DNA of 64,000 nucleotides from Williamsia sp. DF01-3 (GTDB lineage Bacteria; Actinomycetota; Actinomycetes; Mycobacteriales; Mycobacteriaceae). Below, in pieces: positions 1 to 64,000 of this stretch. The notes under the pieces were generated by a model that saw only the letters and a program-made list of their open reading frames with translations, did no database searches and was not told the origin of the DNA. The stretch covers positions 4,357,733 to 4,421,732 of the forward strand of contig NZ_JALKFS010000005.1 of the NCBI RefSeq assembly GCF_023051145.1, given 5' to 3'. Both the position numbers and the translations under genes were made by a program. The first letter of the stretch is position 1. Each line of letters begins with the position of its first letter.

Positions 1-678
1 GGGTGTCTCAGTCGCTCGTTTGGCGGGGATGTGCTTGTAGAAGAACTCCTCGAGGATCTTGCGTGAGCGGAGACCTTTCCACCACCGGGTACCGGGGACC
101 GGTTTGCGGATCACCGCCACGCCTGCCTGCACGGTCTCCAGGAAGGCCTTGTTGAGCCGGTCCGCCTCGGCTTTCGGCAGTTCCATACCCAGGAACACCT
201 CGAGGGCGACGTCGAGGGTCAGTGCCTTGAACTCGTGGAACAACAGCACCTTTCCCGTGGGGAATTGAGCGACCCGGTCACGGATGATCGGCTGCATCGC
301 GTCCATGTATCCGCGCAACACCTTGGCGTTGAACGCCTGCTGCAGGATGAGCCGGTGGTGACGGTGCTCGTCGAAGTCGAGCAGCATGACGCCCCGGTTG
401 AAGAACGGCCCGATGAGGTAGGTCCACGCCGGCCCGTTCGCGAAGGCCTTCTTCTTGTTCATCAGGATCTCGTCGCAGGCGTCTGGGCCCGAAGCGATGA
501 CGATCTTCTGCCCGAAGGCGTTGATACCCGAGACCCGCCCGTACTTGGCGTGGCGTTCATCCGACTGCTTGAACGGGTCGTGGCGCATGGCCAGGACCTC
601 CATGACGCCGTTACGCGTCGAGAATGGGACCTCTTTGAGGCCACTCCCGGAAGGGATCTGCGAGAACTTGGTGGGCAT
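1..678 (-). CDS. Cytochrome P450, N-terminal 226 residues (runs off window)
   Basis: Translating the minus strand gives a P450 N-terminal half. It starts MPTKFSQIPSGSG and contains the segment GVMLLDFDEHRHHR followed by QQAFNAKVLRGY, which matches the B'/C-helix region of bacterial P450s (the substrate-access and heme-propionate contact region). The ATG lies 7 nt after a clear GGAGG (686-690). The heme-Cys loop and I-helix fall outside the window, so the CYP family cannot be assigned. It lies downstream of the tuf terminator in its own transcription unit, with a possible promoter and operator in the 187-bp gap. Being a P450 is firm; the substrate is unknown. Confidence 0.85.
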   Translation of the reverse strand, partial: MPTKFSQIPSGSGLKEVPFSTRNGVMEVLAMRHDPFKQSDERHAKYGRVSGINAFGQKIVIASGPDACDEILMNKKKAFANGPAWTYLIGPFFNRGVMLLDFDEHRHHRLILQQAFNAKVLRGYMDAMQPIIRDRVAQFPTGKVLLFHEFKALTLDVALEVFLGMELPKAEADRLNKAFLETVQAGVAVIRKPVPGTRWWKGLRSRKILEEFFYKHIPAKRATETP

Positions 679-709
679 ACGTCGACCTCCGAAGAAACGA
701 ATTTCTATA

Positions 710-748
710 ACCGTATCTTTGGCGGAGTTACTTGTAAACCACGTCACA
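710..748 (-). promoter_or_regulatory. Candidate promoter and operator of the partial P450
   Basis: On the minus strand TTTACA (738-733) and TACGGT (715-710) are 17 nt apart, an acceptable -35/-10 pair. The -35 is the end of TGTGACGTGGTTTACA (748-733). That sequence matches the TGTGACGTGGGTCGCA site before the zinc alcohol dehydrogenase (62448-62463) at 13 of 16 positions. It is the weakest of four related sites in the window. Function is inferred only from similarity and placement. Confidence 0.35.
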
Positions 749-770
749 CATATCCATCGGACCCCTACAC

Positions 771-802
771 AAAAAACGCCCGACCCCAGATGGGGTCGGG
801 CG
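771..802 (-). terminator. Rho-independent terminator of the rpsL-rpsG-fusA-tuf operon
   Basis: A perfect 12-bp stem (777-788 with 791-802) closes a 2-nt loop. Read on the minus strand it is followed by six T residues (776-771). It lies about 65 nt past the tuf stop codon and before the P450 promoter, so it separates the two transcription units. Confidence 0.9.
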
Positions 803-865
803 CTTCCTGTTTGTTCTGTTATTGATACTTGTTGATCCTGACGCAGTCCGACGGAGTCGGAACCG

Positions 866-2056
866 TCACTTGTTGATCTTCGTGACGCGACCGGCACCGA
901 CGGTGCGGCCACCTTCACGGATCGCGAAGCGCAGGCCCTCATCCATGGCGACCGGCTGGATCAGCTTGACGGACATCTCGGTGTTGTCACCGGGCATGAC
1001 CATCTCGGTGCCCTCGGGCAGGGTCACAACGCCCGTCACGTCAGTTGTACGGAAGTAGAACTGGGGACGGTAGTTGTTGAAGAACGGGGTGTGCCGTCCG
1101 CCCTCGTCCTTGGACAGGATGTAGGCCTGTCCTTCGAACTCGGTGTGCGGGGTGGTGGTGCCCGGCTTGATGACAACCTGTCCACGCTCGACGTCTTCGC
1201 GCTTCAGACCACGCAGCAGCAGACCGGCGTTGTCGCCTGCCTGTGCCGAGTCGAGGAGCTTGTGGAACATCTCGATACCGGTGACGGTGGTCTTGGTGCT
1301 CTTCTCGCGGATGCCGACGATGTCGACTTCCTCGTTCACCTTGACCTCGCCACGCTCCACACGACCGGTGACGACGGTGCCACGACCGGTGATCGTGAAC
1401 ACGTCCTCCACAGGCATGAGGAAGGGCTTCTCGGTCTCACGAACCGGCTCCGGGATGCTCTCGTCGACAGCGTCCATGAGCTCTTCGACGGTCTTGACCC
1501 ACTCGGGGTCGCCTTCGAGCGCCTTCAGGGCCGAGACCTTGATGACCGGAGCGTCTTCGTCGAAGTCCTGTGCAGCGAGGAGCTCGCGCACCTCCATCTC
1601 GACCAGCTCGATGATCTCGTCGTCATCAACCATGTCGGCCTTGTTCAGCGCGACCAGGATGTAAGGCACGCCGACCTGACGCGCGAGCAGCACGTGCTCG
1701 CGGGTCTGCGGCATCGGGCCGTCGGTGGCGGCGACCACGAGGATGGCGCCGTCCATCTGGGCTGCACCGGTGATCATGTTCTTGATGTAGTCCGCGTGAC
1801 CAGGAGCATCGACGTGGGCGTAGTGACGCTTCTCCGTCTGGTACTCAACATGCGAGATGTTGATCGTGATACCACGAGCCTTCTCTTCCGGAGCCTTGTC
1901 GATCTGATCGAACGCAAAGCTCGCGTTGAGATCCGGGAACTTGTCGTGCAACACCTTGGTGATGGCCGCCGTCAGCGTGGTCTTGCCGTGGTCGACGTGA
2001 CCGATGGTGCCGATGTTCACGTGCGGCTTGGTCCGCTCGAACTTCGCCTTCGCCAC
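866..2056 (-). CDS. tuf: Translation elongation factor EF-Tu
   Basis: A 396-residue EF-Tu of the usual length, delivering aminoacyl-tRNA to the ribosome in a GTP-dependent way. The G1 loop GHVDHGKT is at residues 19-26, followed by RGITI (switch I), DAPGH (G3; Pro replaces the more general Xaa of DxxG) and NKAD (G4). Domains 2 and 3 follow and the chain ends [11 protein letters not shown]. The start is GTG, chosen because AGGAGG is well spaced upstream and the N-terminus [12 protein letters not shown] is the conserved one. It is the last gene of the operon, 157 nt after fusA, with a terminator after it. Confidence 0.98.
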
Positions 2057-2213
2057 TTGATTGTCCTCCTGGACTTGTTGTCGTGAACCGGAATCTTCCG
2101 GGTTTCACTGGGTGTTTAGTTCTTGCGCGGCAAGGGGCTCACGCCCCCCGCCGGCAAGCGATTCTTATCTGCTGTGCGCCGGTGGCGCTATCGCCGAGGC
2201 GACGGGAGAGTAA

Positions 2214-4319
2214 TCACTCACCCGTTGCTTTGGCAATGATCTCCTTCGACACGTTCGCCGGTACTTCAGCGTACGAGTCGAACACCATGGAGTAGTTCGC
2301 CCGGCCCTGGGTCTTCGACCGGAGGTCTCCGATGTAGCCGAACATCTCCGACAGCGGAACCAGTGCCTTGACGACACGGGCGCCACTGCGCTCTTCCATG
2401 GCCTGGATTTGACCACGGCGTGAGTTGAGGTCGCCGATCACGTCACCCATGTAATCCTCGGGCGTCGTGACCTCTACGGCCATCAACGGTTCCAGGATCA
2501 CCGGGCCGGCCATCCTGGCTGCTTCTTTCATCGCAGCCGATCCGGCGATCTTGAACGCCATCTCCGACGAGTCGACGTCATGGTAGGCGCCGTCGAGCAG
2601 AGTGAACTTCAAGTTGACCAGCGGGTAGCCCGCGAGCACGCCGTACTGCATCGCGTCCTGGGCGCCGGCATCCACTGAGGGGATGTACTCACGCGGGACG
2701 CGACCACCGGTCACGGCATTGACGAACTCGTAGGTGGCGCCGTCTTCGGCATCCACCAACGGCTCCAGCTTGACGATGACCTTTGCGAACTGGCCACTGC
2801 CACCGGTCTGCTTCTTGTGGGTGTAGTCGTGCTTCTCGACCGTCTTGCGGATGGTCTCTCGGTAGGCCACCTGGGGCTTACCGACGTTGGCCTCGACCTT
2901 GAACTCGCGCTTCATGCGGTCGACCAGGATGTCGAGGTGGAGCTCGCCCATGCCGCCGATGACGGTCTGGCCGGTCTCGTCGTCCAGCTTGACCGAGAAC
3001 GTGGGGTCCTCTTCCGCCAGCTTCTGGATGGCGACACCCAGCTTTTCCTGGTCGGACTTGGTCTTCGGCTCGATCGAGACGTTGATGACCGGGTCCGGGA
3101 AGCTCATCGATTCCAGGACGATCGGTGCATTCGAGTCGCACAAGGTGTCACCGGTGGTGGTGTCCTTGAGGCCGATCATCGCGTAGATGTGGCCTGCCGT
3201 GGCATCCTCGACCGGCATTTCCTTGTTGGCGTGCATCTGGAACAGCTTGCCGATGCGCTCTTTCTTGCCCTTGGTGGCATTGAGCACGCCGGTGCCTGCC
3301 GTGATGTGTCCGGAGTACACACGCACGAACGTCAGCTTGCCGAAGAACGGGTGCGAGGCGATCTTGAATGCCAGCGCCGCGAACGGCTCGTCGGACGACG
3401 GCTTGCGCGACAGGATCTCTTCTTCGTTGCCGACCGCGTGACCTTCCACAGAGGGAACGTCGAGCGGGCTGGGCAGGTAGTCGATGACCGCGTCGAGCAT
3501 GGGCTGCACGCCCTTGTTCTTGAACGCCGAGCCACACAGCACCGGGTACAGCTCACGGGTGACGGTGAGCTTGCGGATGGCCGCCTTGACCTCGGCGATG
3601 CTGAGCTCTTCGCCACCGAAGTACTTCTCGAGCAGAGCTTCGTCGGTCTCGGCGACCGTCTCCATCAGCTTCTCGCGGTACTCCTTGGCCTTCTCCAGCA
3701 GATCGGCCGGGATCTCCTCGATGGTCGGCTCGGCACCGGTCGGCACGACGCCGCGCCAGGTGATCGCCTTCATCTCGATGAGGTCCACGACACCGTCGAA
3801 GTCGTCCTCGGCACCGATCGGCAGCTGGAGAACCAGCGGCTTGGCACCGAGACGCTCTTCGATGGTGCGCACCGTGAAGTAGAAGTCGGCGCCCAGCTTG
3901 TCCATCTTGTTGACGAAGCAGATACGGGGGACTTCGTACTTCTCGGCCTGCCGCCAGACCTGCTCGGACTGCGGCTCCACGCCTTCTTTACCGTCAAACA
4001 CCGCTACCGCACCGTCGAGCACACGCAGGCTTCGCTCCACCTCGACGGTGAAGTCGACGTGCCCGGGGGTGTCGATGATGTTGATCTGGTTCTTGTTCCA
4101 GAAACAGGTCACCGCAGCGGAGGTGATAGTGATACCCCGCTCCTTCTCCTGCTCCATCCAGTCGGTCGTCGAGGCGCCGTCGTGCGTCTCGCCGATCTTG
4201 TAGTTGACGCCGGTGTAGAAGAGGATTCGCTCGGTGGTGGTGGTCTTGCCGGCATCGATGTGAGCCATGATGCCGATGTTGCGAACCTTGTTGAGGTCGC
4301 TGAGCACTTCCTGTGCCAC
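2214..4319 (-). CDS. fusA: Translation elongation factor EF-G
   Basis: A 701-residue EF-G, the GTPase that drives ribosomal translocation and, with RRF, ribosome recycling. The P-loop AHIDAGKTT is at residues 19-27, followed by RGITI, DTPGH and NKMD. Domains II to V follow at full length (for example [10 protein letters not shown] in domain III and QGRANYSM near the C-terminus). The start is GTG. It lies 68 nt after rpsG in the classical str-type operon. Residue-level fusidic-acid resistance changes were not assessed. Confidence 0.98.
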
Positions 4320-4387
4320 TTAATTCCTCACTCTGTATTGCCTGAAAGTTGTTGTAGCCGCCGGCCTGGAGGGCCGGCGGCCCCTTG

Positions 4388-4858
4388 TCACCAGCGGTAG
4401 TGCGCGAACGCCCGGTTGGCCTCGGCCATCTTGTGGGTGTCCTCGCGGCGCTTGACTGCCGCGCCGAGACCGTTGCTGGCGTCGAGCAGCTCGTTGGCGA
4501 GACGCTCGACCATCGTCTTCTCGCGACGCTGGCGACTGAAGGTCACCAGCCAACGCAGCGCGAGGGTGTTGGCACGGCCCGGCTTGACCTCGATGGGCAC
4601 CTGGTAGGTGGCGCCACCGACGCGACGGCTCTTGACCTCGAGGGCCGGACGGACGTTGTCCAGCGCGCGCTTGAGGGTGACGACCGGATCGGTGCCGGTC
4701 TTCTCGCGAGCCTGTTCCAGGGCCTGGTACACGATCCGCTCGGCGGTCGACTTCTTGCCGTCCAGCAGGATCTTGTTGACCAGCTGGGTCACGACGGGGC
4801 TGCCGTAGACCGGGTCGTTGATCAGGGGGCGCTTGGGTGCGGGTCCTTTACGTGGCAT
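4388..4858 (-). CDS. rpsG: 30S ribosomal protein S7
   Basis: A 156-residue S7 starting [20 protein letters not shown], the standard bacterial length. It nucleates assembly of the 30S head by binding the 3' major domain of 16S rRNA. The ATG overlaps the rpsL stop codon as ATGA, so translation is probably coupled. In other bacteria S7 represses its own operon by binding the intercistronic mRNA; with a 1-nt overlap here that mode is not evident. Confidence 0.98.
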
Positions 4859-5232
4859 CAGCCCTTCTCCTTCTTCGCGCCGTACTTGCTGCGACCCTGC
4901 TTGCGAGCCTTGACACCCTGGGTGTCGAGCGAGCCGCGGATGACCTTGTAACGCACACCCGGGAGGTCCTTCACACGACCACCGCGAACGAGCACCATCG
5001 AGTGCTCCTGCAGGTTGTGGCCTTCACCGGGGATGTATGCGGTCACCTCGACCGAGCTGGTGAGACGAACACGAGCCACCTTCCGGAGCGCCGAGTTGGG
5101 CTTCTTCGGGGTGGTTGTGTAGACGCGAGTGCACACGCCGCGTCGCTGCGGGCTGCCCTTCAGCGCTGCCGTCTTCTGCTTGGCAGGCTTGTCATGGCGG
5201 CCCTTGCGGACCAGCTGGTTGATAGTTGGCAC
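4858..5232 (-). CDS. rpsL: 30S ribosomal protein S12
   Basis: A 124-residue S12, the decoding-centre protein. The GTG start is set by the conserved [13 protein letters not shown]-terminus and an AAGGAAG upstream; the longer in-frame extension upstream looks non-coding. Lys43 (TTTPKKPNS) and Lys88 (GGRVKDLPG) are both wild type, so neither classical streptomycin-resistance position is mutated. First gene of the operon, overlapping rpsG by ATGA. Confidence 0.98.
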
Positions 5233-5466
5233 TGAGAGTTCTTCCTTTGTTTGGCGTTCTTCGTCTCTGCTGCGGTTTCTGCTCCGGGCAAGTCCGATGT
5301 GATCGGTTCTTCCGCAGTACGCCCCACCGAGGCAAAAGCCCTGGTCAGGTGTGGCCTTCCCTACCCCTTGGTCGGGCGTGTCGAAATTGCCCGACGCGGC
5401 AGTTGAAGGCACGCAGATGGACCCGGCCGATCTAGAAATATGGCGGAGGCCGGGCACCAGCGGTCA

Positions 5467-5495
5467 ACTCTACCGACCGTGCGACCGCAGGTCAA
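5467..5495 (-). promoter_or_regulatory. Promoter of the rpsL operon
   Basis: On the minus strand TTGACC (5495-5490) and TAGAGT (5472-5467) are exactly 17 nt apart, a near-consensus housekeeping promoter. Transcription would start near 5460, giving a leader of about 228 nt before the rpsL GTG. No other gene was recognised in the 328-bp gap between rpsL and the SulP gene, and no clear riboswitch or attenuator was seen in the leader by eye. Confidence 0.65.
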
Positions 5496-5560
5496 AATCG
5501 TCCAGGACCGCCGCCGAGCGGAGCGATCCCGCAGGTTGTCGGCTGTTCGTGCGCAACCGC

Positions 5561-7342
5561 TCAACGGCCCTCGCGACCCCTGAACGCGTCCACCGCCGCC
5601 TCGATCGTGGGATGGAAACGGTCGGGGCCGAATCTGTCTCCCAGACCGAAACGGATGAGCCTGTCTTTCATGGGCCCCTTCATCTCCGCGAAGACCAGAC
5701 GGATGCCCTTGCTCGCCAGATAGGTGTCGAGGTCGATGAGTTCGTCGACCGCGGTGGTGTCGATGCCGGTCACCGGTTCGGCCGCCACGATCACCCAGTC
5801 GACCCGCTCGTGGGCCGCCGCGACCACCGACCGGACGTAGTCGTCGAAGATGCCGCCGTTCGCGAAGAACAGCGGTGCATCGAAGCGGACCAAGACAAGA
5901 CCCGGGATGCGGCGACCGCCCGGGTGGCGCGCGATGTCGTGGAAGCCGGGGCGATCGGCGACCTGGACGAGCTCGGTGCGGTAGGGCTGCCAGGCCCGCG
6001 CGACCACGGCAACAAAGGACAGGCCGATCGCGACCAGGACACCCTCGAGCACCCCGACCAGCGCGACGCCCACGAAGGCCGCGACCGCGAGAGCGAACTC
6101 GATCCTGCTCATCCGGAACATCCGGACCATGCCGCTCACGTCGACCAGAGCGGTGGCGGCCACGATCACCACGGCGGCGAGCGTGGCGTCGGGGAGGTAT
6201 GCGGTGACGCCCGGAGCCGCGAGCACGAAGCCCAGGACGGCGAGGGCCCCGACGACTCCGGCGAGTTGAGTCTTGGCCCCGGCCTGCTCGGCCACGGGGG
6301 TGCGTGACCCACTCGCCGAGATCGGGAAGCCGCTGAAGAGGCCGCCGGCGATATTGGCCACGCCGATTGCCTTCATCTCCGTGCTCCCGTTCACCTCTTC
6401 GCCGTGGCGGGCCGCGAACGTGCGAGAGAGGACACCGGTGTCGGCGAAAGCGATCAACGCGATGCCGGCCGCGGGCCCGACGAGTTCGACCACGTCCGAC
6501 CAGTCGACTCCCCCGAACGACGGCAACGGCATGCCGTCGGGCAACGCGCCGACCATCCCGACGTCATCGGTGAGACCCAGGGCCGCTGAGACGATGATCG
6601 CTGCCACAACGGCCACGAGAACCCCTGGCACGCGGGGCATCCAGAGCCGGAAGGCGACGATGATCGCCAGTGAGCCGAAACCGATTGTGGCGGTGGCGAG
6701 GTCGATGCCGCCGCTGAGTGCGGCGTGCGCGGTCTCCCATCCCTGCTCGATCAGGTTGTCGGCATCGATGGAGAAGCCGAGCAGTTTCGGCAACTGGCCG
6801 ACGACCACGATGAGCGCGATCGCGTTCAGATATCCGAGCCGGATCGGTTTCGACAGCAGGTCGGTGACAAACCCCAGCCTCAGGAACCCGGCGACGAGCA
6901 AGATGAGACCGACGAGGACAGCGAGAATTCCGGCGAGGGCGAGCGCGGTCTCCGGGTCGCCGGTCACCGCCAATGGCGCCACCGCCGCGGCGATCAGGGG
7001 CGCAAGCGACGAATCCGGCCCGAGGACAAGGATTTTCGACGGACCCACCACCGCATACGCCAGGAGCGGGACGATGGTGGCATACAGGCCGGCGTACGCG
7101 GGCAACCCTGCCGCCTCTGCGTAACCCATCCCGGCCGGGATGAGCAGCGCGGTCAAGACCAGGCCCGCGGTGATGTCGGGACGCAGCCACTCCCGGCGAT
7201 ACTGCCGCGCGGTGGCGACCCCGGGCAAGCGGGCGAATACATCCGTCAAGGCGGTTCCCACGACTCCATCTCGGGCCGGTGCTGCAGACCAGTTCTCGGT
7301 TCCGGCGAGTCTATTCGCCTGCGCCGGCCCCTGATCGGTCAA
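5561..7342 (-). CDS. SulP family anion transporter with C-terminal STAS domain
   Basis: A 593-residue SLC26/SulP transporter. About residues 40-430 form the membrane domain with the SulP signature near the first helices (LIPAGMGYAEAAGLPAYAGLY) and many hydrophobic helices. A cytoplasmic STAS domain follows (about residues 460-590: LVLVRFDAPLFFANGGIFDD, then AAEPVTGIDTTAVDEL). The family carries sulfate, bicarbonate or dicarboxylates; the substrate cannot be read from the sequence. The start taken is TTG (7342); a GTG at codon 28 is possible. It diverges from the SGNH hydrolase with only 46 nt between starts. Confidence 0.9.
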   Translation of the reverse strand: MTDQGPAQANRLAGTENWSAAPARDGVVGTALTDVFARLPGVATARQYRREWLRPDITAGLVLTALLIPAGMGYAEAAGLPAYAGLYATIVPLLAYAVVGPSKILVLGPDSSLAPLIAAAVAPLAVTGDPETALALAGILAVLVGLILLVAGFLRLGFVTDLLSKPIRLGYLNAIALIVVVGQLPKLLGFSIDADNLIEQGWETAHAALSGGIDLATATIGFGSLAIIVAFRLWMPRVPGVLVAVVAAIIVSAALGLTDDVGMVGALPDGMPLPSFGGVDWSDVVELVGPAAGIALIAFADTGVLSRTFAARHGEEVNGSTEMKAIGVANIAGGLFSGFPISASGSRTPVAEQAGAKTQLAGVVGALAVLGFVLAAPGVTAYLPDATLAAVVIVAATALVDVSGMVRMFRMSRIEFALAVAAFVGVALVGVLEGVLVAIGLSFVAVVARAWQPYRTELVQVADRPGFHDIARHPGGRRIPGLVLVRFDAPLFFANGGIFDDYVRSVVAAAHERVDWVIVAAEPVTGIDTTAVDELIDLDTYLASKGIRLVFAEMKGPMKDRLIRFGLGDRFGPDRFHPTIEAAVDAFRGREGR

Positions 7343-7388
7343 CGCTGTTCGTCGCCCGCCTGCCGACGCCCGGCCTTACTGTTAGCAA

Positions 7389-8849
7389 ATGTCACCATTT
7401 GAGCGGGCGCTGTCGCCGATGACGCGCACCGCACGACGCTGCTCCGGCCCGTTCCTCGTTGCTCTCACCGTCGGTGCGGGCTTGGTCGTCGCCCCGTCCG
7501 GCCCGGCGGCAGCGGCGCCCACACCGATCGTCTGCCCGGCTTCCGGTCCGTGGGTGGGGGCCTGGAGCGCGCCGGCAAGCGATGGGGCACTGTCCCCGGA
7601 TGGGCCTCCGAGTCCCTACTTCCCGCCAGTCGACCCCAGTCTCGTGCCCAATCCCGAGGTCGACAATTCGACGGTCCGGTCTGTCATCGTGCCGACGCGC
7701 GCCGGCGAGGTTCTCCGCGTGGACCTGTCGAACGAGTACGGCGAGGCGCCGGTGACATTCACATCGGTGAGTGTGGGGAAACAGGCCACCGGCGCAGGCG
7801 TGTCCGATCCCGTGCCGCTCTTGTTCGGTGGACAGCCGACGGTGACGGTGCCTGCCGGAGGCGAGGTGGTCAGTGACCCCATGCCGTACGCGTTCCAGGC
7901 TTTCGAAGCACTGTCGATCAGTACCTTCACCCCTGACGACGTGGCGTCGGCAACCCGGCACTGGGTGGCGCGTCAGCGCTCGTACCTCACGGCCACCGGA
8001 GCCGGCGACAAGACACTCGACACCAGTGGCGCCGCGTTCGGCACCACCACGACGTCGCGGCTCTTCGTGACCGGGATGGACACACTGGCCCCCGGAACGG
8101 GAGCGGTTGTCACACTAGGGGATTCCCTGACCGATGGCTATCAGACGGGCGCACCCAACCCGACCGGCCCGTCTCCCGAACTGCCTGCCGGCCTCGACGA
8201 GAACGTCCGATGGCCCGACCGCCTGGCCCGCCGGATCAACGAGCAGGGACTTCCGCTGACGGTTGTCAACGCCGGGATATCGGGCAACAGGGTTGGTTTC
8301 GATGCGGCCGAGGGGCAGTCAGGACTCATCAACACCTCTCGTGGGGATTCGGCATTGACTCGACTGGACCGAGACGTGCTGTCGGTTCCCAACGTGCGCA
8401 CCGTTGTCCTGTTCGAAGGCATCAACGATCTGGGCCAGGCTCCCGGTGTGACCGTCGATCAGCTGACGCAGAACTATCAGACGATCATCGACACGCTGCA
8501 CCAGCGCGGAATCCGCGTCCTGCAGGGCACCATCACCCCTGCCGGGGGCCATACCGGGCAGGGCAATTACGGCACGAGTGCAACCAACGATCTGCGCAAC
8601 CAGGTCAACGAGTGGATCCGCACCAGCAGTCCCGCGGACGGTGTCGTGGACTTCGACAACGCCGTCGCCGACCCGGCGAACCCTTCTGTTCTCCTTCCTG
8701 CCTACGACGACGGCGATCATCTCCACCTCAGCGCCCCCGGCTACCAGAAGTTGGCCGACACTGTCGCATTGGGTCAGCTGGCCGACAACTGTGGATCAGG
8801 ATCGTCCGGTTCTTCTGATTCGGCCTGGGGTTCGGTGGCATGGTCCTGA
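7389..8849 (+). CDS. Secreted SGNH/GDSL-family hydrolase
   Basis: A 486-residue esterase/lipase-type protein. A signal peptide is visible: MTRTARRC, a hydrophobic core, then an Ala-rich cleavage region ending near AAAAP. The true start may be the internal ATG at 7419, which gives a shorter n-region. SGNH blocks are present in order: GDSLTDG (nucleophile Ser), NAGISGNR, GIND, and the C-terminal GDHLHLSAPGY carrying the catalytic Asp-His. The unusually long N-terminal part (about 200 residues before GDSL) is beta-rich looking. An extracellular or periplasmic ester hydrolase is likely; the substrate is unknown. Confidence 0.88.
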   Translation: MSPFERALSPMTRTARRCSGPFLVALTVGAGLVVAPSGPAAAAPTPIVCPASGPWVGAWSAPASDGALSPDGPPSPYFPPVDPSLVPNPEVDNSTVRSVIVPTRAGEVLRVDLSNEYGEAPVTFTSVSVGKQATGAGVSDPVPLLFGGQPTVTVPAGGEVVSDPMPYAFQAFEALSISTFTPDDVASATRHWVARQRSYLTATGAGDKTLDTSGAAFGTTTTSRLFVTGMDTLAPGTGAVVTLGDSLTDGYQTGAPNPTGPSPELPAGLDENVRWPDRLARRINEQGLPLTVVNAGISGNRVGFDAAEGQSGLINTSRGDSALTRLDRDVLSVPNVRTVVLFEGINDLGQAPGVTVDQLTQNYQTIIDTLHQRGIRVLQGTITPAGGHTGQGNYGTSATNDLRNQVNEWIRTSSPADGVVDFDNAVADPANPSVLLPAYDDGDHLHLSAPGYQKLADTVALGQLADNCGSGSSGSSDSAWGSVAWS

Positions 8850-8943
8850 GCTACCGGCGATCGATGCCACAGGGACATCGACCGTCGGGGCGCCCGATTC
8901 CGCAGTGCTCTCGCCTACCGCGGGGGTAGCGTCGCGGGTGCAG

Positions 8944-10593
8944 ATGAACAGCCGATCGCACACCCAGCCGAATCGCCCCGACATCGCCCAGTCGTGGCAG
9001 CGATCGCTGCTGGGTGGGTTGAAGCCAGGCGATTCGCCGGACGTGCGGCCTGTGGACATCTCATCGACCGAGCACCCGTTGCTGCGCGCCGCCGGACCGG
9101 TCATCGACGCCATCGCACATCAATTGGCCGAGTCCAACACGGCTCTGCTGCTGGTGGATTCCGACGCCCGGCTCGTGTCCCGCACGTTCGGTGGGGTCCA
9201 GGTCGAGCAGGCACTGGAATCGGTGGGCGCGGTCTACGGCGCCGAGTTCAGCGAGGACACGATGGGCACCACCGCGCTCGGTACCCCGCTCGAGATCCGG
9301 GACGGCATCGTCATCAATGCCGCCGAACACTTCCTCGAGCAGTTCCGCACCATCAGTTGTTATGGGCGGCCCATCCTCCATCCCGTCTCTCGTCGGCTGG
9401 AGGGGATCGTCTGCATGAGCAACCTCGAACCGACCGTCAATCCGCTGTTCGCGCCATTCGTCGACCGGATCGCGGGCGATATCGAGCAGCGTCTCCTCGA
9501 GGGGTCGAGGGCGCGGCAGACGGCGGTGGTGGAGGCGTTTCAGCGTGTCGCGCCCCGGCGCGATGTTGCCGTCGTCGCGGTCGGTGACGATCTGTTGCTG
9601 ACCAATGCCCTTGCCGCCGACATCCTCGCCTCCGCGGATTTCGGAACCCTTCGCGCACTGGCCGCCGATCTGGGTGCAGACGAGCGCCGAACGCAACTCG
9701 CACTGGTGTCGGGCAACGTCGTGGAGGTCGTCGGTCGGCGGGTGTCCGGCAGCGCCGGCGGCGCGCTTTTCCGGGTGCGGCCTCTCGATCTGCCCCACGT
9801 GCCGATTGCCCGCAAGCCGCGCTCGCAGACCGGCGCGGGCTTGCGGACAGACCGACCTCGCAGCGTGTGGGAGAACACTGCCATCACCGGGGAACCGGGT
9901 AGTGGACGGACCAGCACCGCGGCTGAACTGCTCGGCGATCGACCGGTCCGTGCCGTAGACGCCGCGGCCCTGGTGACCGGCTCGGGCGGTGGCGGACTGA
10001 TCGGCCATCTCACCGGCACCGACGAGTCCACCCTGCTCATCGAGAACGTGCATCTGCTTGATCCGCTGAGCCTGTCCGCGCTCAGGACGGCGGTGCTCGA
10101 GGGGACCCCACCCGTTGTACTGACCGCTCCCCCGCTGCCCGAGTCACCTGGTCCGGTCGCCGCCCTCATCGCTCTGTGTCCGCGCCGGATAGATCTGGCG
10201 CCACTGCGCCATCGCACGATCGACCTGCCGGCTCTGGCGGGAAACGTGTTGTCGCGCATCGCCCCTCGCGCCGTGCTCGGTGCGGCAGCCGGAGAGGCGC
10301 TGCTCTCGTCCGACTGGCCGGGCAACCTGACCGAACTCACGATGGTTCTGCGAACCGCGGCCGACAACGCCGCCCGCCGCGCGGATCGGGTGATCACGGT
10401 TGCCGACCTGCCCGCGCACCATCAGACCACCACGCGCGCGCACCGGCTGTCCGGACGCGACCGGGCCGAACGTCAGGCGATCGTCGAGGCCATGCAGGCC
10501 AGCGAGGGCAACAAGGTCCACGCGGCCAAGATGCTCGGCATCAGCCGCAGCACTCTGTACACCCGGCTTCGCGCACTCGACATCGATCACTGA
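8944..10593 (+). CDS. GAF/AAA/Fis-type transcriptional regulator (AcoR-like)
   Basis: A 549-residue regulator. The N-terminal half is GAF/sensor-like (ESNTALLLVDSDARLV, then GTTALGTPLEIRDGIVIN and GRPILHPVSRRLEGIV). Next comes a reduced AAA+ domain with a P-loop GEPGSGRTS and LLIENVHLLD as Walker B. The C-terminus is a Fis-type HTH (NKVHAAKMLGISRSTLYTRLRAL). The GAFTGA loop needed to contact sigma-54 is absent, as expected in a phylum without sigma-54. Relatives control alcohol, acetoin and alkane oxidation genes, which fits the ald-adh pair downstream. ATG at 8944 or GTG at 8938 could be the start. Ligand unknown. Confidence 0.82.
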   Translation: MNSRSHTQPNRPDIAQSWQRSLLGGLKPGDSPDVRPVDISSTEHPLLRAAGPVIDAIAHQLAESNTALLLVDSDARLVSRTFGGVQVEQALESVGAVYGAEFSEDTMGTTALGTPLEIRDGIVINAAEHFLEQFRTISCYGRPILHPVSRRLEGIVCMSNLEPTVNPLFAPFVDRIAGDIEQRLLEGSRARQTAVVEAFQRVAPRRDVAVVAVGDDLLLTNALAADILASADFGTLRALAADLGADERRTQLALVSGNVVEVVGRRVSGSAGGALFRVRPLDLPHVPIARKPRSQTGAGLRTDRPRSVWENTAITGEPGSGRTSTAAELLGDRPVRAVDAAALVTGSGGGGLIGHLTGTDESTLLIENVHLLDPLSLSALRTAVLEGTPPVVLTAPPLPESPGPVAALIALCPRRIDLAPLRHRTIDLPALAGNVLSRIAPRAVLGAAAGEALLSSDWPGNLTELTMVLRTAADNAARRADRVITVADLPAHHQTTTRAHRLSGRDRAERQAIVEAMQASEGNKVHAAKMLGISRSTLYTRLRALDIDH

Positions 10594-10695
10594 GGCTCGC
10601 TCGACCGACAGGACGAGTAACGCGCTCGAGTCCTTCCGCAGCGTCCGGCGGGGTGTACAGATTCCGGACAGTTGGGCACGACCTTTCGTTGGCAC

Positions 10696-10711
10696 TATGA
10701 CCGCAGTCACA
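10696..10711. promoter_or_regulatory. Inverted-repeat operator before ald-adh
   Basis: TATGAC-N4-GTCACA is a near-perfect 6-4-6 inverted repeat, 35 nt before the aldehyde dehydrogenase ATG. Read on the minus strand it is ATGTGACTGCGGTCATA. This shares all 11 fixed bases of ATGTGAC-N3-GGTC with the sites near 49690 and 62450. It may overlap a weak -10 (TATGAC, 18 nt after TTGGGC). The binding protein is unknown; the adjacent AcoR-like regulator is one candidate. Confidence 0.55.
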
Positions 10712-10745
10712 TAAACGACTGTGCATGCTGACGCTAGGAGAATGT

Positions 10746-12242
10746 ATGACCGCCATTGCCGAGCCCCAATTGACGTCGCGGGTAAGGGGTTTCATTTCCG
10801 CCGACCGTTCGATGCTGATCGGGGGCGAGTGGACCGGTGCCGCATCGGGCAAGACCTTCACCACCTTCGACCCGGCCACCACGGCTCCCATCACCGACGT
10901 CGCCCACGGCGACGCCACCGACGTCGACCGAGCGGTACGGGCCGCCCGGCGCGCATTCGACGACGGACCATGGGCCCGGATGAAGCCGAACGAGCGCGAA
11001 CGTCTGCTCTGGCGGGTCGGGGATCTGCTCACCGAACGCGCGGAGGAGTTCGGCCAGCTCGAAGCCCTCGACAACGGCAAGTCGGCGGGTATCGCCGCGG
11101 CTGTCGACACGGCGTGGTCGGCCGACATCTTCCGATACAACGCGGGGCTGTGCACCAAGATCTTCGGATCCACGGTCAACGTGTCGATGCCCTTTGTCCC
11201 GGGCGGCGAGTTCCACGCCTACACCCTGCGCGACCCTGTCGGGGTATGTGGCCTCATCGTTCCGTGGAACTTCCCACTCCTGATGGCGTCGTTCAAGTTG
11301 GCCCCCGCGCTGGCGGCCGGCAACACCGTGGTGCTCAAACCTGCCGAGCAAACCCCCTTGACCGCATTGCTTTTGGGCGAGATCTTCGAGGAGGCAGGAT
11401 TTCCTCCCGGGGTCGTCAACATCGTCACCGGTTTCGGTGATGCGGGCGCCGCCCTGACGGCACATCCGGACGTGGACAAGATCGCGTTCACCGGGTCCAC
11501 CGAGGTCGGCAAGAAGATCGTCGCGGCCGCGCAGGGCAATCTCAAGAAGGTCTCCCTCGAACTGGGTGGCAAGAGCCCGAACATCGTGTTCGCCGACGCC
11601 GACTTCGAGCAGGCCGTGGCCGGTTCGGTCGCCGCATGGATGTTCAACCACGGCCAGTGCTGCGTCGCGGGCACGCGGCTCTTCGTCGAGCGCCCGATCT
11701 TCGACGACTTCACCGCTGCCGTCGCAGAGGCCGCATCGAAGGCCAAGATCGGGCCTGGCCTCGATCCCACCACCGAACTCGGCCCGCTCATCTCGCAGGA
11801 GCAGTTCGACAAGGTCAGTGGCTATCTCGCTCAGGGCCTTGCCGACGGAGCACGGGCGCTGACCGGCGGAAAACGCTGGGGCACCGAAGGATACTTCATC
11901 GAACCCACCGTCTTCGTGGACGTCGAGCCGAGTTTCTCGATCGTCGAGGAAGAGATCTTCGGCCCCGTGGTGGCCGCGATGCCCTTCGACGGCGATGACG
12001 TGGTCGCTGCAGCGAACAACTCGATCTACGGACTCGCCGCCGGCATCTGGACCCGAGACCTGTCCAAGGCACACAAGACAGCCAGGCGCATCAAGGCCGG
12101 TTCGGTCTGGGTCAACCAGTACAACGGATTCGACACCGCGATGCCGTTCGGTGGCTACAAACAGTCCGGCTGGGGCCGCGAACTGGGCAACTCGGCGATC
12201 GATCTCTACACCGAGACCAAATCGGTGAACATCGCTCTCTGA
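10746..12242 (+). CDS. NAD(P)-dependent aldehyde dehydrogenase
   Basis: A 498-residue ALDH-superfamily enzyme oxidising an aldehyde to the acid. It shows the NAD-binding PWNFPLL and FTGSTEVGKKI segments, the general-base Glu in LELGGKSPN, and the catalytic Cys in GQCCVAGTR (second Cys, residue 306). The start is the ATG after AGGAG; an upstream ATG is less well placed. It is followed at 44 nt by the alcohol dehydrogenase, forming an alcohol-to-acid oxidation pair beneath the AcoR-like regulator. The natural alcohol is not evident. Confidence 0.93.
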   Translation: MTAIAEPQLTSRVRGFISADRSMLIGGEWTGAASGKTFTTFDPATTAPITDVAHGDATDVDRAVRAARRAFDDGPWARMKPNERERLLWRVGDLLTERAEEFGQLEALDNGKSAGIAAAVDTAWSADIFRYNAGLCTKIFGSTVNVSMPFVPGGEFHAYTLRDPVGVCGLIVPWNFPLLMASFKLAPALAAGNTVVLKPAEQTPLTALLLGEIFEEAGFPPGVVNIVTGFGDAGAALTAHPDVDKIAFTGSTEVGKKIVAAAQGNLKKVSLELGGKSPNIVFADADFEQAVAGSVAAWMFNHGQCCVAGTRLFVERPIFDDFTAAVAEAASKAKIGPGLDPTTELGPLISQEQFDKVSGYLAQGLADGARALTGGKRWGTEGYFIEPTVFVDVEPSFSIVEEEIFGPVVAAMPFDGDDVVAAANNSIYGLAAGIWTRDLSKAHKTARRIKAGSVWVNQYNGFDTAMPFGGYKQSGWGRELGNSAIDLYTETKSVNIAL

Positions 12243-12286
12243 CAAGACTTCTCGATATCCCCCTTCACATCATCGAAAGGACCATC

Positions 12287-13399
12287 ATGAAAACCAAAGC
12301 CGCAGTGCTACTCGAGGCCGGCAAACCGTTCGAGATCATGGAACTCGAACTCGACGGGCCGGGCCCCGGCGAGGTGCTCATCAAGTACACCGCCGCCGGA
12401 CTCTGTCATTCCGACCTGCACCTGACCGACGGCGACCTACCGCCCCGCTATCCGATCGTCGGCGGACACGAAGGGTCAGGCATCATCGAGGAGGTGGGAC
12501 CCGGCGTCACCAAGGTAAAGCCCGGCGACCACGTGGTGTGCAGCTTCATCCCCAACTGCGGTACCTGCCGCTACTGCTCGACCGGTCGGCAGAACCTCTG
12601 CGACATGGGCGCCACCATCCTGGAGGGCTCGATGCCCGACGGTTCCTTCCGATTCCACGGGGACGGAAAAGACTTCGGCGCCATGTGCATGCTCGGTACG
12701 TTCGCCGAACGCGCCACCATCTCACAGCACTCGGTTGTGAAGGTCGACGATTGGCTACCGCTGGAGACCGCCGTCCTGGTCGGCTGCGGTGTGCCGTCCG
12801 GCTGGGGAACGGCGGTCAATGCCGGCAACCTCCGCAACGGAGACACGGCGGTGATCTACGGCATCGGGGGGCTGGGCATCAACGCCGTACAGGGTGCGGT
12901 GGGCGCCGGCTGCAAGTACGTGGTGGTGGTCGACCCCGTGCCGCTCAAGCGCGAGACCGCGCTGAAGTTCGGTGCCACACACGCATTCGCCGATGCGGCC
13001 AGTGCCGCTGAGAAGGTCGATGAACTCACCTGGGGCCAAGGCGCGGACGCGGCCCTGATCCTGGTCGGCACCGTCGACCAGGACGTGGTGTCGGCCGCGA
13101 CCGCAGTGATCGGCAAGGGCGGCACAGTGGTGATCACCGGCCTGGCCGACCCGACGAAGTTGACGGTGCAGGTGTCGGGCACCGACCTGACCCTGAACCA
13201 GAAGACGATCAAGGGGTCGCTCTTCGGATCGATGAATCCGCAGTACGACATCGTCAAACTCCTGCGGCTGTACGACGCCGGCCAGTTGAAACTGGATGAG
13301 CTGATCACGCAGACCTACTCACTCGAACAGGTCAATCAGGGCTACCAGGATCTTCGCGACGGGAAGAACATCCGCGGGGTCATCCACCACGCGGCGTAA
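12287..13399 (+). CDS. Zinc alcohol dehydrogenase, NDMA-dependent type
   Basis: A 370-residue class III-like zinc ADH. Catalytic zinc ligands are GLCHSD and GGHEGSG, and the structural zinc lobe is [15 protein letters not shown]. The Rossmann motif is [12 protein letters not shown]. The pattern [27 protein letters not shown], then [10 protein letters not shown] and GKNIRGVIH is that of the NDMA-dependent / Rxyl_3153-like ADHs, relatives of M. tuberculosis AdhB (Rv0761c). In that family NADH is not freely exchanged and mycofactocin is the proposed external acceptor; that is inference here because no mft genes are in the window. A strong Shine-Dalgarno (AAAGGA) precedes it. Confidence 0.9.
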
Positions 13400-13411
13400 C
13401 GACTCCCGACG

Positions 13412-13447
13412 AAGGCCCGTACCCGTCTCGCCAGGGGTGCGGGCCTT
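13412..13447. terminator. Hairpin between convergent adh and crotonase genes
   Basis: AAGGCCCGTACCC pairs with GGGTGCGGGCCTT around a 10-nt loop, a stem of about 13 bp with one T-G pair. There is no long T run on either side. It lies 12 nt past the adh stop and 16 nt before the crotonase stop, so it can serve both strands. Confidence 0.65.
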
Positions 13448-13463
13448 TGCCGTATATCGTGCA

Positions 13464-14279
13464 TCAGCGTCGGCGTGCCATTTCCTCGGTGCGTCTGCGG
13501 ACGACCTCGATCTGCTCGGGTGAGCCGATCAGCTTCCGGATGGCGACCTGCTCGGCGTCGAATCCTGCGGCGAGGTCCACTCGCCCGGCCAGTTCCAGCA
13601 GAGCCTTGGCCTCGACCAGTGCGCCCCGGGAGTTGCCCGCGACCTCGATGGCCAGCGCCGTGGCCGCCGACAGCGGTTCGTCGTCGGTGCGGGTCACCAG
13701 ACCCAGTGCGGCGGCATCGCTTCCACTGAATCTACGACCGGTGAACACCAGCTCCTTGGCGACGTCGCGGCCGACGAGCTCGGGCAGTATCTGCGTGCCG
13801 GTCATGTCCGGGATCAGCCCCCAGACGATCTCCATCACCGACAGTGTGGTGTCGGGCGCGGCGATCCGGACGTCTGCGCCGAGCGCCACCTGCAATCCCC
13901 CACCGAACGCGACGCCGTGGAGGGCGGCGATGACGGGTACGGGCACCAGCGACCACACGTGCACGGCTTGTTGACCCAGAGCCGTTGCCGCGCCCAGACG
14001 TTCGCGGTCGGCCACGACGTCGGCAGCCCCACCTTGCATCAGTTCGAACTGCCCCATGTCGAGACCGGCACAGAACGCCCGGCCTTCACCGGCCATCACC
14101 ACCGCGGAGACATCGGTGCGATCGATGAGAGCTGACCCGACGTCGACGAGCGCCTCGAACATCGCCGGATCGAGGGCGTTCATCTTGTCCGGCCGATTGA
14201 GCCGCACCTGCGCGACCCCATCGGCGACCTCGCAGGTCACCCGCTGCCGTCCTGCTGCGTCCCCGCTCGTGTCAGTCAT
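13464..14279 (-). CDS. Enoyl-CoA hydratase/isomerase (crotonase) family protein
   Basis: A 271-residue crotonase-fold protein. The oxyanion-hole segments are FCAGLDM and GVAFGGGLQVALGAD, and the second acidic position is kept in SVMEIVWGLIPD. Where canonical hydratases have the catalytic Glu144 (GGGxEL) this protein has Gln. It may therefore be an isomerase, a thioesterase-like or a reduced-activity member and not a standard beta-oxidation hydratase. The start is ATG at 14279, or GTG one codon earlier. It stands alone, convergent with adh. Confidence 0.85.
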   Translation of the reverse strand: MTDTSGDAAGRQRVTCEVADGVAQVRLNRPDKMNALDPAMFEALVDVGSALIDRTDVSAVVMAGEGRAFCAGLDMGQFELMQGGAADVVADRERLGAATALGQQAVHVWSLVPVPVIAALHGVAFGGGLQVALGADVRIAAPDTTLSVMEIVWGLIPDMTGTQILPELVGRDVAKELVFTGRRFSGSDAAALGLVTRTDDEPLSAATALAIEVAGNSRGALVEAKALLELAGRVDLAAGFDAEQVAIRKLIGSPEQIEVVRRRTEEMARRR

Positions 14280-14325
14280 CACCGATTCATATCAGGTGGC
14301 CTGCCGGCAGCGGAAGAAGATGGAC

Positions 14326-14658
14326 CTAGGTGTTCGGATCGGCCTCGGCACGCGTCTTGATGTCGGCGAGACGACGATCCCAGCCGGCGGCGATGCCATC
14401 CAGTTCGCGGCCGATCCGGCTGAGCCGGGCGCCCACCGCGGTGAACCTCACCTCGCGGCCGGACTTCGACGACGAGACCAGGCCGGTTTCCTCCAAGATC
14501 GCCAGATGCTTGGCGATGGCCTGTCGCGAGACCGGGAACTCCGCCGCGAGCGCCGACGCGGACGCCGGGGACCTGCCCAGCCTGACGAGCAGCCCCCAGC
14601 GGGTGTCGTCGGCGAGCGCGGCGAAGACTGCCGGCAGTTCGGTGTCAGCTCCGGACAT
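14326..14658 (-). CDS. ArsR-family HTH transcriptional repressor
   Basis: A 110-residue winged-helix protein: AALADDTRWGLLVRLGRSPASASALAAEFPVSRQAIAKHLAILEE contains the SRQAIAKHL recognition helix, followed by a wing (GREVRFTAVGARL). No metal-binding Cys pair is seen, typical of ArsR regulators paired with SRPBCC proteins. It overlaps the upstream SRPBCC gene by 14 nt, so the two are translationally coupled. It probably binds the two palindromes upstream of the pair. Confidence 0.9.
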   Translation of the reverse strand: MSGADTELPAVFAALADDTRWGLLVRLGRSPASASALAAEFPVSRQAIAKHLAILEETGLVSSSKSGREVRFTAVGARLSRIGRELDGIAAGWDRRLADIKTRAEADPNT

Positions 14659-15103
14659 CGACCTGAGCAAGTTCGAGATGCCGCTTGGCGATGCCCAGTT
14701 CCTGGGTCCATCCCTCGGTGTTGTCGTCGAACTTCTTGCGCCGTTCGGCGGCGTCCCCGGGCAGAGACGCGAACCCGCTCTCGGCAACCCTGAGGACCAC
14801 TGACCCCGAGGACATCTCGTCGATCCAGAACTCGACCAACGTCGAGGCGCCTGCGGTGTCGTCCACATCGGCGATCCAGCGGAAAGCAGCGTACTTCGGC
14901 GGGTCCAGCGTGACGGTGCGAAGGGCAAAAGCGCCGTGCACCGGATCATGCACGATGTCGACATCACCGGACCGCTCGATCCGGTGGGGGGTGATCTCGG
15001 AATCGTTGATGTACCAACCGGGCTCACTGATCAGCGACCACACCCGATCCGCCGGTGCGTCGATGTCGATCTGCCGCTCGATGCGGTCGAAGTCTTCAGT
15101 CAT
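14645..15103 (-). CDS. SRPBCC (AHSA1-like) domain protein
   Basis: A 152-residue START/Bet v1-like protein (IERQIDIDAPADRVWSLISEPG at the N-terminus, then YAAFRWIADVDD and TLVEFWIDE). The ATG follows GGAGGACACC. Its partner is the ArsR gene it overlaps. Such pairs are common in actinobacteria; the domain binds hydrophobic ligands in a deep cavity, but the ligand here is unknown. Confidence 0.88.
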   Translation of the reverse strand: MTEDFDRIERQIDIDAPADRVWSLISEPGWYINDSEITPHRIERSGDVDIVHDPVHGAFALRTVTLDPPKYAAFRWIADVDDTAGASTLVEFWIDEMSSGSVVLRVAESGFASLPGDAAERRKKFDDNTEGWTQELGIAKRHLELAQVDVRS

Positions 15104-15123
15104 GGTGTCCTCCGTGTCGGATT

Positions 15124-15180
15124 GATATGCAACCCAAGGATTGCACATCTCGGCTCCGATATGCAACCTCCCGGTTGCAC
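15124..15180. promoter_or_regulatory. Two copies of an ArsR-type palindromic operator
   Basis: GATATGCAACC-N5-GATTGCAC (15124-15146) and GATATGCAACC-N4-GGTTGCAC (15158-15180) are near-identical 23-bp units. Each is built on TGCAACC/GGTTGCA arms, and they start 34 bp apart, about three helical turns. They sit 20-77 nt upstream of the SRPBCC ATG and just before the TetR stop codon. They are probably the autoregulatory operator of the ArsR protein. Confidence 0.75.
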
Positions 15181-15184
15181 AACA

Positions 15185-15787
15185 TCAGCGGAGGGACACC
15201 CGGAGTTGCTCCGCCCACGCCCCGACGACCTGCCTGCGACGCGCGGAGTCGTCGGACAACGTATCGGCCAATCCGAGCCCACGCGCGAAGTCAAGGGTTG
15301 CCTGCACCAGCCGATGGACCTTGGGGTCCGAATCGTCGACCCCCAGCATGTGCACCGTCATCGAATGGGCCGCGGCTCCGAACCGACCCTCGAGTGGCAG
15401 AATCAACCGGCGCAGCGATTCGTCCGATGCTGCTGCGCACCACACCTGTAACGCCGCCTTGAACTCCTGACCGGTATAGAACTCGACGGCCGTGGCGACG
15501 GCGACCTCGATCCGTCCGGCTCCAGGTGGGAGTCGCTCGGCCTCGTCGGTGGCACGCATCGTCAGGTTCTCGAAGACATGCTCGAGAGCGGCGGTGATGA
15601 GGTCCTCGCGGGTCGGGAAATGATGTTGCGCCGCACCGCGGGACACCCCCGCACGGCCGGCAACCACACCCACGCTGCACGCCGCCCAGCCATCGACGGC
15701 AAGGACGTCGATGGTCGCGTCGAGCAGGCGCTGCCGCGTCGCCCGGCTGCGGTCCTGCTGGGGAGTTCGTACAGGGCCGCGCGTCAT
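15185..15787 (-). CDS. TetR-family regulator closing the atu-like operon
   Basis: A 200-residue TetR protein. The N-terminal HTH is TIDVLAVDGWAACSVGVVAGRAGVSRGAAQHHFPTREDLI; the rest is the ligand/dimer domain. The ATG (15787) overlaps the stop of the hydratase gene as ATGA, so it is the eighth and last gene of the operon. By position it is the likely local repressor, comparable to AtuR of Pseudomonas, acting on the large palindrome at 24954-24987. That pairing is inferred. Confidence 0.9.
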   Translation of the reverse strand: MTRGPVRTPQQDRSRATRQRLLDATIDVLAVDGWAACSVGVVAGRAGVSRGAAQHHFPTREDLITAALEHVFENLTMRATDEAERLPPGAGRIEVAVATAVEFYTGQEFKAALQVWCAAASDESLRRLILPLEGRFGAAAHSMTVHMLGVDDSDPKVHRLVQATLDFARGLGLADTLSDDSARRRQVVGAWAEQLRVSLR

Positions 15788-16545
15788 GGGTGCTCGGCCA
15801 CCCACGGAGGCGGTTGCTTGTTCAGGAATGCGAGCATTCCCGCCCTCGCCTCATCGGAACCGAACAGGGCTGCCGATTCACTTGCCAATCGTGCTGCGTC
15901 GCGGTCGAATTCACGCAGAATCGCCGTCGTGGTCAGCCGCTTGCTCGCGGCGAGACCCTGCGGAGAACCCTTGCGCAGATCGGCGCACCATCTCGCCACG
16001 ATGCCGGCCAGCGCCTCGGAGTCCGCCGCCGCGGTGGTGATCAGCCCGATCTCCTCGGCCACGTGAGCGTCGAACTTCTCGCCGGTGAGGAAGTACCGGC
16101 CGGCCGCCCGCGACGTGAGTCTGGGGAGCACCGTGAGCGAGATCATCGATGGCGCAACGCCGATTCTTGCTTCGGTCAACGCGAAGGTGCTCGCCGGGCC
16201 CGCCGCCACGAGATCGCAGGCCCCGACGAACCCGAACCCGCCTGCTCGTACGTGGCCATCGATCCGACCGATCACCGGCTTGGGCAACTCGATGATCGAC
16301 CGCATGAGATCGATCATCACCTCTGGCCCGGTTCTACCCGCCTCACTGAGATCGGCTCCTGCACAGAAGGTCCCGCCGGTGTGTGTCAACACCACCGCTC
16401 GCACCGCCTGGTCGTCGCGGGCGGCGTCCAGTCGTGCGGTCAGCTGCTCGACCAGCGCGCCCGAAATCGCGTTGCGGTTTCCTGGCGAATCCAGTGTGAT
16501 GGTCGCGATTCCCGCTTCGGCTGCGTATCCGACGATGACGTCCAT
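15784..16545 (-). CDS. Enoyl-CoA hydratase family protein, atu/liu-like
   Basis: A 253-residue crotonase-fold protein starting MDVIVGYAAEAGIATITLD. Oxyanion segments are FCAGADLSEAG and GHVRAGGFGFVGACDL; an acidic residue is kept in TEARIGVAPS. The Glu144 position is Gly. Position in the operon suggests a hydratase acting after the acyl-CoA carboxylase, analogous to AtuE (isohexenylglutaconyl-CoA) or LiuC (methylglutaconyl-CoA). It lies 20 nt after the acyl-CoA dehydrogenase and overlaps the TetR gene by 4 nt. Confidence 0.85.
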   Translation of the reverse strand: MDVIVGYAAEAGIATITLDSPGNRNAISGALVEQLTARLDAARDDQAVRAVVLTHTGGTFCAGADLSEAGRTGPEVMIDLMRSIIELPKPVIGRIDGHVRAGGFGFVGACDLVAAGPASTFALTEARIGVAPSMISLTVLPRLTSRAAGRYFLTGEKFDAHVAEEIGLITTAAADSEALAGIVARWCADLRKGSPQGLAASKRLTTTAILREFDRDAARLASESAALFGSDEARAGMLAFLNKQPPPWVAEHP

Positions 16546-16565
16546 ATCGGTTCTCGGCTTCGCTC

Positions 16566-17723
16566 TCAGTACGACTTGGGCAGGCCGAGACTGTTCTGCG
16601 CCACGAAGTTCAGGATCATCTCGCGACTGACGGGTGCCACGCGGGCGATCCGGCACAGGTTGAGCAGCGGCGCGAGCCCGTACTCGGTGGACAGACCGTT
16701 GCCGCCGAGCGACTGTACGGCGGAGTCGACGATCTTGACGCATGCCTCGGCCGCCGCATACTTGGCCATGTTCGCCGGTTCGGCCGCACCCCAGTCGTCA
16801 CCGGCGTCGTACAACGTTGCGGCCTTCTGCATCATCAGCTTGGCCAGCTCCATCTCGATCTTGCCGACCGCCAATGGATGTGCGATGGCCTGGTGGGCGC
16901 CGATGGGCGTCTTCCACACGGTCCGCTCGTTGACGTACTCCACTGCTCGGCCCAGAGCGAAGCGTCCCATCCCGACAGCTGACGCTGCTGCCATGATGCG
17001 CTCGGGGTTGAGACCGGCAAACAGTTGGCTCAGCGCCGCATCCTCGGAACCGACCAGCGCGGTCGACGGCAGGCGCACGTCGTCGAGGAACAGCAGGAAC
17101 TGCTTCTCGGGATTGATCAGGTCCATCTCGATCTGATTGAACTCGAAACCCGGTGCGTCGGTGGGCAAGATGAACAGCGCGGGCTTGAGCCGGCCGGTCT
17201 TTGCGTCCTCGGTGCGGGCCACGATCAGCACGGCCTGGGCCTGGTCCACGCCGGACACATAGATCTTGCGACCCGAGAGCAACCAGTCGCCACCGTCGCG
17301 CCGCGCAGTGGTGGTGATGTTGTGCGAGTTGGACCCCGCATCGGGTTCGGTGATACCGAAAGCCATGGTGATCGACCCGTCGGCGAGCCCGGGCAGCCAC
17401 TGCTTCTTCTGGTCGTCGGTGCCGAAGCGCGCGATGACGTTTCCGCAGATTGCCGGGGAGACCACCATCATCAGCAGTCCGCTACCGATTGCCGCGAGTT
17501 CTTCCATCACGATCGACAGCTCGTACATTCCCGCGCCACCGCCGCCGTACTCCTCGGGCAGGTTGACACCGATGAAGCCCAGCTTCCCTGCCTCAGACCA
17601 CAATTCGTCCGTCTTGCGGCCGCTGCGGGCACAATCGAGGAAGTACTCGTGGCCGAAACGGCCGCCGAGACCGGCCACCGAACTGCGTAACGCCTTCTGC
17701 TCATCTGTTTCCACGAAGCTCAT
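16566..17723 (-). CDS. Acyl-CoA dehydrogenase (atu-like operon, second copy)
   Basis: A 385-residue FAD acyl-CoA dehydrogenase: FGITEPDAGSNSHN (FAD contact), WLLSGRKIYVSG, and LGGNGLSTEYG near the C-terminus. The position of the medium-chain catalytic Glu376 is not acidic (RVAPVSRE). A Glu is present at the isovaleryl-CoA-dehydrogenase-type position (NPERIMAAAS, about residue 241), which suggests a branched-chain acyl-CoA substrate. The ATG overlaps the biotin carboxylase stop as ATGA. Confidence 0.9.
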   Translation of the reverse strand: MSFVETDEQKALRSSVAGLGGRFGHEYFLDCARSGRKTDELWSEAGKLGFIGVNLPEEYGGGGAGMYELSIVMEELAAIGSGLLMMVVSPAICGNVIARFGTDDQKKQWLPGLADGSITMAFGITEPDAGSNSHNITTTARRDGGDWLLSGRKIYVSGVDQAQAVLIVARTEDAKTGRLKPALFILPTDAPGFEFNQIEMDLINPEKQFLLFLDDVRLPSTALVGSEDAALSQLFAGLNPERIMAAASAVGMGRFALGRAVEYVNERTVWKTPIGAHQAIAHPLAVGKIEMELAKLMMQKAATLYDAGDDWGAAEPANMAKYAAAEACVKIVDSAVQSLGGNGLSTEYGLAPLLNLCRIARVAPVSREMILNFVAQNSLGLPKSY

Positions 17724-19723
17724 GCTGACTCTCCCTCGATCTCGTTCGGCCGATGTTCTGAGATGACGGCGAGCACTTCGCCCACGGCCACCTGTTGTCC
17801 TGCCCCGATGGGCAGCTTCTCCACGATTCCGTCTGCGGAGGCCGAAATGGTGTGCTCCATCTTCATCGCCTCGAGCCACAGCAGCGGCTCGCCCTTCGTG
17901 ACGGTCTGACCTTCCACGACGGCGATCCTGATGATCGACCCCGGCATCGGGGCGAGCAGCGATCCGGGGGCACTCATCTCGGCGGGATCGACGAATCGCG
18001 GTGCCCTGCTCAGCGTCACCGACCCGCCTGCGAAATCGACCCACCGCGCGTCGTCGCGTCGACGTACCCGGAAGGTGCGGTCCACGCCGGCGACGGTGAG
18101 GGTCACGGCGTTGCTGTGCACCGTCTTCACAGACACCGCTGGGTCATCCGGGAGCACCACACCGTCACGTGTCACCCGGTATCGCACCGTCGTCTCGTCG
18201 GTGTTCTCACCGAACGTGTAGTTCTTCGTCTGGGTCGCCGACGGCAGGTTGCGCCAGCCCGACGGCAGCCCCGCATCCACGCCCGCGCGGCTCCGGTTGT
18301 CGGCGGCGTCGGCGAGCGCGGCGGCGATGATGGCCTCGCGTCGTCGCTCCTCACCGGCCAGAGGTGCCGAGAGGACGTCGAGACCGATCTCGTCGATGAA
18401 CTTGGTGGTGGTGTCGCCATCACGGAACTCGTTGCGGCGCAGCATCGTCACGAGCATGTCGCGGTTGGTGCGTGGACCGTGGAGTTCCGCCGACTCGAGC
18501 GCCCCTGCAAGAATGTTGATCGCGGTGCGTCGGTCCGGCGCCCAGCTGATCACCTTTGCGAGCATCGGGTCGTAGAACACCGAGATCTCGCTCCCGTCCT
18601 CGATGCCCGAGTCCACTCGCACACCGGGTGCTCCCAGCCGGCGGAAGGCCTCATCGCCCGCGATGTGCACGTGATCGACCCTGCCGGACTGGGGTTGCCA
18701 GTCGGCGCCGGGATCCTCGGCATACAGGCGAACCTCGATCGAATGGCCCTGCGGTTCCGGGGCTTCGGGTGGCAGATGCGCGCCCTCGGCGATGTGCAGT
18801 TGCCACGCGACCAGGTCGAGCCCACTGGTCTCCTCTGTGACGGGATGTTCGACCTGCAGCCGGGTGTTCATCTCCAAGAAGAAGAACCGTCCGTTGTCGT
18901 CGGCGAGGAACTCGACGGTCCCGGCTCCGGTGTAACCGATGGCCGAGGCAGCGGCCACCGCGGCATCGAAGAGTTCGCGGCGCAATGTGGCGCCGATTCG
19001 CTCCACCAGCGGTGACGGCGCCTCCTCGATGATCTTCTGATGGCGCCGCTGGATCGAGCACTCCCGCTCGCCCACCGCCCACACGGTTCCGGCCGCATCG
19101 CCCAGCACCTGCACCTCGATGTGGTGGCCCCGCTCGATGTACGGCTCGCAGAACACCGTGGCGTCTCCGAAAGCCGATTGCGCCTCACGGGCAGCCGCCT
19201 CCACCTCCGCGGACAGGTCGGCGAGATCGCGAACTATGCGCATACCGCGGCCACCGCCACCGGCCGATGCCTTGATCAGAACCGGAAGATCGTCGGCCGC
19301 AATTGCATCCGGATCCAGGTTGCTCAACACCGGTACACCGGCGTCGGCCATGATCGCCTTGGCGTTCACCTTCGAACCCATCGCATCGATCGCCGATGGA
19401 TCGGGGCCGATCCAGGTGAGCCCGGCATCGATCACCGCTCGGGCGAAGGCGGCGTTCTCGGACAGGAAGCCGTAGCCCGGGTGCACCGCATCGGCGCCGG
19501 CGGCACGCGCGGCAGCGATCACCGCATCGATCTTGAGGTAGGTGTCGGCAGAGGTGTTGCCCGGCAGCCGAACTGCCACATCTGCCTCACGGACGTGAGG
19601 AGCGTTGGCGTCGGGGTCCGAGTACACCGCGACGGTGCCGAATCCGAGACGGCGGCATGTGGCGAAGACCCGGCGCGCGATCTCGCCGCGGTTGGCCACC
19701 AGTACTGTTTGCATGTTTCCCAT
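17720..19723 (-). CDS. Acyl-CoA carboxylase alpha subunit (biotin carboxylase + BCCP)
   Basis: A 667-residue biotin-dependent carboxylase alpha chain. The biotin carboxylase domain spans about residues 5-450 (ANRGEIARRV, the ATP-grasp Gly-rich loop KASAGGGGRGMR, ERECSIQRRHQKIIEEAPS, EMNTRLQVEHPVTEE). A linker domain follows and the C-terminal BCCP carries the biotinylation site EAMKMEH. It starts with ATG at 19723 (MGNMQTVLVANRG), overlapping the beta-subunit stop as TGATG; a second ATG at 19714 is possible. It is the partner of the beta subunit just upstream. Geranyl-, methylcrotonyl- or another branched acyl-CoA is the likely substrate. Confidence 0.93.
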   Translation of the reverse strand: MGNMQTVLVANRGEIARRVFATCRRLGFGTVAVYSDPDANAPHVREADVAVRLPGNTSADTYLKIDAVIAAARAAGADAVHPGYGFLSENAAFARAVIDAGLTWIGPDPSAIDAMGSKVNAKAIMADAGVPVLSNLDPDAIAADDLPVLIKASAGGGGRGMRIVRDLADLSAEVEAAAREAQSAFGDATVFCEPYIERGHHIEVQVLGDAAGTVWAVGERECSIQRRHQKIIEEAPSPLVERIGATLRRELFDAAVAAASAIGYTGAGTVEFLADDNGRFFFLEMNTRLQVEHPVTEETSGLDLVAWQLHIAEGAHLPPEAPEPQGHSIEVRLYAEDPGADWQPQSGRVDHVHIAGDEAFRRLGAPGVRVDSGIEDGSEISVFYDPMLAKVISWAPDRRTAINILAGALESAELHGPRTNRDMLVTMLRRNEFRDGDTTTKFIDEIGLDVLSAPLAGEERRREAIIAAALADAADNRSRAGVDAGLPSGWRNLPSATQTKNYTFGENTDETTVRYRVTRDGVVLPDDPAVSVKTVHSNAVTLTVAGVDRTFRVRRRDDARWVDFAGGSVTLSRAPRFVDPAEMSAPGSLLAPMPGSIIRIAVVEGQTVTKGEPLLWLEAMKMEHTISASADGIVEKLPIGAGQQVAVGEVLAVISEHRPNEIEGESA

Positions 19724-21294
19724 CACATCCGGAAGACGCCGAAGTTGCTGGTGCCTTGCACCGGCCCGTTGTCGATCGCCGAGAGGCAGAGCCCGAGAAC
19801 CGTACGGCTGTCCCGGGGGTCGATGATGCCGTCGTCGTACAGCATTCCCGAGAGGAATGCCGGCATCGATTCTTTCTCGATCTGCGCTTCGATCATCGCC
19901 CGCATCCCGGCGTCGGCCTCTTCGTCGACCGTTCCGCCCCTTGCCTCGGTCGCGGCGCGCGACACCATCGAGATCACTCCGGCCAGTTGGGCCGCCCCCA
20001 TCACCGCCGACTTCGCACTGGGCCAGCTGAACAGGAAGCGGGGGTTGTACGCCCGCCCGCACATGCCGTAGTGGCCTGCTCCGTAGCTCGCGCCGATCAG
20101 CAGCGAGATGTGCGGGACGGTGGAGTTCGATACCGCATTGATCATCATCGAGCCGTGTTTGATGATGCCGCCCCGCTCGTATTCTTGACCCACCATGTAT
20201 CCGGTGGTGTTGTGCAAGAACAGCAAAGGGGTGTCCGAGCGGTTCGCGAGTTGGATGAACTGGGTTGCCTTCTGCGCCTCGGCGCTGAACAGCACGCCTT
20301 GAGCATTCGCCAGGATCCCGATCGGATAGCCGTGGATGCGCGCCCATCCCGTGCACAGCGACGATCCGTACTCGGGTTTGAACTCGTCGAACACGCTGTC
20401 GTCGACGATGCGGGTGATGACGTCGCGGGGATCGAACGGGATCCTCAGGTCTCCCGGCACGATCCCGAGCAGATCCGATCCGGGATGGCGCGGTTCGATA
20501 CTCGCTGCCACCGGGCCCGGGCCGCGCTTACGCCAGTTGAGCCGGGCCACGATCCGGCGACCGATCCGGATGGCGTCGCGTTCGTCGGTGGCGTAGTAGT
20601 CGGCGAGCCCGGACGTACGCGCGTGCATCTGGGCGCCACCGAGGGACTCGTCGTCGCTGACCTCACCGGTGGCCATCTTCACCAGCGGCGGTCCGCCGAG
20701 GAACACCTTGGACTGGCCTTCGATCATCACGGTGTGGTCGGACATGCCCGGCAGGTAGGCGCCACCGGCGGTCGAGTTGCCGAAGACCAGTGACAGCGTG
20801 GGTATCCCGGCCGCAGACAGCCTGGTGAGGTCCCGGAACATCGCGCCGCCGGGGATGAACACCTCTTTCTGCGTGGGCAGGTCCGCTCCCCCGGATTCCA
20901 CGAGGTTGATCAGTGGGAGACGATTCTCCAGCGCGATCTGATTGGCGCGCAGGCCCTTACGGAGGGTCCAGGGATTGGAGGTGCCGCCACGCACGGTCGG
21001 GTCGTTGGCCACGAGTACACATTCGACCCCTTCGATCACACCGATGCCGGTGACGATCGAGGCCCCCACAGGGAAGTCGGATCCGTACGCGGCGATGGGC
21101 GAGAGTTCCAGGAACGGACTGTCCTCATCCACCAGCAATTCGATGCGTTCGCGGGCAAGCAGCTTGCCGCGTTCGCGGTGGCGGGCCACCTTCTTCTCGC
21201 CGCCACCGGCCGCAGCCTGAGCGAACAGTTCCTCGATCTCGGCGATCTTGCCGAGCATCGAAGTGGTGGCGTCGTCGATCTCGGGCGCGCTCAT
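19723..21294 (-). CDS. Acyl-CoA carboxylase beta subunit (carboxyltransferase)
   Basis: A 523-residue carboxyltransferase of the methylcrotonyl/geranyl-CoA type. Oxyanion-forming segments are TSNPWTLRKGLRANQIA, NSTAGGAYLPGMSD and GASYGAGHYGMCGRAYNPRF. Where methylcrotonyl-CoA carboxylases usually read FYNQAxMS before GIP, this protein has FRDLTRLSAAGIP, closer to AtuC geranyl-CoA carboxylase as far as I recall. This hints at a long-chain isoprenoid substrate but does not prove it. ATG overlaps the upstream dehydrogenase stop as ATGA. Confidence 0.92.
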   Translation of the reverse strand: MSAPEIDDATTSMLGKIAEIEELFAQAAAGGGEKKVARHRERGKLLARERIELLVDEDSPFLELSPIAAYGSDFPVGASIVTGIGVIEGVECVLVANDPTVRGGTSNPWTLRKGLRANQIALENRLPLINLVESGGADLPTQKEVFIPGGAMFRDLTRLSAAGIPTLSLVFGNSTAGGAYLPGMSDHTVMIEGQSKVFLGGPPLVKMATGEVSDDESLGGAQMHARTSGLADYYATDERDAIRIGRRIVARLNWRKRGPGPVAASIEPRHPGSDLLGIVPGDLRIPFDPRDVITRIVDDSVFDEFKPEYGSSLCTGWARIHGYPIGILANAQGVLFSAEAQKATQFIQLANRSDTPLLFLHNTTGYMVGQEYERGGIIKHGSMMINAVSNSTVPHISLLIGASYGAGHYGMCGRAYNPRFLFSWPSAKSAVMGAAQLAGVISMVSRAATEARGGTVDEEADAGMRAMIEAQIEKESMPAFLSGMLYDDGIIDPRDSRTVLGLCLSAIDNGPVQGTSNFGVFRM

Positions 21295-22454
21295 GGGTGG
21301 TACCCCAATCGTTTTCCGGCCAGGCCGGTGAGGATTTCGGTTGTTCCGCCGCCGATGCCGATGATTCGCATGTCGCGATACTGGCGTTCGACCTCGGTGC
21401 CGGTCATGTACCCCGCCCCACCGAACAGCTGCACTGCCTTGTCGGCCACCCACTCCCCGGCCTCGACCGCGCTGTTCTTCGCGAAACAGACCTCGGCGAT
21501 CAGATCGGTCTCGCCGGCGGCCGCGGCGTCCACGATGGCGTGGGTGTAGGTGCGGACCACATCGATCTTGCGGGCCATCTCGGTGACCGTCTCCTGCACC
21601 GACTGCCGGGCGATCAGCGGTTTGCCGAACGTGTGCCGCTCACGGATCCACTCCAGGGTGAGGTCGAGACACCGTTGGGCGCTGGCGTAGGCCTGAACGG
21701 CCAGGCCGACCCGTTCGGTCACAAAGGCTTGCGCGATCTGCACGAACCCGGAGTTCTCCGCACCGACGAGGTTGGTGACGGGCACGCGGACGTCCACGTA
21801 CGACAGCTCAGCGGTATCCGATGCGCGCCAACCCATCTTGTCGAGCTTGCGGGTGACGGTGAAGCCGGGGGTGCCGCGCTCGACCACCAGCAGGGAGACG
21901 CCACCTGCGCCCGGCCCGCCGGTGCGTACCGCGGTGACGACGAAGTCCGCACGTACACCTGAGGTGATGTAGGTCTTGGCGCCGTTGACGATGTAGTGAT
22001 CACCGTCGCGAACCGCAGCGGTGGTCAGGTGGCCGACATCGCTGCCACCTCCGGGTTCGGTGATGGCGAGACTGCCGATCTTCTCTCCGGCCAACGTGGG
22101 CCGGACCCACTTCTCGATTTGCTCGGCCTCTCGTGCCGCGATCAGATGCGGTAGCGCGATCCCGCAGGTGAGCAGCGACGAGAACACCCCTCCGGACACC
22201 CCCGCGTAGTGCAATTCCTCGCCCAGGATCGTGGCGTCGATCAGGTCTCCACCCGAGCCGCCGACTTCTTCGGGAAAGCCCAATCCGAGGAGTCCCACCT
22301 CCGCGGCCTGCTTGTGCAGGTCCAGCGGCAGCTCGCCGAGGCGCTCCCACTCGTCCTGGTGCGGCAGGATGTGTCGCTGCGCGAAAGCCTTGACGGTACT
22401 GCGCAATTGCGCCCGCTCGTCAGTTCTCCACGCCGGGGTCTCGAGTGTTCTCAC
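21291..22454 (-). CDS. Acyl-CoA dehydrogenase (atu-like operon, first copy)
   Basis: A 387-residue FAD acyl-CoA dehydrogenase: LAITEPGGGSDVGHL, YIVNGAKTYITSG, ERHTFGKPL, LFGGAGYMTGTEVERQYRDMR. The MCAD-type Glu376 position is Gly (IIGIGGGTTE), while a Glu is found at the isovaleryl-type site (VTERVGLAVQ, about residue 247). It may act on branched acyl-CoAs, as AtuD does on citronellyl-CoA. The GTG start overlaps the atuA-like stop as GTGA. Confidence 0.92.
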   Translation of the reverse strand: MRTLETPAWRTDERAQLRSTVKAFAQRHILPHQDEWERLGELPLDLHKQAAEVGLLGLGFPEEVGGSGGDLIDATILGEELHYAGVSGGVFSSLLTCGIALPHLIAAREAEQIEKWVRPTLAGEKIGSLAITEPGGGSDVGHLTTAAVRDGDHYIVNGAKTYITSGVRADFVVTAVRTGGPGAGGVSLLVVERGTPGFTVTRKLDKMGWRASDTAELSYVDVRVPVTNLVGAENSGFVQIAQAFVTERVGLAVQAYASAQRCLDLTLEWIRERHTFGKPLIARQSVQETVTEMARKIDVVRTYTHAIVDAAAAGETDLIAEVCFAKNSAVEAGEWVADKAVQLFGGAGYMTGTEVERQYRDMRIIGIGGGTTEILTGLAGKRLGYHP

Positions 22455-24160
22455 GTCAGTTCTCCGAATTCGATGGGGATGTCGATGTGTCGTGATCTCA
22501 GCCATTCCCCCAGGCCTTTGGCCTGAGGGTCGAACCGGACGTTGTCCGCGACACCGCGACCGAGGATGCCCTCGATCACGAAGTTGATCGCCAGCAGGTT
22601 CGGGAAGACGTGGCGATGGACCGTCAGTTCGGCGGCTTCGGGGATCAAGGCTGTGAACCGATCGCTCGTGAGGGTTGCCACCAGCCACTCGAAGTGGTCC
22701 GGGTTGCGCACCCACACACCGACATTGGCGCTTCCACCCTTGTCCCCACTGCGCGCGCCGGCGATGTCACCCAGCGGCGCCCGTCGGGTGAGGCCCCAGC
22801 GGGCGGGATCGGCCGGCTCGTCCGGCGAGAAGGTGTCGGCAGCCGGAGCCGAGGTCGCCACCGGGCTGGCATCGATGTCGAGCGTCGTGCCGTCCGCGAG
22901 ATGCACACGGTGAGGAACGCTGTGTGCCGGTACATATCCGGGCTCGAACACCGCAAACGGTGAGCCTGGCCCCGGCGGGGCGGTCATCGTGAAACCCGGG
23001 TAACTGGCCAGCGCCAATTCGACCGCAGCCGAGGAGAACTGGCGCCCGACGACCTTCGGGTCAGTGTCCTTGGCGACGCACTGGAGCACTGCACTCGCCT
23101 GTTGTTGCGTCGGTGCGTCGGTGTGATCGAGGCGGGTGAGGGTCCAGGTGAGGTCGGCCGGTGCGTGGTGGAGCTCGGACTCGAACTGCGTCCGCACCAG
23201 TTCGGCCTTCGCCTCGATGTCCAGACCCGTGAGGATCATGGTGATCTCGTTACGGAATCCGGCCAGGTGGTTCAGCGACACCTTCAGGGTGTCCGGTGGT
23301 GCCTCACCTCGCACACCGGTCACCCGCACGCGGTCGTCGCCGAGATCCTCGAGTTCGATGGTGTCGAGACGGGTGGTTGCATCGGGCCCGAGGTAGCGCG
23401 GCCCGCCTACCTCGTACAGCAACTGAGCTGTGACGGTTCCGACCGTGACGGCTCCGCCCGTTCCAGCATGTTTGGTGATCACCGACGACCCGTCGGCCTC
23501 GACCTCGGCGATCGGGAATCCCGGGTGACGCAGGTCTGCGATCTCGGTGAAGAACGCATAGTTGCCGCCGGTTGCCTGGGTGCCGCATTCGATGATGTGG
23601 CCGGCGACCATGGCACCGGCGATCTGATCGAGATGGTCCGGCTCCCAACCGAAGTGGGCGATGGCGGGACCCACGGCCAGTGACGCGTCGGTGACACGAC
23701 CGGTCACCACGATGTCGGCGCCGGCTTGCAGGGCGGCGGCGATGCCGAAGCCACCGAGGTACGCGTTTGCTGTCAGTGGCGTTCCCAGCCCTAGATCGGC
23801 GGCACTCGCGGTGAGGTCGTCGCCGTCGACGTAGGCGATCGAGGGTGAGAGGCCGAGTTCGCCGGCCAGCCGGGTCAACGCCTCGGCCAGGCCTGCCGGG
23901 TTCACACCGCCTGCGTTGCTGACGATCTTGACACCGCGATCCATCGCCGTGCCGAGATTTGTCTCCATCTGTCGCAGAAAGGTTTTCGCGTAGCCGAGCG
24001 TGGAGTCCTTGAGTCGGTCACGTCCGAGGATGAGCATGGTCAGCTCGGCAAGGTAGTCGCCGGTCAGGTAGTCGAGTTCACCGCCGGTCAGCATCTCCTG
24101 CATCGCGGCGAAGCGGTCACCGTAGAAACCTGACGCGTTGCCGATGCGTACCGCGCTCAT
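22451..24160 (-). CDS. AtuA-like acyclic terpene utilisation protein (DUF1446)
   Basis: A 569-residue protein starting MSAVRIGNASGFYGDRF, with the DUF1446 hallmarks GGELDYLTGDYLAELTM, IVSNAGGVNP and GADIVVTGRVTDASLAVGP. A C-terminal extension (ARSGDKGGSANVGVWV) matches the AtuA C-terminal domain that is sometimes a separate protein. AtuA is required for growth on citronellol and geraniol in Pseudomonas but its reaction is not known. Its presence is the strongest sign that the operon is atu-like and not a simple leucine pathway. ATG overlaps the upstream stop as ATGA. Confidence 0.9.
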   Translation of the reverse strand: MSAVRIGNASGFYGDRFAAMQEMLTGGELDYLTGDYLAELTMLILGRDRLKDSTLGYAKTFLRQMETNLGTAMDRGVKIVSNAGGVNPAGLAEALTRLAGELGLSPSIAYVDGDDLTASAADLGLGTPLTANAYLGGFGIAAALQAGADIVVTGRVTDASLAVGPAIAHFGWEPDHLDQIAGAMVAGHIIECGTQATGGNYAFFTEIADLRHPGFPIAEVEADGSSVITKHAGTGGAVTVGTVTAQLLYEVGGPRYLGPDATTRLDTIELEDLGDDRVRVTGVRGEAPPDTLKVSLNHLAGFRNEITMILTGLDIEAKAELVRTQFESELHHAPADLTWTLTRLDHTDAPTQQQASAVLQCVAKDTDPKVVGRQFSSAAVELALASYPGFTMTAPPGPGSPFAVFEPGYVPAHSVPHRVHLADGTTLDIDASPVATSAPAADTFSPDEPADPARWGLTRRAPLGDIAGARSGDKGGSANVGVWVRNPDHFEWLVATLTSDRFTALIPEAAELTVHRHVFPNLLAINFVIEGILGRGVADNVRFDPQAKGLGEWLRSRHIDIPIEFGELT

Positions 24161-24930
24161 CGGCCGCCTCCAGGAGGACCCGCGAAGCACTGCGCGATGG
24201 TCACCCATCGGGCCGCATCGTCACCCTCGGTGCGGATGCCGACATCCGCCGGGTTCCGGCGTTGGGTCACCAAGAGGCAGAAGTCGAGAGCCGAACCGGA
24301 CACCTTTTGCGCAGCCCCCTCTGGCCCCCACGTCCACACCGAACCGTCGGGAGCCGTGAGCTCATACCGGAATTCCTCGGCGGGAGGGATCATCTGGTTC
24401 ACCTGATACGCAAAATCACGGGTTCTGACCCCCAAGTGTGCAATCGACTTCAGTCGAGCGGTCGGTTCATTGGAGATTCCCAGCGAGTCGGCGATGTCGA
24501 GGCCGTGAGCCCACACCTCCATGAGCCGGGCCGTGGCCATCGATGCCGCCGACATGGGCGGTCCGAACCACGGCAGCTTCTCGCCGGGCGGGTGGGACAA
24601 GAGCGCGTCCATCAGAGCACGTCGGCGCGCACGCCATTCGGCAAGGAGTTGCGCGGGCGGCTTTGCCGCTTCTTCACGAGCCCCGTCATCGACGAACGTG
24701 GTGGGGTTCTCCCATGCCGTCTTGAGGATCTCGTCGAACGCTGCGGCATCCGTGGCCGCGACGCGTGCCTGCTCGTCGGTCCACGACAGGTGCGCCACCT
24801 GGTCGATGACCCTCCACCCGACAGCGGGAGTGCTTGCCAACCAACCTGATTCGGGTAGATCTGCAACCATGCTGTCGACGACGTCGATCTCGGCGGACAG
24901 GTCTGCCACCAACTCGGCCACGATGCTCAC
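24157..24930 (-). CDS. TIGR03084-type DinB/maleylpyruvate isomerase N-terminal domain protein
   Basis: A 257-residue protein with the mycothiol-maleylpyruvate isomerase N-terminal (DinB-like four-helix) fold. The signature includes GWRVIDQVAHLSWTDEQARVA and MEVWAHGLDIADSLG, whose His residues would bind a metal. It is the first gene of the atu-like operon. The start is GTG (VSIVAELVADL). Members of this family are repeatedly linked to AtuA-type clusters in actinobacteria; a thiol-dependent or metal-dependent step is possible but the role is unknown. Confidence 0.82.
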   Translation of the reverse strand: MSIVAELVADLSAEIDVVDSMVADLPESGWLASTPAVGWRVIDQVAHLSWTDEQARVAATDAAAFDEILKTAWENPTTFVDDGAREEAAKPPAQLLAEWRARRRALMDALLSHPPGEKLPWFGPPMSAASMATARLMEVWAHGLDIADSLGISNEPTARLKSIAHLGVRTRDFAYQVNQMIPPAEEFRYELTAPDGSVWTWGPEGAAQKVSGSALDFCLLVTQRRNPADVGIRTEGDDAARWVTIAQCFAGPPGGGR

Positions 24931-24953
24931 CGGGCCAGCATCACACGACCCGG

Positions 24954-24987
24954 GAGCTAAAGCAAGCACTGCTGCTTGTTTTAGCTC
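24954..24987. promoter_or_regulatory. 34-bp palindrome, probable operator of the atu-like operon
   Basis: GAGCTAAAGCAAGCA and TGCTTGTTTTAGCTC are 15-bp arms (one mismatch) around CTGC. The site lies 24 nt upstream of the first gene of the operon; its right arm overlaps the stop codon of the preceding thioesterase gene. The AAGCAAGC half-site is of the kind bound by TetR repressors of fatty-acid and terpene catabolism. No T run follows, so a terminator is less likely. The TetR encoded at the end of the operon is the natural candidate to bind it. Confidence 0.7.
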
Positions 24988-25880
24988 GGTGGTACCGCCG
25001 CGGCATCGGCCGTGGCCTCGGCGAGGACAGTTCCGTCGGCGCCCACCATGGTGGCCAGCAGAGAGACGATCCGGCGGCCTGCCTTGATCAGCTGGACCGA
25101 GATGACCAGGTCACCCCCTTCTATCGCAGGCGATCGGAAGTAGCTGAGCGTGATGTCGACGATCCGGAAACGAACTCCCCCGGCGGCCGGCAACTCGGCG
25201 CCGAGCGAGCACGCCTCCGTCATCGCGGCCACCACCACGCCGCCGTGCATGGTGCCCATCCGATTGGCCATCCCGGGGGTCGGCGTGACGGCGACGGTGA
25301 TGTTCTTGTCGCCCACCGCGGCCACCCGGATGCCGAACATCCGCTGCACGGGTCCGTGCCCGATGCTGCCCTCCGCCAGACCACGAAGTATGTCGACACC
25401 GGTGAGCGCGTGGTCGAGAGGTGGGGGCGCGGGCGCCTCATGAACACGGCGGGCGGACCCCGCGGCGTGGCCGGCCTCTCCCTCGGGCACCTCGCCGGTC
25501 GGTCTGCTGACGACGATTCCTCGCCCGATCGCCAAACAGACCACGTGGCCATCGTCGTCGACCAGTTCGGCCGACGTCACCCCGTGACCACCCGTCATCC
25601 CGACCACTCGACCGAACCCCTGCACGGAGGTGCCGACGGTCACGGGTACCGGCATCGACAGCGCGAGCCTGGCCTGTACCGTCGCCGATCCCGGGGGCTG
25701 CGAATGATAGAACTCGGAACCGCCCACGATCTCGGCGAGTGTGGCGACCGAGGTCAGTCCGGCATCACCCCGGTGATCCAGCAATCCGGTCCCCACGTAC
25801 TGGCGAAAAGAACGAACCCCCGCGTCGGTTTTCGAGTACTCGATGGCGAGCGAGGTCAGCGGCCCAGACGATTCGGTCAT
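24981..25880 (-). CDS. Double-hotdog acyl-CoA thioesterase-like protein
   Basis: A 299-residue protein with two hotdog-like halves. The C-terminal half is PaaI-like (PGMANRMGTMHGGVVVAAMTEACS, in which the xGxMHGG loop is the active-site turn). The N-terminal half is more divergent. Last gene of the cyp51 operon, 34 nt after an SDR. The start is ATG at 25880, or GTG two codons earlier. It would hydrolyse a CoA thioester; chain specificity unknown. Confidence 0.8.
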   Translation of the reverse strand: MTESSGPLTSLAIEYSKTDAGVRSFRQYVGTGLLDHRGDAGLTSVATLAEIVGGSEFYHSQPPGSATVQARLALSMPVPVTVGTSVQGFGRVVGMTGGHGVTSAELVDDDGHVVCLAIGRGIVVSRPTGEVPEGEAGHAAGSARRVHEAPAPPPLDHALTGVDILRGLAEGSIGHGPVQRMFGIRVAAVGDKNITVAVTPTPGMANRMGTMHGGVVVAAMTEACSLGAELPAAGGVRFRIVDITLSYFRSPAIEGGDLVISVQLIKAGRRIVSLLATMVGADGTVLAEATADAAAVPPS

Positions 25881-25914
25881 GTCCACTGCCTATCACGACC
25901 GTTGCCCACGCAGA

Positions 25915-26787
25915 TCAGTCGGGAACGAGTCGATGTAATTCCGGCAGTGTGTAGGGCGGTTCGTCCTGGTGTCCGCGATACGCCACGAAAGCGGGCTCGA
26001 ACGCCGGGTATCGGCCGATGAATCCTCCTGCTGCACTGAATATCTGGCCGGTCACCTCGGACGCCAGATCACTCACCAGGTAGGCGTACAGCGGGGCCAC
26101 GTAATCCGGCGGTGCCGGATCGAGCGCGGCGTCACGGGTGAACTCGTCGAGCAGTCCGCGCTCGAAGAGACCCCTGATGTGCGCTTCGTAGCCGGCACCG
26201 GTCGACAGTCGGGTTCTCCCACCGGGACAGATGACGTTGACCCGAACACCGTGCGGCTTCAGGTCCGCGGCCAGCGCCAGTGCCAAACCGTTGACGCCGC
26301 CCTTGGCCGCCGGATATCCGGTGCCACCGAAGTTGCCGGCCGCGGCCGCTGAGCCCGTGGCCACGATCGACCCGTGACCCTGCCGGGACAGGACCGGCGC
26401 GGCCACCCGAGCCAACTCGAACGTGCTCAGCAGGTGGGCGTCGAGCTGCGCGCGGAAGTCGGCAGTCGACATGGTGAGGATCGACGACTGTTCGGGTTCG
26501 GCGATCCCGGCGCAGTTGATCACCGCATCCAAGCGGCCGAACCCGTCGATCGATGCCGCGATCAGTGCTTCGGCGACGCCCTCGTCGGCCGCCGAACCGG
26601 CAACTGCCACAGCGACACCGCCGCGGTCCCTCATATCGCCGGCAGCGCGGGACGCCACGTCACCGTCGCGTCCGTTGATCACCACCGATGCACCCTCGGC
26701 GACAAGGCGGGCGGCCACGGCGCGACCGATTCCCCGGCTCGAACCGGCGATCACCACGCACTTGCCGGAGAGATGCTGTTCGGCCAC
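25915..26787 (-). CDS. Short-chain dehydrogenase/reductase
   Basis: A 290-residue classical SDR: cofactor motif AGSSRGIGRA, NCAGIA, and the catalytic Ser-Tyr-Lys in ATGSAAAAGNFGGTGYPAAKGG. GTG start 5 nt after the 418-residue gene, so it belongs to the cyp51 operon. A C-terminal tail of about 30 residues (GRYPAFEPAFVAYRGHQDEPP) extends beyond the usual SDR core and may be oligomer- or substrate-specific. Likely an alcohol/ketone oxidoreductase on the compound processed by the P450s. Confidence 0.9.
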   Translation of the reverse strand: MAEQHLSGKCVVIAGSSRGIGRAVAARLVAEGASVVINGRDGDVASRAAGDMRDRGGVAVAVAGSAADEGVAEALIAASIDGFGRLDAVINCAGIAEPEQSSILTMSTADFRAQLDAHLLSTFELARVAAPVLSRQGHGSIVATGSAAAAGNFGGTGYPAAKGGVNGLALALAADLKPHGVRVNVICPGGRTRLSTGAGYEAHIRGLFERGLLDEFTRDAALDPAPPDYVAPLYAYLVSDLASEVTGQIFSAAGGFIGRYPAFEPAFVAYRGHQDEPPYTLPELHRLVPD

Positions 26788-26792
26788 GGAGG

Positions 26793-28049
26793 TCAGGCGC
26801 CCGTGTTGACCGGCGTGATCGACAGCGGGATACCTCGATCGGCGAACTCGAAGGTTGATCCGCCACTGAATCGCGCGATCGCGACCTCGCCGAGTTCCTT
26901 GATGGCTTCGGCATGTGCGATCTCGACCACCACGTCGCCACCGTCGCGGTAACCGGTCACCGCTGACCAGGTGAGATCGACACCGGTGGCCATCGCCAGG
27001 ACCGGTTCGAGATGGTCTGGATCGATGTGTGCCAGCCAGCCGCCGTCGGCGACCGCACTGGAATCGGCGGGGATACGCAGCCGGACGATGGCGGACTCCC
27101 CCGTGCCGTGCACCGACACCTCGGTGTCCGCGTACTGATCAGGGCCGAGGATCGGATGTACCCGCAGTACCGCGGCCAGATCCTCGGCGCCCTGTCCGAG
27201 GCCCAGGCACTTACGCAACCGATCGGCCGTCAGACCGGATATCCCCGTCAACTGCTTGCGGAAGATCTCGGCTGCCTTGTCTTCGTCGGTCTTGCCCCGC
27301 ACCGACATCAGAAAGCCCAACGCCAGCAGATGGTGTTGCAGTGCAACCTCTTCGGCGATACGTACCAGGGCCGAGTGGGACCAGTCCTCGAAACGCAGAT
27401 CCTCCCAGACCGGCCCGACGTAGTCGCCGTGGCCCTCGCTTTCCGGGTCGATCGGCGACAGTTCGAGCGTCGCAGCCCGAGTTTTCGACATCTCGATGGA
27501 TTCGGGAGGCAGCGGCAGCTCTTCGCGGTCCGGCTCGATGGTGACCGTCCACGCGCAGTGCGGGTGCTGATCCGCCGGACGGCGAGGTGGCCGGTGAATC
27601 GGGCGAATCCGTGCCCGCCGGTTGGTGGCGATCGCGGTGGCGTCGAAGGTGGGGTCTTCGATGTCGTGGCACATCGAGGTCACGTAGTCGTCGCCCATCG
27701 GTTCCACGTCCATCAACGCGCCGCAGTGGTTGAGGACGAACTCGCCGTGATATTTGTCGAAGATCGTGTACCGGAAGTCCATGAACTGAGGTGGTGCGCC
27801 GATGTCGAGCTGCAAGCATTTGAACATGTCCGCCACGCCGTCGCCGTCGATCTGCAGAGCGGTTCGCATCCGCCCGGTGTAGACCGGACTCGCGGCCATC
27901 CACTCCTCGATCGCGATCTGCGCCATGGTCTCGCGGCCGAAAGCGGCTATACAGTGCGCCATTCCGGACCGGTCGATCAATTGGCCGGACAGCAGTAGTT
28001 CTGGCACCAGCTTGGCCAGCTGGGCGCGACTCAGGTCCGCGTATGACAT
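26793..28049 (-). CDS. Conserved protein of unknown function in the cyp51 operon
   Basis: A 418-residue protein not assigned to a family with confidence. Notable features are a Cys/His-rich middle (LNHCGALMDVEPMGDDY, SMCHDIEDPTFDATAIATNRRARIRPIHRPPR) and a C-terminal part that looks like an alpha/beta ligand-binding domain. No signal peptide or membrane helix is seen. It lies 7 nt after the SnoaL-like gene and 5 nt before the SDR, so it is co-transcribed with CYP51. The conserved Cys and His residues could bind a metal; that is speculation. Confidence 0.7.
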   Translation of the reverse strand: MSYADLSRAQLAKLVPELLLSGQLIDRSGMAHCIAAFGRETMAQIAIEEWMAASPVYTGRMRTALQIDGDGVADMFKCLQLDIGAPPQFMDFRYTIFDKYHGEFVLNHCGALMDVEPMGDDYVTSMCHDIEDPTFDATAIATNRRARIRPIHRPPRRPADQHPHCAWTVTIEPDREELPLPPESIEMSKTRAATLELSPIDPESEGHGDYVGPVWEDLRFEDWSHSALVRIAEEVALQHHLLALGFLMSVRGKTDEDKAAEIFRKQLTGISGLTADRLRKCLGLGQGAEDLAAVLRVHPILGPDQYADTEVSVHGTGESAIVRLRIPADSSAVADGGWLAHIDPDHLEPVLAMATGVDLTWSAVTGYRDGGDVVVEIAHAEAIKELGEVAIARFSGGSTFEFADRGIPLSITPVNTGA

Positions 28050-28056
28050 CTGCCGG

Positions 28057-28608
28057 TCACCACATCGGAACTGGAGTCTTGCCGAGGGGGTACCACCCTG
28101 GCAGCAACTCCTTGGCGTTGACGACCCGGTCGATGCGGCCCTGCATTCCCTTGCTCATCACACCGTCGGTCATCATCTCCATGAACAGTGCGGTGACGTT
28201 GCCGTAATCGAAGAAGTCCCGCTGCCAGCCCCACTTGAAATCGCCGGCGTACTTGAACCAGCTGCCCTGAATCCCTTCCAGCCCATAGTGCGAACCATCC
28301 GGGCGGGTGGCCTCGAAGATCTGCTTCCACAGTCCGAGCATGTCGCCGGTCTTCTCATCGATCACCCACGTCTGGTAGGGGTAGGTCCACCCGTCGAGAC
28401 CGTCCATCTCGTAGCCGATCGCGTAGTCACGGATCTCATCTCGACCGACCGCCATGAAGTCGTGCTTGGCGCCATAGTTCCAGCCGTATGTGGCGTCTTC
28501 GGTGTAGAACTCCGCAAGGGGACGCCAGTCGCCGGCTTTCTCGCAGTCGACGTTCCCCTGCAGCCAGCGCTCGACCATCTCGTCGAGCTCAGCGCGATCA
28601 AATGCCAT
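28057..28608 (-). CDS. SnoaL/NTF2-like protein (Rv0762c-like)
   Basis: A 183-residue single-domain protein with an NTF2-like pattern: LQGNVDCEKAGDWRPLAEFYTEDATYGWNYG at the N-terminus and an Asp/Trp-rich core. Length and position next to the ferredoxin match M. tuberculosis Rv0762c, which also has no known function. The start is ATG at 28608 (MAFDRAELDEM); a TTG four codons upstream is possible. Members of this fold include ketosteroid isomerases and polyketide cyclases, so it may act on the P450 product. Confidence 0.8.
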   Translation of the reverse strand: MAFDRAELDEMVERWLQGNVDCEKAGDWRPLAEFYTEDATYGWNYGAKHDFMAVGRDEIRDYAIGYEMDGLDGWTYPYQTWVIDEKTGDMLGLWKQIFEATRPDGSHYGLEGIQGSWFKYAGDFKWGWQRDFFDYGNVTALFMEMMTDGVMSKGMQGRIDRVVNAKELLPGWYPLGKTPVPMW

Positions 28609-28623
28609 GGAAATAACCAACTT

Positions 28624-28815
28624 TCATTCTTCAATGATCTTGAGGGCCTGGGTGGGACAGTAACGCACAGCGCGCTTGACGTCCTCCAAATGACTATTAT
28701 CCGGTTGCGGGTCAAGGAGATTCACCGATTCGCGCTCCGCTTCGAAGATCTCCGGGGCTTCCATCTCGCACATTGCGTGTCCCTGGCACAGATCCAGGTC
28801 GACTTCGATTCTCAT
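28624..28815 (-). CDS. 3Fe-4S ferredoxin, P450 redox partner (Rv0763c-like)
   Basis: A 63-residue ferredoxin with C10-QGHAM-C16 and C53-P: the second position of the usual four-Cys motif is His13, so a [3Fe-4S] cluster is expected. This CxxHxxC...CP type is a known actinobacterial P450 partner class. It lies 15 nt downstream of the CYP51 gene and 15 nt upstream of the SnoaL gene. It should deliver electrons to CYP51 and perhaps CYP123; a reductase is not in the window. Confidence 0.93.
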   Translation of the reverse strand: MRIEVDLDLCQGHAMCEMEAPEIFEAERESVNLLDPQPDNSHLEDVKRAVRYCPTQALKIIEE

Positions 28816-28830
28816 CGGCTGCTCCTGTCT

Positions 28831-30180
28831 TCAGCGAGCGCGCTTGCGGTACTTCACCTTGCACGGCTGGGCCAGCTGCACAACCATTTTCGAGTGATCG
28901 TTCTTGTACGACTCCGACGGCTGGCTCATCTCGAACTCATAGTTCTGCAGCAGCACGGAGAAGATCGCCTTGAGCTGCATGATGGCGAACTGCGCGCCGA
29001 CGCAACGGTGCCTGCCCGCACCGAAGGGAATCCACGTCCAACGGTTGGCGAGATCTTCCTGACGCGGCTCGAGGTAGCGGTCCGGGTCGAAGCTGTCCGG
29101 GTTCGGGAAGTCTTCCGGCAACCGGTTGGAGATGGCGGGCGACGCGGCGATGGTCTGGCCGGCGGTGATCTCGAAGTCCTCGACGATGAACTCGTTCTGG
29201 ACCACGCGCATCAGCACGATCAGCGGAGGGTGCAACCGCAGGGCTTCTTTGAGCGCAGACTCCAGCTTGGGGATCTGACGCATCGCACCGAAGCTGTATT
29301 CGGCACCACCGGAGTAGATCTCGTCGAGCTCGTCGGTGACCTGCTTCATGTAGTCGGGGTGGCGCAGCAGTTCGATCAGCGTCCAGGCGGCGGTGCCGGA
29401 TGTGGTGTGGTGTCCGGCGAACATCATCGAGATGAAGATCCCGGTGATGGTGTCCGCGGTGAAACGGAGGTTGCCCTCCTCGTCGCGGATCGAGACCAGG
29501 ACGTCGAGCAGGTCCTTGTCGTCGCTCTCGTCCGGCTCGGCGATGCGGGTGTCCATGATCTCTTGGACCAGCGCGACCAGTCCCTCGCGGGCGGCGTCAC
29601 GCTTGCGGAAACTCTCGATGTCGGCATGGGCGTCCACGTATGCGATCGGGTCGGTGCCCTTCTCCAGATCGTGGTAGAGATGCGCGAATCTGCCGTCGAG
29701 CTGTTCGCGGAACTTCTTGCCCACCAGGCAGGTCGACGACGTGTAGATGGTCAACTCGGCGAAGAACTCGAGCAGATCGATCTCACCCGAATCGCCCCAG
29801 TCGGCGATCATGCGCTCGACCTCGAGCGGGATGGTCACAGCGTGGTTCTTCATGTGAGCGCCCTTGAGCGCCTGGTTGTGGAGCATCTCCGAACGCCGCT
29901 CGGGGCTGGCGTCGAACACCACACCCTCACCGAAGATCGGCGTCATGAAGGGGTAGGCCGCCGCCTGGTCCAGGTCCTCTTCCGATGCACGGAAGAAGGC
30001 CTCGTTGGCCGCGGCGCCCGAGACCAGCGCGACCTCGCGGTCGGCGAGCTGGAAGATCCCGACGTCGCCGCATTCTTCACGGACCCTCTTGAACAGGCCG
30101 ATGGGATCGGTGGACAACTCGTCGAGATGGCCGTGCTCGCCGTCGCCACCGGATACGCGCTTGGGCTTGGTCAGTGTCAT
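28831..30180 (-). CDS. cyp51: Sterol 14-alpha-demethylase P450, CYP51
   Basis: A 449-residue P450, colinear and closely similar to M. tuberculosis CYP51 (Rv0764c). It has the same N-terminus pattern (RVSGGDGEHGHL), the CYP51 B-C segment AYPFMTPIFGEGVVFDA with Tyr76 and Phe78, FAGHHTTSGTA in the I-helix (CYP51 His in place of the usual acidic residue), ExxR (EALR), and the heme loop PFGAGRHRCVG with Cys393. CYP51 removes the 14-alpha methyl of lanosterol-type sterols in three oxygenations; the bacterial substrate is unsettled. ATG overlaps the upstream SDR stop as ATGA. Confidence 0.97.
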   Translation of the reverse strand: MTLTKPKRVSGGDGEHGHLDELSTDPIGLFKRVREECGDVGIFQLADREVALVSGAAANEAFFRASEEDLDQAAAYPFMTPIFGEGVVFDASPERRSEMLHNQALKGAHMKNHAVTIPLEVERMIADWGDSGEIDLLEFFAELTIYTSSTCLVGKKFREQLDGRFAHLYHDLEKGTDPIAYVDAHADIESFRKRDAAREGLVALVQEIMDTRIAEPDESDDKDLLDVLVSIRDEEGNLRFTADTITGIFISMMFAGHHTTSGTAAWTLIELLRHPDYMKQVTDELDEIYSGGAEYSFGAMRQIPKLESALKEALRLHPPLIVLMRVVQNEFIVEDFEITAGQTIAASPAISNRLPEDFPNPDSFDPDRYLEPRQEDLANRWTWIPFGAGRHRCVGAQFAIMQLKAIFSVLLQNYEFEMSQPSESYKNDHSKMVVQLAQPCKVKYRKRAR

Positions 30181-30971
30181 TTGCTGTCTCCTTCAGTACG
30201 AGCGACCGGGGCTTCGGCCTCGACCTCGACCAGGCGCATGTGTGCACCCCGAGGCATTGAAACGATGGTTGTGACCGCGGTGGCCAGATGGACGGGCTTG
30301 AGGAAGTTGCCGTGCCGGGCCAGGCCCCACGGAATCCAGTCGTTGAGCACCGATTCGGCGACCTCGGGCGAGAAGTTCATCCCCATGCCGGTCATCACCT
30401 GGCCGGGACGGACGAGGCTGGCGCGCACACCGGTGCCCTCGAGCTCCATCCTGGCGACCTCGGCGAGCCCTTCGACACCGCACTTCGCGGCCACATAGGC
30501 ACCCATCTGCGGACGCGGCGACACCACCACATCGGAGCTGATGAAGACAAAATCACCACGCCGGCGGCCGATCATCTCGGGAATCAGCCTGCGGTACAGA
30601 CGTTGTGCGCCGAACAGGTGGATGTTCACCTGCGCAGCGAAGTCGTCGGTGGACACCTCGAACGAGCGTCCCGGTTCCAGGTCGCCGGCACCGGACACGG
30701 CCACCTCGATGGGACCGAGCTGGGCTTCGGCCTTGGTGACGAACTCGTCGATCGAGTCGGCATCGGTGATGTCGAGCGGCAGGGCGATCGCCTCGCCACC
30801 CGCTTCGTTGATCTGGTCGGCGAACTCCTGTGACTTCTGCACCCGCCGGGCGCCCAGTGCCACCGGATAACCGGCCGCACCGAGCATGACGGCCGTCGCT
30901 GCGCCGATGCCGGACGAGGCACCGGCGACGACCACCGGCCTGCGTTCTGGGTGTCCGGGGAACCGTGGCAT
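30177..30971 (-). CDS. Short-chain dehydrogenase/reductase (Rv0765c-like)
   Basis: A 264-residue SDR with AGASSGIGAAT (cofactor) and the catalytic Ser-Tyr-Lys in SSDVVVSPRPQMGAYVAAKCG. It sits between the CYP123-like and CYP51 genes, overlapping both (TGATG at its start, ATGA at its end), the same order as Rv0766c-Rv0765c-Rv0764c of M. tuberculosis. It is plausibly a 3-beta-hydroxysteroid-type or C-4/C-14 sterol oxidoreductase; substrate unproven. Confidence 0.92.
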   Translation of the reverse strand: MPRFPGHPERRPVVVAGASSGIGAATAVMLGAAGYPVALGARRVQKSQEFADQINEAGGEAIALPLDITDADSIDEFVTKAEAQLGPIEVAVSGAGDLEPGRSFEVSTDDFAAQVNIHLFGAQRLYRRLIPEMIGRRRGDFVFISSDVVVSPRPQMGAYVAAKCGVEGLAEVARMELEGTGVRASLVRPGQVMTGMGMNFSPEVAESVLNDWIPWGLARHGNFLKPVHLATAVTTIVSMPRGAHMRLVEVEAEAPVARTEGDSK

Positions 30972-32194
30972 CAGCGCACCTTCACTTTCATGGGCAGGGC
31001 TGCGAACCCGCGGACGTTGACCGAGTGCACCCGGGCGGCGTTCTCGATGTCGATGTCGATCTGGTCGATCGACTTGACGATCTGTCCCAGTGCGACATTG
31101 GCTTCCAGCCGCGCGAGGTGTGCGCCGAGGCAGAAGTGTGTGCCGAGGCCGAAGCTGGTCAGGGCCTGCGAGCTGTCCCTGGTGATGTCGTAGTTGTCGG
31201 GCTTCTCGAACACGTCCTCGTCGCGGTTCGCCGAGCCCAGGAGCAAGAGCACACGCTGACCGGCGGGGATGGTGTAGCCGCCGTACTCGACGTCCTCCAT
31301 GACCCGGCGGACGACGATCTGGGTGGAGTTGTCGTACCGCAGGGTCTCTTCGGTCCACTGTGGCACGGCTTCGGGATCGGCCATCGGTATCGCGAGCTGA
31401 TCGGGGAACCGCCATCCCCAATACACCGCATTGGCAAGCAATTTGGTGGTCGTCTCGTTGCCTGCGACGATCATCAGGATCATGAACCCGATGATCTCGT
31501 CCTCGGTGAGCCTGGTCTTCTCACCGGTCTCATCGTCGAGGACCTCGGCGTCGAGGAGGGCGGACACCAGGTCGGTACCCGGCTTCTTGCGGCGCTCGAC
31601 GAGCAGCTCGGTGTAGTAGCGGGTCAGCTCGAAGTAGGCGAGCACCGCGGCCTCGGGAACATCGAAGACGCCCTCTTCGCGGTGGATCAGCAGGTCGGAC
31701 TGGGTACGCAGATGGGCGCGGTCGGCCACCGGCACGTCGAGCAACTCCGACACCACATCCATCGGCAGCAGACCGGCGAACTCGGTGACGTAGTCGAACT
31801 CCCCCATCTCCAGGCAGCGACTCCAGTGTTGTTGGGTCAGTTCGGCGATCCGGTCACCCAGCTCCGCGACCCGCTTGGGCGTGAAGCCCTTGGAGACCAG
31901 TTTGCGGATACGCATGTGCTTCGGGTCGTCCAGGGCAAGGAACGACATCGACTTGTGCGCATCGGGGCCGTAGGCGGCCGGGTCCATCGACACACCCCAG
32001 CTGTTGGACAACCGGACCGCGTCGCGGAACCCGTTGCGTACGTCCTCATGCTTGGCGAACGCCCAGAAGTCCATGTCCGCGTTGTGGTAGACCGGCGCCT
32101 CGGCGCGCAGGCGGGCATACGTGGGATAGGGGTCTTCGTGGAAGTTGTAGTCGTAGGGGTCGAACGGGACCCGGGTCTGCATACCTGTGGTCAT
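30971..32194 (-). CDS. cyp123: Cytochrome P450, CYP123-like (Rv0766c ortholog)
   Basis: A 407-residue P450 that aligns along its length with M. tuberculosis CYP123: DPYDYNFHEDPYPTYARLR at the N-terminus, LVSKGFTPKRV, the I-helix VAGNETTTKLLANAVYW, EETLRYD (ExxR), and the heme loop SFGLGTHFCLGAHLAR with Cys355. Its start codon overlaps the TetR stop as ATGA. The function of CYP123 is not known; the shared operon with CYP51 and the ferredoxin suggests the same substrate or successive steps. Confidence 0.93.
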   Translation of the reverse strand: MTTGMQTRVPFDPYDYNFHEDPYPTYARLRAEAPVYHNADMDFWAFAKHEDVRNGFRDAVRLSNSWGVSMDPAAYGPDAHKSMSFLALDDPKHMRIRKLVSKGFTPKRVAELGDRIAELTQQHWSRCLEMGEFDYVTEFAGLLPMDVVSELLDVPVADRAHLRTQSDLLIHREEGVFDVPEAAVLAYFELTRYYTELLVERRKKPGTDLVSALLDAEVLDDETGEKTRLTEDEIIGFMILMIVAGNETTTKLLANAVYWGWRFPDQLAIPMADPEAVPQWTEETLRYDNSTQIVVRRVMEDVEYGGYTIPAGQRVLLLLGSANRDEDVFEKPDNYDITRDSSQALTSFGLGTHFCLGAHLARLEANVALGQIVKSIDQIDIDIENAARVHSVNVRGFAALPMKVKVR

Positions 32195-32793
32195 CGGTTC
32201 TCCAGCAGTAGTCGTGCCGCCGCGTCGAGCCGGTCGGCGATGGCGGAATAGGTTTCGTATCCCATGCCGGCACGCACGAGCGCGCCGGAGTACAGCATTT
32301 CGAGCGCCTCGAGCAACGCCTCGTTCTCAGGGGCCTCGGGGTCGCCGCCGAGGGCGGTGGCCAGTCGTTGCCGGATCAGCACGCCGATCCGCAACCGGAG
32401 GTGCTCGACATCCGGATCCGAGCCCAGAAGCGATGCGGTCACCGCTCGGGCCAGATGGGTGTCGTCCTCGACCGCCAGTGCCACCGAACGCAACTGGGTG
32501 ACAACCCGTTCGGTTCTGGGCAACGAGGGGTCGGGGTCGGCGATCCCCTCGGCCAGCCGGCGCCAGAAGAGCTCGGCCACCACATGCCCCTTGGAACTGA
32601 AGTACGTGTAGGCCGTGGCCGGTGCGACGCCTGCGCGCTTCGCCACAGATCGCACGGTCAAAGCGTCGTATCCGACTTCCCGCAACACCTCCACCGCCGC
32701 GGCGGTCAACCGGTTGACGGTCTCCGCTTGAGCGGTCGTGAGCCGCCGGCGAGTGGATTCGAAAGAAACCGGACTGGACATGGACGCTGACAT
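32191..32793 (-). CDS. TetR-family regulator of the cyp51 block (Rv0767c-like)
   Basis: A 200-residue TetR protein with the HTH LTVRSVAKRAGVAPATAYTYFSSKGHVVAE. First gene of the nine-gene operon to 24981 and divergent from aldA. Starts at 32793 or 32781 are both possible. It is a paralogue of the TetR at 44008-44607: both carry TRRRLT, EVGY, ATAYxYFSSKxHxVAE and WRRL, and both end with LYSGALVRAGMG or a close match. The 54-bp divergent gap contains a GACACGTGTC palindrome that may be its operator. Confidence 0.9.
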   Translation of the reverse strand: MSASMSSPVSFESTRRRLTTAQAETVNRLTAAAVEVLREVGYDALTVRSVAKRAGVAPATAYTYFSSKGHVVAELFWRRLAEGIADPDPSLPRTERVVTQLRSVALAVEDDTHLARAVTASLLGSDPDVEHLRLRIGVLIRQRLATALGGDPEAPENEALLEALEMLYSGALVRAGMGYETYSAIADRLDAAARLLLENR

Positions 32794-32813
32794 TACACTA
32801 GGTTCATACTCGA

Positions 32814-32831
32814 GTCCAGACACGTGTCCAG
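32814..32831. promoter_or_regulatory. Operator A, aldA/TetR divergent promoter
   Basis: GTCCAGACACGTGTCCAG contains the perfect 10-bp palindrome GACACGTGTC. It lies just before the aldA ribosome-binding site and 21 nt upstream of the TetR ATG, so a bound repressor could block both directions. Related sites occur at 43879-43892 (12 of 14 over AGAC-N2-GTGTCCAG) and at 56411-56424 (13 of 14 over GTCCAGACACGTGT). Confidence 0.6.
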
Positions 32832-32847
32832 AAGGAGGCGACCAGCA

Positions 32848-34314
32848 ATGGCGCTGAAGCCAGAAACCAGCTCTGAGCTGCTCATCGACGGGAAGCTCGT
32901 ACCCGGTTCCGGTGGCACTTTCGACATCATCAACCCGGCCACCGAGGAGGTGATCGGGCAGGCCGCCGACGGCACCGTCGCCGACATGGAGGCCGCCATC
33001 GCCGCCGCGCGCACGGCATTCGACACCACCACCTGGCGCCACGACCACGCCTTCCGCGCGAAGTGCCTGCGCCAACTCCGCGACGCCTTGCAGGGCCACA
33101 TCGAAGAGCTCCGCGAGATCACCATCGCCGAGGTGGGTGCCCCCCACTTCTTGACCTCAGGCCCGCAGCTCGAGGGCCCGATCAACGATCTGGGCTGGTT
33201 GGCCGACCTCGCCGAGAGCTACGAATGGGAAAGTGACCTCGGTCGGGCCAAACCGATGGGCATCAAGACACAGCGGCGCGTGCAGCGTGAGGCCGCCGGC
33301 GTGGTCGGCGCGATCACGCCGTGGAACTTCCCGCACCAGATCAACTTCGCGAAGATCGGCCCCGCGCTGGCCGCCGGTTGCACGGTGGTGCTCAAGCCTG
33401 CCCCCGACACCCCTTGGTGCGCGGCACTGGTCGGCAAGGTCATCGCCGAGGAAACCGACATCCCGGCCGGTGTGATCAACATCGTCACCTCGAGCGATCA
33501 CTCTGTGGGAGCGGTACTCTCGAGCGATCCCCGCGTCGACATCGTCTCGTTCACCGGCTCCACCGCGACCGGCAAGAAGGTGATGGCGGCAGCTGCCGAC
33601 AGCCTCAAGCGCGTCTTCCTCGAACTCGGCGGCAAGTCGGCGTTCATCGTGCTCGACGACGCCGACCTCGCATCGGCCTGCTCGATGGCCGGCTTCTCCG
33701 TGGTCACCCATGCGGGCCAGGGCTGCGCGTTGACCACCCGACTGCTGGTTCCCCGCGAGAAGTACGACGAAGCCATTGCGCTGACCCGTGATTCGATGGC
33801 GGGGCTACCTGCCGGAGATCCCACCGATGCCGGAACCATCTGCGGTCCGGTCATCTCCGCGACGCAGCGAGACCGCGTCGAGGGCTACTTGAAACTGGCG
33901 CGCGACGAGGGCGGCACCATCGAGCTCGGTGGCGGCAGGCCCGCGGACAAAGAGAAGGGCTACTACATCGAGCCCACCCTGATCTCGGGGGTGGAGAACT
34001 CCGCACGTGTTGCGCAAGAAGAGATCTTCGGCCCCGTGCTCGTGATCATCCCCCACGACGGCGACGACGACGCGATCAACATCGCCAACGATTCCCCCTA
34101 CGGCCTGTCCGGTGCTGTGTGGGGCACCGACCCCGAGCGCATCCAGCACGTTGTCGACGGCGTCCGCACCGGGACGATGAGCATCAACGGTGGTATCTGG
34201 TACGGCGCCGACGTGCCGTTCGGCGGCTACAAGCAATCCGGCATCGGACGCGAGATGGGCGTTGCCGGATTCGAAGAATACCTGGAACTCAAAGCCATCG
34301 CGGCACCAGCATAA
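32848..34314 (+). CDS. aldA: Aldehyde dehydrogenase AldA-like (Rv0768 ortholog)
   Basis: A 488-residue ALDH: VVGAITPWNFPHQINFAKIGPAL, FTGSTATGKKV, the general base in LELGGKSA, and the catalytic Cys in GQGCALTTR. Starts at the ATG after AAGGAGG. First gene of the plus-strand operon aldA-SDR-HIBADH-CMD-LLM, matching Rv0768-Rv0771. Likely oxidises an aldehyde released from the P450 substrate or its side chain. Confidence 0.93.
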   Translation: MALKPETSSELLIDGKLVPGSGGTFDIINPATEEVIGQAADGTVADMEAAIAAARTAFDTTTWRHDHAFRAKCLRQLRDALQGHIEELREITIAEVGAPHFLTSGPQLEGPINDLGWLADLAESYEWESDLGRAKPMGIKTQRRVQREAAGVVGAITPWNFPHQINFAKIGPALAAGCTVVLKPAPDTPWCAALVGKVIAEETDIPAGVINIVTSSDHSVGAVLSSDPRVDIVSFTGSTATGKKVMAAAADSLKRVFLELGGKSAFIVLDDADLASACSMAGFSVVTHAGQGCALTTRLLVPREKYDEAIALTRDSMAGLPAGDPTDAGTICGPVISATQRDRVEGYLKLARDEGGTIELGGGRPADKEKGYYIEPTLISGVENSARVAQEEIFGPVLVIIPHDGDDDAINIANDSPYGLSGAVWGTDPERIQHVVDGVRTGTMSINGGIWYGADVPFGGYKQSGIGREMGVAGFEEYLELKAIAAPA

Positions 34315-34323
34315 GGAGCATGT

Positions 34324-35061
34324 ATGAGCAACAACCGATTTGAAGGCAAAACCGCCATCGTCACCGGCGCCGCCGGTGGTATCGGCGAGATCTATGCACG
34401 CCGTCTGGCCGCCGAGGGCGCCAACGTGGTGGTCGCCGACCTCAACGACGAGGCAGGCAAGCAGGTCGCCACCGACCTCGGTGGGCTCTACGTCAACACC
34501 GACGTCTCCGATCCCGAGTCGGCGCAGGCCCTGGCCACCGCCACCCTCGATGCCTACGGGCAGATCGACTATCTCGTGAACAACGCGGCGATCTACGGCG
34601 GGATGAAGCTCGACTTCCTCATCACCGTTCCCTGGGATTACTACAAGAAGTTCATGAGCGTGAACCTCGACGGCGCCCTCAACGTGACCCGTGCCGTCTA
34701 CGGTCACATGAAGCCCGGTAGCGCGATCGTCAACCAGTCCTCCACCGCGGCATGGCTGTACAGCGGCTTCTACGGCTTGGCCAAGGTGGGAGTGAACGGT
34801 CTCACCCAGCAGCTCGCCACCGAACTCGGCGGTTCCGGCATCCGCGTCAACGCGATCGCACCGGGGCCCATTGACACCGAGGCGACCAAGTCGACGACGC
34901 CGGGCAGCATGGTCAAGGACATGGTCAGCAAGCTACCGCTGTCTCGCATGGGCACACCCGACGATCTGGTCGGCATGCTCCTGTTCCTGCTGTCGGACGA
35001 AGCCGGCTGGATCACCGGTCAGATCTTCAATGTCGATGGCGGACAGATAATCCGGTCATGA
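34324..35061 (+). CDS. Short-chain dehydrogenase/reductase (Rv0769-like)
   Basis: A 245-residue SDR: TGAAGGIGEIYA, NNAA, and the catalytic set in NQSSTAAWLYSGFYGLAKVG. AAGGAG lies 6 nt before the ATG, which is 9 nt after aldA. It has no mycofactocin-type insertion. Its stop overlaps the next start (ATGA). Similar to BdhA/FabG-like hydroxyacyl or hydroxysteroid dehydrogenases. Confidence 0.92.
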   Translation: MSNNRFEGKTAIVTGAAGGIGEIYARRLAAEGANVVVADLNDEAGKQVATDLGGLYVNTDVSDPESAQALATATLDAYGQIDYLVNNAAIYGGMKLDFLITVPWDYYKKFMSVNLDGALNVTRAVYGHMKPGSAIVNQSSTAAWLYSGFYGLAKVGVNGLTQQLATELGGSGIRVNAIAPGPIDTEATKSTTPGSMVKDMVSKLPLSRMGTPDDLVGMLLFLLSDEAGWITGQIFNVDGGQIIRS

Positions 35062-35921
35062 CAGATCAGAAAGCAGTCGGCTTCATCGGCCTGGGCAACA
35101 TGGGTGCCCCCATGGCCGAGCGCCTACTCGCCTGGCCCGGCGGCCTGGTTGTCTGCGACACCCGGCCCGAGGCGGCCGACAAGCTGGTCGAAGCCGGTGC
35201 CACGCTGGCCGATTCGCCCGCCGAGGTCGCCAAGACCGCAGGGGTCATCGGCATCACCGTCCTCAACGACGAGCAGGTCAAGTCGGTGGTCTCCGGCCCC
35301 GACGGCATCCTGACGACCGCGGCGCCCGGCACGGTCATCGCGATCCACTCCACGATCGGTCCGCAGACCGCGATCGATCTCGCCGCGGTGTGCGCGAAGT
35401 CGCGCGTGGAGCTGGTGGATGCACCGGTCTCCGGGGGCGCCCCCGGAGCGCAACAAGGCAAGCTCGCCATCATGGTCGGCGGTGAGCGGTCGGCTTATCT
35501 ACAGCTGAAAGAGCCGTACGCCTCGGTCTCGGACATGATGGTGCACGCCGGACCGGTGGGTGCCGGGACCCGGATGAAGCTGGCCCGCAATCTACTTCAC
35601 TTCATCGCTTTCACGGCGACCACCGAGGCGGCGCGGCTCGCCGAGGCGGCGGGCATCGACATCGCCAAGCTCGGCAAGGTGGTCCGGCACACCGATGCGA
35701 TTACGGGTGGGCCGGGTGCGATCATGCTGCGGGACACCACGGCGCCCATCGATCCCGACGACTTCTGGTACGAAATCTTCACGCACGTGCGGGATCTCGG
35801 CGAGAAGGACCTCGCGCTCGCCTTGCAGCTCGGCGCCGAACTCGGGGTCGATCTGCCGCTCGGGCATATCTCTTTGGATCGTTTCGCTGACGGCTTGGGT
35901 GTGGGAAAGGCAAAACAATGA
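35058..35921 (+). CDS. 3-hydroxyisobutyrate dehydrogenase-like NAD(P) oxidoreductase (Rv0770-like)
   Basis: A 287-residue beta-hydroxyacid dehydrogenase: Rossmann GFIGLGNMGAPMAERL, substrate-site DAPVSGGAPGAQQGKL, and the catalytic Lys in AGTRMKLARNLLHF. Overlaps the upstream and downstream genes by 4 nt each (ATGA). Family members oxidise 3-hydroxyisobutyrate, tartronate semialdehyde or related hydroxyacids; the substrate here is probably an intermediate of the neighbouring pathway. Confidence 0.92.
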   Translation: MTDQKAVGFIGLGNMGAPMAERLLAWPGGLVVCDTRPEAADKLVEAGATLADSPAEVAKTAGVIGITVLNDEQVKSVVSGPDGILTTAAPGTVIAIHSTIGPQTAIDLAAVCAKSRVELVDAPVSGGAPGAQQGKLAIMVGGERSAYLQLKEPYASVSDMMVHAGPVGAGTRMKLARNLLHFIAFTATTEAARLAEAAGIDIAKLGKVVRHTDAITGGPGAIMLRDTTAPIDPDDFWYEIFTHVRDLGEKDLALALQLGAELGVDLPLGHISLDRFADGLGVGKAKQ

Positions 35922-36304
35922 CAACTGACGGCACGTCAGAGCGACGTCGACGGGGCCTGGACATGATGTCCAAGGTGTACGGGTGGGACATGCAGGACGG
36001 CCCTGGCGACTTCTTCGCGCACACCGCCGATCAGCTGTTCGCCGAGGTGTGGACCCGTGAGGGGCTCACCGTGCGGGATCGGAGACTGCTACTGCTGGGC
36101 GCGCTGGCCGCAACCGGGCAGACCGATGTCGCCGAGATCCAGGCCGGCGCCGCACTCGGGAACGGCGAACTCGATGGTGATCAGCTACTCGAAATCGCTT
36201 TGTTCCTCTGCTATTACATCGGTTGGCCGCAAGGTACCCGGCTCAACATGATGTTCGGCGAGGTCATCAAGAAGCACAAGAAGGCGACGCGGGCAGCGGA
36301 CTGA
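35918..36304 (+). CDS. Carboxymuconolactone decarboxylase family protein (Rv0771-like)
   Basis: A 128-residue CMD/AhpD-fold protein: VWTREGLTVRDRRLLLLGALAATGQ and LFLCYYIGWPQGTRLN. The CxxC of AhpD peroxidases is absent, so it belongs to the PcaC-like group, which may be lactone decarboxylases or non-catalytic. ATG overlaps the upstream stop. Same order as Rv0770-Rv0771. Confidence 0.9.
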   Translation: MTTDGTSERRRRGLDMMSKVYGWDMQDGPGDFFAHTADQLFAEVWTREGLTVRDRRLLLLGALAATGQTDVAEIQAGAALGNGELDGDQLLEIALFLCYYIGWPQGTRLNMMFGEVIKKHKKATRAAD

Positions 36305-36314
36305 GAGTGGTCCG

Positions 36315-37298
36315 GTGACATTCTTCGCGACTCGATTCGACTTCCGAGCTCCAGGCGCCACCCCCGCCGCCCGCGGCGAACTGTTCGCGCGGTCGGTGGA
36401 GCAGGCGGAGTACCTCGACACCCACGGCCAGGACGCCCTGATGTTGTCGGAGCACCACGGTTCGTCCGACGGCTACCTCCCGAGTCCGATGCTGGTGGCG
36501 TCGGCGTTCGCCGCGCAAACGTCTCGGATCGCGATCACAGTGTCGGCGCTTGTCGCGAATCTGTACGACCCGCTGCGACTGGCCGAGGACATCGCCGTCC
36601 TCGACCACCTCAGCGGGGGTCGGGTGTCGTACACGCTCGGGCTCGGGTACCTGCCCCACGAGTACACACAGCTCGGTCGGCCGTGGGGCAGTCGAGGCGC
36701 CGATATCGAACGACTGATCGGCGTTCTTCGGGTCGCGTGGAGTGGAGAACCGTTCGAGTTCGAAGGACGGACAGTGCAGGTGACTCCGGCGCCGTTGTCC
36801 AAGCCCCACCCGATGTTGTTCTACGGCGGCGGCTCCAGGGCTGCTGCTCTGCGCGCCGCCCGACTCGACCTCGGCTTCCAACCACAGGTCGCCGACACCG
36901 CGTTGCGCGACCTGTACGAGTCGGAATGCCGTGCGCACGGCCGCGAACCGGGTTTTGTGATGATGCCGCCGCCAGGGCCGTCGACGGTGTTCTGCTCCGA
37001 AGACCCGGACCGGTTCTGGCACCACTACGGCTCGTACCTTCTCGCCGACGCCCAGGCGTACGAGGCATGGCACGGCGATCACGCCTCGCATGTTCGAGAC
37101 AGCTCCACCACCGTGGACGAACTTCGCAGCGGCACGGGCTATCTGGTCTGCACCCCGGACGACCTGGTCGAGAAATGCCGTAGTCGCGAAGTACGCCTGG
37201 TGACAAGTCACCCCCTGTGCGGCGGGATGCCTGAGCAACCATCCTGGGACAGCGTGCACCTCATCGGCGAGAAGGTGCTTCCCGCGCTGAGGAACTGA
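36315..37298 (+). CDS. LLM-class flavin-dependent oxidoreductase
   Basis: A 327-residue luciferase-like monooxygenase: ALMLSEHHGSSDGYLPSPMLV and EDIAVLDHLSGGRVSYTLGLGY are the bacterial-luciferase/F420-type TIM-barrel segments. The family uses FMN or F420. GTG start 10 nt after the CMD gene, so it is the last gene of the aldA operon; M. tuberculosis does not have it in this position as far as I recall. Role probably oxygenation or reduction of the same substrate class. Confidence 0.87.
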   Translation: MTFFATRFDFRAPGATPAARGELFARSVEQAEYLDTHGQDALMLSEHHGSSDGYLPSPMLVASAFAAQTSRIAITVSALVANLYDPLRLAEDIAVLDHLSGGRVSYTLGLGYLPHEYTQLGRPWGSRGADIERLIGVLRVAWSGEPFEFEGRTVQVTPAPLSKPHPMLFYGGGSRAAALRAARLDLGFQPQVADTALRDLYESECRAHGREPGFVMMPPPGPSTVFCSEDPDRFWHHYGSYLLADAQAYEAWHGDHASHVRDSSTTVDELRSGTGYLVCTPDDLVEKCRSREVRLVTSHPLCGGMPEQPSWDSVHLIGEKVLPALRN

Positions 37299-37391
37299 CG
37301 CCCCGGGTAACGGGACTGGCCGGCCTCACACTGTGTAGTTGTCAAGGAGCTTGGTCGATCGGCACAAGGTCTGCAGTTCGAGATCTCGGTT

Positions 37392-38714
37392 CTAGGCGGC
37401 AGCCGGCAGGACGATCTGCGACCGTCGGTGGGCAGGTATCGGTTTTTGTCGTCGATCGACACTCTTCGGTGGCGTGAACCACGGATGCCCATCGCCGCCT
37501 ATCGCGACTGCCCACCCATGGTGGTGGATCATTAGGTGATGGTGCCGACACAACAGGACGGTGTTGCTCAGGCTGGTCTTGCCGCCTTTGGACCAGTGCT
37601 CGATGTGATGGGCATCGGTCCATCCGGCAGGGCGACCACATCCCGGGAACGCGCACCCACAGTCCCGCGCCAGCAACGCTTTCCGTATCGCCGGGGTGAC
37701 CGTGCGATGTTCCCGACCGACGTCGAGAGGCACACGTTCACCGTTGAGGACCATCGACGTCAACGTGGCATCGCAGGCCAGTAGTCGCGCAGCTTCACCA
37801 CTGATCGGACCCATCCATTGCAAGTGAAAAGCACTTGTATAGCCCCGATCATCGAGGAACTGCGTGTACTCATCTGTCGACGCACCCGGCCCGGGCGGTG
37901 CGGCCCCCTCCTCGGCCAGCTCACGCGCATCAACGGTCATCGTCAGATGCGGGCGCACCCCACCCACCGTCGGCCGGTCTTCGGCCTGCAAGTAGGCGTC
38001 GATCAAGCGCTCGAGGCCTTCGGCCATTCGTTGCTCGGTCGAGCGTGGGTCGGGCGTGCCGTCGTCGGCCGGCATCGGCCTGGTCAGTGGATCCAGCCCG
38101 GTCAACAATTTCTCCCCGAGAATCGCGTCGACGTCGAACTTTCCGCGTACCCGCCCGTCACCACCGGGAGTCACCGTGAAGCCGTTCAGCGCAGCGTTTT
38201 CCGACATCGGCACCGCACCTGTTGTTATCGCAAGCGCGCACGCATCAGCACGAGCCCGTTCACCGATCTCAGTGGGTGTGGCACCCGACCACGCCTGCCC
38301 CAGCAGACGGTTCACACAGGCGTCTCGGGCTGCGTCCGCCAATTCGGGCACAGCTCGCTCGACATGCGCTATGCCCCGCACGATCGCGTCCACCTGCTCG
38401 CCGGAGAAGTCACCGTCGCGAGCATGATCCTCTACCCGCGGTAACAACGCCAAGGCACGACCTACCCGCACCGTGCGATGGGAACACCCTGGCGCAAGCC
38501 CCCCGGTCATCAACAGAGCGGCAGTGGACGCCGCTCCCAGCTTCTTTGCCACGCCACGCCGATCGAGCGCCCCCGCCCACACCGACAACACGTGATCAAC
38601 AAGATGACGAACCTTGATCAACGCCACCACCTGCTCGGCCAAGACGGCATCAGCTTCAGGCGGTGACCCCTGCGCAACCACAGCCAACGCTGTGCGGATT
38701 CCCCCGATATCCAT
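37392..38714 (-). CDS. DUF222/HNH endonuclease protein (13E12 repeat family)
   Basis: A 440-residue protein with an N-terminal DUF222 region and a C-terminal HNH nuclease: CAFPGCGRPAGWTDAHHIEHWSKGGKTSLSNTVLLCRHHH. The AHHIxHW, N and HHH elements give the catalytic and zinc-binding residues. The family is the multicopy REP13E12 type in mycobacteria and relatives. It has an SOS-type box upstream. It is a single gene, unrelated to the metabolic neighbours; such genes often move or multiply, but no flanking repeats were seen. Confidence 0.93.
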   Translation of the reverse strand: MDIGGIRTALAVVAQGSPPEADAVLAEQVVALIKVRHLVDHVLSVWAGALDRRGVAKKLGAASTAALLMTGGLAPGCSHRTVRVGRALALLPRVEDHARDGDFSGEQVDAIVRGIAHVERAVPELADAARDACVNRLLGQAWSGATPTEIGERARADACALAITTGAVPMSENAALNGFTVTPGGDGRVRGKFDVDAILGEKLLTGLDPLTRPMPADDGTPDPRSTEQRMAEGLERLIDAYLQAEDRPTVGGVRPHLTMTVDARELAEEGAAPPGPGASTDEYTQFLDDRGYTSAFHLQWMGPISGEAARLLACDATLTSMVLNGERVPLDVGREHRTVTPAIRKALLARDCGCAFPGCGRPAGWTDAHHIEHWSKGGKTSLSNTVLLCRHHHLMIHHHGWAVAIGGDGHPWFTPPKSVDRRQKPIPAHRRSQIVLPAAA

Positions 38715-38741
38715 GCCTCAACGTTAGAGCAAGATCACCAT

Positions 38742-38757
38742 TCGCACAAGTGTTCGA
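38742..38757. promoter_or_regulatory. LexA (SOS) box upstream of the DUF222/HNH gene
   Basis: TCGCAC-AAGT-GTTCGA matches the actinobacterial LexA consensus TCGAAC-N4-GTTCGA at 11 of 12 fixed positions. It is 27 nt upstream of the HNH ATG, the right place for repression. 13E12-family genes are known members of the mycobacterial SOS regulon. Confidence 0.7.
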
Positions 38758-38863
38758 ACGAACTTATTTCCTTGCGCTGCAACCTATTTCGAGGCGGCAA
38801 CAGTACCGAGCCACCCAGTCTAACCGCGAGGTCTGACAGTTCTATCGACCAGAAGAGCCCAAC

Positions 38864-39604
38864 TCAACCCGCAACACTCTCCGAGTCATCTTTGCGCGCA
38901 CCCATGTACGCCCGCTCGACCAACGATGGATCGTCCGACAGCACAGACGAAGGCTGGTCGAGGACCACTTCACCATGCACCATGATCACGGCTCGGTCCG
39001 CGATCCCGAGGGCGAGGTGGACGTGCTGTTCCACCAGCACCACCGCTGTGTCGCCCCGGTCCGCGACTGCGCGGATGATCGGCAGGATCGACTCCACCAC
39101 AACGGGTGCGAGCCCCATGCTCAGCTCGTCGATGAGCAGTACCTTCGGCCGCTGGATGAGTGCGCGGCCGATGGCGAGCATCTGCTGCTCACCCCCGGAC
39201 AACTGGCCGGCGTCGACTTTGAGGCGAGCACCGAGTGCCGGGAAGTACTCGAGCACCTCATTCAGGGCCTGCTTGCCGCGGTCACGTCCGCGGGTCGCGA
39301 GCTGAAGGTTCTTGCGCACGCTCAACCCGCGGAAGAGCGCGCGGTCGTCGGGCACCAGCACGAGACCCGATCCCACTGCGGCGCGCGGACTTCCGCGACG
39401 AAGGGTCTGCCCACCGACCAAGACGTCTCCGCCGAAGCTCGGCAACAACCCGGCCAAGGTGAGCAACAAAGTGGTCTTGCCTGCACCATTCGGCCCCAGC
39501 AGCGACACCACCTCGCCCGCGCCGATGTCCAGGTCGACGTTGCGCACACACGGGCTGCGCTTGAAGTACCCGGCCTCCAGGCCCTTGCATTCCAGCACGC
39601 TCAT
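38864..39604 (-). CDS. livF: Branched-chain amino acid-type ABC transporter ATP-binding protein (LivF-like)
   Basis: A 246-residue ABC ATPase: Walker A GPNGAGKTT, signature LSGGEQQML, Walker B VLLIDELSMGLAP, H-loop VEQHV. The order and the AGYxxxxxVRNVDL start are LivF-like. ATG overlaps the fused permease/LivG stop as ATGA. The imported compound need not be an amino acid; Liv-type systems in these bacteria carry many organic acids and amides. Confidence 0.9.
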   Translation of the reverse strand: MSVLECKGLEAGYFKRSPCVRNVDLDIGAGEVVSLLGPNGAGKTTLLLTLAGLLPSFGGDVLVGGQTLRRGSPRAAVGSGLVLVPDDRALFRGLSVRKNLQLATRGRDRGKQALNEVLEYFPALGARLKVDAGQLSGGEQQMLAIGRALIQRPKVLLIDELSMGLAPVVVESILPIIRAVADRGDTAVVLVEQHVHLALGIADRAVIMVHGEVVLDQPSSVLSDDPSLVERAYMGARKDDSESVAG

Positions 39605-42393
39605 GAGATCACCTTCTGTTCCGTGAGCCCGGTCGCCGATGTGGCCTCGCCGGTGTCTCGACCACCCGCAGGCACACCCAGATAGGCACGGATAACGTTC
39701 TCATCGGCCCGGATGGCATCTGGGGTCCCACTGGCGATGACCTTGCCGAGATCGAGGACGATGATCCGATCACAGACGGACAGAACGAGTTCCATGTCGT
39801 GGTCTACGAGGAGCATCGTCATACCGTTGTTGCGGACGGCGCGTAGCCGTTCACCGAGCCACCGACTCTCGTTGCTGTCGAGGCCGGCGGCGGGCTCGTC
39901 GAGCAGTGCCACCGAGGGGTTGCCGGCGAGCACCCGCGCCATCGACACCAATTGGCGCTGCCCTTGTGACAGTGAGGCAACGGTGACATCGGCGACCGAA
40001 TGCAGATCGAGCAACCCGAGAACATCGTCGACGCTCTCGCCGCTCGTGGAAGCCTTACCGCCACGCGCGCCGACGGTGACGTTCTCCCGCACGGACAGGT
40101 CGTCGTACAGCTCGACATCCTGGAACGTGCGGCCCAGTCCACGTCGACTGCGTCGGTGCGGAGCCAGATCGGTCACGTCGGCTCCGTCGAGAGTGATGTG
40201 TCCCGACGCCGACGCGAAACCACTGATGGCGTCGATCAGAGTGGTCTTCCCGGCACCGTTCGGCCCGATCAGCCCGACGATCTCACCGTCGAACACCTCG
40301 AACGACACCTCACTCACAGCGGTGACTGCGCCGTACTGCACCGACACGGAGTCGACCTTCAGCAGCGTGCGGTCACGATCGATCACCGGCGTACCGGCGT
40401 TGAGCCGGCCGGATGTCGGCGCCGTCGAGGCATCAGGCTCCCCTGCCGGGCCTCGGGGTGTCACGGACCGCGAGAACCGTTGCAACAGAGGGGTGATGCG
40501 TCCGGCGATGCCGTCCGGGTTGATCATCACCGTCAGGATGAGGAGCACCCCACTGGCCAGCGCGTAGTAGTCACCGAAGTCGAAGGCCCGGTCGAGCACG
40601 ATGTACAGCAGCGCGCCGGGAGCGAGAACACCTGCGAGCAGTGCGCCCGACACGGACGTGATCCCGGCGGTGTAGATGATGGCGAAGATCGCGATGCCGG
40701 CGAACACACTGAACGGATCAGCGGTTGCGAGAGTTTGTTGGTATGCGAGCAATGTGCCGCTGAGCCCGGCGAGGAACGAGCCGATTGCAAACGCGGCCAG
40801 CTTGGTTCGCGACACGTTGATACCCGCGGCGGCCGCGGACCTCTCGTTGGCACGGACGGCGAGCATGGCCGAGCCGAGCCGACTGCGCCGCAGCAGACCG
40901 ACGCCGACCGCAGCGATCACCACGATGATCAGGCACAGGATCCCGAACGAGATCCTCGGGTAGTTCTCTCCGGCGCCGATACCCAGATCTATCCCGAAGA
41001 TGCTCGGCGCGTCGAAGTTCGAGCCCTTGAGTCCGCCGTTGAACGACGGGTTGCGGAACCAGAAGGTCTCCAGGAACACCGCAAGCGCAAGCGTGACCAC
41101 CATGAAGGGGAGCCCCCGGATCCGGAGGGCGGGCAATCCGACCACCACCCCGATGACCGTGGCCATCAGTGCAGCCAGGATCGGCGCGAACGGGAACGGT
41201 ATCCCGAGTTCGGTGTTCACCACACTCAACCCGAAGGCACCGACACCCGCGAGGGTCAGCTGAGCGAGCGAGACCTGTCCGGCGAACCCGGTCACCACCA
41301 CCTGCGAGAGTCCGAGGATGGCGAAGATGAACGTGGCGATGATCGCCCCGCGGTAGCTGCCCGACGTCGCGGACAGGGCGATGACGGCAATCACGGTGGC
41401 GACAACTGCCGGCGTCCAGATCTGCCTCGGTCGCGGGGCCCGGCCAAGGTTTTGGTGCACGATACCGCCGCGACTCGGCAGCGGCCGACCTTTGACCACC
41501 AGGAACACCAGAATCAAGAGCAGCGGGATCGCCTCGGATACACCAGATTTCGGAATCCAGGTGTAGAGACTCTGCAGGTGCGTTCCCTCTGCCTGCAGTA
41601 TTCCGATGCCCAGCCCGGCCGCGACGGCCAAAGCCATGGACGAGAAGTTGCCCACCAGCGCCGCAGCCAGCGCGGGCACGATGAACATCGTGTACGCGAT
41701 CGGGCTCAGGGGCACGATCGGGGCGATGAGGATACCGCCGAGTCCCGCGATCACCGACGACAGAGCCCAGTTGCTCACTGCGATGCGATCGGGCGAAAGC
41801 CCGGTGACAAACGCACCTTTCTCCGATTCCGCGGCGGCTTCGGTGGCCACGCCGAACCGCGTGAAGTGGTACACCAGCGCGACCACTGTCGCCAGGGCCA
41901 CGATCACCACGGCGAGCCAGATGCGGTCCGTGGGCACCTGACTCTCGCCGATGGAGAGGACTCCCGGTTCGAAGATCGGCGCCACCGGAACCGCTGTGGT
42001 GCCGACCCGAAGCGCGAGGAGCGCCTGGATGGCCAGCATGAGACCGATCGACGCAACGGCTTTGGCGACCACCGGCGCCGACCGCATCGGGCGGAAGACC
42101 ACCAGGTACAGCAGCGCTCCCAGCGCCGCCGCGATCACCAGCGAGATCGCGACGGCGGGAACGAGATCGAGTTCGCCACCCAATTCGATCGTCGACGGGA
42201 AGCCGGGTACCGGGATGAGGAGTTCTCCCTCACGCAGTAACCCATACGTGTACGTGGTGTACAGCGCGACAGCTCCCGTCGCGAAGTTCACCACCCCCGA
42301 ACTCTTGAAGGTCATCACCAACGCGAGTCCGAGGGCGGCGTAGACCGCTCCGTTGCCCAGGCCAAGAAAGAGATAGGCAAAGTGCTCGGTCAT
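39601..42393 (-). CDS. LivH-LivM-LivG fusion: permease, permease and ATPase in one chain
   Basis: A 930-residue fusion of three normally separate subunits. About residues 1-300 are a LivH-type permease (LFLGLGNGAVYAALGLALVMTFKSSGVVNFA, several helices). About 330-640 are a LivM-type permease (ALSATSGSYRGAIIATFIFAILGLSQVV, then VVGLPALRIRGLPFMVVTLAL). About 680-925 are a LivG-type ATPase (Walker A GPNGAGKTT, LSQGQRQL, VALLDEPAAGLDSNE). Linkers are Pro/Arg-rich. No frameshift is needed, so the fusion is real in the sequence. It pairs with the separate LivF. Confidence 0.92.
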   Translation of the reverse strand: MTEHFAYLFLGLGNGAVYAALGLALVMTFKSSGVVNFATGAVALYTTYTYGLLREGELLIPVPGFPSTIELGGELDLVPAVAISLVIAAALGALLYLVVFRPMRSAPVVAKAVASIGLMLAIQALLALRVGTTAVPVAPIFEPGVLSIGESQVPTDRIWLAVVIVALATVVALVYHFTRFGVATEAAAESEKGAFVTGLSPDRIAVSNWALSSVIAGLGGILIAPIVPLSPIAYTMFIVPALAAALVGNFSSMALAVAAGLGIGILQAEGTHLQSLYTWIPKSGVSEAIPLLLILVFLVVKGRPLPSRGGIVHQNLGRAPRPRQIWTPAVVATVIAVIALSATSGSYRGAIIATFIFAILGLSQVVVTGFAGQVSLAQLTLAGVGAFGLSVVNTELGIPFPFAPILAALMATVIGVVVGLPALRIRGLPFMVVTLALAVFLETFWFRNPSFNGGLKGSNFDAPSIFGIDLGIGAGENYPRISFGILCLIIVVIAAVGVGLLRRSRLGSAMLAVRANERSAAAAGINVSRTKLAAFAIGSFLAGLSGTLLAYQQTLATADPFSVFAGIAIFAIIYTAGITSVSGALLAGVLAPGALLYIVLDRAFDFGDYYALASGVLLILTVMINPDGIAGRITPLLQRFSRSVTPRGPAGEPDASTAPTSGRLNAGTPVIDRDRTLLKVDSVSVQYGAVTAVSEVSFEVFDGEIVGLIGPNGAGKTTLIDAISGFASASGHITLDGADVTDLAPHRRSRRGLGRTFQDVELYDDLSVRENVTVGARGGKASTSGESVDDVLGLLDLHSVADVTVASLSQGQRQLVSMARVLAGNPSVALLDEPAAGLDSNESRWLGERLRAVRNNGMTMLLVDHDMELVLSVCDRIIVLDLGKVIASGTPDAIRADENVIRAYLGVPAGGRDTGEATSATGLTEQKVIS

Positions 42394-42444
42394 CTACTGT
42401 TCCAACTTCTTTCGATGATTCAGGTGGGTCTTCTCGCGGTGGAT

Positions 42445-43689
42445 CTAGCCGACGCTCGTCAGGTTCGAGGGCTTGCCCTCGCTGTCGACCGGACCGACGA
42501 GCAACGTCTTGCTGCAGATCGATGGCAACTGCGGGATCGCGGTGCCGTTGCAGGTGAACTTCAGTCCGGCCCCGATGGGGAGCGGGATGTCCTTGGCTGC
42601 CTTGAGCGCTCCGGTCACCGTTGCGGGCGAGATGTCGCCGGTCAAGTTCTCGATCACCCGGTACAGGCCGAGAACGCCCTGGTATCCGGTGTAGCCGTAG
42701 CCGCCGATGTCGGTCTCCGGCGCGTACTGCGCCATCACGGAGCGGTAGAGCACCGAGTCAGGATCGTCTGAGTAGATGTCGACGGTGGTGAAGTCCTTGA
42801 TACCTTCCATGACCGGTCCGCCAACGGCTTTCACCACGTCAGGGGCGACGCACGTGGGCACGACCAGTCGGTCTTTGCCCGGGGCGACGGTCTGCATGGT
42901 CTTCAGCACCGAGATGCACATGTTGGCGTCGCCGACGATGGCGACGGCATCGGGGTTGTCGGACAGCCCTGCGGTGAGCTGCGGCGTGGGGTCGGGCACC
43001 GCGGTCGGAATGGGTACGACCTTGAGTTCGATACCTGCCGCCTGGAAGATCGGGTTACCGATCGCGGAGATCGCCGCGGGGGTGCCTCCACCGTCACCCG
43101 ACATGAGGGCCAGCTTCTTGATGCCGTTCTGCGCCGAGTACTGAGCCATACCGGCGAGCACGCCGGGCAGTCCGGCGGTGAACATGAAGGAGTCCGGCGA
43201 GGTCAGCTCGACGGGGGTGACGCCGACCGGGCCGACGTACGGGATACCTGCGCCCGAGAGGATCGGCAACATCGCCGGGCCTTGGGCTCCACCGGGAACC
43301 ACCACTGCGACAACACCTTGCTCGACCATCTGGTTGGCGCAGTTCGTGGCCGAAGCCGGCTCTTCCTGCTGCTTGCAGATGACGAGTTCGACGGGCCGTC
43401 CGTCCACCCCACCCGCGTTGGCGTTGATGTATTCGGCTGCCGCCTGAGCGGTTTCGCGGTTGGCCGGGAAAGAGGCGAACGAGCCGCCTTCGCTGTTGAT
43501 GAAGCCCACCTTGATCGGGGCGCCTGTGGCCGCGTCCGCCGGCAGGGATGTTGTGGGCAGTGACGAATCCGGGGAGTCACTGTCGGAACCGTCGCTGCAC
43601 GCGCTGACGCCGAGAACTGTCAACAACACCGAGGCACCGACACCGAAGATGACTTGGCCGCGGCTGCGACTTGTCCTGCGTGACTTCAT
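42445..43689 (-). CDS. Liv-type ABC transporter substrate-binding lipoprotein
   Basis: A 414-residue periplasmic-type binding protein. It has a lipoprotein signal: basic MKSRRTSRSRG, a hydrophobic stretch, and lipobox LGVSAC with Cys as the likely +1. The receptor body has the Peripla_BP_6 pattern (KVGFINSEGGSFASFPANRETAQAAAEYINANAGG). It is the first gene of the transporter operon, 51 nt before the fusion. The ligand is unknown. Confidence 0.92.
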   Translation of the reverse strand: MKSRRTSRSRGQVIFGVGASVLLTVLGVSACSDGSDSDSPDSSLPTTSLPADAATGAPIKVGFINSEGGSFASFPANRETAQAAAEYINANAGGVDGRPVELVICKQQEEPASATNCANQMVEQGVVAVVVPGGAQGPAMLPILSGAGIPYVGPVGVTPVELTSPDSFMFTAGLPGVLAGMAQYSAQNGIKKLALMSGDGGGTPAAISAIGNPIFQAAGIELKVVPIPTAVPDPTPQLTAGLSDNPDAVAIVGDANMCISVLKTMQTVAPGKDRLVVPTCVAPDVVKAVGGPVMEGIKDFTTVDIYSDDPDSVLYRSVMAQYAPETDIGGYGYTGYQGVLGLYRVIENLTGDISPATVTGALKAAKDIPLPIGAGLKFTCNGTAIPQLPSICSKTLLVGPVDSEGKPSNLTSVG

Positions 43690-43843
43690 ATTTCATACCC
43701 TTCACGATCCATGGATGGGGCGATCGAGCGCCAGACGCCATCGCCCGGCCATCCACGACGGAGGACTGGTTTCTCAGTGGGCTCGCGAGGAGCGGGAGAT
43801 GGGGCGGCTGGTGATGCAGATCACTTTGTTCGAAGCCAGTCAG

Positions 43844-43872
43844 ACATTACGCACAGACATTCGTATCGTCAA
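43844..43872 (-). promoter_or_regulatory. Promoter of the Liv-type operon
   Basis: On the minus strand TTGACG (43872-43867) and TAATGT (43849-43844) are 17 nt apart, a near-consensus promoter. It would leave a leader of about 150 nt before the binding-protein ATG. The 318-bp gap to the TetR gene holds no other recognised gene. Confidence 0.6.
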
Positions 43873-43878
43873 CCGTAT

Positions 43879-43892
43879 AGACGGGTGTCCAG
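43879..43892. promoter_or_regulatory. Operator C, upstream of the Liv promoter
   Basis: AGACGGGTGTCCAG matches operator A (AGACACGTGTCCAG) at 12 of 14 positions. It sits 6 nt upstream of the Liv -35 and downstream of the TetR gene that is paralogous to the cyp51-block TetR. One or both TetR proteins may use it. Confidence 0.5.
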
Positions 43893-44007
43893 TTGTGTGA
43901 TTGAGTGGAGATCTCGACAGCGGTCGCAGGCACCGGACCCAGCGCGCATTCAGCGCCAGGAACTGGCGAAAGCTATTAGACGACTTGACTATTGAAGGCG
44001 CGAGCGT

Positions 44008-44607
44008 TCAGGCCAGAATCTGGCGCGCGGCAGCCTCGAGCTGGTCCGCGACCTCGCCGTAGGACAGGTGACCCATACCCGCGCGAACCATCGCACCGGT
44101 GTAGACCAACTCCAGCAGTCCCACATCTCTGGAGCTCCCCTCAGACCCGACGGCTGCCACCAGGAGTCGATGGATCTCGCGGCTGATCTGGAAGCGGAGC
44201 TGTTCGACGTCGGAGTCATTGCTGAGCAATGCCTGCGTCACCGCCGCGGCGAACTCGGGCTCGTCGGCGACATTGAGGGCCAGGTACCGCAGCACGCTCA
44301 CGACGCGCTCGATCATCTCCGGAGAGTCGTTGGCCGGAGGTGTGGCCGTGGTCAGCCGACGCCAGTACACCTCTGCGACGAGGTGTTCCTTCGAGGAGAA
44401 ATAGATGTAGGCGGTCGCGCGGGCCAGGCCCGCCTTGGCCGCGACGAGAGGCACCGTCAGCTCCGAGTAGCCCACTTCGCCGAGTACCTCGACGGTGGCC
44501 GCACCCAGTTTCAACACCGTGTCGGCACGTTTGCCCGTCAGTCGTCGACGAGTGGCTTCAACCGGGGACTGATCAGGCACAGCTGGCAACGGTACCCCGA
44601 CCGCCAT
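44008..44607 (-). CDS. TetR-family regulator, paralogue of the cyp51-block TetR
   Basis: A 199-residue TetR protein (start taken at the ATG at 44607; upstream in-frame extension is weak). HTH: LTVPLVAAKAGLARATAYIYFSSKEHLVAEVYWRRL. C-terminal LVYTGAMVRAGMGHLSYGEVADQLEAAARQIL resembles LYSGALVRAGMGYETYSAIADRLDAAARLLL of the other. The close match of both DNA-binding and C-terminal parts points to duplication. It may control the adjacent transporter. Confidence 0.9.
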   Translation of the reverse strand: MAVGVPLPAVPDQSPVEATRRRLTGKRADTVLKLGAATVEVLGEVGYSELTVPLVAAKAGLARATAYIYFSSKEHLVAEVYWRRLTTATPPANDSPEMIERVVSVLRYLALNVADEPEFAAAVTQALLSNDSDVEQLRFQISREIHRLLVAAVGSEGSSRDVGLLELVYTGAMVRAGMGHLSYGEVADQLEAAARQILA

Positions 44608-44668
44608 GGGGGTCACCAACCTGCTCCGGCCGACCACTCGGCACAGGGCGCCTCAGGCGCGGGCCGTT

Positions 44669-45829
44669 CTAGGTCTGCGCCGAGGCGAAGTCTGTGATCG
44701 CCGCACGCACGGCCGACGACATCACCCCGCCGATGTGTCCACCCGGGTACCAGTGCACCGGCCCCGACCAATGGGCGTGCAAACGTTCCGCGGCGGCAAC
44801 CGAGGTCACCCTGTCGTTCAGGGCGGCCACCACCAGACGGCGGTCCGCCTGCGCATGAGGTACCACCCTGAGGGGATCCACCACGCTCGTCACGTCCTGG
44901 ACCGGATCCGACCGCAACAGGTCCGCGATCGCACGACCCCGGTCACCGCCGCGGAGCAGATGATGGGCCATGGTTGCGTGCAGGTCCAGCATCGGGACCA
45001 CTGCGATCACCGATTGCACCTGCGGTTCGAGGCCGGCCACGATTGCGGCGACCGGACCACCCAGCGAGATGCCACCGACGGTGATGGGGGTCGGATCCTG
45101 CGCATGCATCCACCGGACCAGGGCACGGACCTCCGCGATCCCGCGAGCGGTGAGCGCGACGTTGGCCAACGGATCGAAGCCGGGGAAGGTCACGCCTTTG
45201 CTGCGTCGCAACCCATGCCCGGGCAGGACCGGGAACACGACGTTGTAGCCCAGTTCCTCGTGCAGGAACGCTGCGCGCAACGACATCAGGTCGTCGATCC
45301 GGCCCTGACCGGCGCCATGGATCCAGAGCAGCCACGGGTGCCCCCGCTCGCGGTGTTCGAGGACACGCACGGTCGCCGCCGTCTTGGTCTTGTCGCCCGA
45401 GAGCAGCAAAGCGTGGGGGTCTGGACTCGCGTAGTCGAGCCGCTCGTACGCCACCGGACCCAATTTTCGGCGGATCGACCGCTGGATTCGGAGCTCGGGG
45501 GGCTCCGGGTTCGCCTCGGTCATCGGCAGCGCCCTGAGCCTGCTGCCCACCAGCGCACACCTGTCCACATTCGCTCTGATGTCGTCTTCATCGGGCACGG
45601 CGCGCAGCAGCGAAAAGCCGGCGATGAAGAACTCGTCGAGCGCCGTTTCACCCACCTGGCGGACGCCGAACGCCGACGGTGGGATGCCCGTGGCCGCGGC
45701 GCGATGGCTGGCGCTGCGCGAGCTCAGCACCGCCCGGGGCAAGACTTCGGCCAGCAGCGACATCCGTGTGAGCGACGAGTCGAATCTGTTCTGCCAGCGG
45801 CCACGATCCGGCCCGGGTGTGGCCGTCAT
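44669..45829 (-). CDS. Alpha/beta hydrolase fold protein
   Basis: A 386-residue alpha/beta hydrolase with nucleophile elbow GISLGG, oxyanion HGAGQG, and later ALNDRVTS (acid) and GGHIGG (His), completing a plausible Ser-Asp-His triad. An N-terminal extension of about 120 residues precedes the core. ATG overlaps the stop of the second WS/DGAT (ATGA), so it is part of the same operon. Probably a lipase or esterase acting in acyl-lipid turnover. Confidence 0.85.
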   Translation of the reverse strand: MTATPGPDRGRWQNRFDSSLTRMSLLAEVLPRAVLSSRSASHRAAATGIPPSAFGVRQVGETALDEFFIAGFSLLRAVPDEDDIRANVDRCALVGSRLRALPMTEANPEPPELRIQRSIRRKLGPVAYERLDYASPDPHALLLSGDKTKTAATVRVLEHRERGHPWLLWIHGAGQGRIDDLMSLRAAFLHEELGYNVVFPVLPGHGLRRSKGVTFPGFDPLANVALTARGIAEVRALVRWMHAQDPTPITVGGISLGGPVAAIVAGLEPQVQSVIAVVPMLDLHATMAHHLLRGGDRGRAIADLLRSDPVQDVTSVVDPLRVVPHAQADRRLVVAALNDRVTSVAAAERLHAHWSGPVHWYPGGHIGGVMSSAVRAAITDFASAQT

Positions 45830-47217
45830 CGATCCAGCACCTCAGCCGTGCGCAGTGCCGAGGTCAGTTCGTCCAGAGACGACTGGACCCGGCCAAGGAA
45901 TGCTGCCGGGTCAGCCATGGACTCGGGTGTGGTGATCAGGCCCATCGACAGTTGCCCCGCGTAGCTGTACGCGGTCAGGTTGACATCTGCCGGGGCTATC
46001 GCCAGTGCAAAAGACGTCCATTGCTCCACTTTCACGTCGCCGATCCATCGATGTTCTTTCGGTCCTGGCATGTTCGCCGTGGTGATGTGGTTCATCACCA
46101 GAGGCGCGATGGGCGCTGCGATCGGACGCGCCCAGGGTCCCAGGCGACCGGTGTAGGTCGCGAGATGCTCGGTGAGGTCGAAACCCAGCTGCCTGCGAAG
46201 GGACACGGCCGCAGCGCAACTCGATGCGGTGGCGCGCACCCGCTCGACAGGGTCGACGATCTCGGTGTGGAGGTAGACGGTGGCCGTCGCCAGCTCGTTG
46301 CCCTGGCGGCGGGGCGAGGAGAGGTCGCGGCACACCCCGAACATCCCGACGGCGGGACGATCGGTGCGCTCTCGGCGGGCCAGACGCTCCGCGCGGATCG
46401 CGCCTGCCACGATCCCGTGAAACGCGCCGTTGACGGTTGTGCCCGTGGCAACCGCCACCCGCCGCACGTCGGCGAGCGGAATCGACGCACTGGCACAGCG
46501 CCGCCGATGTGAACTCGGGGTGTTGAAGCTCGTGCGGTCGGCTCCCATGAAGTGGGGTACGGCTCGGCGCTGTTCGAAACGTCGGGCCGCCACCCCGGTG
46601 CGATACACATCTGCCACCACATGCGGTAGGTCGCGCATCAGGCGAACCGATTCTCGCCGGACCATCGCACGCATCTCGGCGCGTTCAGGAGGTGTGGCGT
46701 CGTCGACCGACCAGGGATTCGGTTCAGCCGCAGTCGCTCCCGGGCTGTCGCTTGTCACCGTGCGGAAACAGTTCAGCGCCGCCAGACCGTCCACCACCGC
46801 GTGATGCACCCGGATGACCACCGCCTGACGATCGCCCCGCAGCCCGTGTACCAGCGTCATGGCCCAGAGCGGCCGATCGCGAGAGAGCCGTTTCGTGGCG
46901 AGCGCGGCCAGCAGTTCATCGAGCTGCGATTGATCGCCAGGGGCCGGAAGGGTGTGCTCATCGATGTGGTGGGCGATCCGAAAGCTCATGTCGGGCACCC
47001 AGAAAGGACGTCCGCGATGGCCACGCAGCGCTTCGATCCGCTGAGTCGCCCGGGGGAAGTGGCCGAGATAGAGGGGTACCAGCGCGCGCAGTTCGGCGAG
47101 GGTCACCGGTGTGCCACGGTTCGACGAGTCCAGAATCGCGACCTTCAGGGTGTGCATCGGAGTCGTCGAGGTCTCCATGTTGAGCATCAACGCGTCCGGT
47201 CCGGTCATGCGCTCCAT
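45826..47217 (-). CDS. WS/DGAT-family O-acyltransferase (second copy)
   Basis: A 463-residue wax ester synthase/diacylglycerol acyltransferase. The active-site motif HHxxxDG appears as VHHAVVDG; ATPPERAEMRA and PGPKEHRWIGDVKVE (PxN/P-type C-terminal segment) follow. These enzymes join an acyl-CoA to a diacylglycerol or fatty alcohol for storage lipid. It lies 4 nt after the first copy's stop, forming a three-gene operon with the hydrolase. Confidence 0.93.
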   Translation of the reverse strand: MERMTGPDALMLNMETSTTPMHTLKVAILDSSNRGTPVTLAELRALVPLYLGHFPRATQRIEALRGHRGRPFWVPDMSFRIAHHIDEHTLPAPGDQSQLDELLAALATKRLSRDRPLWAMTLVHGLRGDRQAVVIRVHHAVVDGLAALNCFRTVTSDSPGATAAEPNPWSVDDATPPERAEMRAMVRRESVRLMRDLPHVVADVYRTGVAARRFEQRRAVPHFMGADRTSFNTPSSHRRRCASASIPLADVRRVAVATGTTVNGAFHGIVAGAIRAERLARRERTDRPAVGMFGVCRDLSSPRRQGNELATATVYLHTEIVDPVERVRATASSCAAAVSLRRQLGFDLTEHLATYTGRLGPWARPIAAPIAPLVMNHITTANMPGPKEHRWIGDVKVEQWTSFALAIAPADVNLTAYSYAGQLSMGLITTPESMADPAAFLGRVQSSLDELTSALRTAEVLDR

Positions 47218-47221
47218 CGGA

Positions 47222-48733
47222 CTACTTCACCCCGCTCTCTGTCCGCCGGCCCGTCGTGGACCGTGGCCGTTGCGTCTCATCGCCCGATCCGCCCGACTGC
47301 TCGTCGGCAGCAAACGGATCATCAACGGCAGTGGGACCTTCGAGACCGCTTGCCGCCAGTAACTCGGCAAGCGCCTCATCGAGCGCATCGATGATCTCCC
47401 ACGGATCGGGAACCAGGTTCGGGTCGACGTGCAGACCGAAATCCATCCGCTCCATGTTCGACAGCACCGTGAAGTTCAGGCCCATCCCCTCCAGGATCAC
47501 CGAACTGGGGTAGATGCCGGTGACCTTGGCGCCGCCCATGTACAGCTGGAGCGGCGGACCGGGGACATTCGAGATGAGGGTGTTGATCCGCAGCGGCATC
47601 CGTGAGATCAGCTCGGTCGAATGGATCGCCCGGATCGCGGTACCGAGGATCAGCGGGGCGGCTACTTCACCCAGCGACTGGATCTGCTTGGCGCTCATTG
47701 CTTTCGACATCTCCTTGGCGCCCGCTGCCGTTTCACTGACCGTCTTGAGTCGTTGAATCGGGTCATCGAGATGCGTGGCCAACTCCACGAACACAGTCGT
47801 GATCTGGTTGTCCTGCGTGTCGTCGCCTTCGGCGCGGGTCGACACCGGCACGCCCGTCACCAGAGAGCGATCCGGCAGGGCGTCGTGCGCGAGCAGATAG
47901 GTGCGCAGCGCGGTGGCACACAACGCCAGCACCACGTCGTTGACCTTGACCCCGTGCGCCTCCTTGATGCGACGGATGTCGTCGAACGCGATGCCTGCGA
48001 ACGCCAGCTGCCTGCGGACTCCGATCGACGCATTGAACGGAGTGCTCGGGCCTCTCGGGATGGCCGAGGCCAACGATCCACCGCTGCGTGCCCCATCCAG
48101 TACGGCGGCGGCCTTGGAGAGAACGTCGAATCCATAACGCGCATAGGTCGCGGGGCCCTTGACCCATCTGTTCGCGAGACCGCCGACGACGTCGAGCACA
48201 CCCTGATCGCCGGCGGATGATTCCTCGCGCGACGGCTTGGCCACCAGCGGCGCTGTCGCGTCTGGTTCGACATCGAGCATGGCGGTGGCGAGACCGGCGC
48301 CGGCGACACCGTCGAGCAGACAGTGGTGGTACTTCATGAGCAATGCCACCCGTCCACCGGCGAGGCCTTCGATCAGCCAGACCTCCCAGAGCGGGCGGTT
48401 GCGGTCGAGTTGGGCACTGAGAAGCAGACCGGCCACCTCGCCGACCTCTCGAGCGCCGCCGGGTGAGGGAACACCGATGCGGTGCACATGATGCCGGACG
48501 TCGAAATCCGGATCATCCACCCACACCGGGCGATCGAGCCCGAACGGGGCCTGCTTGAGCTTCCAGCGGAACTTGGGGGCGTACTCCATCCGCTCGCGCG
48601 TGAGCCGAACGACGTCGTCGTATCCGAGTCCAGACTCCCCCGGTTCCAAGATCGTGAGACCACCGACGTGTTGATGCCACGACGGTGTCTCGGCCGCCAG
48701 GAACAGCGAGTCGGTTCCACTCAAGCGCCGCAT
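47222..48733 (-). CDS. WS/DGAT-family O-acyltransferase (first copy)
   Basis: A 503-residue WS/DGAT with YHHCLLDGVAG as the HHxxxDG motif and SNVPGPPLQLYMGGAKV as the conserved C-terminal segment. Starts MRRLSGTDSLFLAAETP, the usual N-terminus. First gene of the lipid operon, with two 13-bp palindromes in the gap upstream. Together with the second copy it makes triacylglycerol or wax esters, typical carbon storage in this order. Confidence 0.95.
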   Translation of the reverse strand: MRRLSGTDSLFLAAETPSWHQHVGGLTILEPGESGLGYDDVVRLTRERMEYAPKFRWKLKQAPFGLDRPVWVDDPDFDVRHHVHRIGVPSPGGAREVGEVAGLLLSAQLDRNRPLWEVWLIEGLAGGRVALLMKYHHCLLDGVAGAGLATAMLDVEPDATAPLVAKPSREESSAGDQGVLDVVGGLANRWVKGPATYARYGFDVLSKAAAVLDGARSGGSLASAIPRGPSTPFNASIGVRRQLAFAGIAFDDIRRIKEAHGVKVNDVVLALCATALRTYLLAHDALPDRSLVTGVPVSTRAEGDDTQDNQITTVFVELATHLDDPIQRLKTVSETAAGAKEMSKAMSAKQIQSLGEVAAPLILGTAIRAIHSTELISRMPLRINTLISNVPGPPLQLYMGGAKVTGIYPSSVILEGMGLNFTVLSNMERMDFGLHVDPNLVPDPWEIIDALDEALAELLAASGLEGPTAVDDPFAADEQSGGSGDETQRPRSTTGRRTESGVK

Positions 48734-48762
48734 GGTGTCCTCGTCGGAGTCGATTGCGAAAA

Positions 48763-48795
48763 CGAAAGGTATTCGTTTCTGTCGAATGCCATTCG
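48763..48795. promoter_or_regulatory. Two 13-bp palindromes upstream of the WS/DGAT operon
   Basis: CGAAAGGTATTCG (48763-48775) and CGAATGCCATTCG (48783-48795) are inverted repeats of the form CGAAW-N3-ATTCG. They start exactly 20 bp apart, two helical turns, 30-62 nt before the first ATG. ATTCGTTT also occurs at the TetR start region (49578) and before the P450 near 697. Likely a repressor site; the frameshifted TetR next door is a candidate. Confidence 0.55.
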
Positions 48796-48938
48796 TACAA
48801 CCGCGACACTACGTTGTCAATCGAATCGACGCTGGTCTTCGGCGACATCGGGGCGTGAGCAGGCACGGACCGCGACAGCCAGATATGTCACATCACCGCG
48901 GGCCGGCCCTCGTCAGCCGTCGGTGGCCTGCAGCGGGT

Positions 48939-49552
48939 TCAGCTATTGAGGACCGCAGCGGTGACTGCGCCCTGAAGGATCTGTTCGAACACGTCGTCGG
49001 CGTTGCCCACGACATCGAAGAACCCGGACAGCTGCAGTGAGACGAACCCGTTGATGGCCGCGAACAGCGCGAGCTGCGTCTGCAGCACCCGGCCTTCGGG
49101 CACACCGGCGGTCCGGATCATCACCGCGAGGGCCTCCCCGCCTCCGCGCTGGCGGCACGAAATGCAGGCAGGTCGATGGGAACTCGCAACAGCGACCGGC
49201 ATCGATGGGGCCAGCGCTCGCCATAATCGACGAATACCCTGGCCAGAACCCGCAGACCGTCCACCCCGGTACGCCCCATGGCGGCCCTACGCGCGAGGTC
49301 ACCGAGTTCACGCATCGCGTGGAGTTGCAGTTCGCTGCGCAGTTCTTCGAGGCTGTGGACGTGGTTGTAGAGCGAAGACACCCGCACCTGCAATCGGGAG
49401 GCCAGTGCCGTCATCGTCAACGCCTCGGTACCCAGCTCGTCGACGAGCGCCTGCGCCTCGGAGATCACGCTCTCGCGCGTCATCCGGCTGCGGCGCGCGG
49501 CCCGCACCTCGGACGCCGCGGCACGCGTGGGCGAAGGGTGGTCAATGGACAC
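48939..49552 (-). pseudogene. TetR-family regulator broken by a one-base deletion
   Basis: Frame 1 (49552 to about 49140) encodes a TetR N-terminus: ISEAQALVDELGTEALTMTALASRLQVRVSSLYNHVHSLEELR. It then stops at TGA (49121). Frame 2 continues the domain without a gap: ALAVMIRTAGVPEGRVLQTQLALFAAINGFVSLQLSGFFDVVG to a stop at 48939. Adding one G to the CCCC/GGGG run (49136-49139) restores one ORF of about 204 residues. It is either a real loss of function or a homopolymer error. It is divergent from the spirocyclase gene. Confidence 0.8.
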
Positions 49553-49646
49553 TGAGGACTCCTAGCGACTAAAGAGATTCGTTTACAGACGCTACTCCTT
49601 CGTACCGAGACGGGGGAAGTCGCCAACAGCCAAGAGCCCGCGAGTA

Positions 49647-49704
49647 TTGACACCTCAGATGGCCCTGTGACTGAATGAAACCAGGAAATGTGACGTAGGT
49701 CTCA
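49647..49704 (+). promoter_or_regulatory. Promoter and operator of the spirocyclase/molybdopterin operon
   Basis: TTGACA (49647-49652), a 17-nt spacer and ACTGAA (49670-49675) form a promoter. It is followed by ATGTGACGTAGGTCTCA, an inverted repeat (TGTGAC-GTAG-GTCTCA, 49689-49704). The zinc alcohol dehydrogenase at 62.5 kb has the same layout: TTGACA, N17, ACTAAT, then ATGTGACGTGGGTCGCA. The operator lies just past the -10, a position that suits repression. Confidence 0.6.
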
Positions 49705-49801
49705 CATGTTTGCACTATGACACCACCACTCCTGGTCACCATCCAACAGCCCATCCACGCGACCACCACGAGGTGGCCGACTGCAGGACGGAAGAGCACT
49801 C

Positions 49802-50758
49802 ATGTCCGGACCCCCTGTCACGTCAGACACGGTGCCGACGCATCCAGGCCGCACGAAAGGTCCACTGCGACCGTCGAAGACGGCGCTGATCCTCGCCGCC
49901 GTCGGACTGTTCTTCGTCGCGATCCAGGCCTACGGCTATATTGCGTGGCTTCTCGCCGATCCGGCGAAACAGCCAGAAGGCAACGACCCGGTGCCGGCCT
50001 CGGTGATGGCGAATGTCGATCGCGCGGAGGCGATCCTGATCGTTTTGACTGTTGTCTGGATCGCGGTTTTGGTCTTTTCCTGTTGGCGTGCAAAGGGACT
50101 CACGTGGCCGCTGCTGCTGACCTTCGCGTGGTCCGCGGTCTACTGGCAGGAACCCCTCGTCAACGCTCTGGACCACAACTTCACCTACAACGCCCATCTT
50201 CGCGATCGGGGCGACTGGGTGCGTCACCTGCCGTTCTCCCCCGTCGACGGGCCCACCCTCTCGCAGCCACTGTTCGAGGCCCTGGTGTTCTTCGCCTTGC
50301 TCCCCATCTTCGGTCTGCTCAGCTACGCCATCCTGCGAGGACTTCACCGCATCGGTCTCCACCCACCACTTCTGCTGGTGCTGTCGGTATGGCTCATCTT
50401 CGTCGTCCTGGACGCCGCATTCGAGATGGCCGGGATCGCACAGGGCCTGCTCGTGTGGAACCGGGTGGCCGACAACCTCGCGATCAGCGCGGGTACCGCC
50501 GATCAGTGGCCGGTGTACGAGGGCATCATGCTCGGCTTCCTGTGGGCATTACCGGGCATGCTCATGTTCTTCCGCGGGGACCACCGCTTCAGTGTTCTCG
50601 ATCCCGGAATCGACGTGCTGCCGGGCGCCCTGCCGGTCGTCGTGCGACTGCTCGCCCTCGCGGGTCTTCTCAACGTGGCGTTCCTCGCGTACAACATCGC
50701 TCTGATGGTGTTGTCAGGGTCGACGGTCGCACCCGCGCCGAGCTGGTTGTCGCCGTGA
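49802..50758 (+). CDS. Spirocyclase AveC-like integral membrane protein
   Basis: A 318-residue membrane protein with about seven helices; the first is ALILAAVGLFFVAIQAYGYIAW. It carries the spirocyclase/AveC family pattern, with internal HNFTYNAHLRDRGDWVRHLPF, Trp-rich turns and a C-terminal MLMFFRGDHRFSVLDPGI. AveC of Streptomyces acts in avermectin spiroketal formation; the actinobacterial homologues have no known role. It is first in the operon and its stop overlaps the next GTG (GTGA), so co-translation with the molybdopterin enzymes is likely. Confidence 0.78.
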   Translation: MSGPPVTSDTVPTHPGRTKGPLRPSKTALILAAVGLFFVAIQAYGYIAWLLADPAKQPEGNDPVPASVMANVDRAEAILIVLTVVWIAVLVFSCWRAKGLTWPLLLTFAWSAVYWQEPLVNALDHNFTYNAHLRDRGDWVRHLPFSPVDGPTLSQPLFEALVFFALLPIFGLLSYAILRGLHRIGLHPPLLLVLSVWLIFVVLDAAFEMAGIAQGLLVWNRVADNLAISAGTADQWPVYEGIMLGFLWALPGMLMFFRGDHRFSVLDPGIDVLPGALPVVVRLLALAGLLNVAFLAYNIALMVLSGSTVAPAPSWLSP

Positions 50759-52866
50759 CCGCGCCCGTGGACAAGACAACGTTCTGCCGTATCTGCGAAC
50801 CGATGTGCGGCATGATCGCCACCGTTTCGGACGGCCGCCTGCTCCGTTTGAGACCTGATCCAGCACATCCGCTGAGTGAGGGATACGCCTGTCCGAAAGG
50901 CATCGCGTTCAGCGACATCGTCAACGACGACGATCGGGTTCTGCATCCGTTGCGCCGACGGCCCGACGGTGGTTTCGATCGGGTGTCATGGGACTCGGCG
51001 ATGTCGGAGATCATCGCCCGACTGCGCAAGGTGTACACCGAGCACGGTGGCGAGTCGATCGGCGGCTACCTCGGCAATCCATCGGTCTTCAACACCGGAC
51101 TGATGATCTGGAGCGGACTGTTCTTCCAGATGCTCGGCAGCCCACACATCTACAGCTCCAATTCCCAAGACGCCAACAACCGTTACGCTGCAAGCCATTT
51201 CCTCTACGGCAACGCCCTCGCCGTACCCATCCCGGACATCGAGAGGGTGGAGCTGCTCGTTGTGGTCGGGGCAAATCCGGTTGTGTCCCACGGCAGCTTG
51301 ATGAGCACTCCGCGGATTCGGGACAAGTTGGTCGGCGTCCGCCGGCGAGGCGGACGGGTGCTGGTGATCGACCCGAGGCGCACCGAGACCGCCCGTGAGT
51401 TCGACTGGATGCCCATCCGCCCGGACACCGATGCCCTGCTGATGCTGTCGCTCGTCAACGTGATGTTCGCCGAGGGGCTCGTCGACCTCCGAGCAGTCGC
51501 CGCAAAGGCGACGGGCGTTGTCGCCATCGAGAAGCTCAGTGCTCCTTATTCACCCGAGGCAACCGAGGAGCGAACGGGGGTACCGGCGGCGACAGCGCGC
51601 ACGCTCGCGCGCGATCTGGCCGGCACATCTCGCGCAGCCGTCTACGGACGCGTCGGCACGTGTCTGGGCCGGAACGGTACGTTGACCACCGCCTTGCTCG
51701 ACATCGTCAATCTGCTTGCGGGCAATCTCGACTCGGTCGGCGGCTCCATGTTCGGCACGATGGGCTTTCCAGCCGAGCGCGCGATCGCACGTGCCATGCA
51801 GCGGTCGGGCGGATTCGGCTGGGGCGCACGTACCAGCCGCATCGGCGGATTCCCTCAGGTGGCCGGGCAGGCACCGGCGTCATTGATGGCCAAGGAGATC
51901 ACCACAGCCGGGCCCGGACAGCTGCGGGCGTTGTTCCTCTGCGCGGGCAATCCCGTGCTGTCGGTACCCAATGGCGCCGAACTCGCCAATGCGCTCGGGC
52001 AGACGGATCTCTGCGTGTCCTTCGACCTCTACCGCAACGAGACCAATGCCCAAGCCGACTTCATCCTCCCGGCTCCGAGCATGTACGAACGTCCCGATCA
52101 CGTGCTGATGTTCCAGTCGCTCTACACCACACCCTTCAAACAGGCCACGGACCCGGTCATCGCGCCCATGGGTGAGAGCCGCCCCGAGTGGCAGGTGTTC
52201 AACGAACTCGCCGGCGGCCTTGCGGACCTGTCGACCAAGATGCGGGCAATGGCGTTCGTGGACAGAGCCTCTCGAAGGCTTGCGCGTCCGGTGGACCCGG
52301 AAAGGGTGATCGACGGCCTCATCAGATTGGGTCAGGGCGGCGATCGCTTCGGCATTCGTCGGCGTGGCCTGAATCTGGCGCGGCTGCGAGCCGAGCCCAG
52401 TGGCGTCGTGGTCGCCGAACACCTCCGTCCCGGCCGGCTGCGCACCGTGGTCACCCATCGTGGTCGCAAGGTGAAACTGGATGCACCGGAGCTCATCGAG
52501 GAGTGTGGGCGCCTCGATCTCGACGAGCCCGCGGACCTGCCACTGCTTTTGATCGGGATGCGTGAGGTCCGCTCGGAGAACACCTGGCAGCACAATTCGC
52601 CAATGCTCCTGCGCGGCGGGCGAAGTCACACGGCGCGTATGCATCCTGACGACGCCGATGCCCGCGGGGTCGCGGACGGTGACATCGTGTCGGTGCGGTC
52701 GGCGCACGGCGAGATAGTCCTGCCGATCACTGTCACGGCGGACATCTCACCCGGCGTCGTCGCCATCCCGCATGGCTGGGGACACAACGGCTCCGGCGGC
52801 TGGACACGCGCAAACGACGCCGCCCGTGCCGATTCGGGCAGCGGGGGGCCAACGTCAATCAGCTGA
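50755..52866 (+). CDS. Molybdopterin oxidoreductase 1, C-terminus frameshifted
   Basis: As read, 703 residues of the DMSO-reductase superfamily. An N-terminal [4Fe-4S] motif (CRICEPMCGM, then GYACPKG) is followed by the Mo-bisMGD domains (IPDIERVELLVVVGANPVVSHGS, VLVIDPRRTETAREFDW, IRPDTDALLM) and a C-terminal MopB-like barrel. The frame breaks in a run of six G (52843-52848). One more G continues as ANVNQLISSDPADLERL to a stop at 52961, overlapping the next gene. The Mo ligand is not obvious: the usual Cys/Sec site reads SSNSQDANNRYAAS. GTG start. Confidence 0.87.
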   Translation: MTAPVDKTTFCRICEPMCGMIATVSDGRLLRLRPDPAHPLSEGYACPKGIAFSDIVNDDDRVLHPLRRRPDGGFDRVSWDSAMSEIIARLRKVYTEHGGESIGGYLGNPSVFNTGLMIWSGLFFQMLGSPHIYSSNSQDANNRYAASHFLYGNALAVPIPDIERVELLVVVGANPVVSHGSLMSTPRIRDKLVGVRRRGGRVLVIDPRRTETAREFDWMPIRPDTDALLMLSLVNVMFAEGLVDLRAVAAKATGVVAIEKLSAPYSPEATEERTGVPAATARTLARDLAGTSRAAVYGRVGTCLGRNGTLTTALLDIVNLLAGNLDSVGGSMFGTMGFPAERAIARAMQRSGGFGWGARTSRIGGFPQVAGQAPASLMAKEITTAGPGQLRALFLCAGNPVLSVPNGAELANALGQTDLCVSFDLYRNETNAQADFILPAPSMYERPDHVLMFQSLYTTPFKQATDPVIAPMGESRPEWQVFNELAGGLADLSTKMRAMAFVDRASRRLARPVDPERVIDGLIRLGQGGDRFGIRRRGLNLARLRAEPSGVVVAEHLRPGRLRTVVTHRGRKVKLDAPELIEECGRLDLDEPADLPLLLIGMREVRSENTWQHNSPMLLRGGRSHTARMHPDDADARGVADGDIVSVRSAHGEIVLPITVTADISPGVVAIPHGWGHNGSGGWTRANDAARADSGSGGPTSIS

Positions 52867-52944
52867 TCTCCAGCGACCCGGCTGATCTCGAGCGGCTCGC
52901 GGGGATGGCACGGATGAACGGGGTTCCCATCGAGGTGATCGCCC

Positions 52945-55254
52945 ATGCCCGACCGAGCTGAACCGGGGAACCCGGACCTCTTGGCTGGTCCGGCCGACCA
53001 TCCGGTGACATGCCCACTGTGCGAGGCGATGTGCGGTCTTCGTGTCCACACCGAGGGCAACACCGTCACATCGATCCGCGGCGACCGCGAGGACGTATGG
53101 TCGCGTGGACACCTGTGTCCCAAAGGGACCGTCCTCGGGCACCTGCACGATGACCCGGACCGTCTTCGCGAACCCATGGTCAAACGCGCGAACGGCGAAC
53201 ATGTTCCGGTGTCCTGGGACGACGCGTACGAGGAGGCGGAGCGGGTGTTGCGACCGGTCCTCGAACGTCACGGGGCGCGGGCGCTGACCGTCTACGTGGG
53301 AAACCCGGCGGCACACAATGTGTCGCTGAGCTCCTACATCGGCGGCCTGATCGGGATGGGTCAGGCGGCGGGGATGCAGACCTACTACTCCCCTGGCACG
53401 GTTGATCAGTGGCCACTCAATGTGGTCGGCGCACTGCTGTTCGGTGGCATGTGGAACGCACCGATCCCAGACCTGGACCGCACGGATCACCTGGTGGCGC
53501 TCGGCGCCAACCCCGCTGCGTCACAGGGTTCGATGCTCTCGGCGCCGGACGTGATGGGCAAGATCCGCGGAATCTCGCGCCGCGGCGGCCGGGTCGTGGT
53601 CATCGATCCCAGACGCACCCGCACCGCGCAGGGTGCCGACGAGTGGGTACCCATCCGTCCCGGCACCGACGCCCTGCTGTTGTTCGCGATCTTGCACACC
53701 CTCGCCTCGAACGGCTGGGTGAAGCGGCCGCAACACCTTCAGGGCCGGGTCACCGGACTCGACGATGCGATCGCCATGGCAGCGCCGTTCGCACCCGAAC
53801 GCGTGGCACCGGTATGCGGCGTCTCCGCCGACTCTATCCGTCGACTCGCCGCCGGGCTCGCACATGCCGATAGCCCTGTCCTGTACAGCCGGATCGGTTC
53901 GTGCACGCAGGAATTCGGGTCGTTGGCCACGTGGCTGGTCTTTGTGCTGAACACCGCGCTCGGCGCCATCGACCGCCCTGGGGGCGCACTCTTTCCGAAA
54001 CCCGCGGTCTGGTCACCGATGTTCATGAAGCCGCCCGATCAGGATGCACCCGGGTGGCAGTTCGGCCGGTATCACAGCCGAGTCCAAGGCATCCCCGAAG
54101 TGTTCGGCCAGTTCCCGGTCAGTGTCCTGGCCGAGGAGATCGACACGCCCGGTGACGGGCAGATCCGCGCCTTCATCAGTGTGGCAGGCAATCCGGTGAT
54201 CTCGGCGCCGGGATCGGCTCGGCTCGACGCCGCTCTCGGCACCATCGACGCCATGGTCTCGGTGGACAATTGGCTGAACGAGACCACCCGCCACGCCCAT
54301 GTCATCTTGCCCGGACTGTCTCCGCTGGAACGTTTCCACGCCGACGACCTGTACTGGAACTACGCAACCGCGTCGTGTGTGAAGTGGTCCGAGCCGGTGT
54401 TCGCCCCGGACTCGGGCCGGCCCGCCGAGTGGGAGATCCTGCTACGGCTGAGCGGCGCCGTGCTGGGCACCCCGGTCCCCGACGTGGACGTGGCCGCCAT
54501 GGACGACCTCTATGTCGGCGGCCTGGTGGCAACCCTGTGTACCAGCTCCGACACGCCTTTGGCCGGCCGCGATGCCACCGCTTCGTTTGAAGCCCTCCGG
54601 GGTGTGGGACCCGAACGACTCGTCGATCTGGGAATCAGGCTGGGGCCGTGGGGAGATGATCTCGGTCGAAGACCCGGCGGCCTCACACTCGACGATGTAC
54701 GGGACCACCCGAACGGACTCAGGCTCGGCGAACTCGAGGGCGACCGTCTCGACGAGGTTCTGAGCACACCCTCGGGCACCATCGAACTGGTGCATCCGCA
54801 CCTGACCGCCGACATCAACCGACTCGAACGGCGGATCGACCGCGAAGCCGACGAGTTGGTGCTCATCAGCCGGCGGCATCTGCGATCCAACAACTCGTGG
54901 CTGCACAACGTCCCCGCACTCATGCGCGGCCGCGACCGCTGCACCGTGTTGGTGCACCCAGCCGATGCTGCACGGCTGGACCTCATCGACGGTGCGGCCG
55001 CCGAGATCACCACGTCTGCTGGTTCACTCACAGCACCGGTGGAGGTGAGTGACGAGATGATGCCGGGGGTGGTGTGCCTTCCGCACGGTTGGGGGCACGG
55101 CGTGGCCGGCACGAGGCTCGCCACCGCCAACACGCACCCCGGTTCGAACTCCAATCTGCTCAATCCGCCAGAGCTGTACGACGTGCCGAGCAACACACAG
55201 GTGGTCAACGGCGTACCGTGCCGGGTCACATCGGCTGTCTCACAGGACCTTTGA
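52945..55254 (+). CDS. Molybdopterin oxidoreductase 2
   Basis: A 769-residue paralogue of the preceding enzyme. [4Fe-4S] motif CPLCEAMCGL then LCPKG; cofactor segments IPDLDRTDHLVALGANPAASQGS, RVVVIDPRRTRTAQGADEW and IRPGTDALLLF; the Mo-ligand region reads YYSPGTVDQWPLNVV, without an evident Cys or Sec. C-terminal GVVCLPHGWGHG and NTHPGSNSNLL are MopB features. Similar in length to the M. tuberculosis protein Rv0197. The start overlaps the restored end of gene 1. Substrate unknown; both chains might form a heterodimer or act in turn. Confidence 0.92.
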   Translation: MPDRAEPGNPDLLAGPADHPVTCPLCEAMCGLRVHTEGNTVTSIRGDREDVWSRGHLCPKGTVLGHLHDDPDRLREPMVKRANGEHVPVSWDDAYEEAERVLRPVLERHGARALTVYVGNPAAHNVSLSSYIGGLIGMGQAAGMQTYYSPGTVDQWPLNVVGALLFGGMWNAPIPDLDRTDHLVALGANPAASQGSMLSAPDVMGKIRGISRRGGRVVVIDPRRTRTAQGADEWVPIRPGTDALLLFAILHTLASNGWVKRPQHLQGRVTGLDDAIAMAAPFAPERVAPVCGVSADSIRRLAAGLAHADSPVLYSRIGSCTQEFGSLATWLVFVLNTALGAIDRPGGALFPKPAVWSPMFMKPPDQDAPGWQFGRYHSRVQGIPEVFGQFPVSVLAEEIDTPGDGQIRAFISVAGNPVISAPGSARLDAALGTIDAMVSVDNWLNETTRHAHVILPGLSPLERFHADDLYWNYATASCVKWSEPVFAPDSGRPAEWEILLRLSGAVLGTPVPDVDVAAMDDLYVGGLVATLCTSSDTPLAGRDATASFEALRGVGPERLVDLGIRLGPWGDDLGRRPGGLTLDDVRDHPNGLRLGELEGDRLDEVLSTPSGTIELVHPHLTADINRLERRIDREADELVLISRRHLRSNNSWLHNVPALMRGRDRCTVLVHPADAARLDLIDGAAAEITTSAGSLTAPVEVSDEMMPGVVCLPHGWGHGVAGTRLATANTHPGSNSNLLNPPELYDVPSNTQVVNGVPCRVTSAVSQDL

Positions 55255-55257
55255 TCA

Positions 55258-56349
55258 TCAGGACACTGAGTCGGGCGATGGGTTGCCCCACCTGGAGGCG
55301 ATCGCTCCCCACGGATCGGCGAACCGGCCCGGCGTGTGGCGATACGGCGACTGAGCGCGCAGGTATCTGCGCATCGCCGGGGCGATCACCCGCAGCGGGT
55401 AACGCCTGACACCCACCCGATCGCGGGTCTCGGCGATGAGGTCTGCAAGCGTGTGCCGCTGGAATCCCAGGGCCGCCTGCGCGGAGCTGGTGTCCATCCA
55501 ATCCGTGGCGAACCAGTCGCGGTCGCTGCCCGGATTTCCTGCCCTGCCGATGGGGAGTCCACCGGTGAGACCCATCGCCTCCGAGACAGCCGGAGCGAGG
55601 AAACCCTGTGTGATGCGGTGCGACTCGTCACCGCCGATCAGATAGATCTCCTTGCTCATCTGGCCGGTGGCGGCTGCGGCGAACGCATGGGCGACATCGC
55701 GCACGTCCACGGTCTGGATGCGGCCGTCCGTGGGCAGCAAGCCTTCGAAATAGATGAGGTCCTTGTCGATGTCCCAACGAGGTTCGGCGGTCAGTACCCC
55801 GCCCAGCCGCAAGATCACCCAGTCGAGATGCGAACCGGCGACGATGCTTTCGGCTTCGGCCTTGTGCGCGCCGTACAGGTCCGCCGGTGCCGACGCCAAA
55901 TCCGGGGTGAGGACATCGTCCACCCGGTGTGGGTTCCGCGGCCCGTACACGGCCACGCTTGATGCCTGGATGAACCGCGGCGGGGATGGTTGGGCAACAG
56001 CGGCATCGACCAGGGACTGCGTGGCCGTCACGTTGACCTTGCGGGCGAGGTCAGGGCGCGCGTAGCAAGCGGGCGGGATGACTGCGGCCAAGTGCACGAT
56101 GGCCGTCGGACGAACCGCGGACACAAGCGCATTCAGTGCGGCGGGATCGGTCAGGTCGGCCCATCTGACGTCGAGCCCGTTCCTGCCGGCGAGCCCGTTG
56201 CTGCCTCTGAGCCGAGCGGCCTTCTTGTGATTGGGCTCGATGTCGAGGTCGGTGGCCACCACATCGTGGCCACCGGCCAGCAGGGTGCGGACCAACTCGG
56301 CACCCACCAGGCCGAAAGCTCCTGTGACGAGTATGCGATCAGTTGACAT
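55258..56349 (-). CDS. NAD-dependent epimerase/dehydratase family protein
   Basis: A 363-residue extended SDR: GAFGLVGAELV cofactor motif, DLTDPAALNAL, HLAAVIPP, Ser in ASSVAVYGPRNP and YGAHK (Tyr-Lys). Convergent with the molybdopterin gene, 3 nt apart. Divergent from the amidohydrolase, with operator B between. Family members include sugar epimerases and 3-beta-hydroxysteroid dehydrogenases; which applies is not clear from the sequence. Confidence 0.88.
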   Translation of the reverse strand: MSTDRILVTGAFGLVGAELVRTLLAGGHDVVATDLDIEPNHKKAARLRGSNGLAGRNGLDVRWADLTDPAALNALVSAVRPTAIVHLAAVIPPACYARPDLARKVNVTATQSLVDAAVAQPSPPRFIQASSVAVYGPRNPHRVDDVLTPDLASAPADLYGAHKAEAESIVAGSHLDWVILRLGGVLTAEPRWDIDKDLIYFEGLLPTDGRIQTVDVRDVAHAFAAAATGQMSKEIYLIGGDESHRITQGFLAPAVSEAMGLTGGLPIGRAGNPGSDRDWFATDWMDTSSAQAALGFQRHTLADLIAETRDRVGVRRYPLRVIAPAMRRYLRAQSPYRHTPGRFADPWGAIASRWGNPSPDSVS

Positions 56350-56410
56350 CGACACACCTTTATCGCGGACTCGCGGGGCAGTTCCCCGCCGGACTCCACC
56401 ATTAAAACAT

Positions 56411-56424
56411 ACAGGTGTCTGGAC
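56411..56424. promoter_or_regulatory. Operator B, between epimerase and amidohydrolase genes
   Basis: ACAGGTGTCTGGAC equals operator A (read on the opposite strand ACACGTGTCTGGAC) at 13 of 14 positions. It lies 62 nt upstream of the epimerase ATG and 47 nt upstream of the amidohydrolase start, in the 121-bp divergent gap. It suggests control by one of the two paralogous TetR proteins. Confidence 0.5.
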
Positions 56425-56470
56425 ATGAGTCCATCCAGCCGATGTCGACCACGGCAGCGCAATCGGTAGC

Positions 56471-57379
56471 GTGGGCGAGGTGTCCGAGCCTTCCCCCTCG
56501 TCCCCGGCAGAGGTGCACGCCGTTCGCAGCATCTGGAGCGACCTGGACCTCCCCGGACTGATCGACGTCCACACCCATTTCATGCCGAAGTCGGTGATGG
56601 ACAAGGTCTGGGCCTATTTCGATGCCGCCGGCCCGCTCGTCGGAAGGCCGTGGCCGATCACCTACCGCACCGACGAACAACAGCGAGTACAGACATTGCG
56701 CGATTTCGGGGTCACGACATTCACGTCGATGATCTATCCGCACAAACCCGACATGGCCGCCTGGCTCAACAGCTGGGCCGCGGAGTTCGCGTCGCACACC
56801 CCCGACTGTCTACGAACTGCCACCTTCTACCCGGAGCCCTCTGCACCGGCGTACGTCGACGCCGCGATCGAATCGGGCACATCGGTGTTCAAGGCGCACA
56901 TCCAGGTCGGCGACTACAGTCCGCTCGACCCACTGCTCGATCCGGTGTGGGGATCCGTCGCCGATGCGGGGACACCGGTTGTCATCCATTGCGGATCAGG
57001 CCCGGCGCCGGGGACCTTCACCGGCCCGGAGCCCATCGCCGAACTGCTGCAGCGGTTTCCGGAGCTGACGTTGATCATCGCGCACATGGGCATGCCGGAA
57101 TACGCGGACTTTCTTGATATCGCAAGCCACCACGAACGGGTTCATCTCGACACGACGATGGCATTCACCGACTTCGCTGAAGAGATGGCACCGTTTCCCG
57201 GCGACCGCAGGGCACAGCTGGCCGATCTGGGTCACCGCGTCCTGTGGGGCAGCGACTTCCCCAACATCCCCTACGGCTACGCGACGGCACTTCGTGCGGT
57301 CACCCGACTCGACATGGGCGACGAGTGGTTACGCCGGGTGCTGCACCACAACGCGTCGGAGTTGTTCGGTCTCGACTAG
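56471..57379 (+). CDS. Amidohydrolase-2 family (TIM-barrel) protein
   Basis: A 302-residue metal-dependent hydrolase: HTHF metal site near residue 34, the HCGSG and AHMGMPEYADF segments, and WGSDFPNIPYGY with the catalytic Asp. Family members hydrolyse or decarboxylate lactones and aromatic acids. The start is GTG (56471; an in-frame GTG at 56480 is possible). Stop codon shares CTAG with the convergent DUF2277 gene. Confidence 0.88.
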   Translation: MGEVSEPSPSSPAEVHAVRSIWSDLDLPGLIDVHTHFMPKSVMDKVWAYFDAAGPLVGRPWPITYRTDEQQRVQTLRDFGVTTFTSMIYPHKPDMAAWLNSWAAEFASHTPDCLRTATFYPEPSAPAYVDAAIESGTSVFKAHIQVGDYSPLDPLLDPVWGSVADAGTPVVIHCGSGPAPGTFTGPEPIAELLQRFPELTLIIAHMGMPEYADFLDIASHHERVHLDTTMAFTDFAEEMAPFPGDRRAQLADLGHRVLWGSDFPNIPYGYATALRAVTRLDMGDEWLRRVLHHNASELFGLD

Positions 57380-57657
57380 GCTCCGCGCGCCGCTCGCGCC
57401 GCGATCCGCGCCTGCACCTCGGGACGACGCAGAGGCGGAACGGTTTTGGGGGGTTGTCGCCGGGGCGGCAACGACTGGAGCAACTCTTGCGTCGCAGCGG
57501 TCACCCGCAGGACCGCGAGTTCGAACGCCTGCTGGTTCGCCTCGGACGGCTTCTGCACGCCGCTGACCTTGCGAACGTACTGGCGGGCCGCGGCCTCGAT
57601 CTCAACGTCGGTGGCCGGAGGTTCGAGTCCACGAAGCTCAGTGATGTTGCGACACAT
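57376..57657 (-). CDS. DUF2277 family protein
   Basis: A 93-residue protein starting MCRNITELRGLEPPATDVEIEAAARQYVRKVSG, the DUF2277 signature. It lies 15 nt downstream of the quinone oxidoreductase gene and is probably co-transcribed. Its TAG stop lies on the same CTAG as the convergent amidohydrolase stop. Function unknown. Confidence 0.9.
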   Translation of the reverse strand: MCRNITELRGLEPPATDVEIEAAARQYVRKVSGVQKPSEANQQAFELAVLRVTAATQELLQSLPPRRQPPKTVPPLRRPEVQARIAARAARGA

Positions 57658-57672
57658 TGTTTTCCACTCCCA

Positions 57673-58641
57673 TTATTCCGATATCTTGACTACCGCCTTG
57701 CCGAGGACCTTGCCTGCCGCCAGGTCGTCGAGAGCCTGGGGCAGATCGGCCAGTTCATAGGTCACGTTCACCGGTGGCCGCATGCCGTCGGCGATCATGG
57801 TGGTCAGCTCCTGGTGGATCTGCGCCGGAAGTCCGGGGTGGGTGCGGACGTACTCGCCCCAGGCAGCTCCGACCACCGAGATGTTCCGGAACAGCACCCG
57901 GTTCAACTTGACCGTGGGGATACCGCCTGCCGCGAACCCGATGACCACGAACCGGCCGTCCGGGGCCACCTGACGCAGCGCCTCGTCGAACACCTCGCCC
58001 CCCACCGGGTCGATCAGGACGTCGACACCGTTGCCGGTGAGTTCCTTGATCCGCGAGCCCCAGCCTTCCTCGAGCTGAACCACCTCGTCGGCGCCCATCT
58101 CCCGCAGCATCTCTTCGGCACCGGTGCGATGCACGATGGCGATCACCCTGGCGCCCATTGCCTTTGCCACGCGGATGGTTGCCACGCCCACACCCCCGGC
58201 GCTACCGAGAACGCCGACGGTCTCACCCGGTTCGAGATGGGCACGTGTCTTCAGCGCGAACAGCGCGGTCTGGAAGTTGATGCCCATGGCGGCACCCTCG
58301 TCGAATGTGAGGCCGTCCGGGATGGGCAGCAATTGCTCGGGCGCCGCAGCCACCTTTTCGGCAAAACCGCCCACCACCGACATGACAAGAACCCGGTCGC
58401 CCACCGACAGGTCGGATCCCTCGGGCACCCACGACACGACACCCGCCACCTCGGTGCCCGGGGTGAACGGAGTCGGCACCCTGAGCTGGTACTTGCCCTG
58501 GCTCATCAGGAGGTCGGGGAAGCAGACGCCGCAGGATTTGATGTCGACCAGCACCTGGGTGCCGGTGGGTTCCGGATCCGGGACCTCGTTCAGGGACAAT
58601 CCGCTCGGGCCGGTTTCTTCGGTGAGTATCTGCGCCTTCAT
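57673..58641 (-). CDS. NADPH:quinone oxidoreductase-like medium-chain dehydrogenase
   Basis: A 322-residue zinc-independent MDR: the catalytic-zinc positions are not filled as in alcohol dehydrogenases (SCGVCFPDLL), and the Rossmann motif is GSAGGVGVATIRVAK. GQYELRTPFTPGTEVAG-type segment present. Start ATG at 58641 (MKAQILTEE). Likely reduces quinones or enones with NADPH. Divergent from the methyltransferase gene. Confidence 0.9.
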   Translation of the reverse strand: MKAQILTEETGPSGLSLNEVPDPEPTGTQVLVDIKSCGVCFPDLLMSQGKYQLRVPTPFTPGTEVAGVVSWVPEGSDLSVGDRVLVMSVVGGFAEKVAAAPEQLLPIPDGLTFDEGAAMGINFQTALFALKTRAHLEPGETVGVLGSAGGVGVATIRVAKAMGARVIAIVHRTGAEEMLREMGADEVVQLEEGWGSRIKELTGNGVDVLIDPVGGEVFDEALRQVAPDGRFVVIGFAAGGIPTVKLNRVLFRNISVVGAAWGEYVRTHPGLPAQIHQELTTMIADGMRPPVNVTYELADLPQALDDLAAGKVLGKAVVKISE

Positions 58642-58643
58642 AA

Positions 58644-59375
<732 letters not shown>

Positions 59376-59383
59376 CCCCTGAT

Positions 59384-59416
59384 CGCTGACGCCCGGCCAT
59401 GGGCCTGGCGTCAGCG
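59384..59416. terminator. Bidirectional hairpin between convergent genes
   Basis: CGCTGACGCC (59384-59393) and GGCGTCAGCG (59407-59416) form a perfect 10-bp stem. The loop contains a second GGCC/GGCC pairing. The right arm includes the stop codon of the phosphoesterase. No T run follows, common for actinobacterial terminators. Confidence 0.65.
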
Positions 59417-59923
59417 GTTCACCTTCTCGATCCGATGCAGAACGACATCGCCGAGGTCGCCATCGGCCACGCGAGCAGTCATGTACGTGCAATACGGCTG
59501 CCTGCGCCGGTCGGTGGGCGAACCGGGATTGAGTAGACGCAGACCCGTGCCCGTGGTGGTGTCCCACGGGATGTGGCTGTGACCGAACACCAGGACATCG
59601 GTGTCGGGGTACGCGATCGACATCCGTTTGTCCCGACCCACTGACGCGCCGGTCTCATGCGTGACCGTGAAACGCAGCCCGCCGAGGGTCACATCGGCGC
59701 GCTCGGGCATGCGCGAGCGAAGATCAGGGCCGTCGTTGTTCCCCCAGCACGCGATCAGTCGTTTCGCCCGGCGCTCGAGTGCTTCGAAGCTTGCCAGGTC
59801 GACCCAGTCACCGGCGTGGATCACCACATCCGCCCGGTCGACCTCGTCCCACACGACCGAGGGAAGGTCTTTGGCGCGCTTGGGGATGTGGGTGTCGGCC
59901 AGCAGCAACAGTTTCACGACCAC
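59411..59923 (-). CDS. YfcE/MJ0936-type metallophosphoesterase
   Basis: A 170-residue calcineurin-like phosphoesterase: DTH, HAGDW, GNNDG, THETG and GHSHIP metal-binding motifs in order, at the usual length for the YfcE family. GTG start (59923, or a second GTG at 59917). Probably a phosphodiesterase on small substrates such as cyclic nucleotides. It stands between convergent genes. Confidence 0.9.
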   Translation of the reverse strand: MVVKLLLLADTHIPKRAKDLPSVVWDEVDRADVVIHAGDWVDLASFEALERRAKRLIACWGNNDGPDLRSRMPERADVTLGGLRFTVTHETGASVGRDKRMSIAYPDTDVLVFGHSHIPWDTTTGTGLRLLNPGSPTDRRRQPYCTYMTARVADGDLGDVVLHRIEKVNR

Positions 59924-59989
59924 AGTTCTACCGCCCGCGGCCGCGGTCTCACTCGGCGATCGGTCGATCGGAACCTTCGATCTACGCCT

Positions 59990-61357
59990 TCATCGGCCTG
60001 CCGACCACCCGGCAGTGGCGCGGTGGGCATCGCCGAGGATCTCCGCGCGATCCTCGCCGAGGACAAAACCACGCGCGATCGCCTCGTCGGCGGCAGCCGT
60101 GTACTGCTCGAGATACGCCTCGGGTGTGCCGTACATCGTGGTGAGTTCAGACGGGGACAACGGGACGGTGGACCCGAACAGCTGGCAGATCCGAGACGCC
60201 GTGGCCGTGCTGAACCCGCTGAGGACCGACGTCGGGACCTCCACGCTCGGGGTGCGCACTCCCCCGACGACGTTGCCCACCGCATCGGTGACGAACCGCG
60301 GAGTGGGCCCGGTGTCGTCCACCGCCATCTGCTCGGCGGCAGGCGGCTCGCGCCCGTCGCTCACCCAGGCAGCGAGATGACGCAGGGCGGCCCGGACGAC
60401 AAAGCGTTGTTGGCCGTCGTTGACCGCGGTGGGACATCCCAGGAACGTCTCGAAATCACCGATCTGGAATCGGTCGGCGTGCGCACTGCCTGCGACTTCC
60501 CACAGTCGCAGTCGGGCCGAATCGTCTTGTCGGGCAGGGTGGTACCAGAGATGCCCCAAGATGTCGGTCTCGGTTTGCACGAGGATCACCGGGACGTCGA
60601 GATCGTCGCGGATTCGCACGGCTGGTGCACCCAGAGCGGCGACGAGATCGATGGCCCGGCCAGGTTCCCCGAGCGGCATGGGGGCGCCTGCCCGGCTGTG
60701 GATGACAAACCCGTCGACGAGACGGTCATGCGGCTGGACGCCGTTCGCATACGTGGTCATGGCGAGCGCGGACTGGGACTCACCGACCGCCAGCACCCGC
60801 TGGATGTCGAGGTGGGCCAGCGGGGTCGCAGAGCCGTTTCGCAAGGTGTCGATGATCTTCGAGAAGATCGAATAGCTGTAGCCGTCGCCGGGGTGATGCA
60901 GGCCGCCGTACCGCTCCGGGTCGGCACCGACCAGGCCCTTCGGCGCGCCATCACCGACGGCCACCGTCGCCGAGCCACCCTGCACGCCGGAGAACTGCGC
61001 CGACACCCCCACCCAGGCGTATCCGCCCCGGACGATCTCCTCGCTCAGGTAGGTGTAGTCGGGGGCCGCGTCCTGTCCGCTGCTGACGTTCAGCCACTCC
61101 ACCACCAGCGTGCCGTTGAAGCGCTCGGCGTCGGCGGGCGCTCGCGTGACCACGCGGGTGATGAACTCGGCGTCATCGACCGGCTCGATGTCGAAACGGC
61201 CATCGGCCGGCAGGTCGGCGGCGGTGTACCTCGTCGCCACCCCCGACACCGCGTATTCACCCTCGTCATACCCGGCGCCGGCCAGGTCGGGGCCGGGCAC
61301 CGCCGACATCAGCGACAGGCCGGCACCTCCGCTGAGCACCGCGAACTCGACGCCCAT
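59990..61357 (-). CDS. Alpha/beta hydrolase domain protein (PF20091-like)
   Basis: A 455-residue hydrolase with nucleophile GESQSALAM, and AGSAHADRFQIGD near the C-terminal third carrying the likely His. A large insert (LNVSSGQDAAPDYTYLSEEIVRGG) is typical of this family, which lacks a signal peptide here. The start is ATG (MGVEFAVLSGG); 46 nt separate it from the next hydrolase upstream. Substrate unknown. Confidence 0.8.
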   Translation of the reverse strand: MGVEFAVLSGGAGLSLMSAVPGPDLAGAGYDEGEYAVSGVATRYTAADLPADGRFDIEPVDDAEFITRVVTRAPADAERFNGTLVVEWLNVSSGQDAAPDYTYLSEEIVRGGYAWVGVSAQFSGVQGGSATVAVGDGAPKGLVGADPERYGGLHHPGDGYSYSIFSKIIDTLRNGSATPLAHLDIQRVLAVGESQSALAMTTYANGVQPHDRLVDGFVIHSRAGAPMPLGEPGRAIDLVAALGAPAVRIRDDLDVPVILVQTETDILGHLWYHPARQDDSARLRLWEVAGSAHADRFQIGDFETFLGCPTAVNDGQQRFVVRAALRHLAAWVSDGREPPAAEQMAVDDTGPTPRFVTDAVGNVVGGVRTPSVEVPTSVLSGFSTATASRICQLFGSTVPLSPSELTTMYGTPEAYLEQYTAAADEAIARGFVLGEDRAEILGDAHRATAGWSAGR

Positions 61358-61403
61358 CAGGCGACCTTTCTGTAGCGACCGGGAGTCATCCTCATCGGTG
61401 GTG

Positions 61404-62303
61404 TCATGTCCGCGCATCCCCTCGTGCCGTGGTGGCCGGCGACCGGCCGATGCGCGAGAGTATCGCGTCGGCGATGGCCTCCGGATGCTCGTCGGGCAGC
61501 CAGTGCGAGGCATCTGGGATCTCGATGAAGTGGTAGTCGCCGCGCACGAACTCGCCGCAACGCTCGGCTCCGGCCCTCGCGATCGCGATGTCGCCCGAAC
61601 TCCACACGAACGTGGTCGGTACGTCGACGACGGGAACGTCTTCACTCGCCGGGGTCTGAGCGCGGTACCAGTTCAGAGCGGCGGTCATCGCCCCGGGCGC
61701 GCTGAGGACCCGCACATGCTGGTCGGCCACATCACTGGGAACCGCATCCCCGAAACCCATCCGCAGCGCAGCGGCATCGTCGGCCAGCAGATTGAACTCG
61801 GGCTCATCCGGTATCTGGAAGTACTCCATGTACCCCGAACGCTCCCGCTGCTCGGGGTCTTCGCTCTTGGCCCACGCGAAAGCTGCGGGATGCGGCACGG
61901 ATACGGCGGTCAGCGACGAGATCCGTTCGGGATGCCGCGCGGCCACGGTCCAAGCGACGGCAGCTCCCCAGTCGTGTCCCACGAGATGCACGGTGTCCAG
62001 CCCGAGTGCGTCACAGATGGCGATGACGTCCGCGACGAGTTCGTCGAGCTGGTAGGCGTCGACCTCGACGGGGCGGGCGCCGGCCGAGTAACCGCGCTGA
62101 TCAGGTGCGATCGTCGCGTAACCGGCGTCCCGCAGCAGGTCGGCAACAGCTCTCCAGGATGCTCGCGATTCGGGGAACCCGTGCAGCATCAGCACAGTCC
62201 CTGCCGGCGGTGACTCCGGCCGCGACACCGAGATGTCGAACGTCAGATCACCGACGGTCACCTGCTCCGGCGTGGTCCCGCCGCCGTTTGCCCCATTGGT
62301 CAC
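61404..62303 (-). CDS. Epoxide hydrolase-like alpha/beta hydrolase
   Basis: A 299-residue alpha/beta hydrolase: HGFPESRASW (oxyanion), the nucleophile elbow GHDWGAAVAW with Asp as nucleophile, GDIAIARAG and DASHWLPDEHP (His). The Asp nucleophile and HGFPE are those of epoxide hydrolases and haloalkane-type hydrolases. GTG start (VTNGANGG). It forms an operon with the PF20091-like hydrolase. Confidence 0.9.
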   Translation of the reverse strand: MTNGANGGGTTPEQVTVGDLTFDISVSRPESPPAGTVLMLHGFPESRASWRAVADLLRDAGYATIAPDQRGYSAGARPVEVDAYQLDELVADVIAICDALGLDTVHLVGHDWGAAVAWTVAARHPERISSLTAVSVPHPAAFAWAKSEDPEQRERSGYMEYFQIPDEPEFNLLADDAAALRMGFGDAVPSDVADQHVRVLSAPGAMTAALNWYRAQTPASEDVPVVDVPTTFVWSSGDIAIARAGAERCGEFVRGDYHFIEIPDASHWLPDEHPEAIADAILSRIGRSPATTARGDART

Positions 62304-62342
62304 CTGCGGCAGTCTACTGAGCACGCTCCGTCCCACCAATGA

Positions 62343-62357
62343 TTTGCACAGTGCAAA
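62343..62357. promoter_or_regulatory. 15-bp perfect palindrome in the hydrolase/ADH divergent gap
   Basis: TTTGCACAGTGCAAA is a 7-1-7 inverted repeat, 40 nt upstream of the epoxide-hydrolase-like GTG. A single half site, TTTGCAC, occurs at 49709 before the spirocyclase gene. Possible repressor site for the hydrolase pair; regulator unknown. Confidence 0.4.
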
Positions 62358-62407
62358 CACTCTGCGAAAGCGGTTGCGCCACTTGACACTCAGACGCGGG
62401 ATTCTCG

Positions 62408-62463
62408 TTGACAGTACCGCGCTGCTGTGAACTAATGACGGAACAAATGTGACGTGGGTCGCA
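62408..62463 (+). promoter_or_regulatory. Promoter and operator of the zinc ADH operon
   Basis: TTGACA (62408-62413), 17 nt, ACTAAT (62431-62436), then ATGTGACGTGGGTCGCA. The inverted repeat TGTGAC-GTGG-GTCGCA is 62448-62463, about +5 to +20 from the expected start. It matches the site at 49689 in layout and sequence (identical at all but three bases over AAATGTGACGTRGGTCKCA). A second TTGACA at 62383 has no good -10. Confidence 0.6.
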
Positions 62464-62505
62464 TCGATGGCCGGTGCGTGCACCGGCCGTGATCGGGGAG
62501 CGAAC

Positions 62506-63501
62506 ATGCGGGCAGCTGTGGTCGACACCGGAACGTTCTCGGTGTGCGAGGTCGACGATCCCACACCCGGCCCCGACGATCTGATCCTCGAGGTGAGCGC
62601 GTGCGGCATCTGTGGATCAGACATCAAGACCGCCCCCTTTCTGCCCGCGGGAACGATCATGGGACACGAGTTCTCCGGCACCGTTGTCGCTGCCGGGCGC
62701 GATGTCGCCGCTCGGTGGCAGATCGGAACGCCGGCGACCGCGATGCCCGTGAGCGGTTGCGGCACATGCCTTTCCTGCGTGTGCGGGGACGTGGCCCGAT
62801 GCACGCGGGTCGAGGCGTTCGGCCTGGGTGGACGCGCCGGCGGATTCGCGGAGTACATCCGGGTCAGCGCCCGCGAGACGGTTCGATTCGACGGCGCACC
62901 CACCGCGGTCGGCGCGGTCACCGAGCCTCTTGCCGTGGGGTTGCACGCCGTTGCCCGCGGAGCCATCAAGCCCGGCCATCGTGTGCTGATCGTCGGCGCG
63001 GGGCCGGTCGGTATCGCCATCCTGCTCTGGGCAGTCCGCCAAGGCGTCGACGAGATCGTGGTGTCCGATCCGGTCGCCTCCCGGCGTACCTCCGCGGTCC
63101 TCTATGGCGCATCCTCGGTTGTTGATCCCACCGCCGATCACCCAGGTGAGGGTTTCGACGTCGTCTTCGAATGTGTGGGGTCGCGCGGGATGATCGCCGC
63201 CTGCCTCGAATCCGTTGCACCCCGCGGCCGGATCGTGGTGGCCGGAGTGTGCCTCGAAGAGGACGGCTTCATGCCCGTCGCCGGCGTGGTGAAGGACATC
63301 GACATGAGCTTCGTCTCGTACTACACCAGACAGGAGTTCACCCTCGCCGCAAAACTGTTGCAGCACAGCAGGATCGACGTCTCCGACTTCATCACCGGCC
63401 GCGGCGGGCTCGACGACCTCGGCCGGCTGATCACCGAACTGGGGTCGCCGTCGAATCAGCAGAAAGTACTCATCGAACCGCAGCAGGTGCTGGTCGGCTG
63501 A
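62506..63501 (+). CDS. Zinc-dependent alcohol dehydrogenase (sorbitol/threonine-type MDR)
   Basis: A 331-residue zinc MDR: ACGICGSDIK (catalytic Cys), MGHEFSG (His-Glu) and a structural-zinc lobe that is partly altered (GCGTCLSCVCGDVARCTR, still four Cys). Rossmann motif GAGPVGIAI. ATG after GGGGAG (62495-62500). Followed by an SDR gene with a 29-nt gap. Probably oxidises a secondary alcohol in a catabolic route. Confidence 0.9.
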   Translation: MRAAVVDTGTFSVCEVDDPTPGPDDLILEVSACGICGSDIKTAPFLPAGTIMGHEFSGTVVAAGRDVAARWQIGTPATAMPVSGCGTCLSCVCGDVARCTRVEAFGLGGRAGGFAEYIRVSARETVRFDGAPTAVGAVTEPLAVGLHAVARGAIKPGHRVLIVGAGPVGIAILLWAVRQGVDEIVVSDPVASRRTSAVLYGASSVVDPTADHPGEGFDVVFECVGSRGMIAACLESVAPRGRIVVAGVCLEEDGFMPVAGVVKDIDMSFVSYYTRQEFTLAAKLLQHSRIDVSDFITGRGGLDDLGRLITELGSPSNQQKVLIEPQQVLVG

Positions 63502-63530
63502 CCGGCACCAGTGAGAACACAGGAGCCATC

Positions 63531-64000
63531 ATCAGTAACCACAGCAAGGTCTCGCTTGTCATCGGCGGCGCCTCCGGAATCGGACTCGCAACCTCTCGAC
63601 TACTGGCCGCAGGCGGTGACACCGTTGTCCTGGCCGACGTCAACGCCGAGCAGGCCGCACAGCGGGCAACCGAGATCGGCCCATCGGTCACCGCCAAGCG
63701 GCTCGACGTGACGGACGAGGATTCCGTCGACCGCGCCTTCACCGAGATCGTGGCTGAACACGGCCAGCTCCACAGCGTCGTCAACTGCGCCGGCCTCACG
63801 ATCCCCGGCGCCATCGCCGACCTGGCCCTGGCCGATTGGCAGACCACCATCGATGTCTGCCTCACCGGGGCGTTCCTGGTGACCAAACACTCGGCCAGAC
63901 ACCTCGCGGACGGCGGCAGCCTGATCACCATCGCATCGCTGAACGGCAGGCAGCCGGGAACGGGTATGGCAGCGTACTGCGCCGCGAAAGCCGGCGTGCT
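63531..64000 (+). CDS. Short-chain dehydrogenase/reductase, partial, with unusual start
   Basis: Reading from 63531 gives ISNHSKVSLVIGGASGIGLATSRLLAAGG, a clear SDR cofactor motif (GGASGIG), then NCAGLTIPGAIADL and, near the window edge, the catalytic SLNGRQPGTGMAAYCAAKAG. No ATG, GTG or TTG lies in frame near the start. AGGAG (63521-63525) is 5 nt before ATC. Either translation starts at ATC/CTG or a base is missing at the start. The gene continues beyond the window. Confidence 0.82.
   Translation, partial: MSNHSKVSLVIGGASGIGLATSRLLAAGGDTVVLADVNAEQAAQRATEIGPSVTAKRLDVTDEDSVDRAFTEIVAEHGQLHSVVNCAGLTIPGAIADLALADWQTTIDVCLTGAFLVTKHSARHLADGGSLITIASLNGRQPGTGMAAYCAAKAGV

Follow-up and report, generated by a model that had tools for sequence, protein, structure and literature searches.

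Predicted Crp/GlxR boxes at alcohol-oxidation and redox promoters of Williamsia sp. DF01-3

The DNA analyzed, referred to as the window, is a stretch of 64,000 nucleotides of Williamsia sp. DF01-3. At its left edge lies the start of a cytochrome P450 gene (positions 1 to 678, minus strand), which continues to the left of the window; the full gene, taken from L081, matches Pfam family p450. On the plus strand, the window encodes an AcoR/DhaR-like regulator with a Fis-type HTH_8 domain and an AAA lid (8944 to 10593; Pfam HTH_8 and AAA_lid_14), the C-terminal part of which shows similarity to DhaR (91.8 bits; cut-off, 551). This gene is followed by those for an aldehyde dehydrogenase, ald (10746 to 12242; Pfam Aldedh), and an NDMA-dependent alcohol dehydrogenase (12287 to 13399; TIGR03989, 558.5 bits, cut-off of 440), an enzyme type linked to mycofactocin. 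The other genes of relevance are a TetR-family regulator (44008 to 44637, minus strand; Pfam TetR_N) and, on the plus strand, an operon for a spirocyclase AveC-like protein (49802 to 50758; Pfam AveC_like) and two molybdopterin oxidoreductases (50761 to 52866 and 52945 to 55254; both by Pfam), as well as a zinc-dependent alcohol/polyol-type dehydrogenase (62506 to 63501; Pfam ADH_N and ADH_zinc_N), hereafter ADH.

A sequence-only reading of the window had reported a motif shared by three of the promoters and a weaker fourth copy. The motif was recovered as ATGTGACNNNGGTC at 10699 to 10712 (minus strand), 49688 to 49701, and 62447 to 62460, against 0.06 copies expected, and three copies were reached in 0 of 100 shuffles. 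The coordinates given for the 16-base sites proved exact; these are TGTGACTGCGGTCATA before ald-adh (10696 to 10711, minus strand; TATGACCGCAGTCACA on the plus strand), TGTGACGTAGGTCTCA before the AveC operon (49689 to 49704, plus strand), TGTGACGTGGGTCGCA before ADH (62448 to 62463, plus strand), and TGTGACGTGGTTTACA before the P450 gene (733 to 748, minus strand). All four copies, the weaker one included, are real. When the window was searched for the Crp/GlxR consensus, TGTGA-N6-TCACA, with at most one mismatch, exactly these four sites were found, each with one mismatch, and the reversed pattern did not occur. The inverted repeat TGTGAC-N4-GTCNCA, which had been ascribed to all sites, is perfect at 49.7 and 62.4 kb but has one mismatch at ald and two at the P450 site; a window scan for this repeat with up to two mismatches revealed no enrichment (13 sites, 28 expected). 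Also present as described are the promoter sequences TTGACA-N17-ACTGAA of the AveC operon (49647 to 49675, plus strand), the counterpart of which in an alignment with four other species is the promoter of the ligase operon, and TTGACA-N17-ACTAAT of the zinc-ADH operon (62408 to 62436, plus strand), in which TTGACA and YTAAT are kept in 9/9 genus genomes. A simple promoter scan gave no match at the AveC or ADH promoters. Two further elements were identified. The first, TGT-N11-ACA, precedes ald (10654 to 10670, plus strand) and is a candidate site of the AcoR-like regulator. The second is a perfect palindrome of the TTTGCAC type, TTTGCACAGTGCAAA (62343 to 62357, plus strand), a candidate second operator of the ADH operon that is found with at most two mismatches before adh in 9/9 genus genomes. 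At the AveC operon, TTTGCACTATGACAC (49709 to 49723, plus strand) aligns with the perfect TTTGCACAGTGCAAA of four species and is probably a decayed copy.

In the whole genome, the 11-base motif occurs exactly nine times, compared with none for the reversed control. Six of these copies are among the 22 places that match TGTGAC-N4-GTCACA with at most one mismatch (9 for reversed controls). Since the other three are not near-palindromes, one of them (L005) being inside a called gene, the exact motif was ruled out as the unit. The pattern TGTGA-N6-TCACA yielded 88 sites, against 44 for its reversed control. As the reversed controls also return 9 and 44 sites, some boxes in both sets are due to chance. 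The palindromes are nevertheless distinct from their controls in location: no coding-like frame crosses the site in 22/22 palindromes versus 3/9 controls at a local score of 8 (P 0.0001), and in 21/22 versus 3/9 at a local score of 5 (P 0.0007). Genes close to the palindromes were called with an in-house GC-position scorer, which found no convincing downstream gene at several of the 22 places (L010, L013, L017, L023, and L070). Among the called genes are those for a DUF485 protein, a sodium:solute symporter, another aldehyde dehydrogenase, an E1 dehydrogenase, a mycolate cyclopropane synthase, a universal stress protein, and a third molybdopterin enzyme. Given this variety, the motif is not confined to alcohol oxidation, and the earlier proposal of one private regulon for one substrate does not agree with 22 strong places near diverse genes.

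The cAMP receptor protein is called Crp in mycobacteria and GlxR in corynebacteria, and the genome encodes a single close orthologue of 224 amino acids (L025). All of its 224 residues align with PDB entry 3h3u, which we take to be M. tuberculosis Crp, with 19 differences by hand count, corresponding to approximately 91% identity to M. tuberculosis Crp (Rv3676), and GASRETVNKALADFA is identical. Entry 3D0S, which scores the same as 3h3u against this orthologue, is named M. tuberculosis CRP in the available text of PMC5327559. A genome search for the cNMP domain returned only two matches, the second in a 629-amino-acid open frame. Three traits of a Crp/GlxR regulon, namely, the palindrome (4/4 sites), the orthologue, and extragenic boxes near diverse genes throughout the genome, were found. 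We consider it highly probable that all four window sites are boxes of this global regulator, which is encoded elsewhere on the chromosome. The shared motif would then probably act as a global carbon switch rather than as an operator dedicated to a single alcohol pathway. That one regulator serves all sites, as first proposed, is probable, with Crp/GlxR instead of the AcoR-like protein as the best candidate.

Conservation differs among the boxes. The ald box is kept in 9/9 Williamsia genomes with a varying spacer, and across the family it is found with at most two mismatches in 30/31 ald promoters, which are related and not independent, versus 9% of shuffles and 0/31 for the reversed pattern. 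The left half is loose, with G at position 2 in 9/31 and A at position 5 in 17/31 promoters. This conservation is consistent with ald having long been under GlxR-type control in the family. The box of the AveC operon, in the form TGTGA-N6-TCTCA, is present in 7/7 genomes aligned (G001 and G006 are outside this alignment). A footprint at the AveC gene start showed the box in 3/5 genomes; this is the wrong place for G007 and G008, in which AveC comes second in an operon whose promoter carries the box. Conservation in sister species therefore holds for the ald and AveC-operon boxes but not for the 62.4-kb box, which occurs in 4/9 species only and is absent in the other five ADH-bearing species. 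The P450 box is identical in four close species; upstream of the other 14 P450 copies that were examined, it has at least three mismatches. Because the 62.4-kb and P450 boxes are restricted to four close species in which the flanks are kept too, conservation at these two sites says little.

Three other explanations were weighed. A local regulator of the catabolic island, such as the TetR-family protein, might bind TGTGAC-N4-GTCNCA, given that this window holds 3 of the 22 genome palindromes (Poisson P 0.002, post hoc for a chosen window) and that the AveC-operon box is only 3 to 4 bases from the second palindrome. We regard this as very unlikely, since the remaining 19 palindromes are elsewhere, with called genes of other kinds nearby, the ald box is retained in the family, ald itself is reported to be targeted by GlxR in C. 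glutamicum (PMC10483779, available text), and a local regulator would be better matched to the TTTGCAC palindrome. The AcoR-like protein had been put forward as the most obvious common binder, in which case the operons would be its private regulon. Its gene directly precedes ald, and a homologue was detected by tblastn in the flanking DNA upstream of ald, on the same strand, in 27/31 loci (a short peptide signature was too narrow, with 14/31, and was replaced by tblastn); moreover, HTH_8 proteins bind inverted repeats. This possibility is even less probable: a private element would be expected at every target promoter, but TGT-N11-ACA is a separate and better candidate site that is present in 31/31 ald promoters but in none of the AveC, ADH, and P450 promoters of the window, a search for its full ald form with up to three mismatches returned one window site, and the TGTGAC boxes are spread across the genome near other kinds of gene. 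Least probable is that the shared 11 bases are a coincidence, a reading in line with the nine palindromes of the reversed control and the narrow conservation of the 62.4-kb and P450 boxes but opposed by the excess of copies in the window and, for the ald and AveC-operon boxes, already made less likely by their retention in all genomes aligned (9/9 and 7/7) while spacers change.

Under control by Crp/GlxR, the effect predicted depends on box position relative to transcription starts, which are themselves predicted. The distance from the end of YTAAT to the ATG of ADH is 7 to 8 bases in five genus genomes and 69 bases in four. The short distance in the five box-less species suggests the start point; counted from there, the box in the remaining four would span about +4 to +21. 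The AveC-operon box is predicted at about +6 to +23. Crp-cAMP, predicted to bind the ald, AveC-operon, and 62.4-kb boxes at the start or shortly after it, would block RNA polymerase there; repression is inferred from box position. The P450 box would sit near -43, where Crp could activate, although this assignment is weak, with the -10 guessed by eye. A global carbon signal would keep the oxidation operons down, and specificity may come from substrate-specific regulators, namely, an AcoR-like activator at TGT-N11-ACA before ald and a second regulator acting on TTTGCACAGTGCAAA at ADH and, in relatives, at the AveC operon.

This arrangement resembles known systems to different degrees. (i) In C. 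glutamicum, the available text of PMC10483779 reports repression of ald by GlxR, with TGTGCGCGTTGTCACA, downstream of the ald start, as the site. Shared with Williamsia are a box of the TGTGA-N6-TCACA type in the leader of ald, close to the transcription start or beyond it, an aldehyde dehydrogenase of alcohol oxidation, and the Crp/GlxR orthologue. However, C. glutamicum ald is described there as monocistronic and subject to RamA and RamB, whereas in Williamsia ald is followed by the NDMA-dependent alcohol dehydrogenase and preceded by the AcoR-like regulator with its own element. (ii) For M. tuberculosis Crp, binding near the start is reported to go with repression, and the palindrome, the global distribution, and the position-dependent repression or activation are the same (PMC4117774, available text). 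ChIP sites are described there as equally intragenic and intergenic, whereas the strong Williamsia boxes are extragenic and their binding is predicted. (iii) The R. jostii CRP consensus, given as GTGANNTGNGTCAC in the available text of PMC5327559, is close to the shared window motif, but the boxes described there precede genes induced on nutrient starvation, while three of the four Williamsia boxes look repressive by position. Literature searches gave nothing relevant among the matches listed for Williamsia with CRP, cAMP, or GlxR or for the second palindrome, and no report for AcoR with Rhodococcus and related terms, which is no proof of absence from print. What was taken for a private operator may represent a set of sites at which a global regulator, itself well studied, is predicted to act in a genus that has received little study.

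The other two elements may carry the substrate specificity. TGT-N11-ACA is a candidate operator for the AcoR-like protein, which would regulate ald together with the NDMA-dependent alcohol dehydrogenase. TTTGCACAGTGCAAA, which joins the ADH promoter to the AveC-operon promoters of relatives, may serve the catabolic island and offers the better lead to control of this kind. Tentatively, and with somewhat less than even confidence, we propose that the island of AveC, molybdopterin enzymes, acyl-CoA ligase, and zinc-ADH is a catabolic regulon under dual control, in which a local repressor at TTTGCACAGTGCAAA would be coupled to the adjacent Crp box at the AveC-operon promoter. The zinc-ADH operon of the four closely related species in the W. 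muralis group would have gained a Crp box within a new 5' leader of approximately 60 bases, with the ancestral, nearly leaderless promoter being kept. A TetR-like gene divergent from the ligase (L074, 3013 to 3648; TetR-like by eye, with no Pfam match at 1e-6) was considered as owner of the TTTGCAC palindrome, but this was weakened, because G000, G003, G004, and G006 have only 40 to 41% matches, elsewhere in the genome, and still keep the palindrome at ADH. The TetR-family regulator at 44008 to 44637 is one candidate owner, and proteins similar to it are also encoded in L073, L074, and L076.

We found the motif ATGTGACNNNGGTC in three copies in the window, where 0.06 would be expected, namely, at 10696-10711 (minus strand, ald-adh), 49689-49704 (the AveC operon, i.e., a spirocyclase AveC-like gene and two molybdopterin oxidoreductase genes), and 62448-62463 (the zinc-ADH operon), so that the common element claimed by the sequence-only reading is real and its coordinates are exact. 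As 16-mers, the three sites correspond to TGTGAC-N4-GTCACA with one mismatch each, i.e., to the cAMP receptor protein consensus TGTGA-N6-TCACA. A search for this consensus that allowed up to one mismatch retrieved precisely these sites and a fourth one before a P450 gene (733-748, minus strand), and the reversed pattern retrieved none. The common element is very probably a set of predicted Crp/GlxR boxes. Such a set is ordinary in kind, and the value of the result lies in two further candidate operators, TGT-N11-ACA and TTTGCACAGTGCAAA.

The genome contains two matches to the cyclic-nucleotide domain. A protein of 224 amino acids encoded in L025, a stretch outside the window, aligned over its full length with PDB entries 3h3u (E 2.8e-134; phmmer) and 4cyd (E 3e-112; phmmer), which we take to be M. 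tuberculosis Crp and C. glutamicum GlxR, respectively. A hand count of the alignment showed that 19 of 224 residues differ from 3h3u; GASRETVNKALADFA, which presumably holds the recognition helix of the Crp orthologue, is identical in both. The score with 3D0S, named M. tuberculosis CRP in an excerpt of a published article (PMC5327559), was similar to that with 3h3u.

In the whole genome, TGTGAC-N4-GTCACA with at most one mismatch was present at 22 places (9 with the reversed pattern) and TGTGA-N6-TCACA at 88 (44 with the reversed pattern), indicating that approximately half of the latter, looser set may be due to chance. A coding-like open frame spanning the site was looked for at each of the 22 strong places (15 in stretches L010 to L024, 4 in L068 to L071, and 3 in the window) and likewise at each of the 9 control places (L087 to L095). 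At a local score above 8, such frames covered none of the boxes versus 6 of the 9 controls (P 0.0001), and at a score above 5, 1 versus 6 (P 0.0007), the sole box being that of L011, with a 28-amino-acid frame. The boxes of L010, L012, L069, and L071 fall in a long open frame (in its upstream part or another stretch) but have a low local score and were counted as extragenic. According to Pfam, genes near boxes encode a DUF485 protein (L011), a second aldehyde dehydrogenase (L014), an E1 dehydrogenase (L016), a transglycosylase (L019), a cyclopropane mycolate synthase (L021), a sodium:solute symporter (L022, 476 bases from the box), a solute-binding protein (L068), a third molybdopterin oxidoreductase, outside the window (L069, 1436-2800), and a universal stress protein (L071). 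One of the ten genes scanned, that of L012, was without a Pfam match, and no convincing gene was found downstream of the boxes in L010, L013, L017, L023, and L070. Judged from sequence, the box set looks global, unlike an alcohol regulon. A perfect TGTGA-N6-TCACA (L069, 1399-1414) is located directly upstream of the molybdopterin oxidoreductase gene of this stretch.

In the ald promoter, TATGAC-N4-GTCACA is kept in all nine Williamsia genomes compared, with a GTCATA variant in one of them (G008); the box begins 50 to 65 bases upstream of the ATG, and its spacer bases vary. A close ald was found in 53 of the 121 genomes of a family sample. We analyzed 31 ald promoters, namely, those of the 30 best-scoring loci of this sample (8 from Williamsia and 22 from eleven other genera) and of Williamsia G005; because these promoters are related, they do not count as independent cases. 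Within 150 bases, the site closest to TGTGA-N6-TCACA had 1 mismatch in 13 promoters, 2 in 17, and 3 in 1, and matches with at most 2 mismatches occurred in 9% of shuffles and, for the reversed pattern, in none of the 31 promoters. The right half of the box is near-invariant and the left half looser: positions 3 and 4 are T and G in all 31 promoters, but position 2 is G in 9 and position 5 is A in 17. For C. glutamicum, excerpts of one study report two predicted GlxR sites 3' of the ald start, one of them bound in EMSA, and fourfold ALDH in an evolved strain mutated in the bound site (PMC10483779).

TGT-N11-ACA (10654-10670 in the window) also precedes ald in all 31 promoters; at least 6 of its 8 pairs are present in 22 of them and in 12 of 3100 shuffles. 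An AcoR-like homologue lies upstream of ald on the same strand in at least 27 of the 31 cases. Since the AveC, ADH, and P450 promoters of the window lack TGT-N11-ACA, this element is a candidate AcoR-like site that does not join the operons. The earlier choice of the AcoR-like protein (8944-10593, plus strand) as the common binder appears to be wrong: the shared sites are most likely Crp/GlxR boxes, and TGT-N11-ACA is likely to suit this regulator better than the TGTGAC boxes. The gene following ald (12287-13399) encodes an NDMA-dependent alcohol dehydrogenase (TIGR03989, above cutoff), a family linked to mycofactocin.

At the zinc-ADH promoter, TTGACA and YTAAT are retained in all nine genomes. 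The distance from the end of YTAAT to the ATG is 69 bases in four close species (the W. muralis group) and 7 to 8 bases in the other five, whose transcripts are, by this spacing, probably leaderless or nearly so. The ~60 extra leader bases carry the predicted Crp box (promoter and leader, 62408-62505), which would span ~+4 to +21 if the start is set as in the short-leader species (~62443-62445).

When named genomes were searched with the AveC protein, five loci were returned, of which two, in mycobacteria, are distant; the three Williamsia loci have identities of 97% (W. muralis NBRC 105860), 94% (BULT 1.1), and 71% (Williamsia sp. 1135). A similar promoter precedes an acyl-CoA ligase gene (an AMP-binding enzyme in G008, according to Pfam) in genomes G002, G005, G007, and G008, which share a block of TTGACA, TGACTRAATG, TGTGA-N6-TCTCA, and TTTGCACAGTGCAAA. 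The ligase gene is followed by AveC in G007 and G008; an AveC match is absent in G002 and G005, where the promoters were located via the TTTGCAC palindrome. The same block is found in G000, G003, and G004, with AveC as the first gene and TTTGCACAGTGCAAA decayed to TTTGCACTATGACAC. The box type of the AveC operon is thus present in all seven genomes aligned; G001 and G006, both outside this count, lack an AveC match. A start at ~49682-49684 would place the AveC-operon box at ~+6 to +23. Crp bound at the AveC-operon and ADH boxes, near the start, would block the polymerase. This block, predicted from box position, fits the pattern of M. tuberculosis Crp, for which excerpts of one article describe repression upon binding near the start (PMC4117774). 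We consider repression by Crp/GlxR at ald, the AveC operon, and ADH somewhat probable. The P450 box is identical in the four close species and has at least 3 mismatches upstream of the 14 other copies of related P450 genes in the nine genomes, which provides weak support because the flanks are also conserved.

The palindrome TTTGCACAGTGCAAA is perfect in the zinc-ADH promoter (62343-62357) and occurs upstream of ADH in all nine genomes with at most 2 mismatches. It is also perfect at the ligase operon promoter of four species, including the copies at L073 7313-7327, L074 3748-3762, and L076 3525-3539. Across genomes, the pattern with at most 2 mismatches was found at 4 to 10 places versus 1 to 7 for the control, so that most other copies may be due to chance. 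Candidate binders are a TetR protein (44008-44637) and the product of an IclR-type gene (L072, 1073-1933) located beyond the downstream end of the window.
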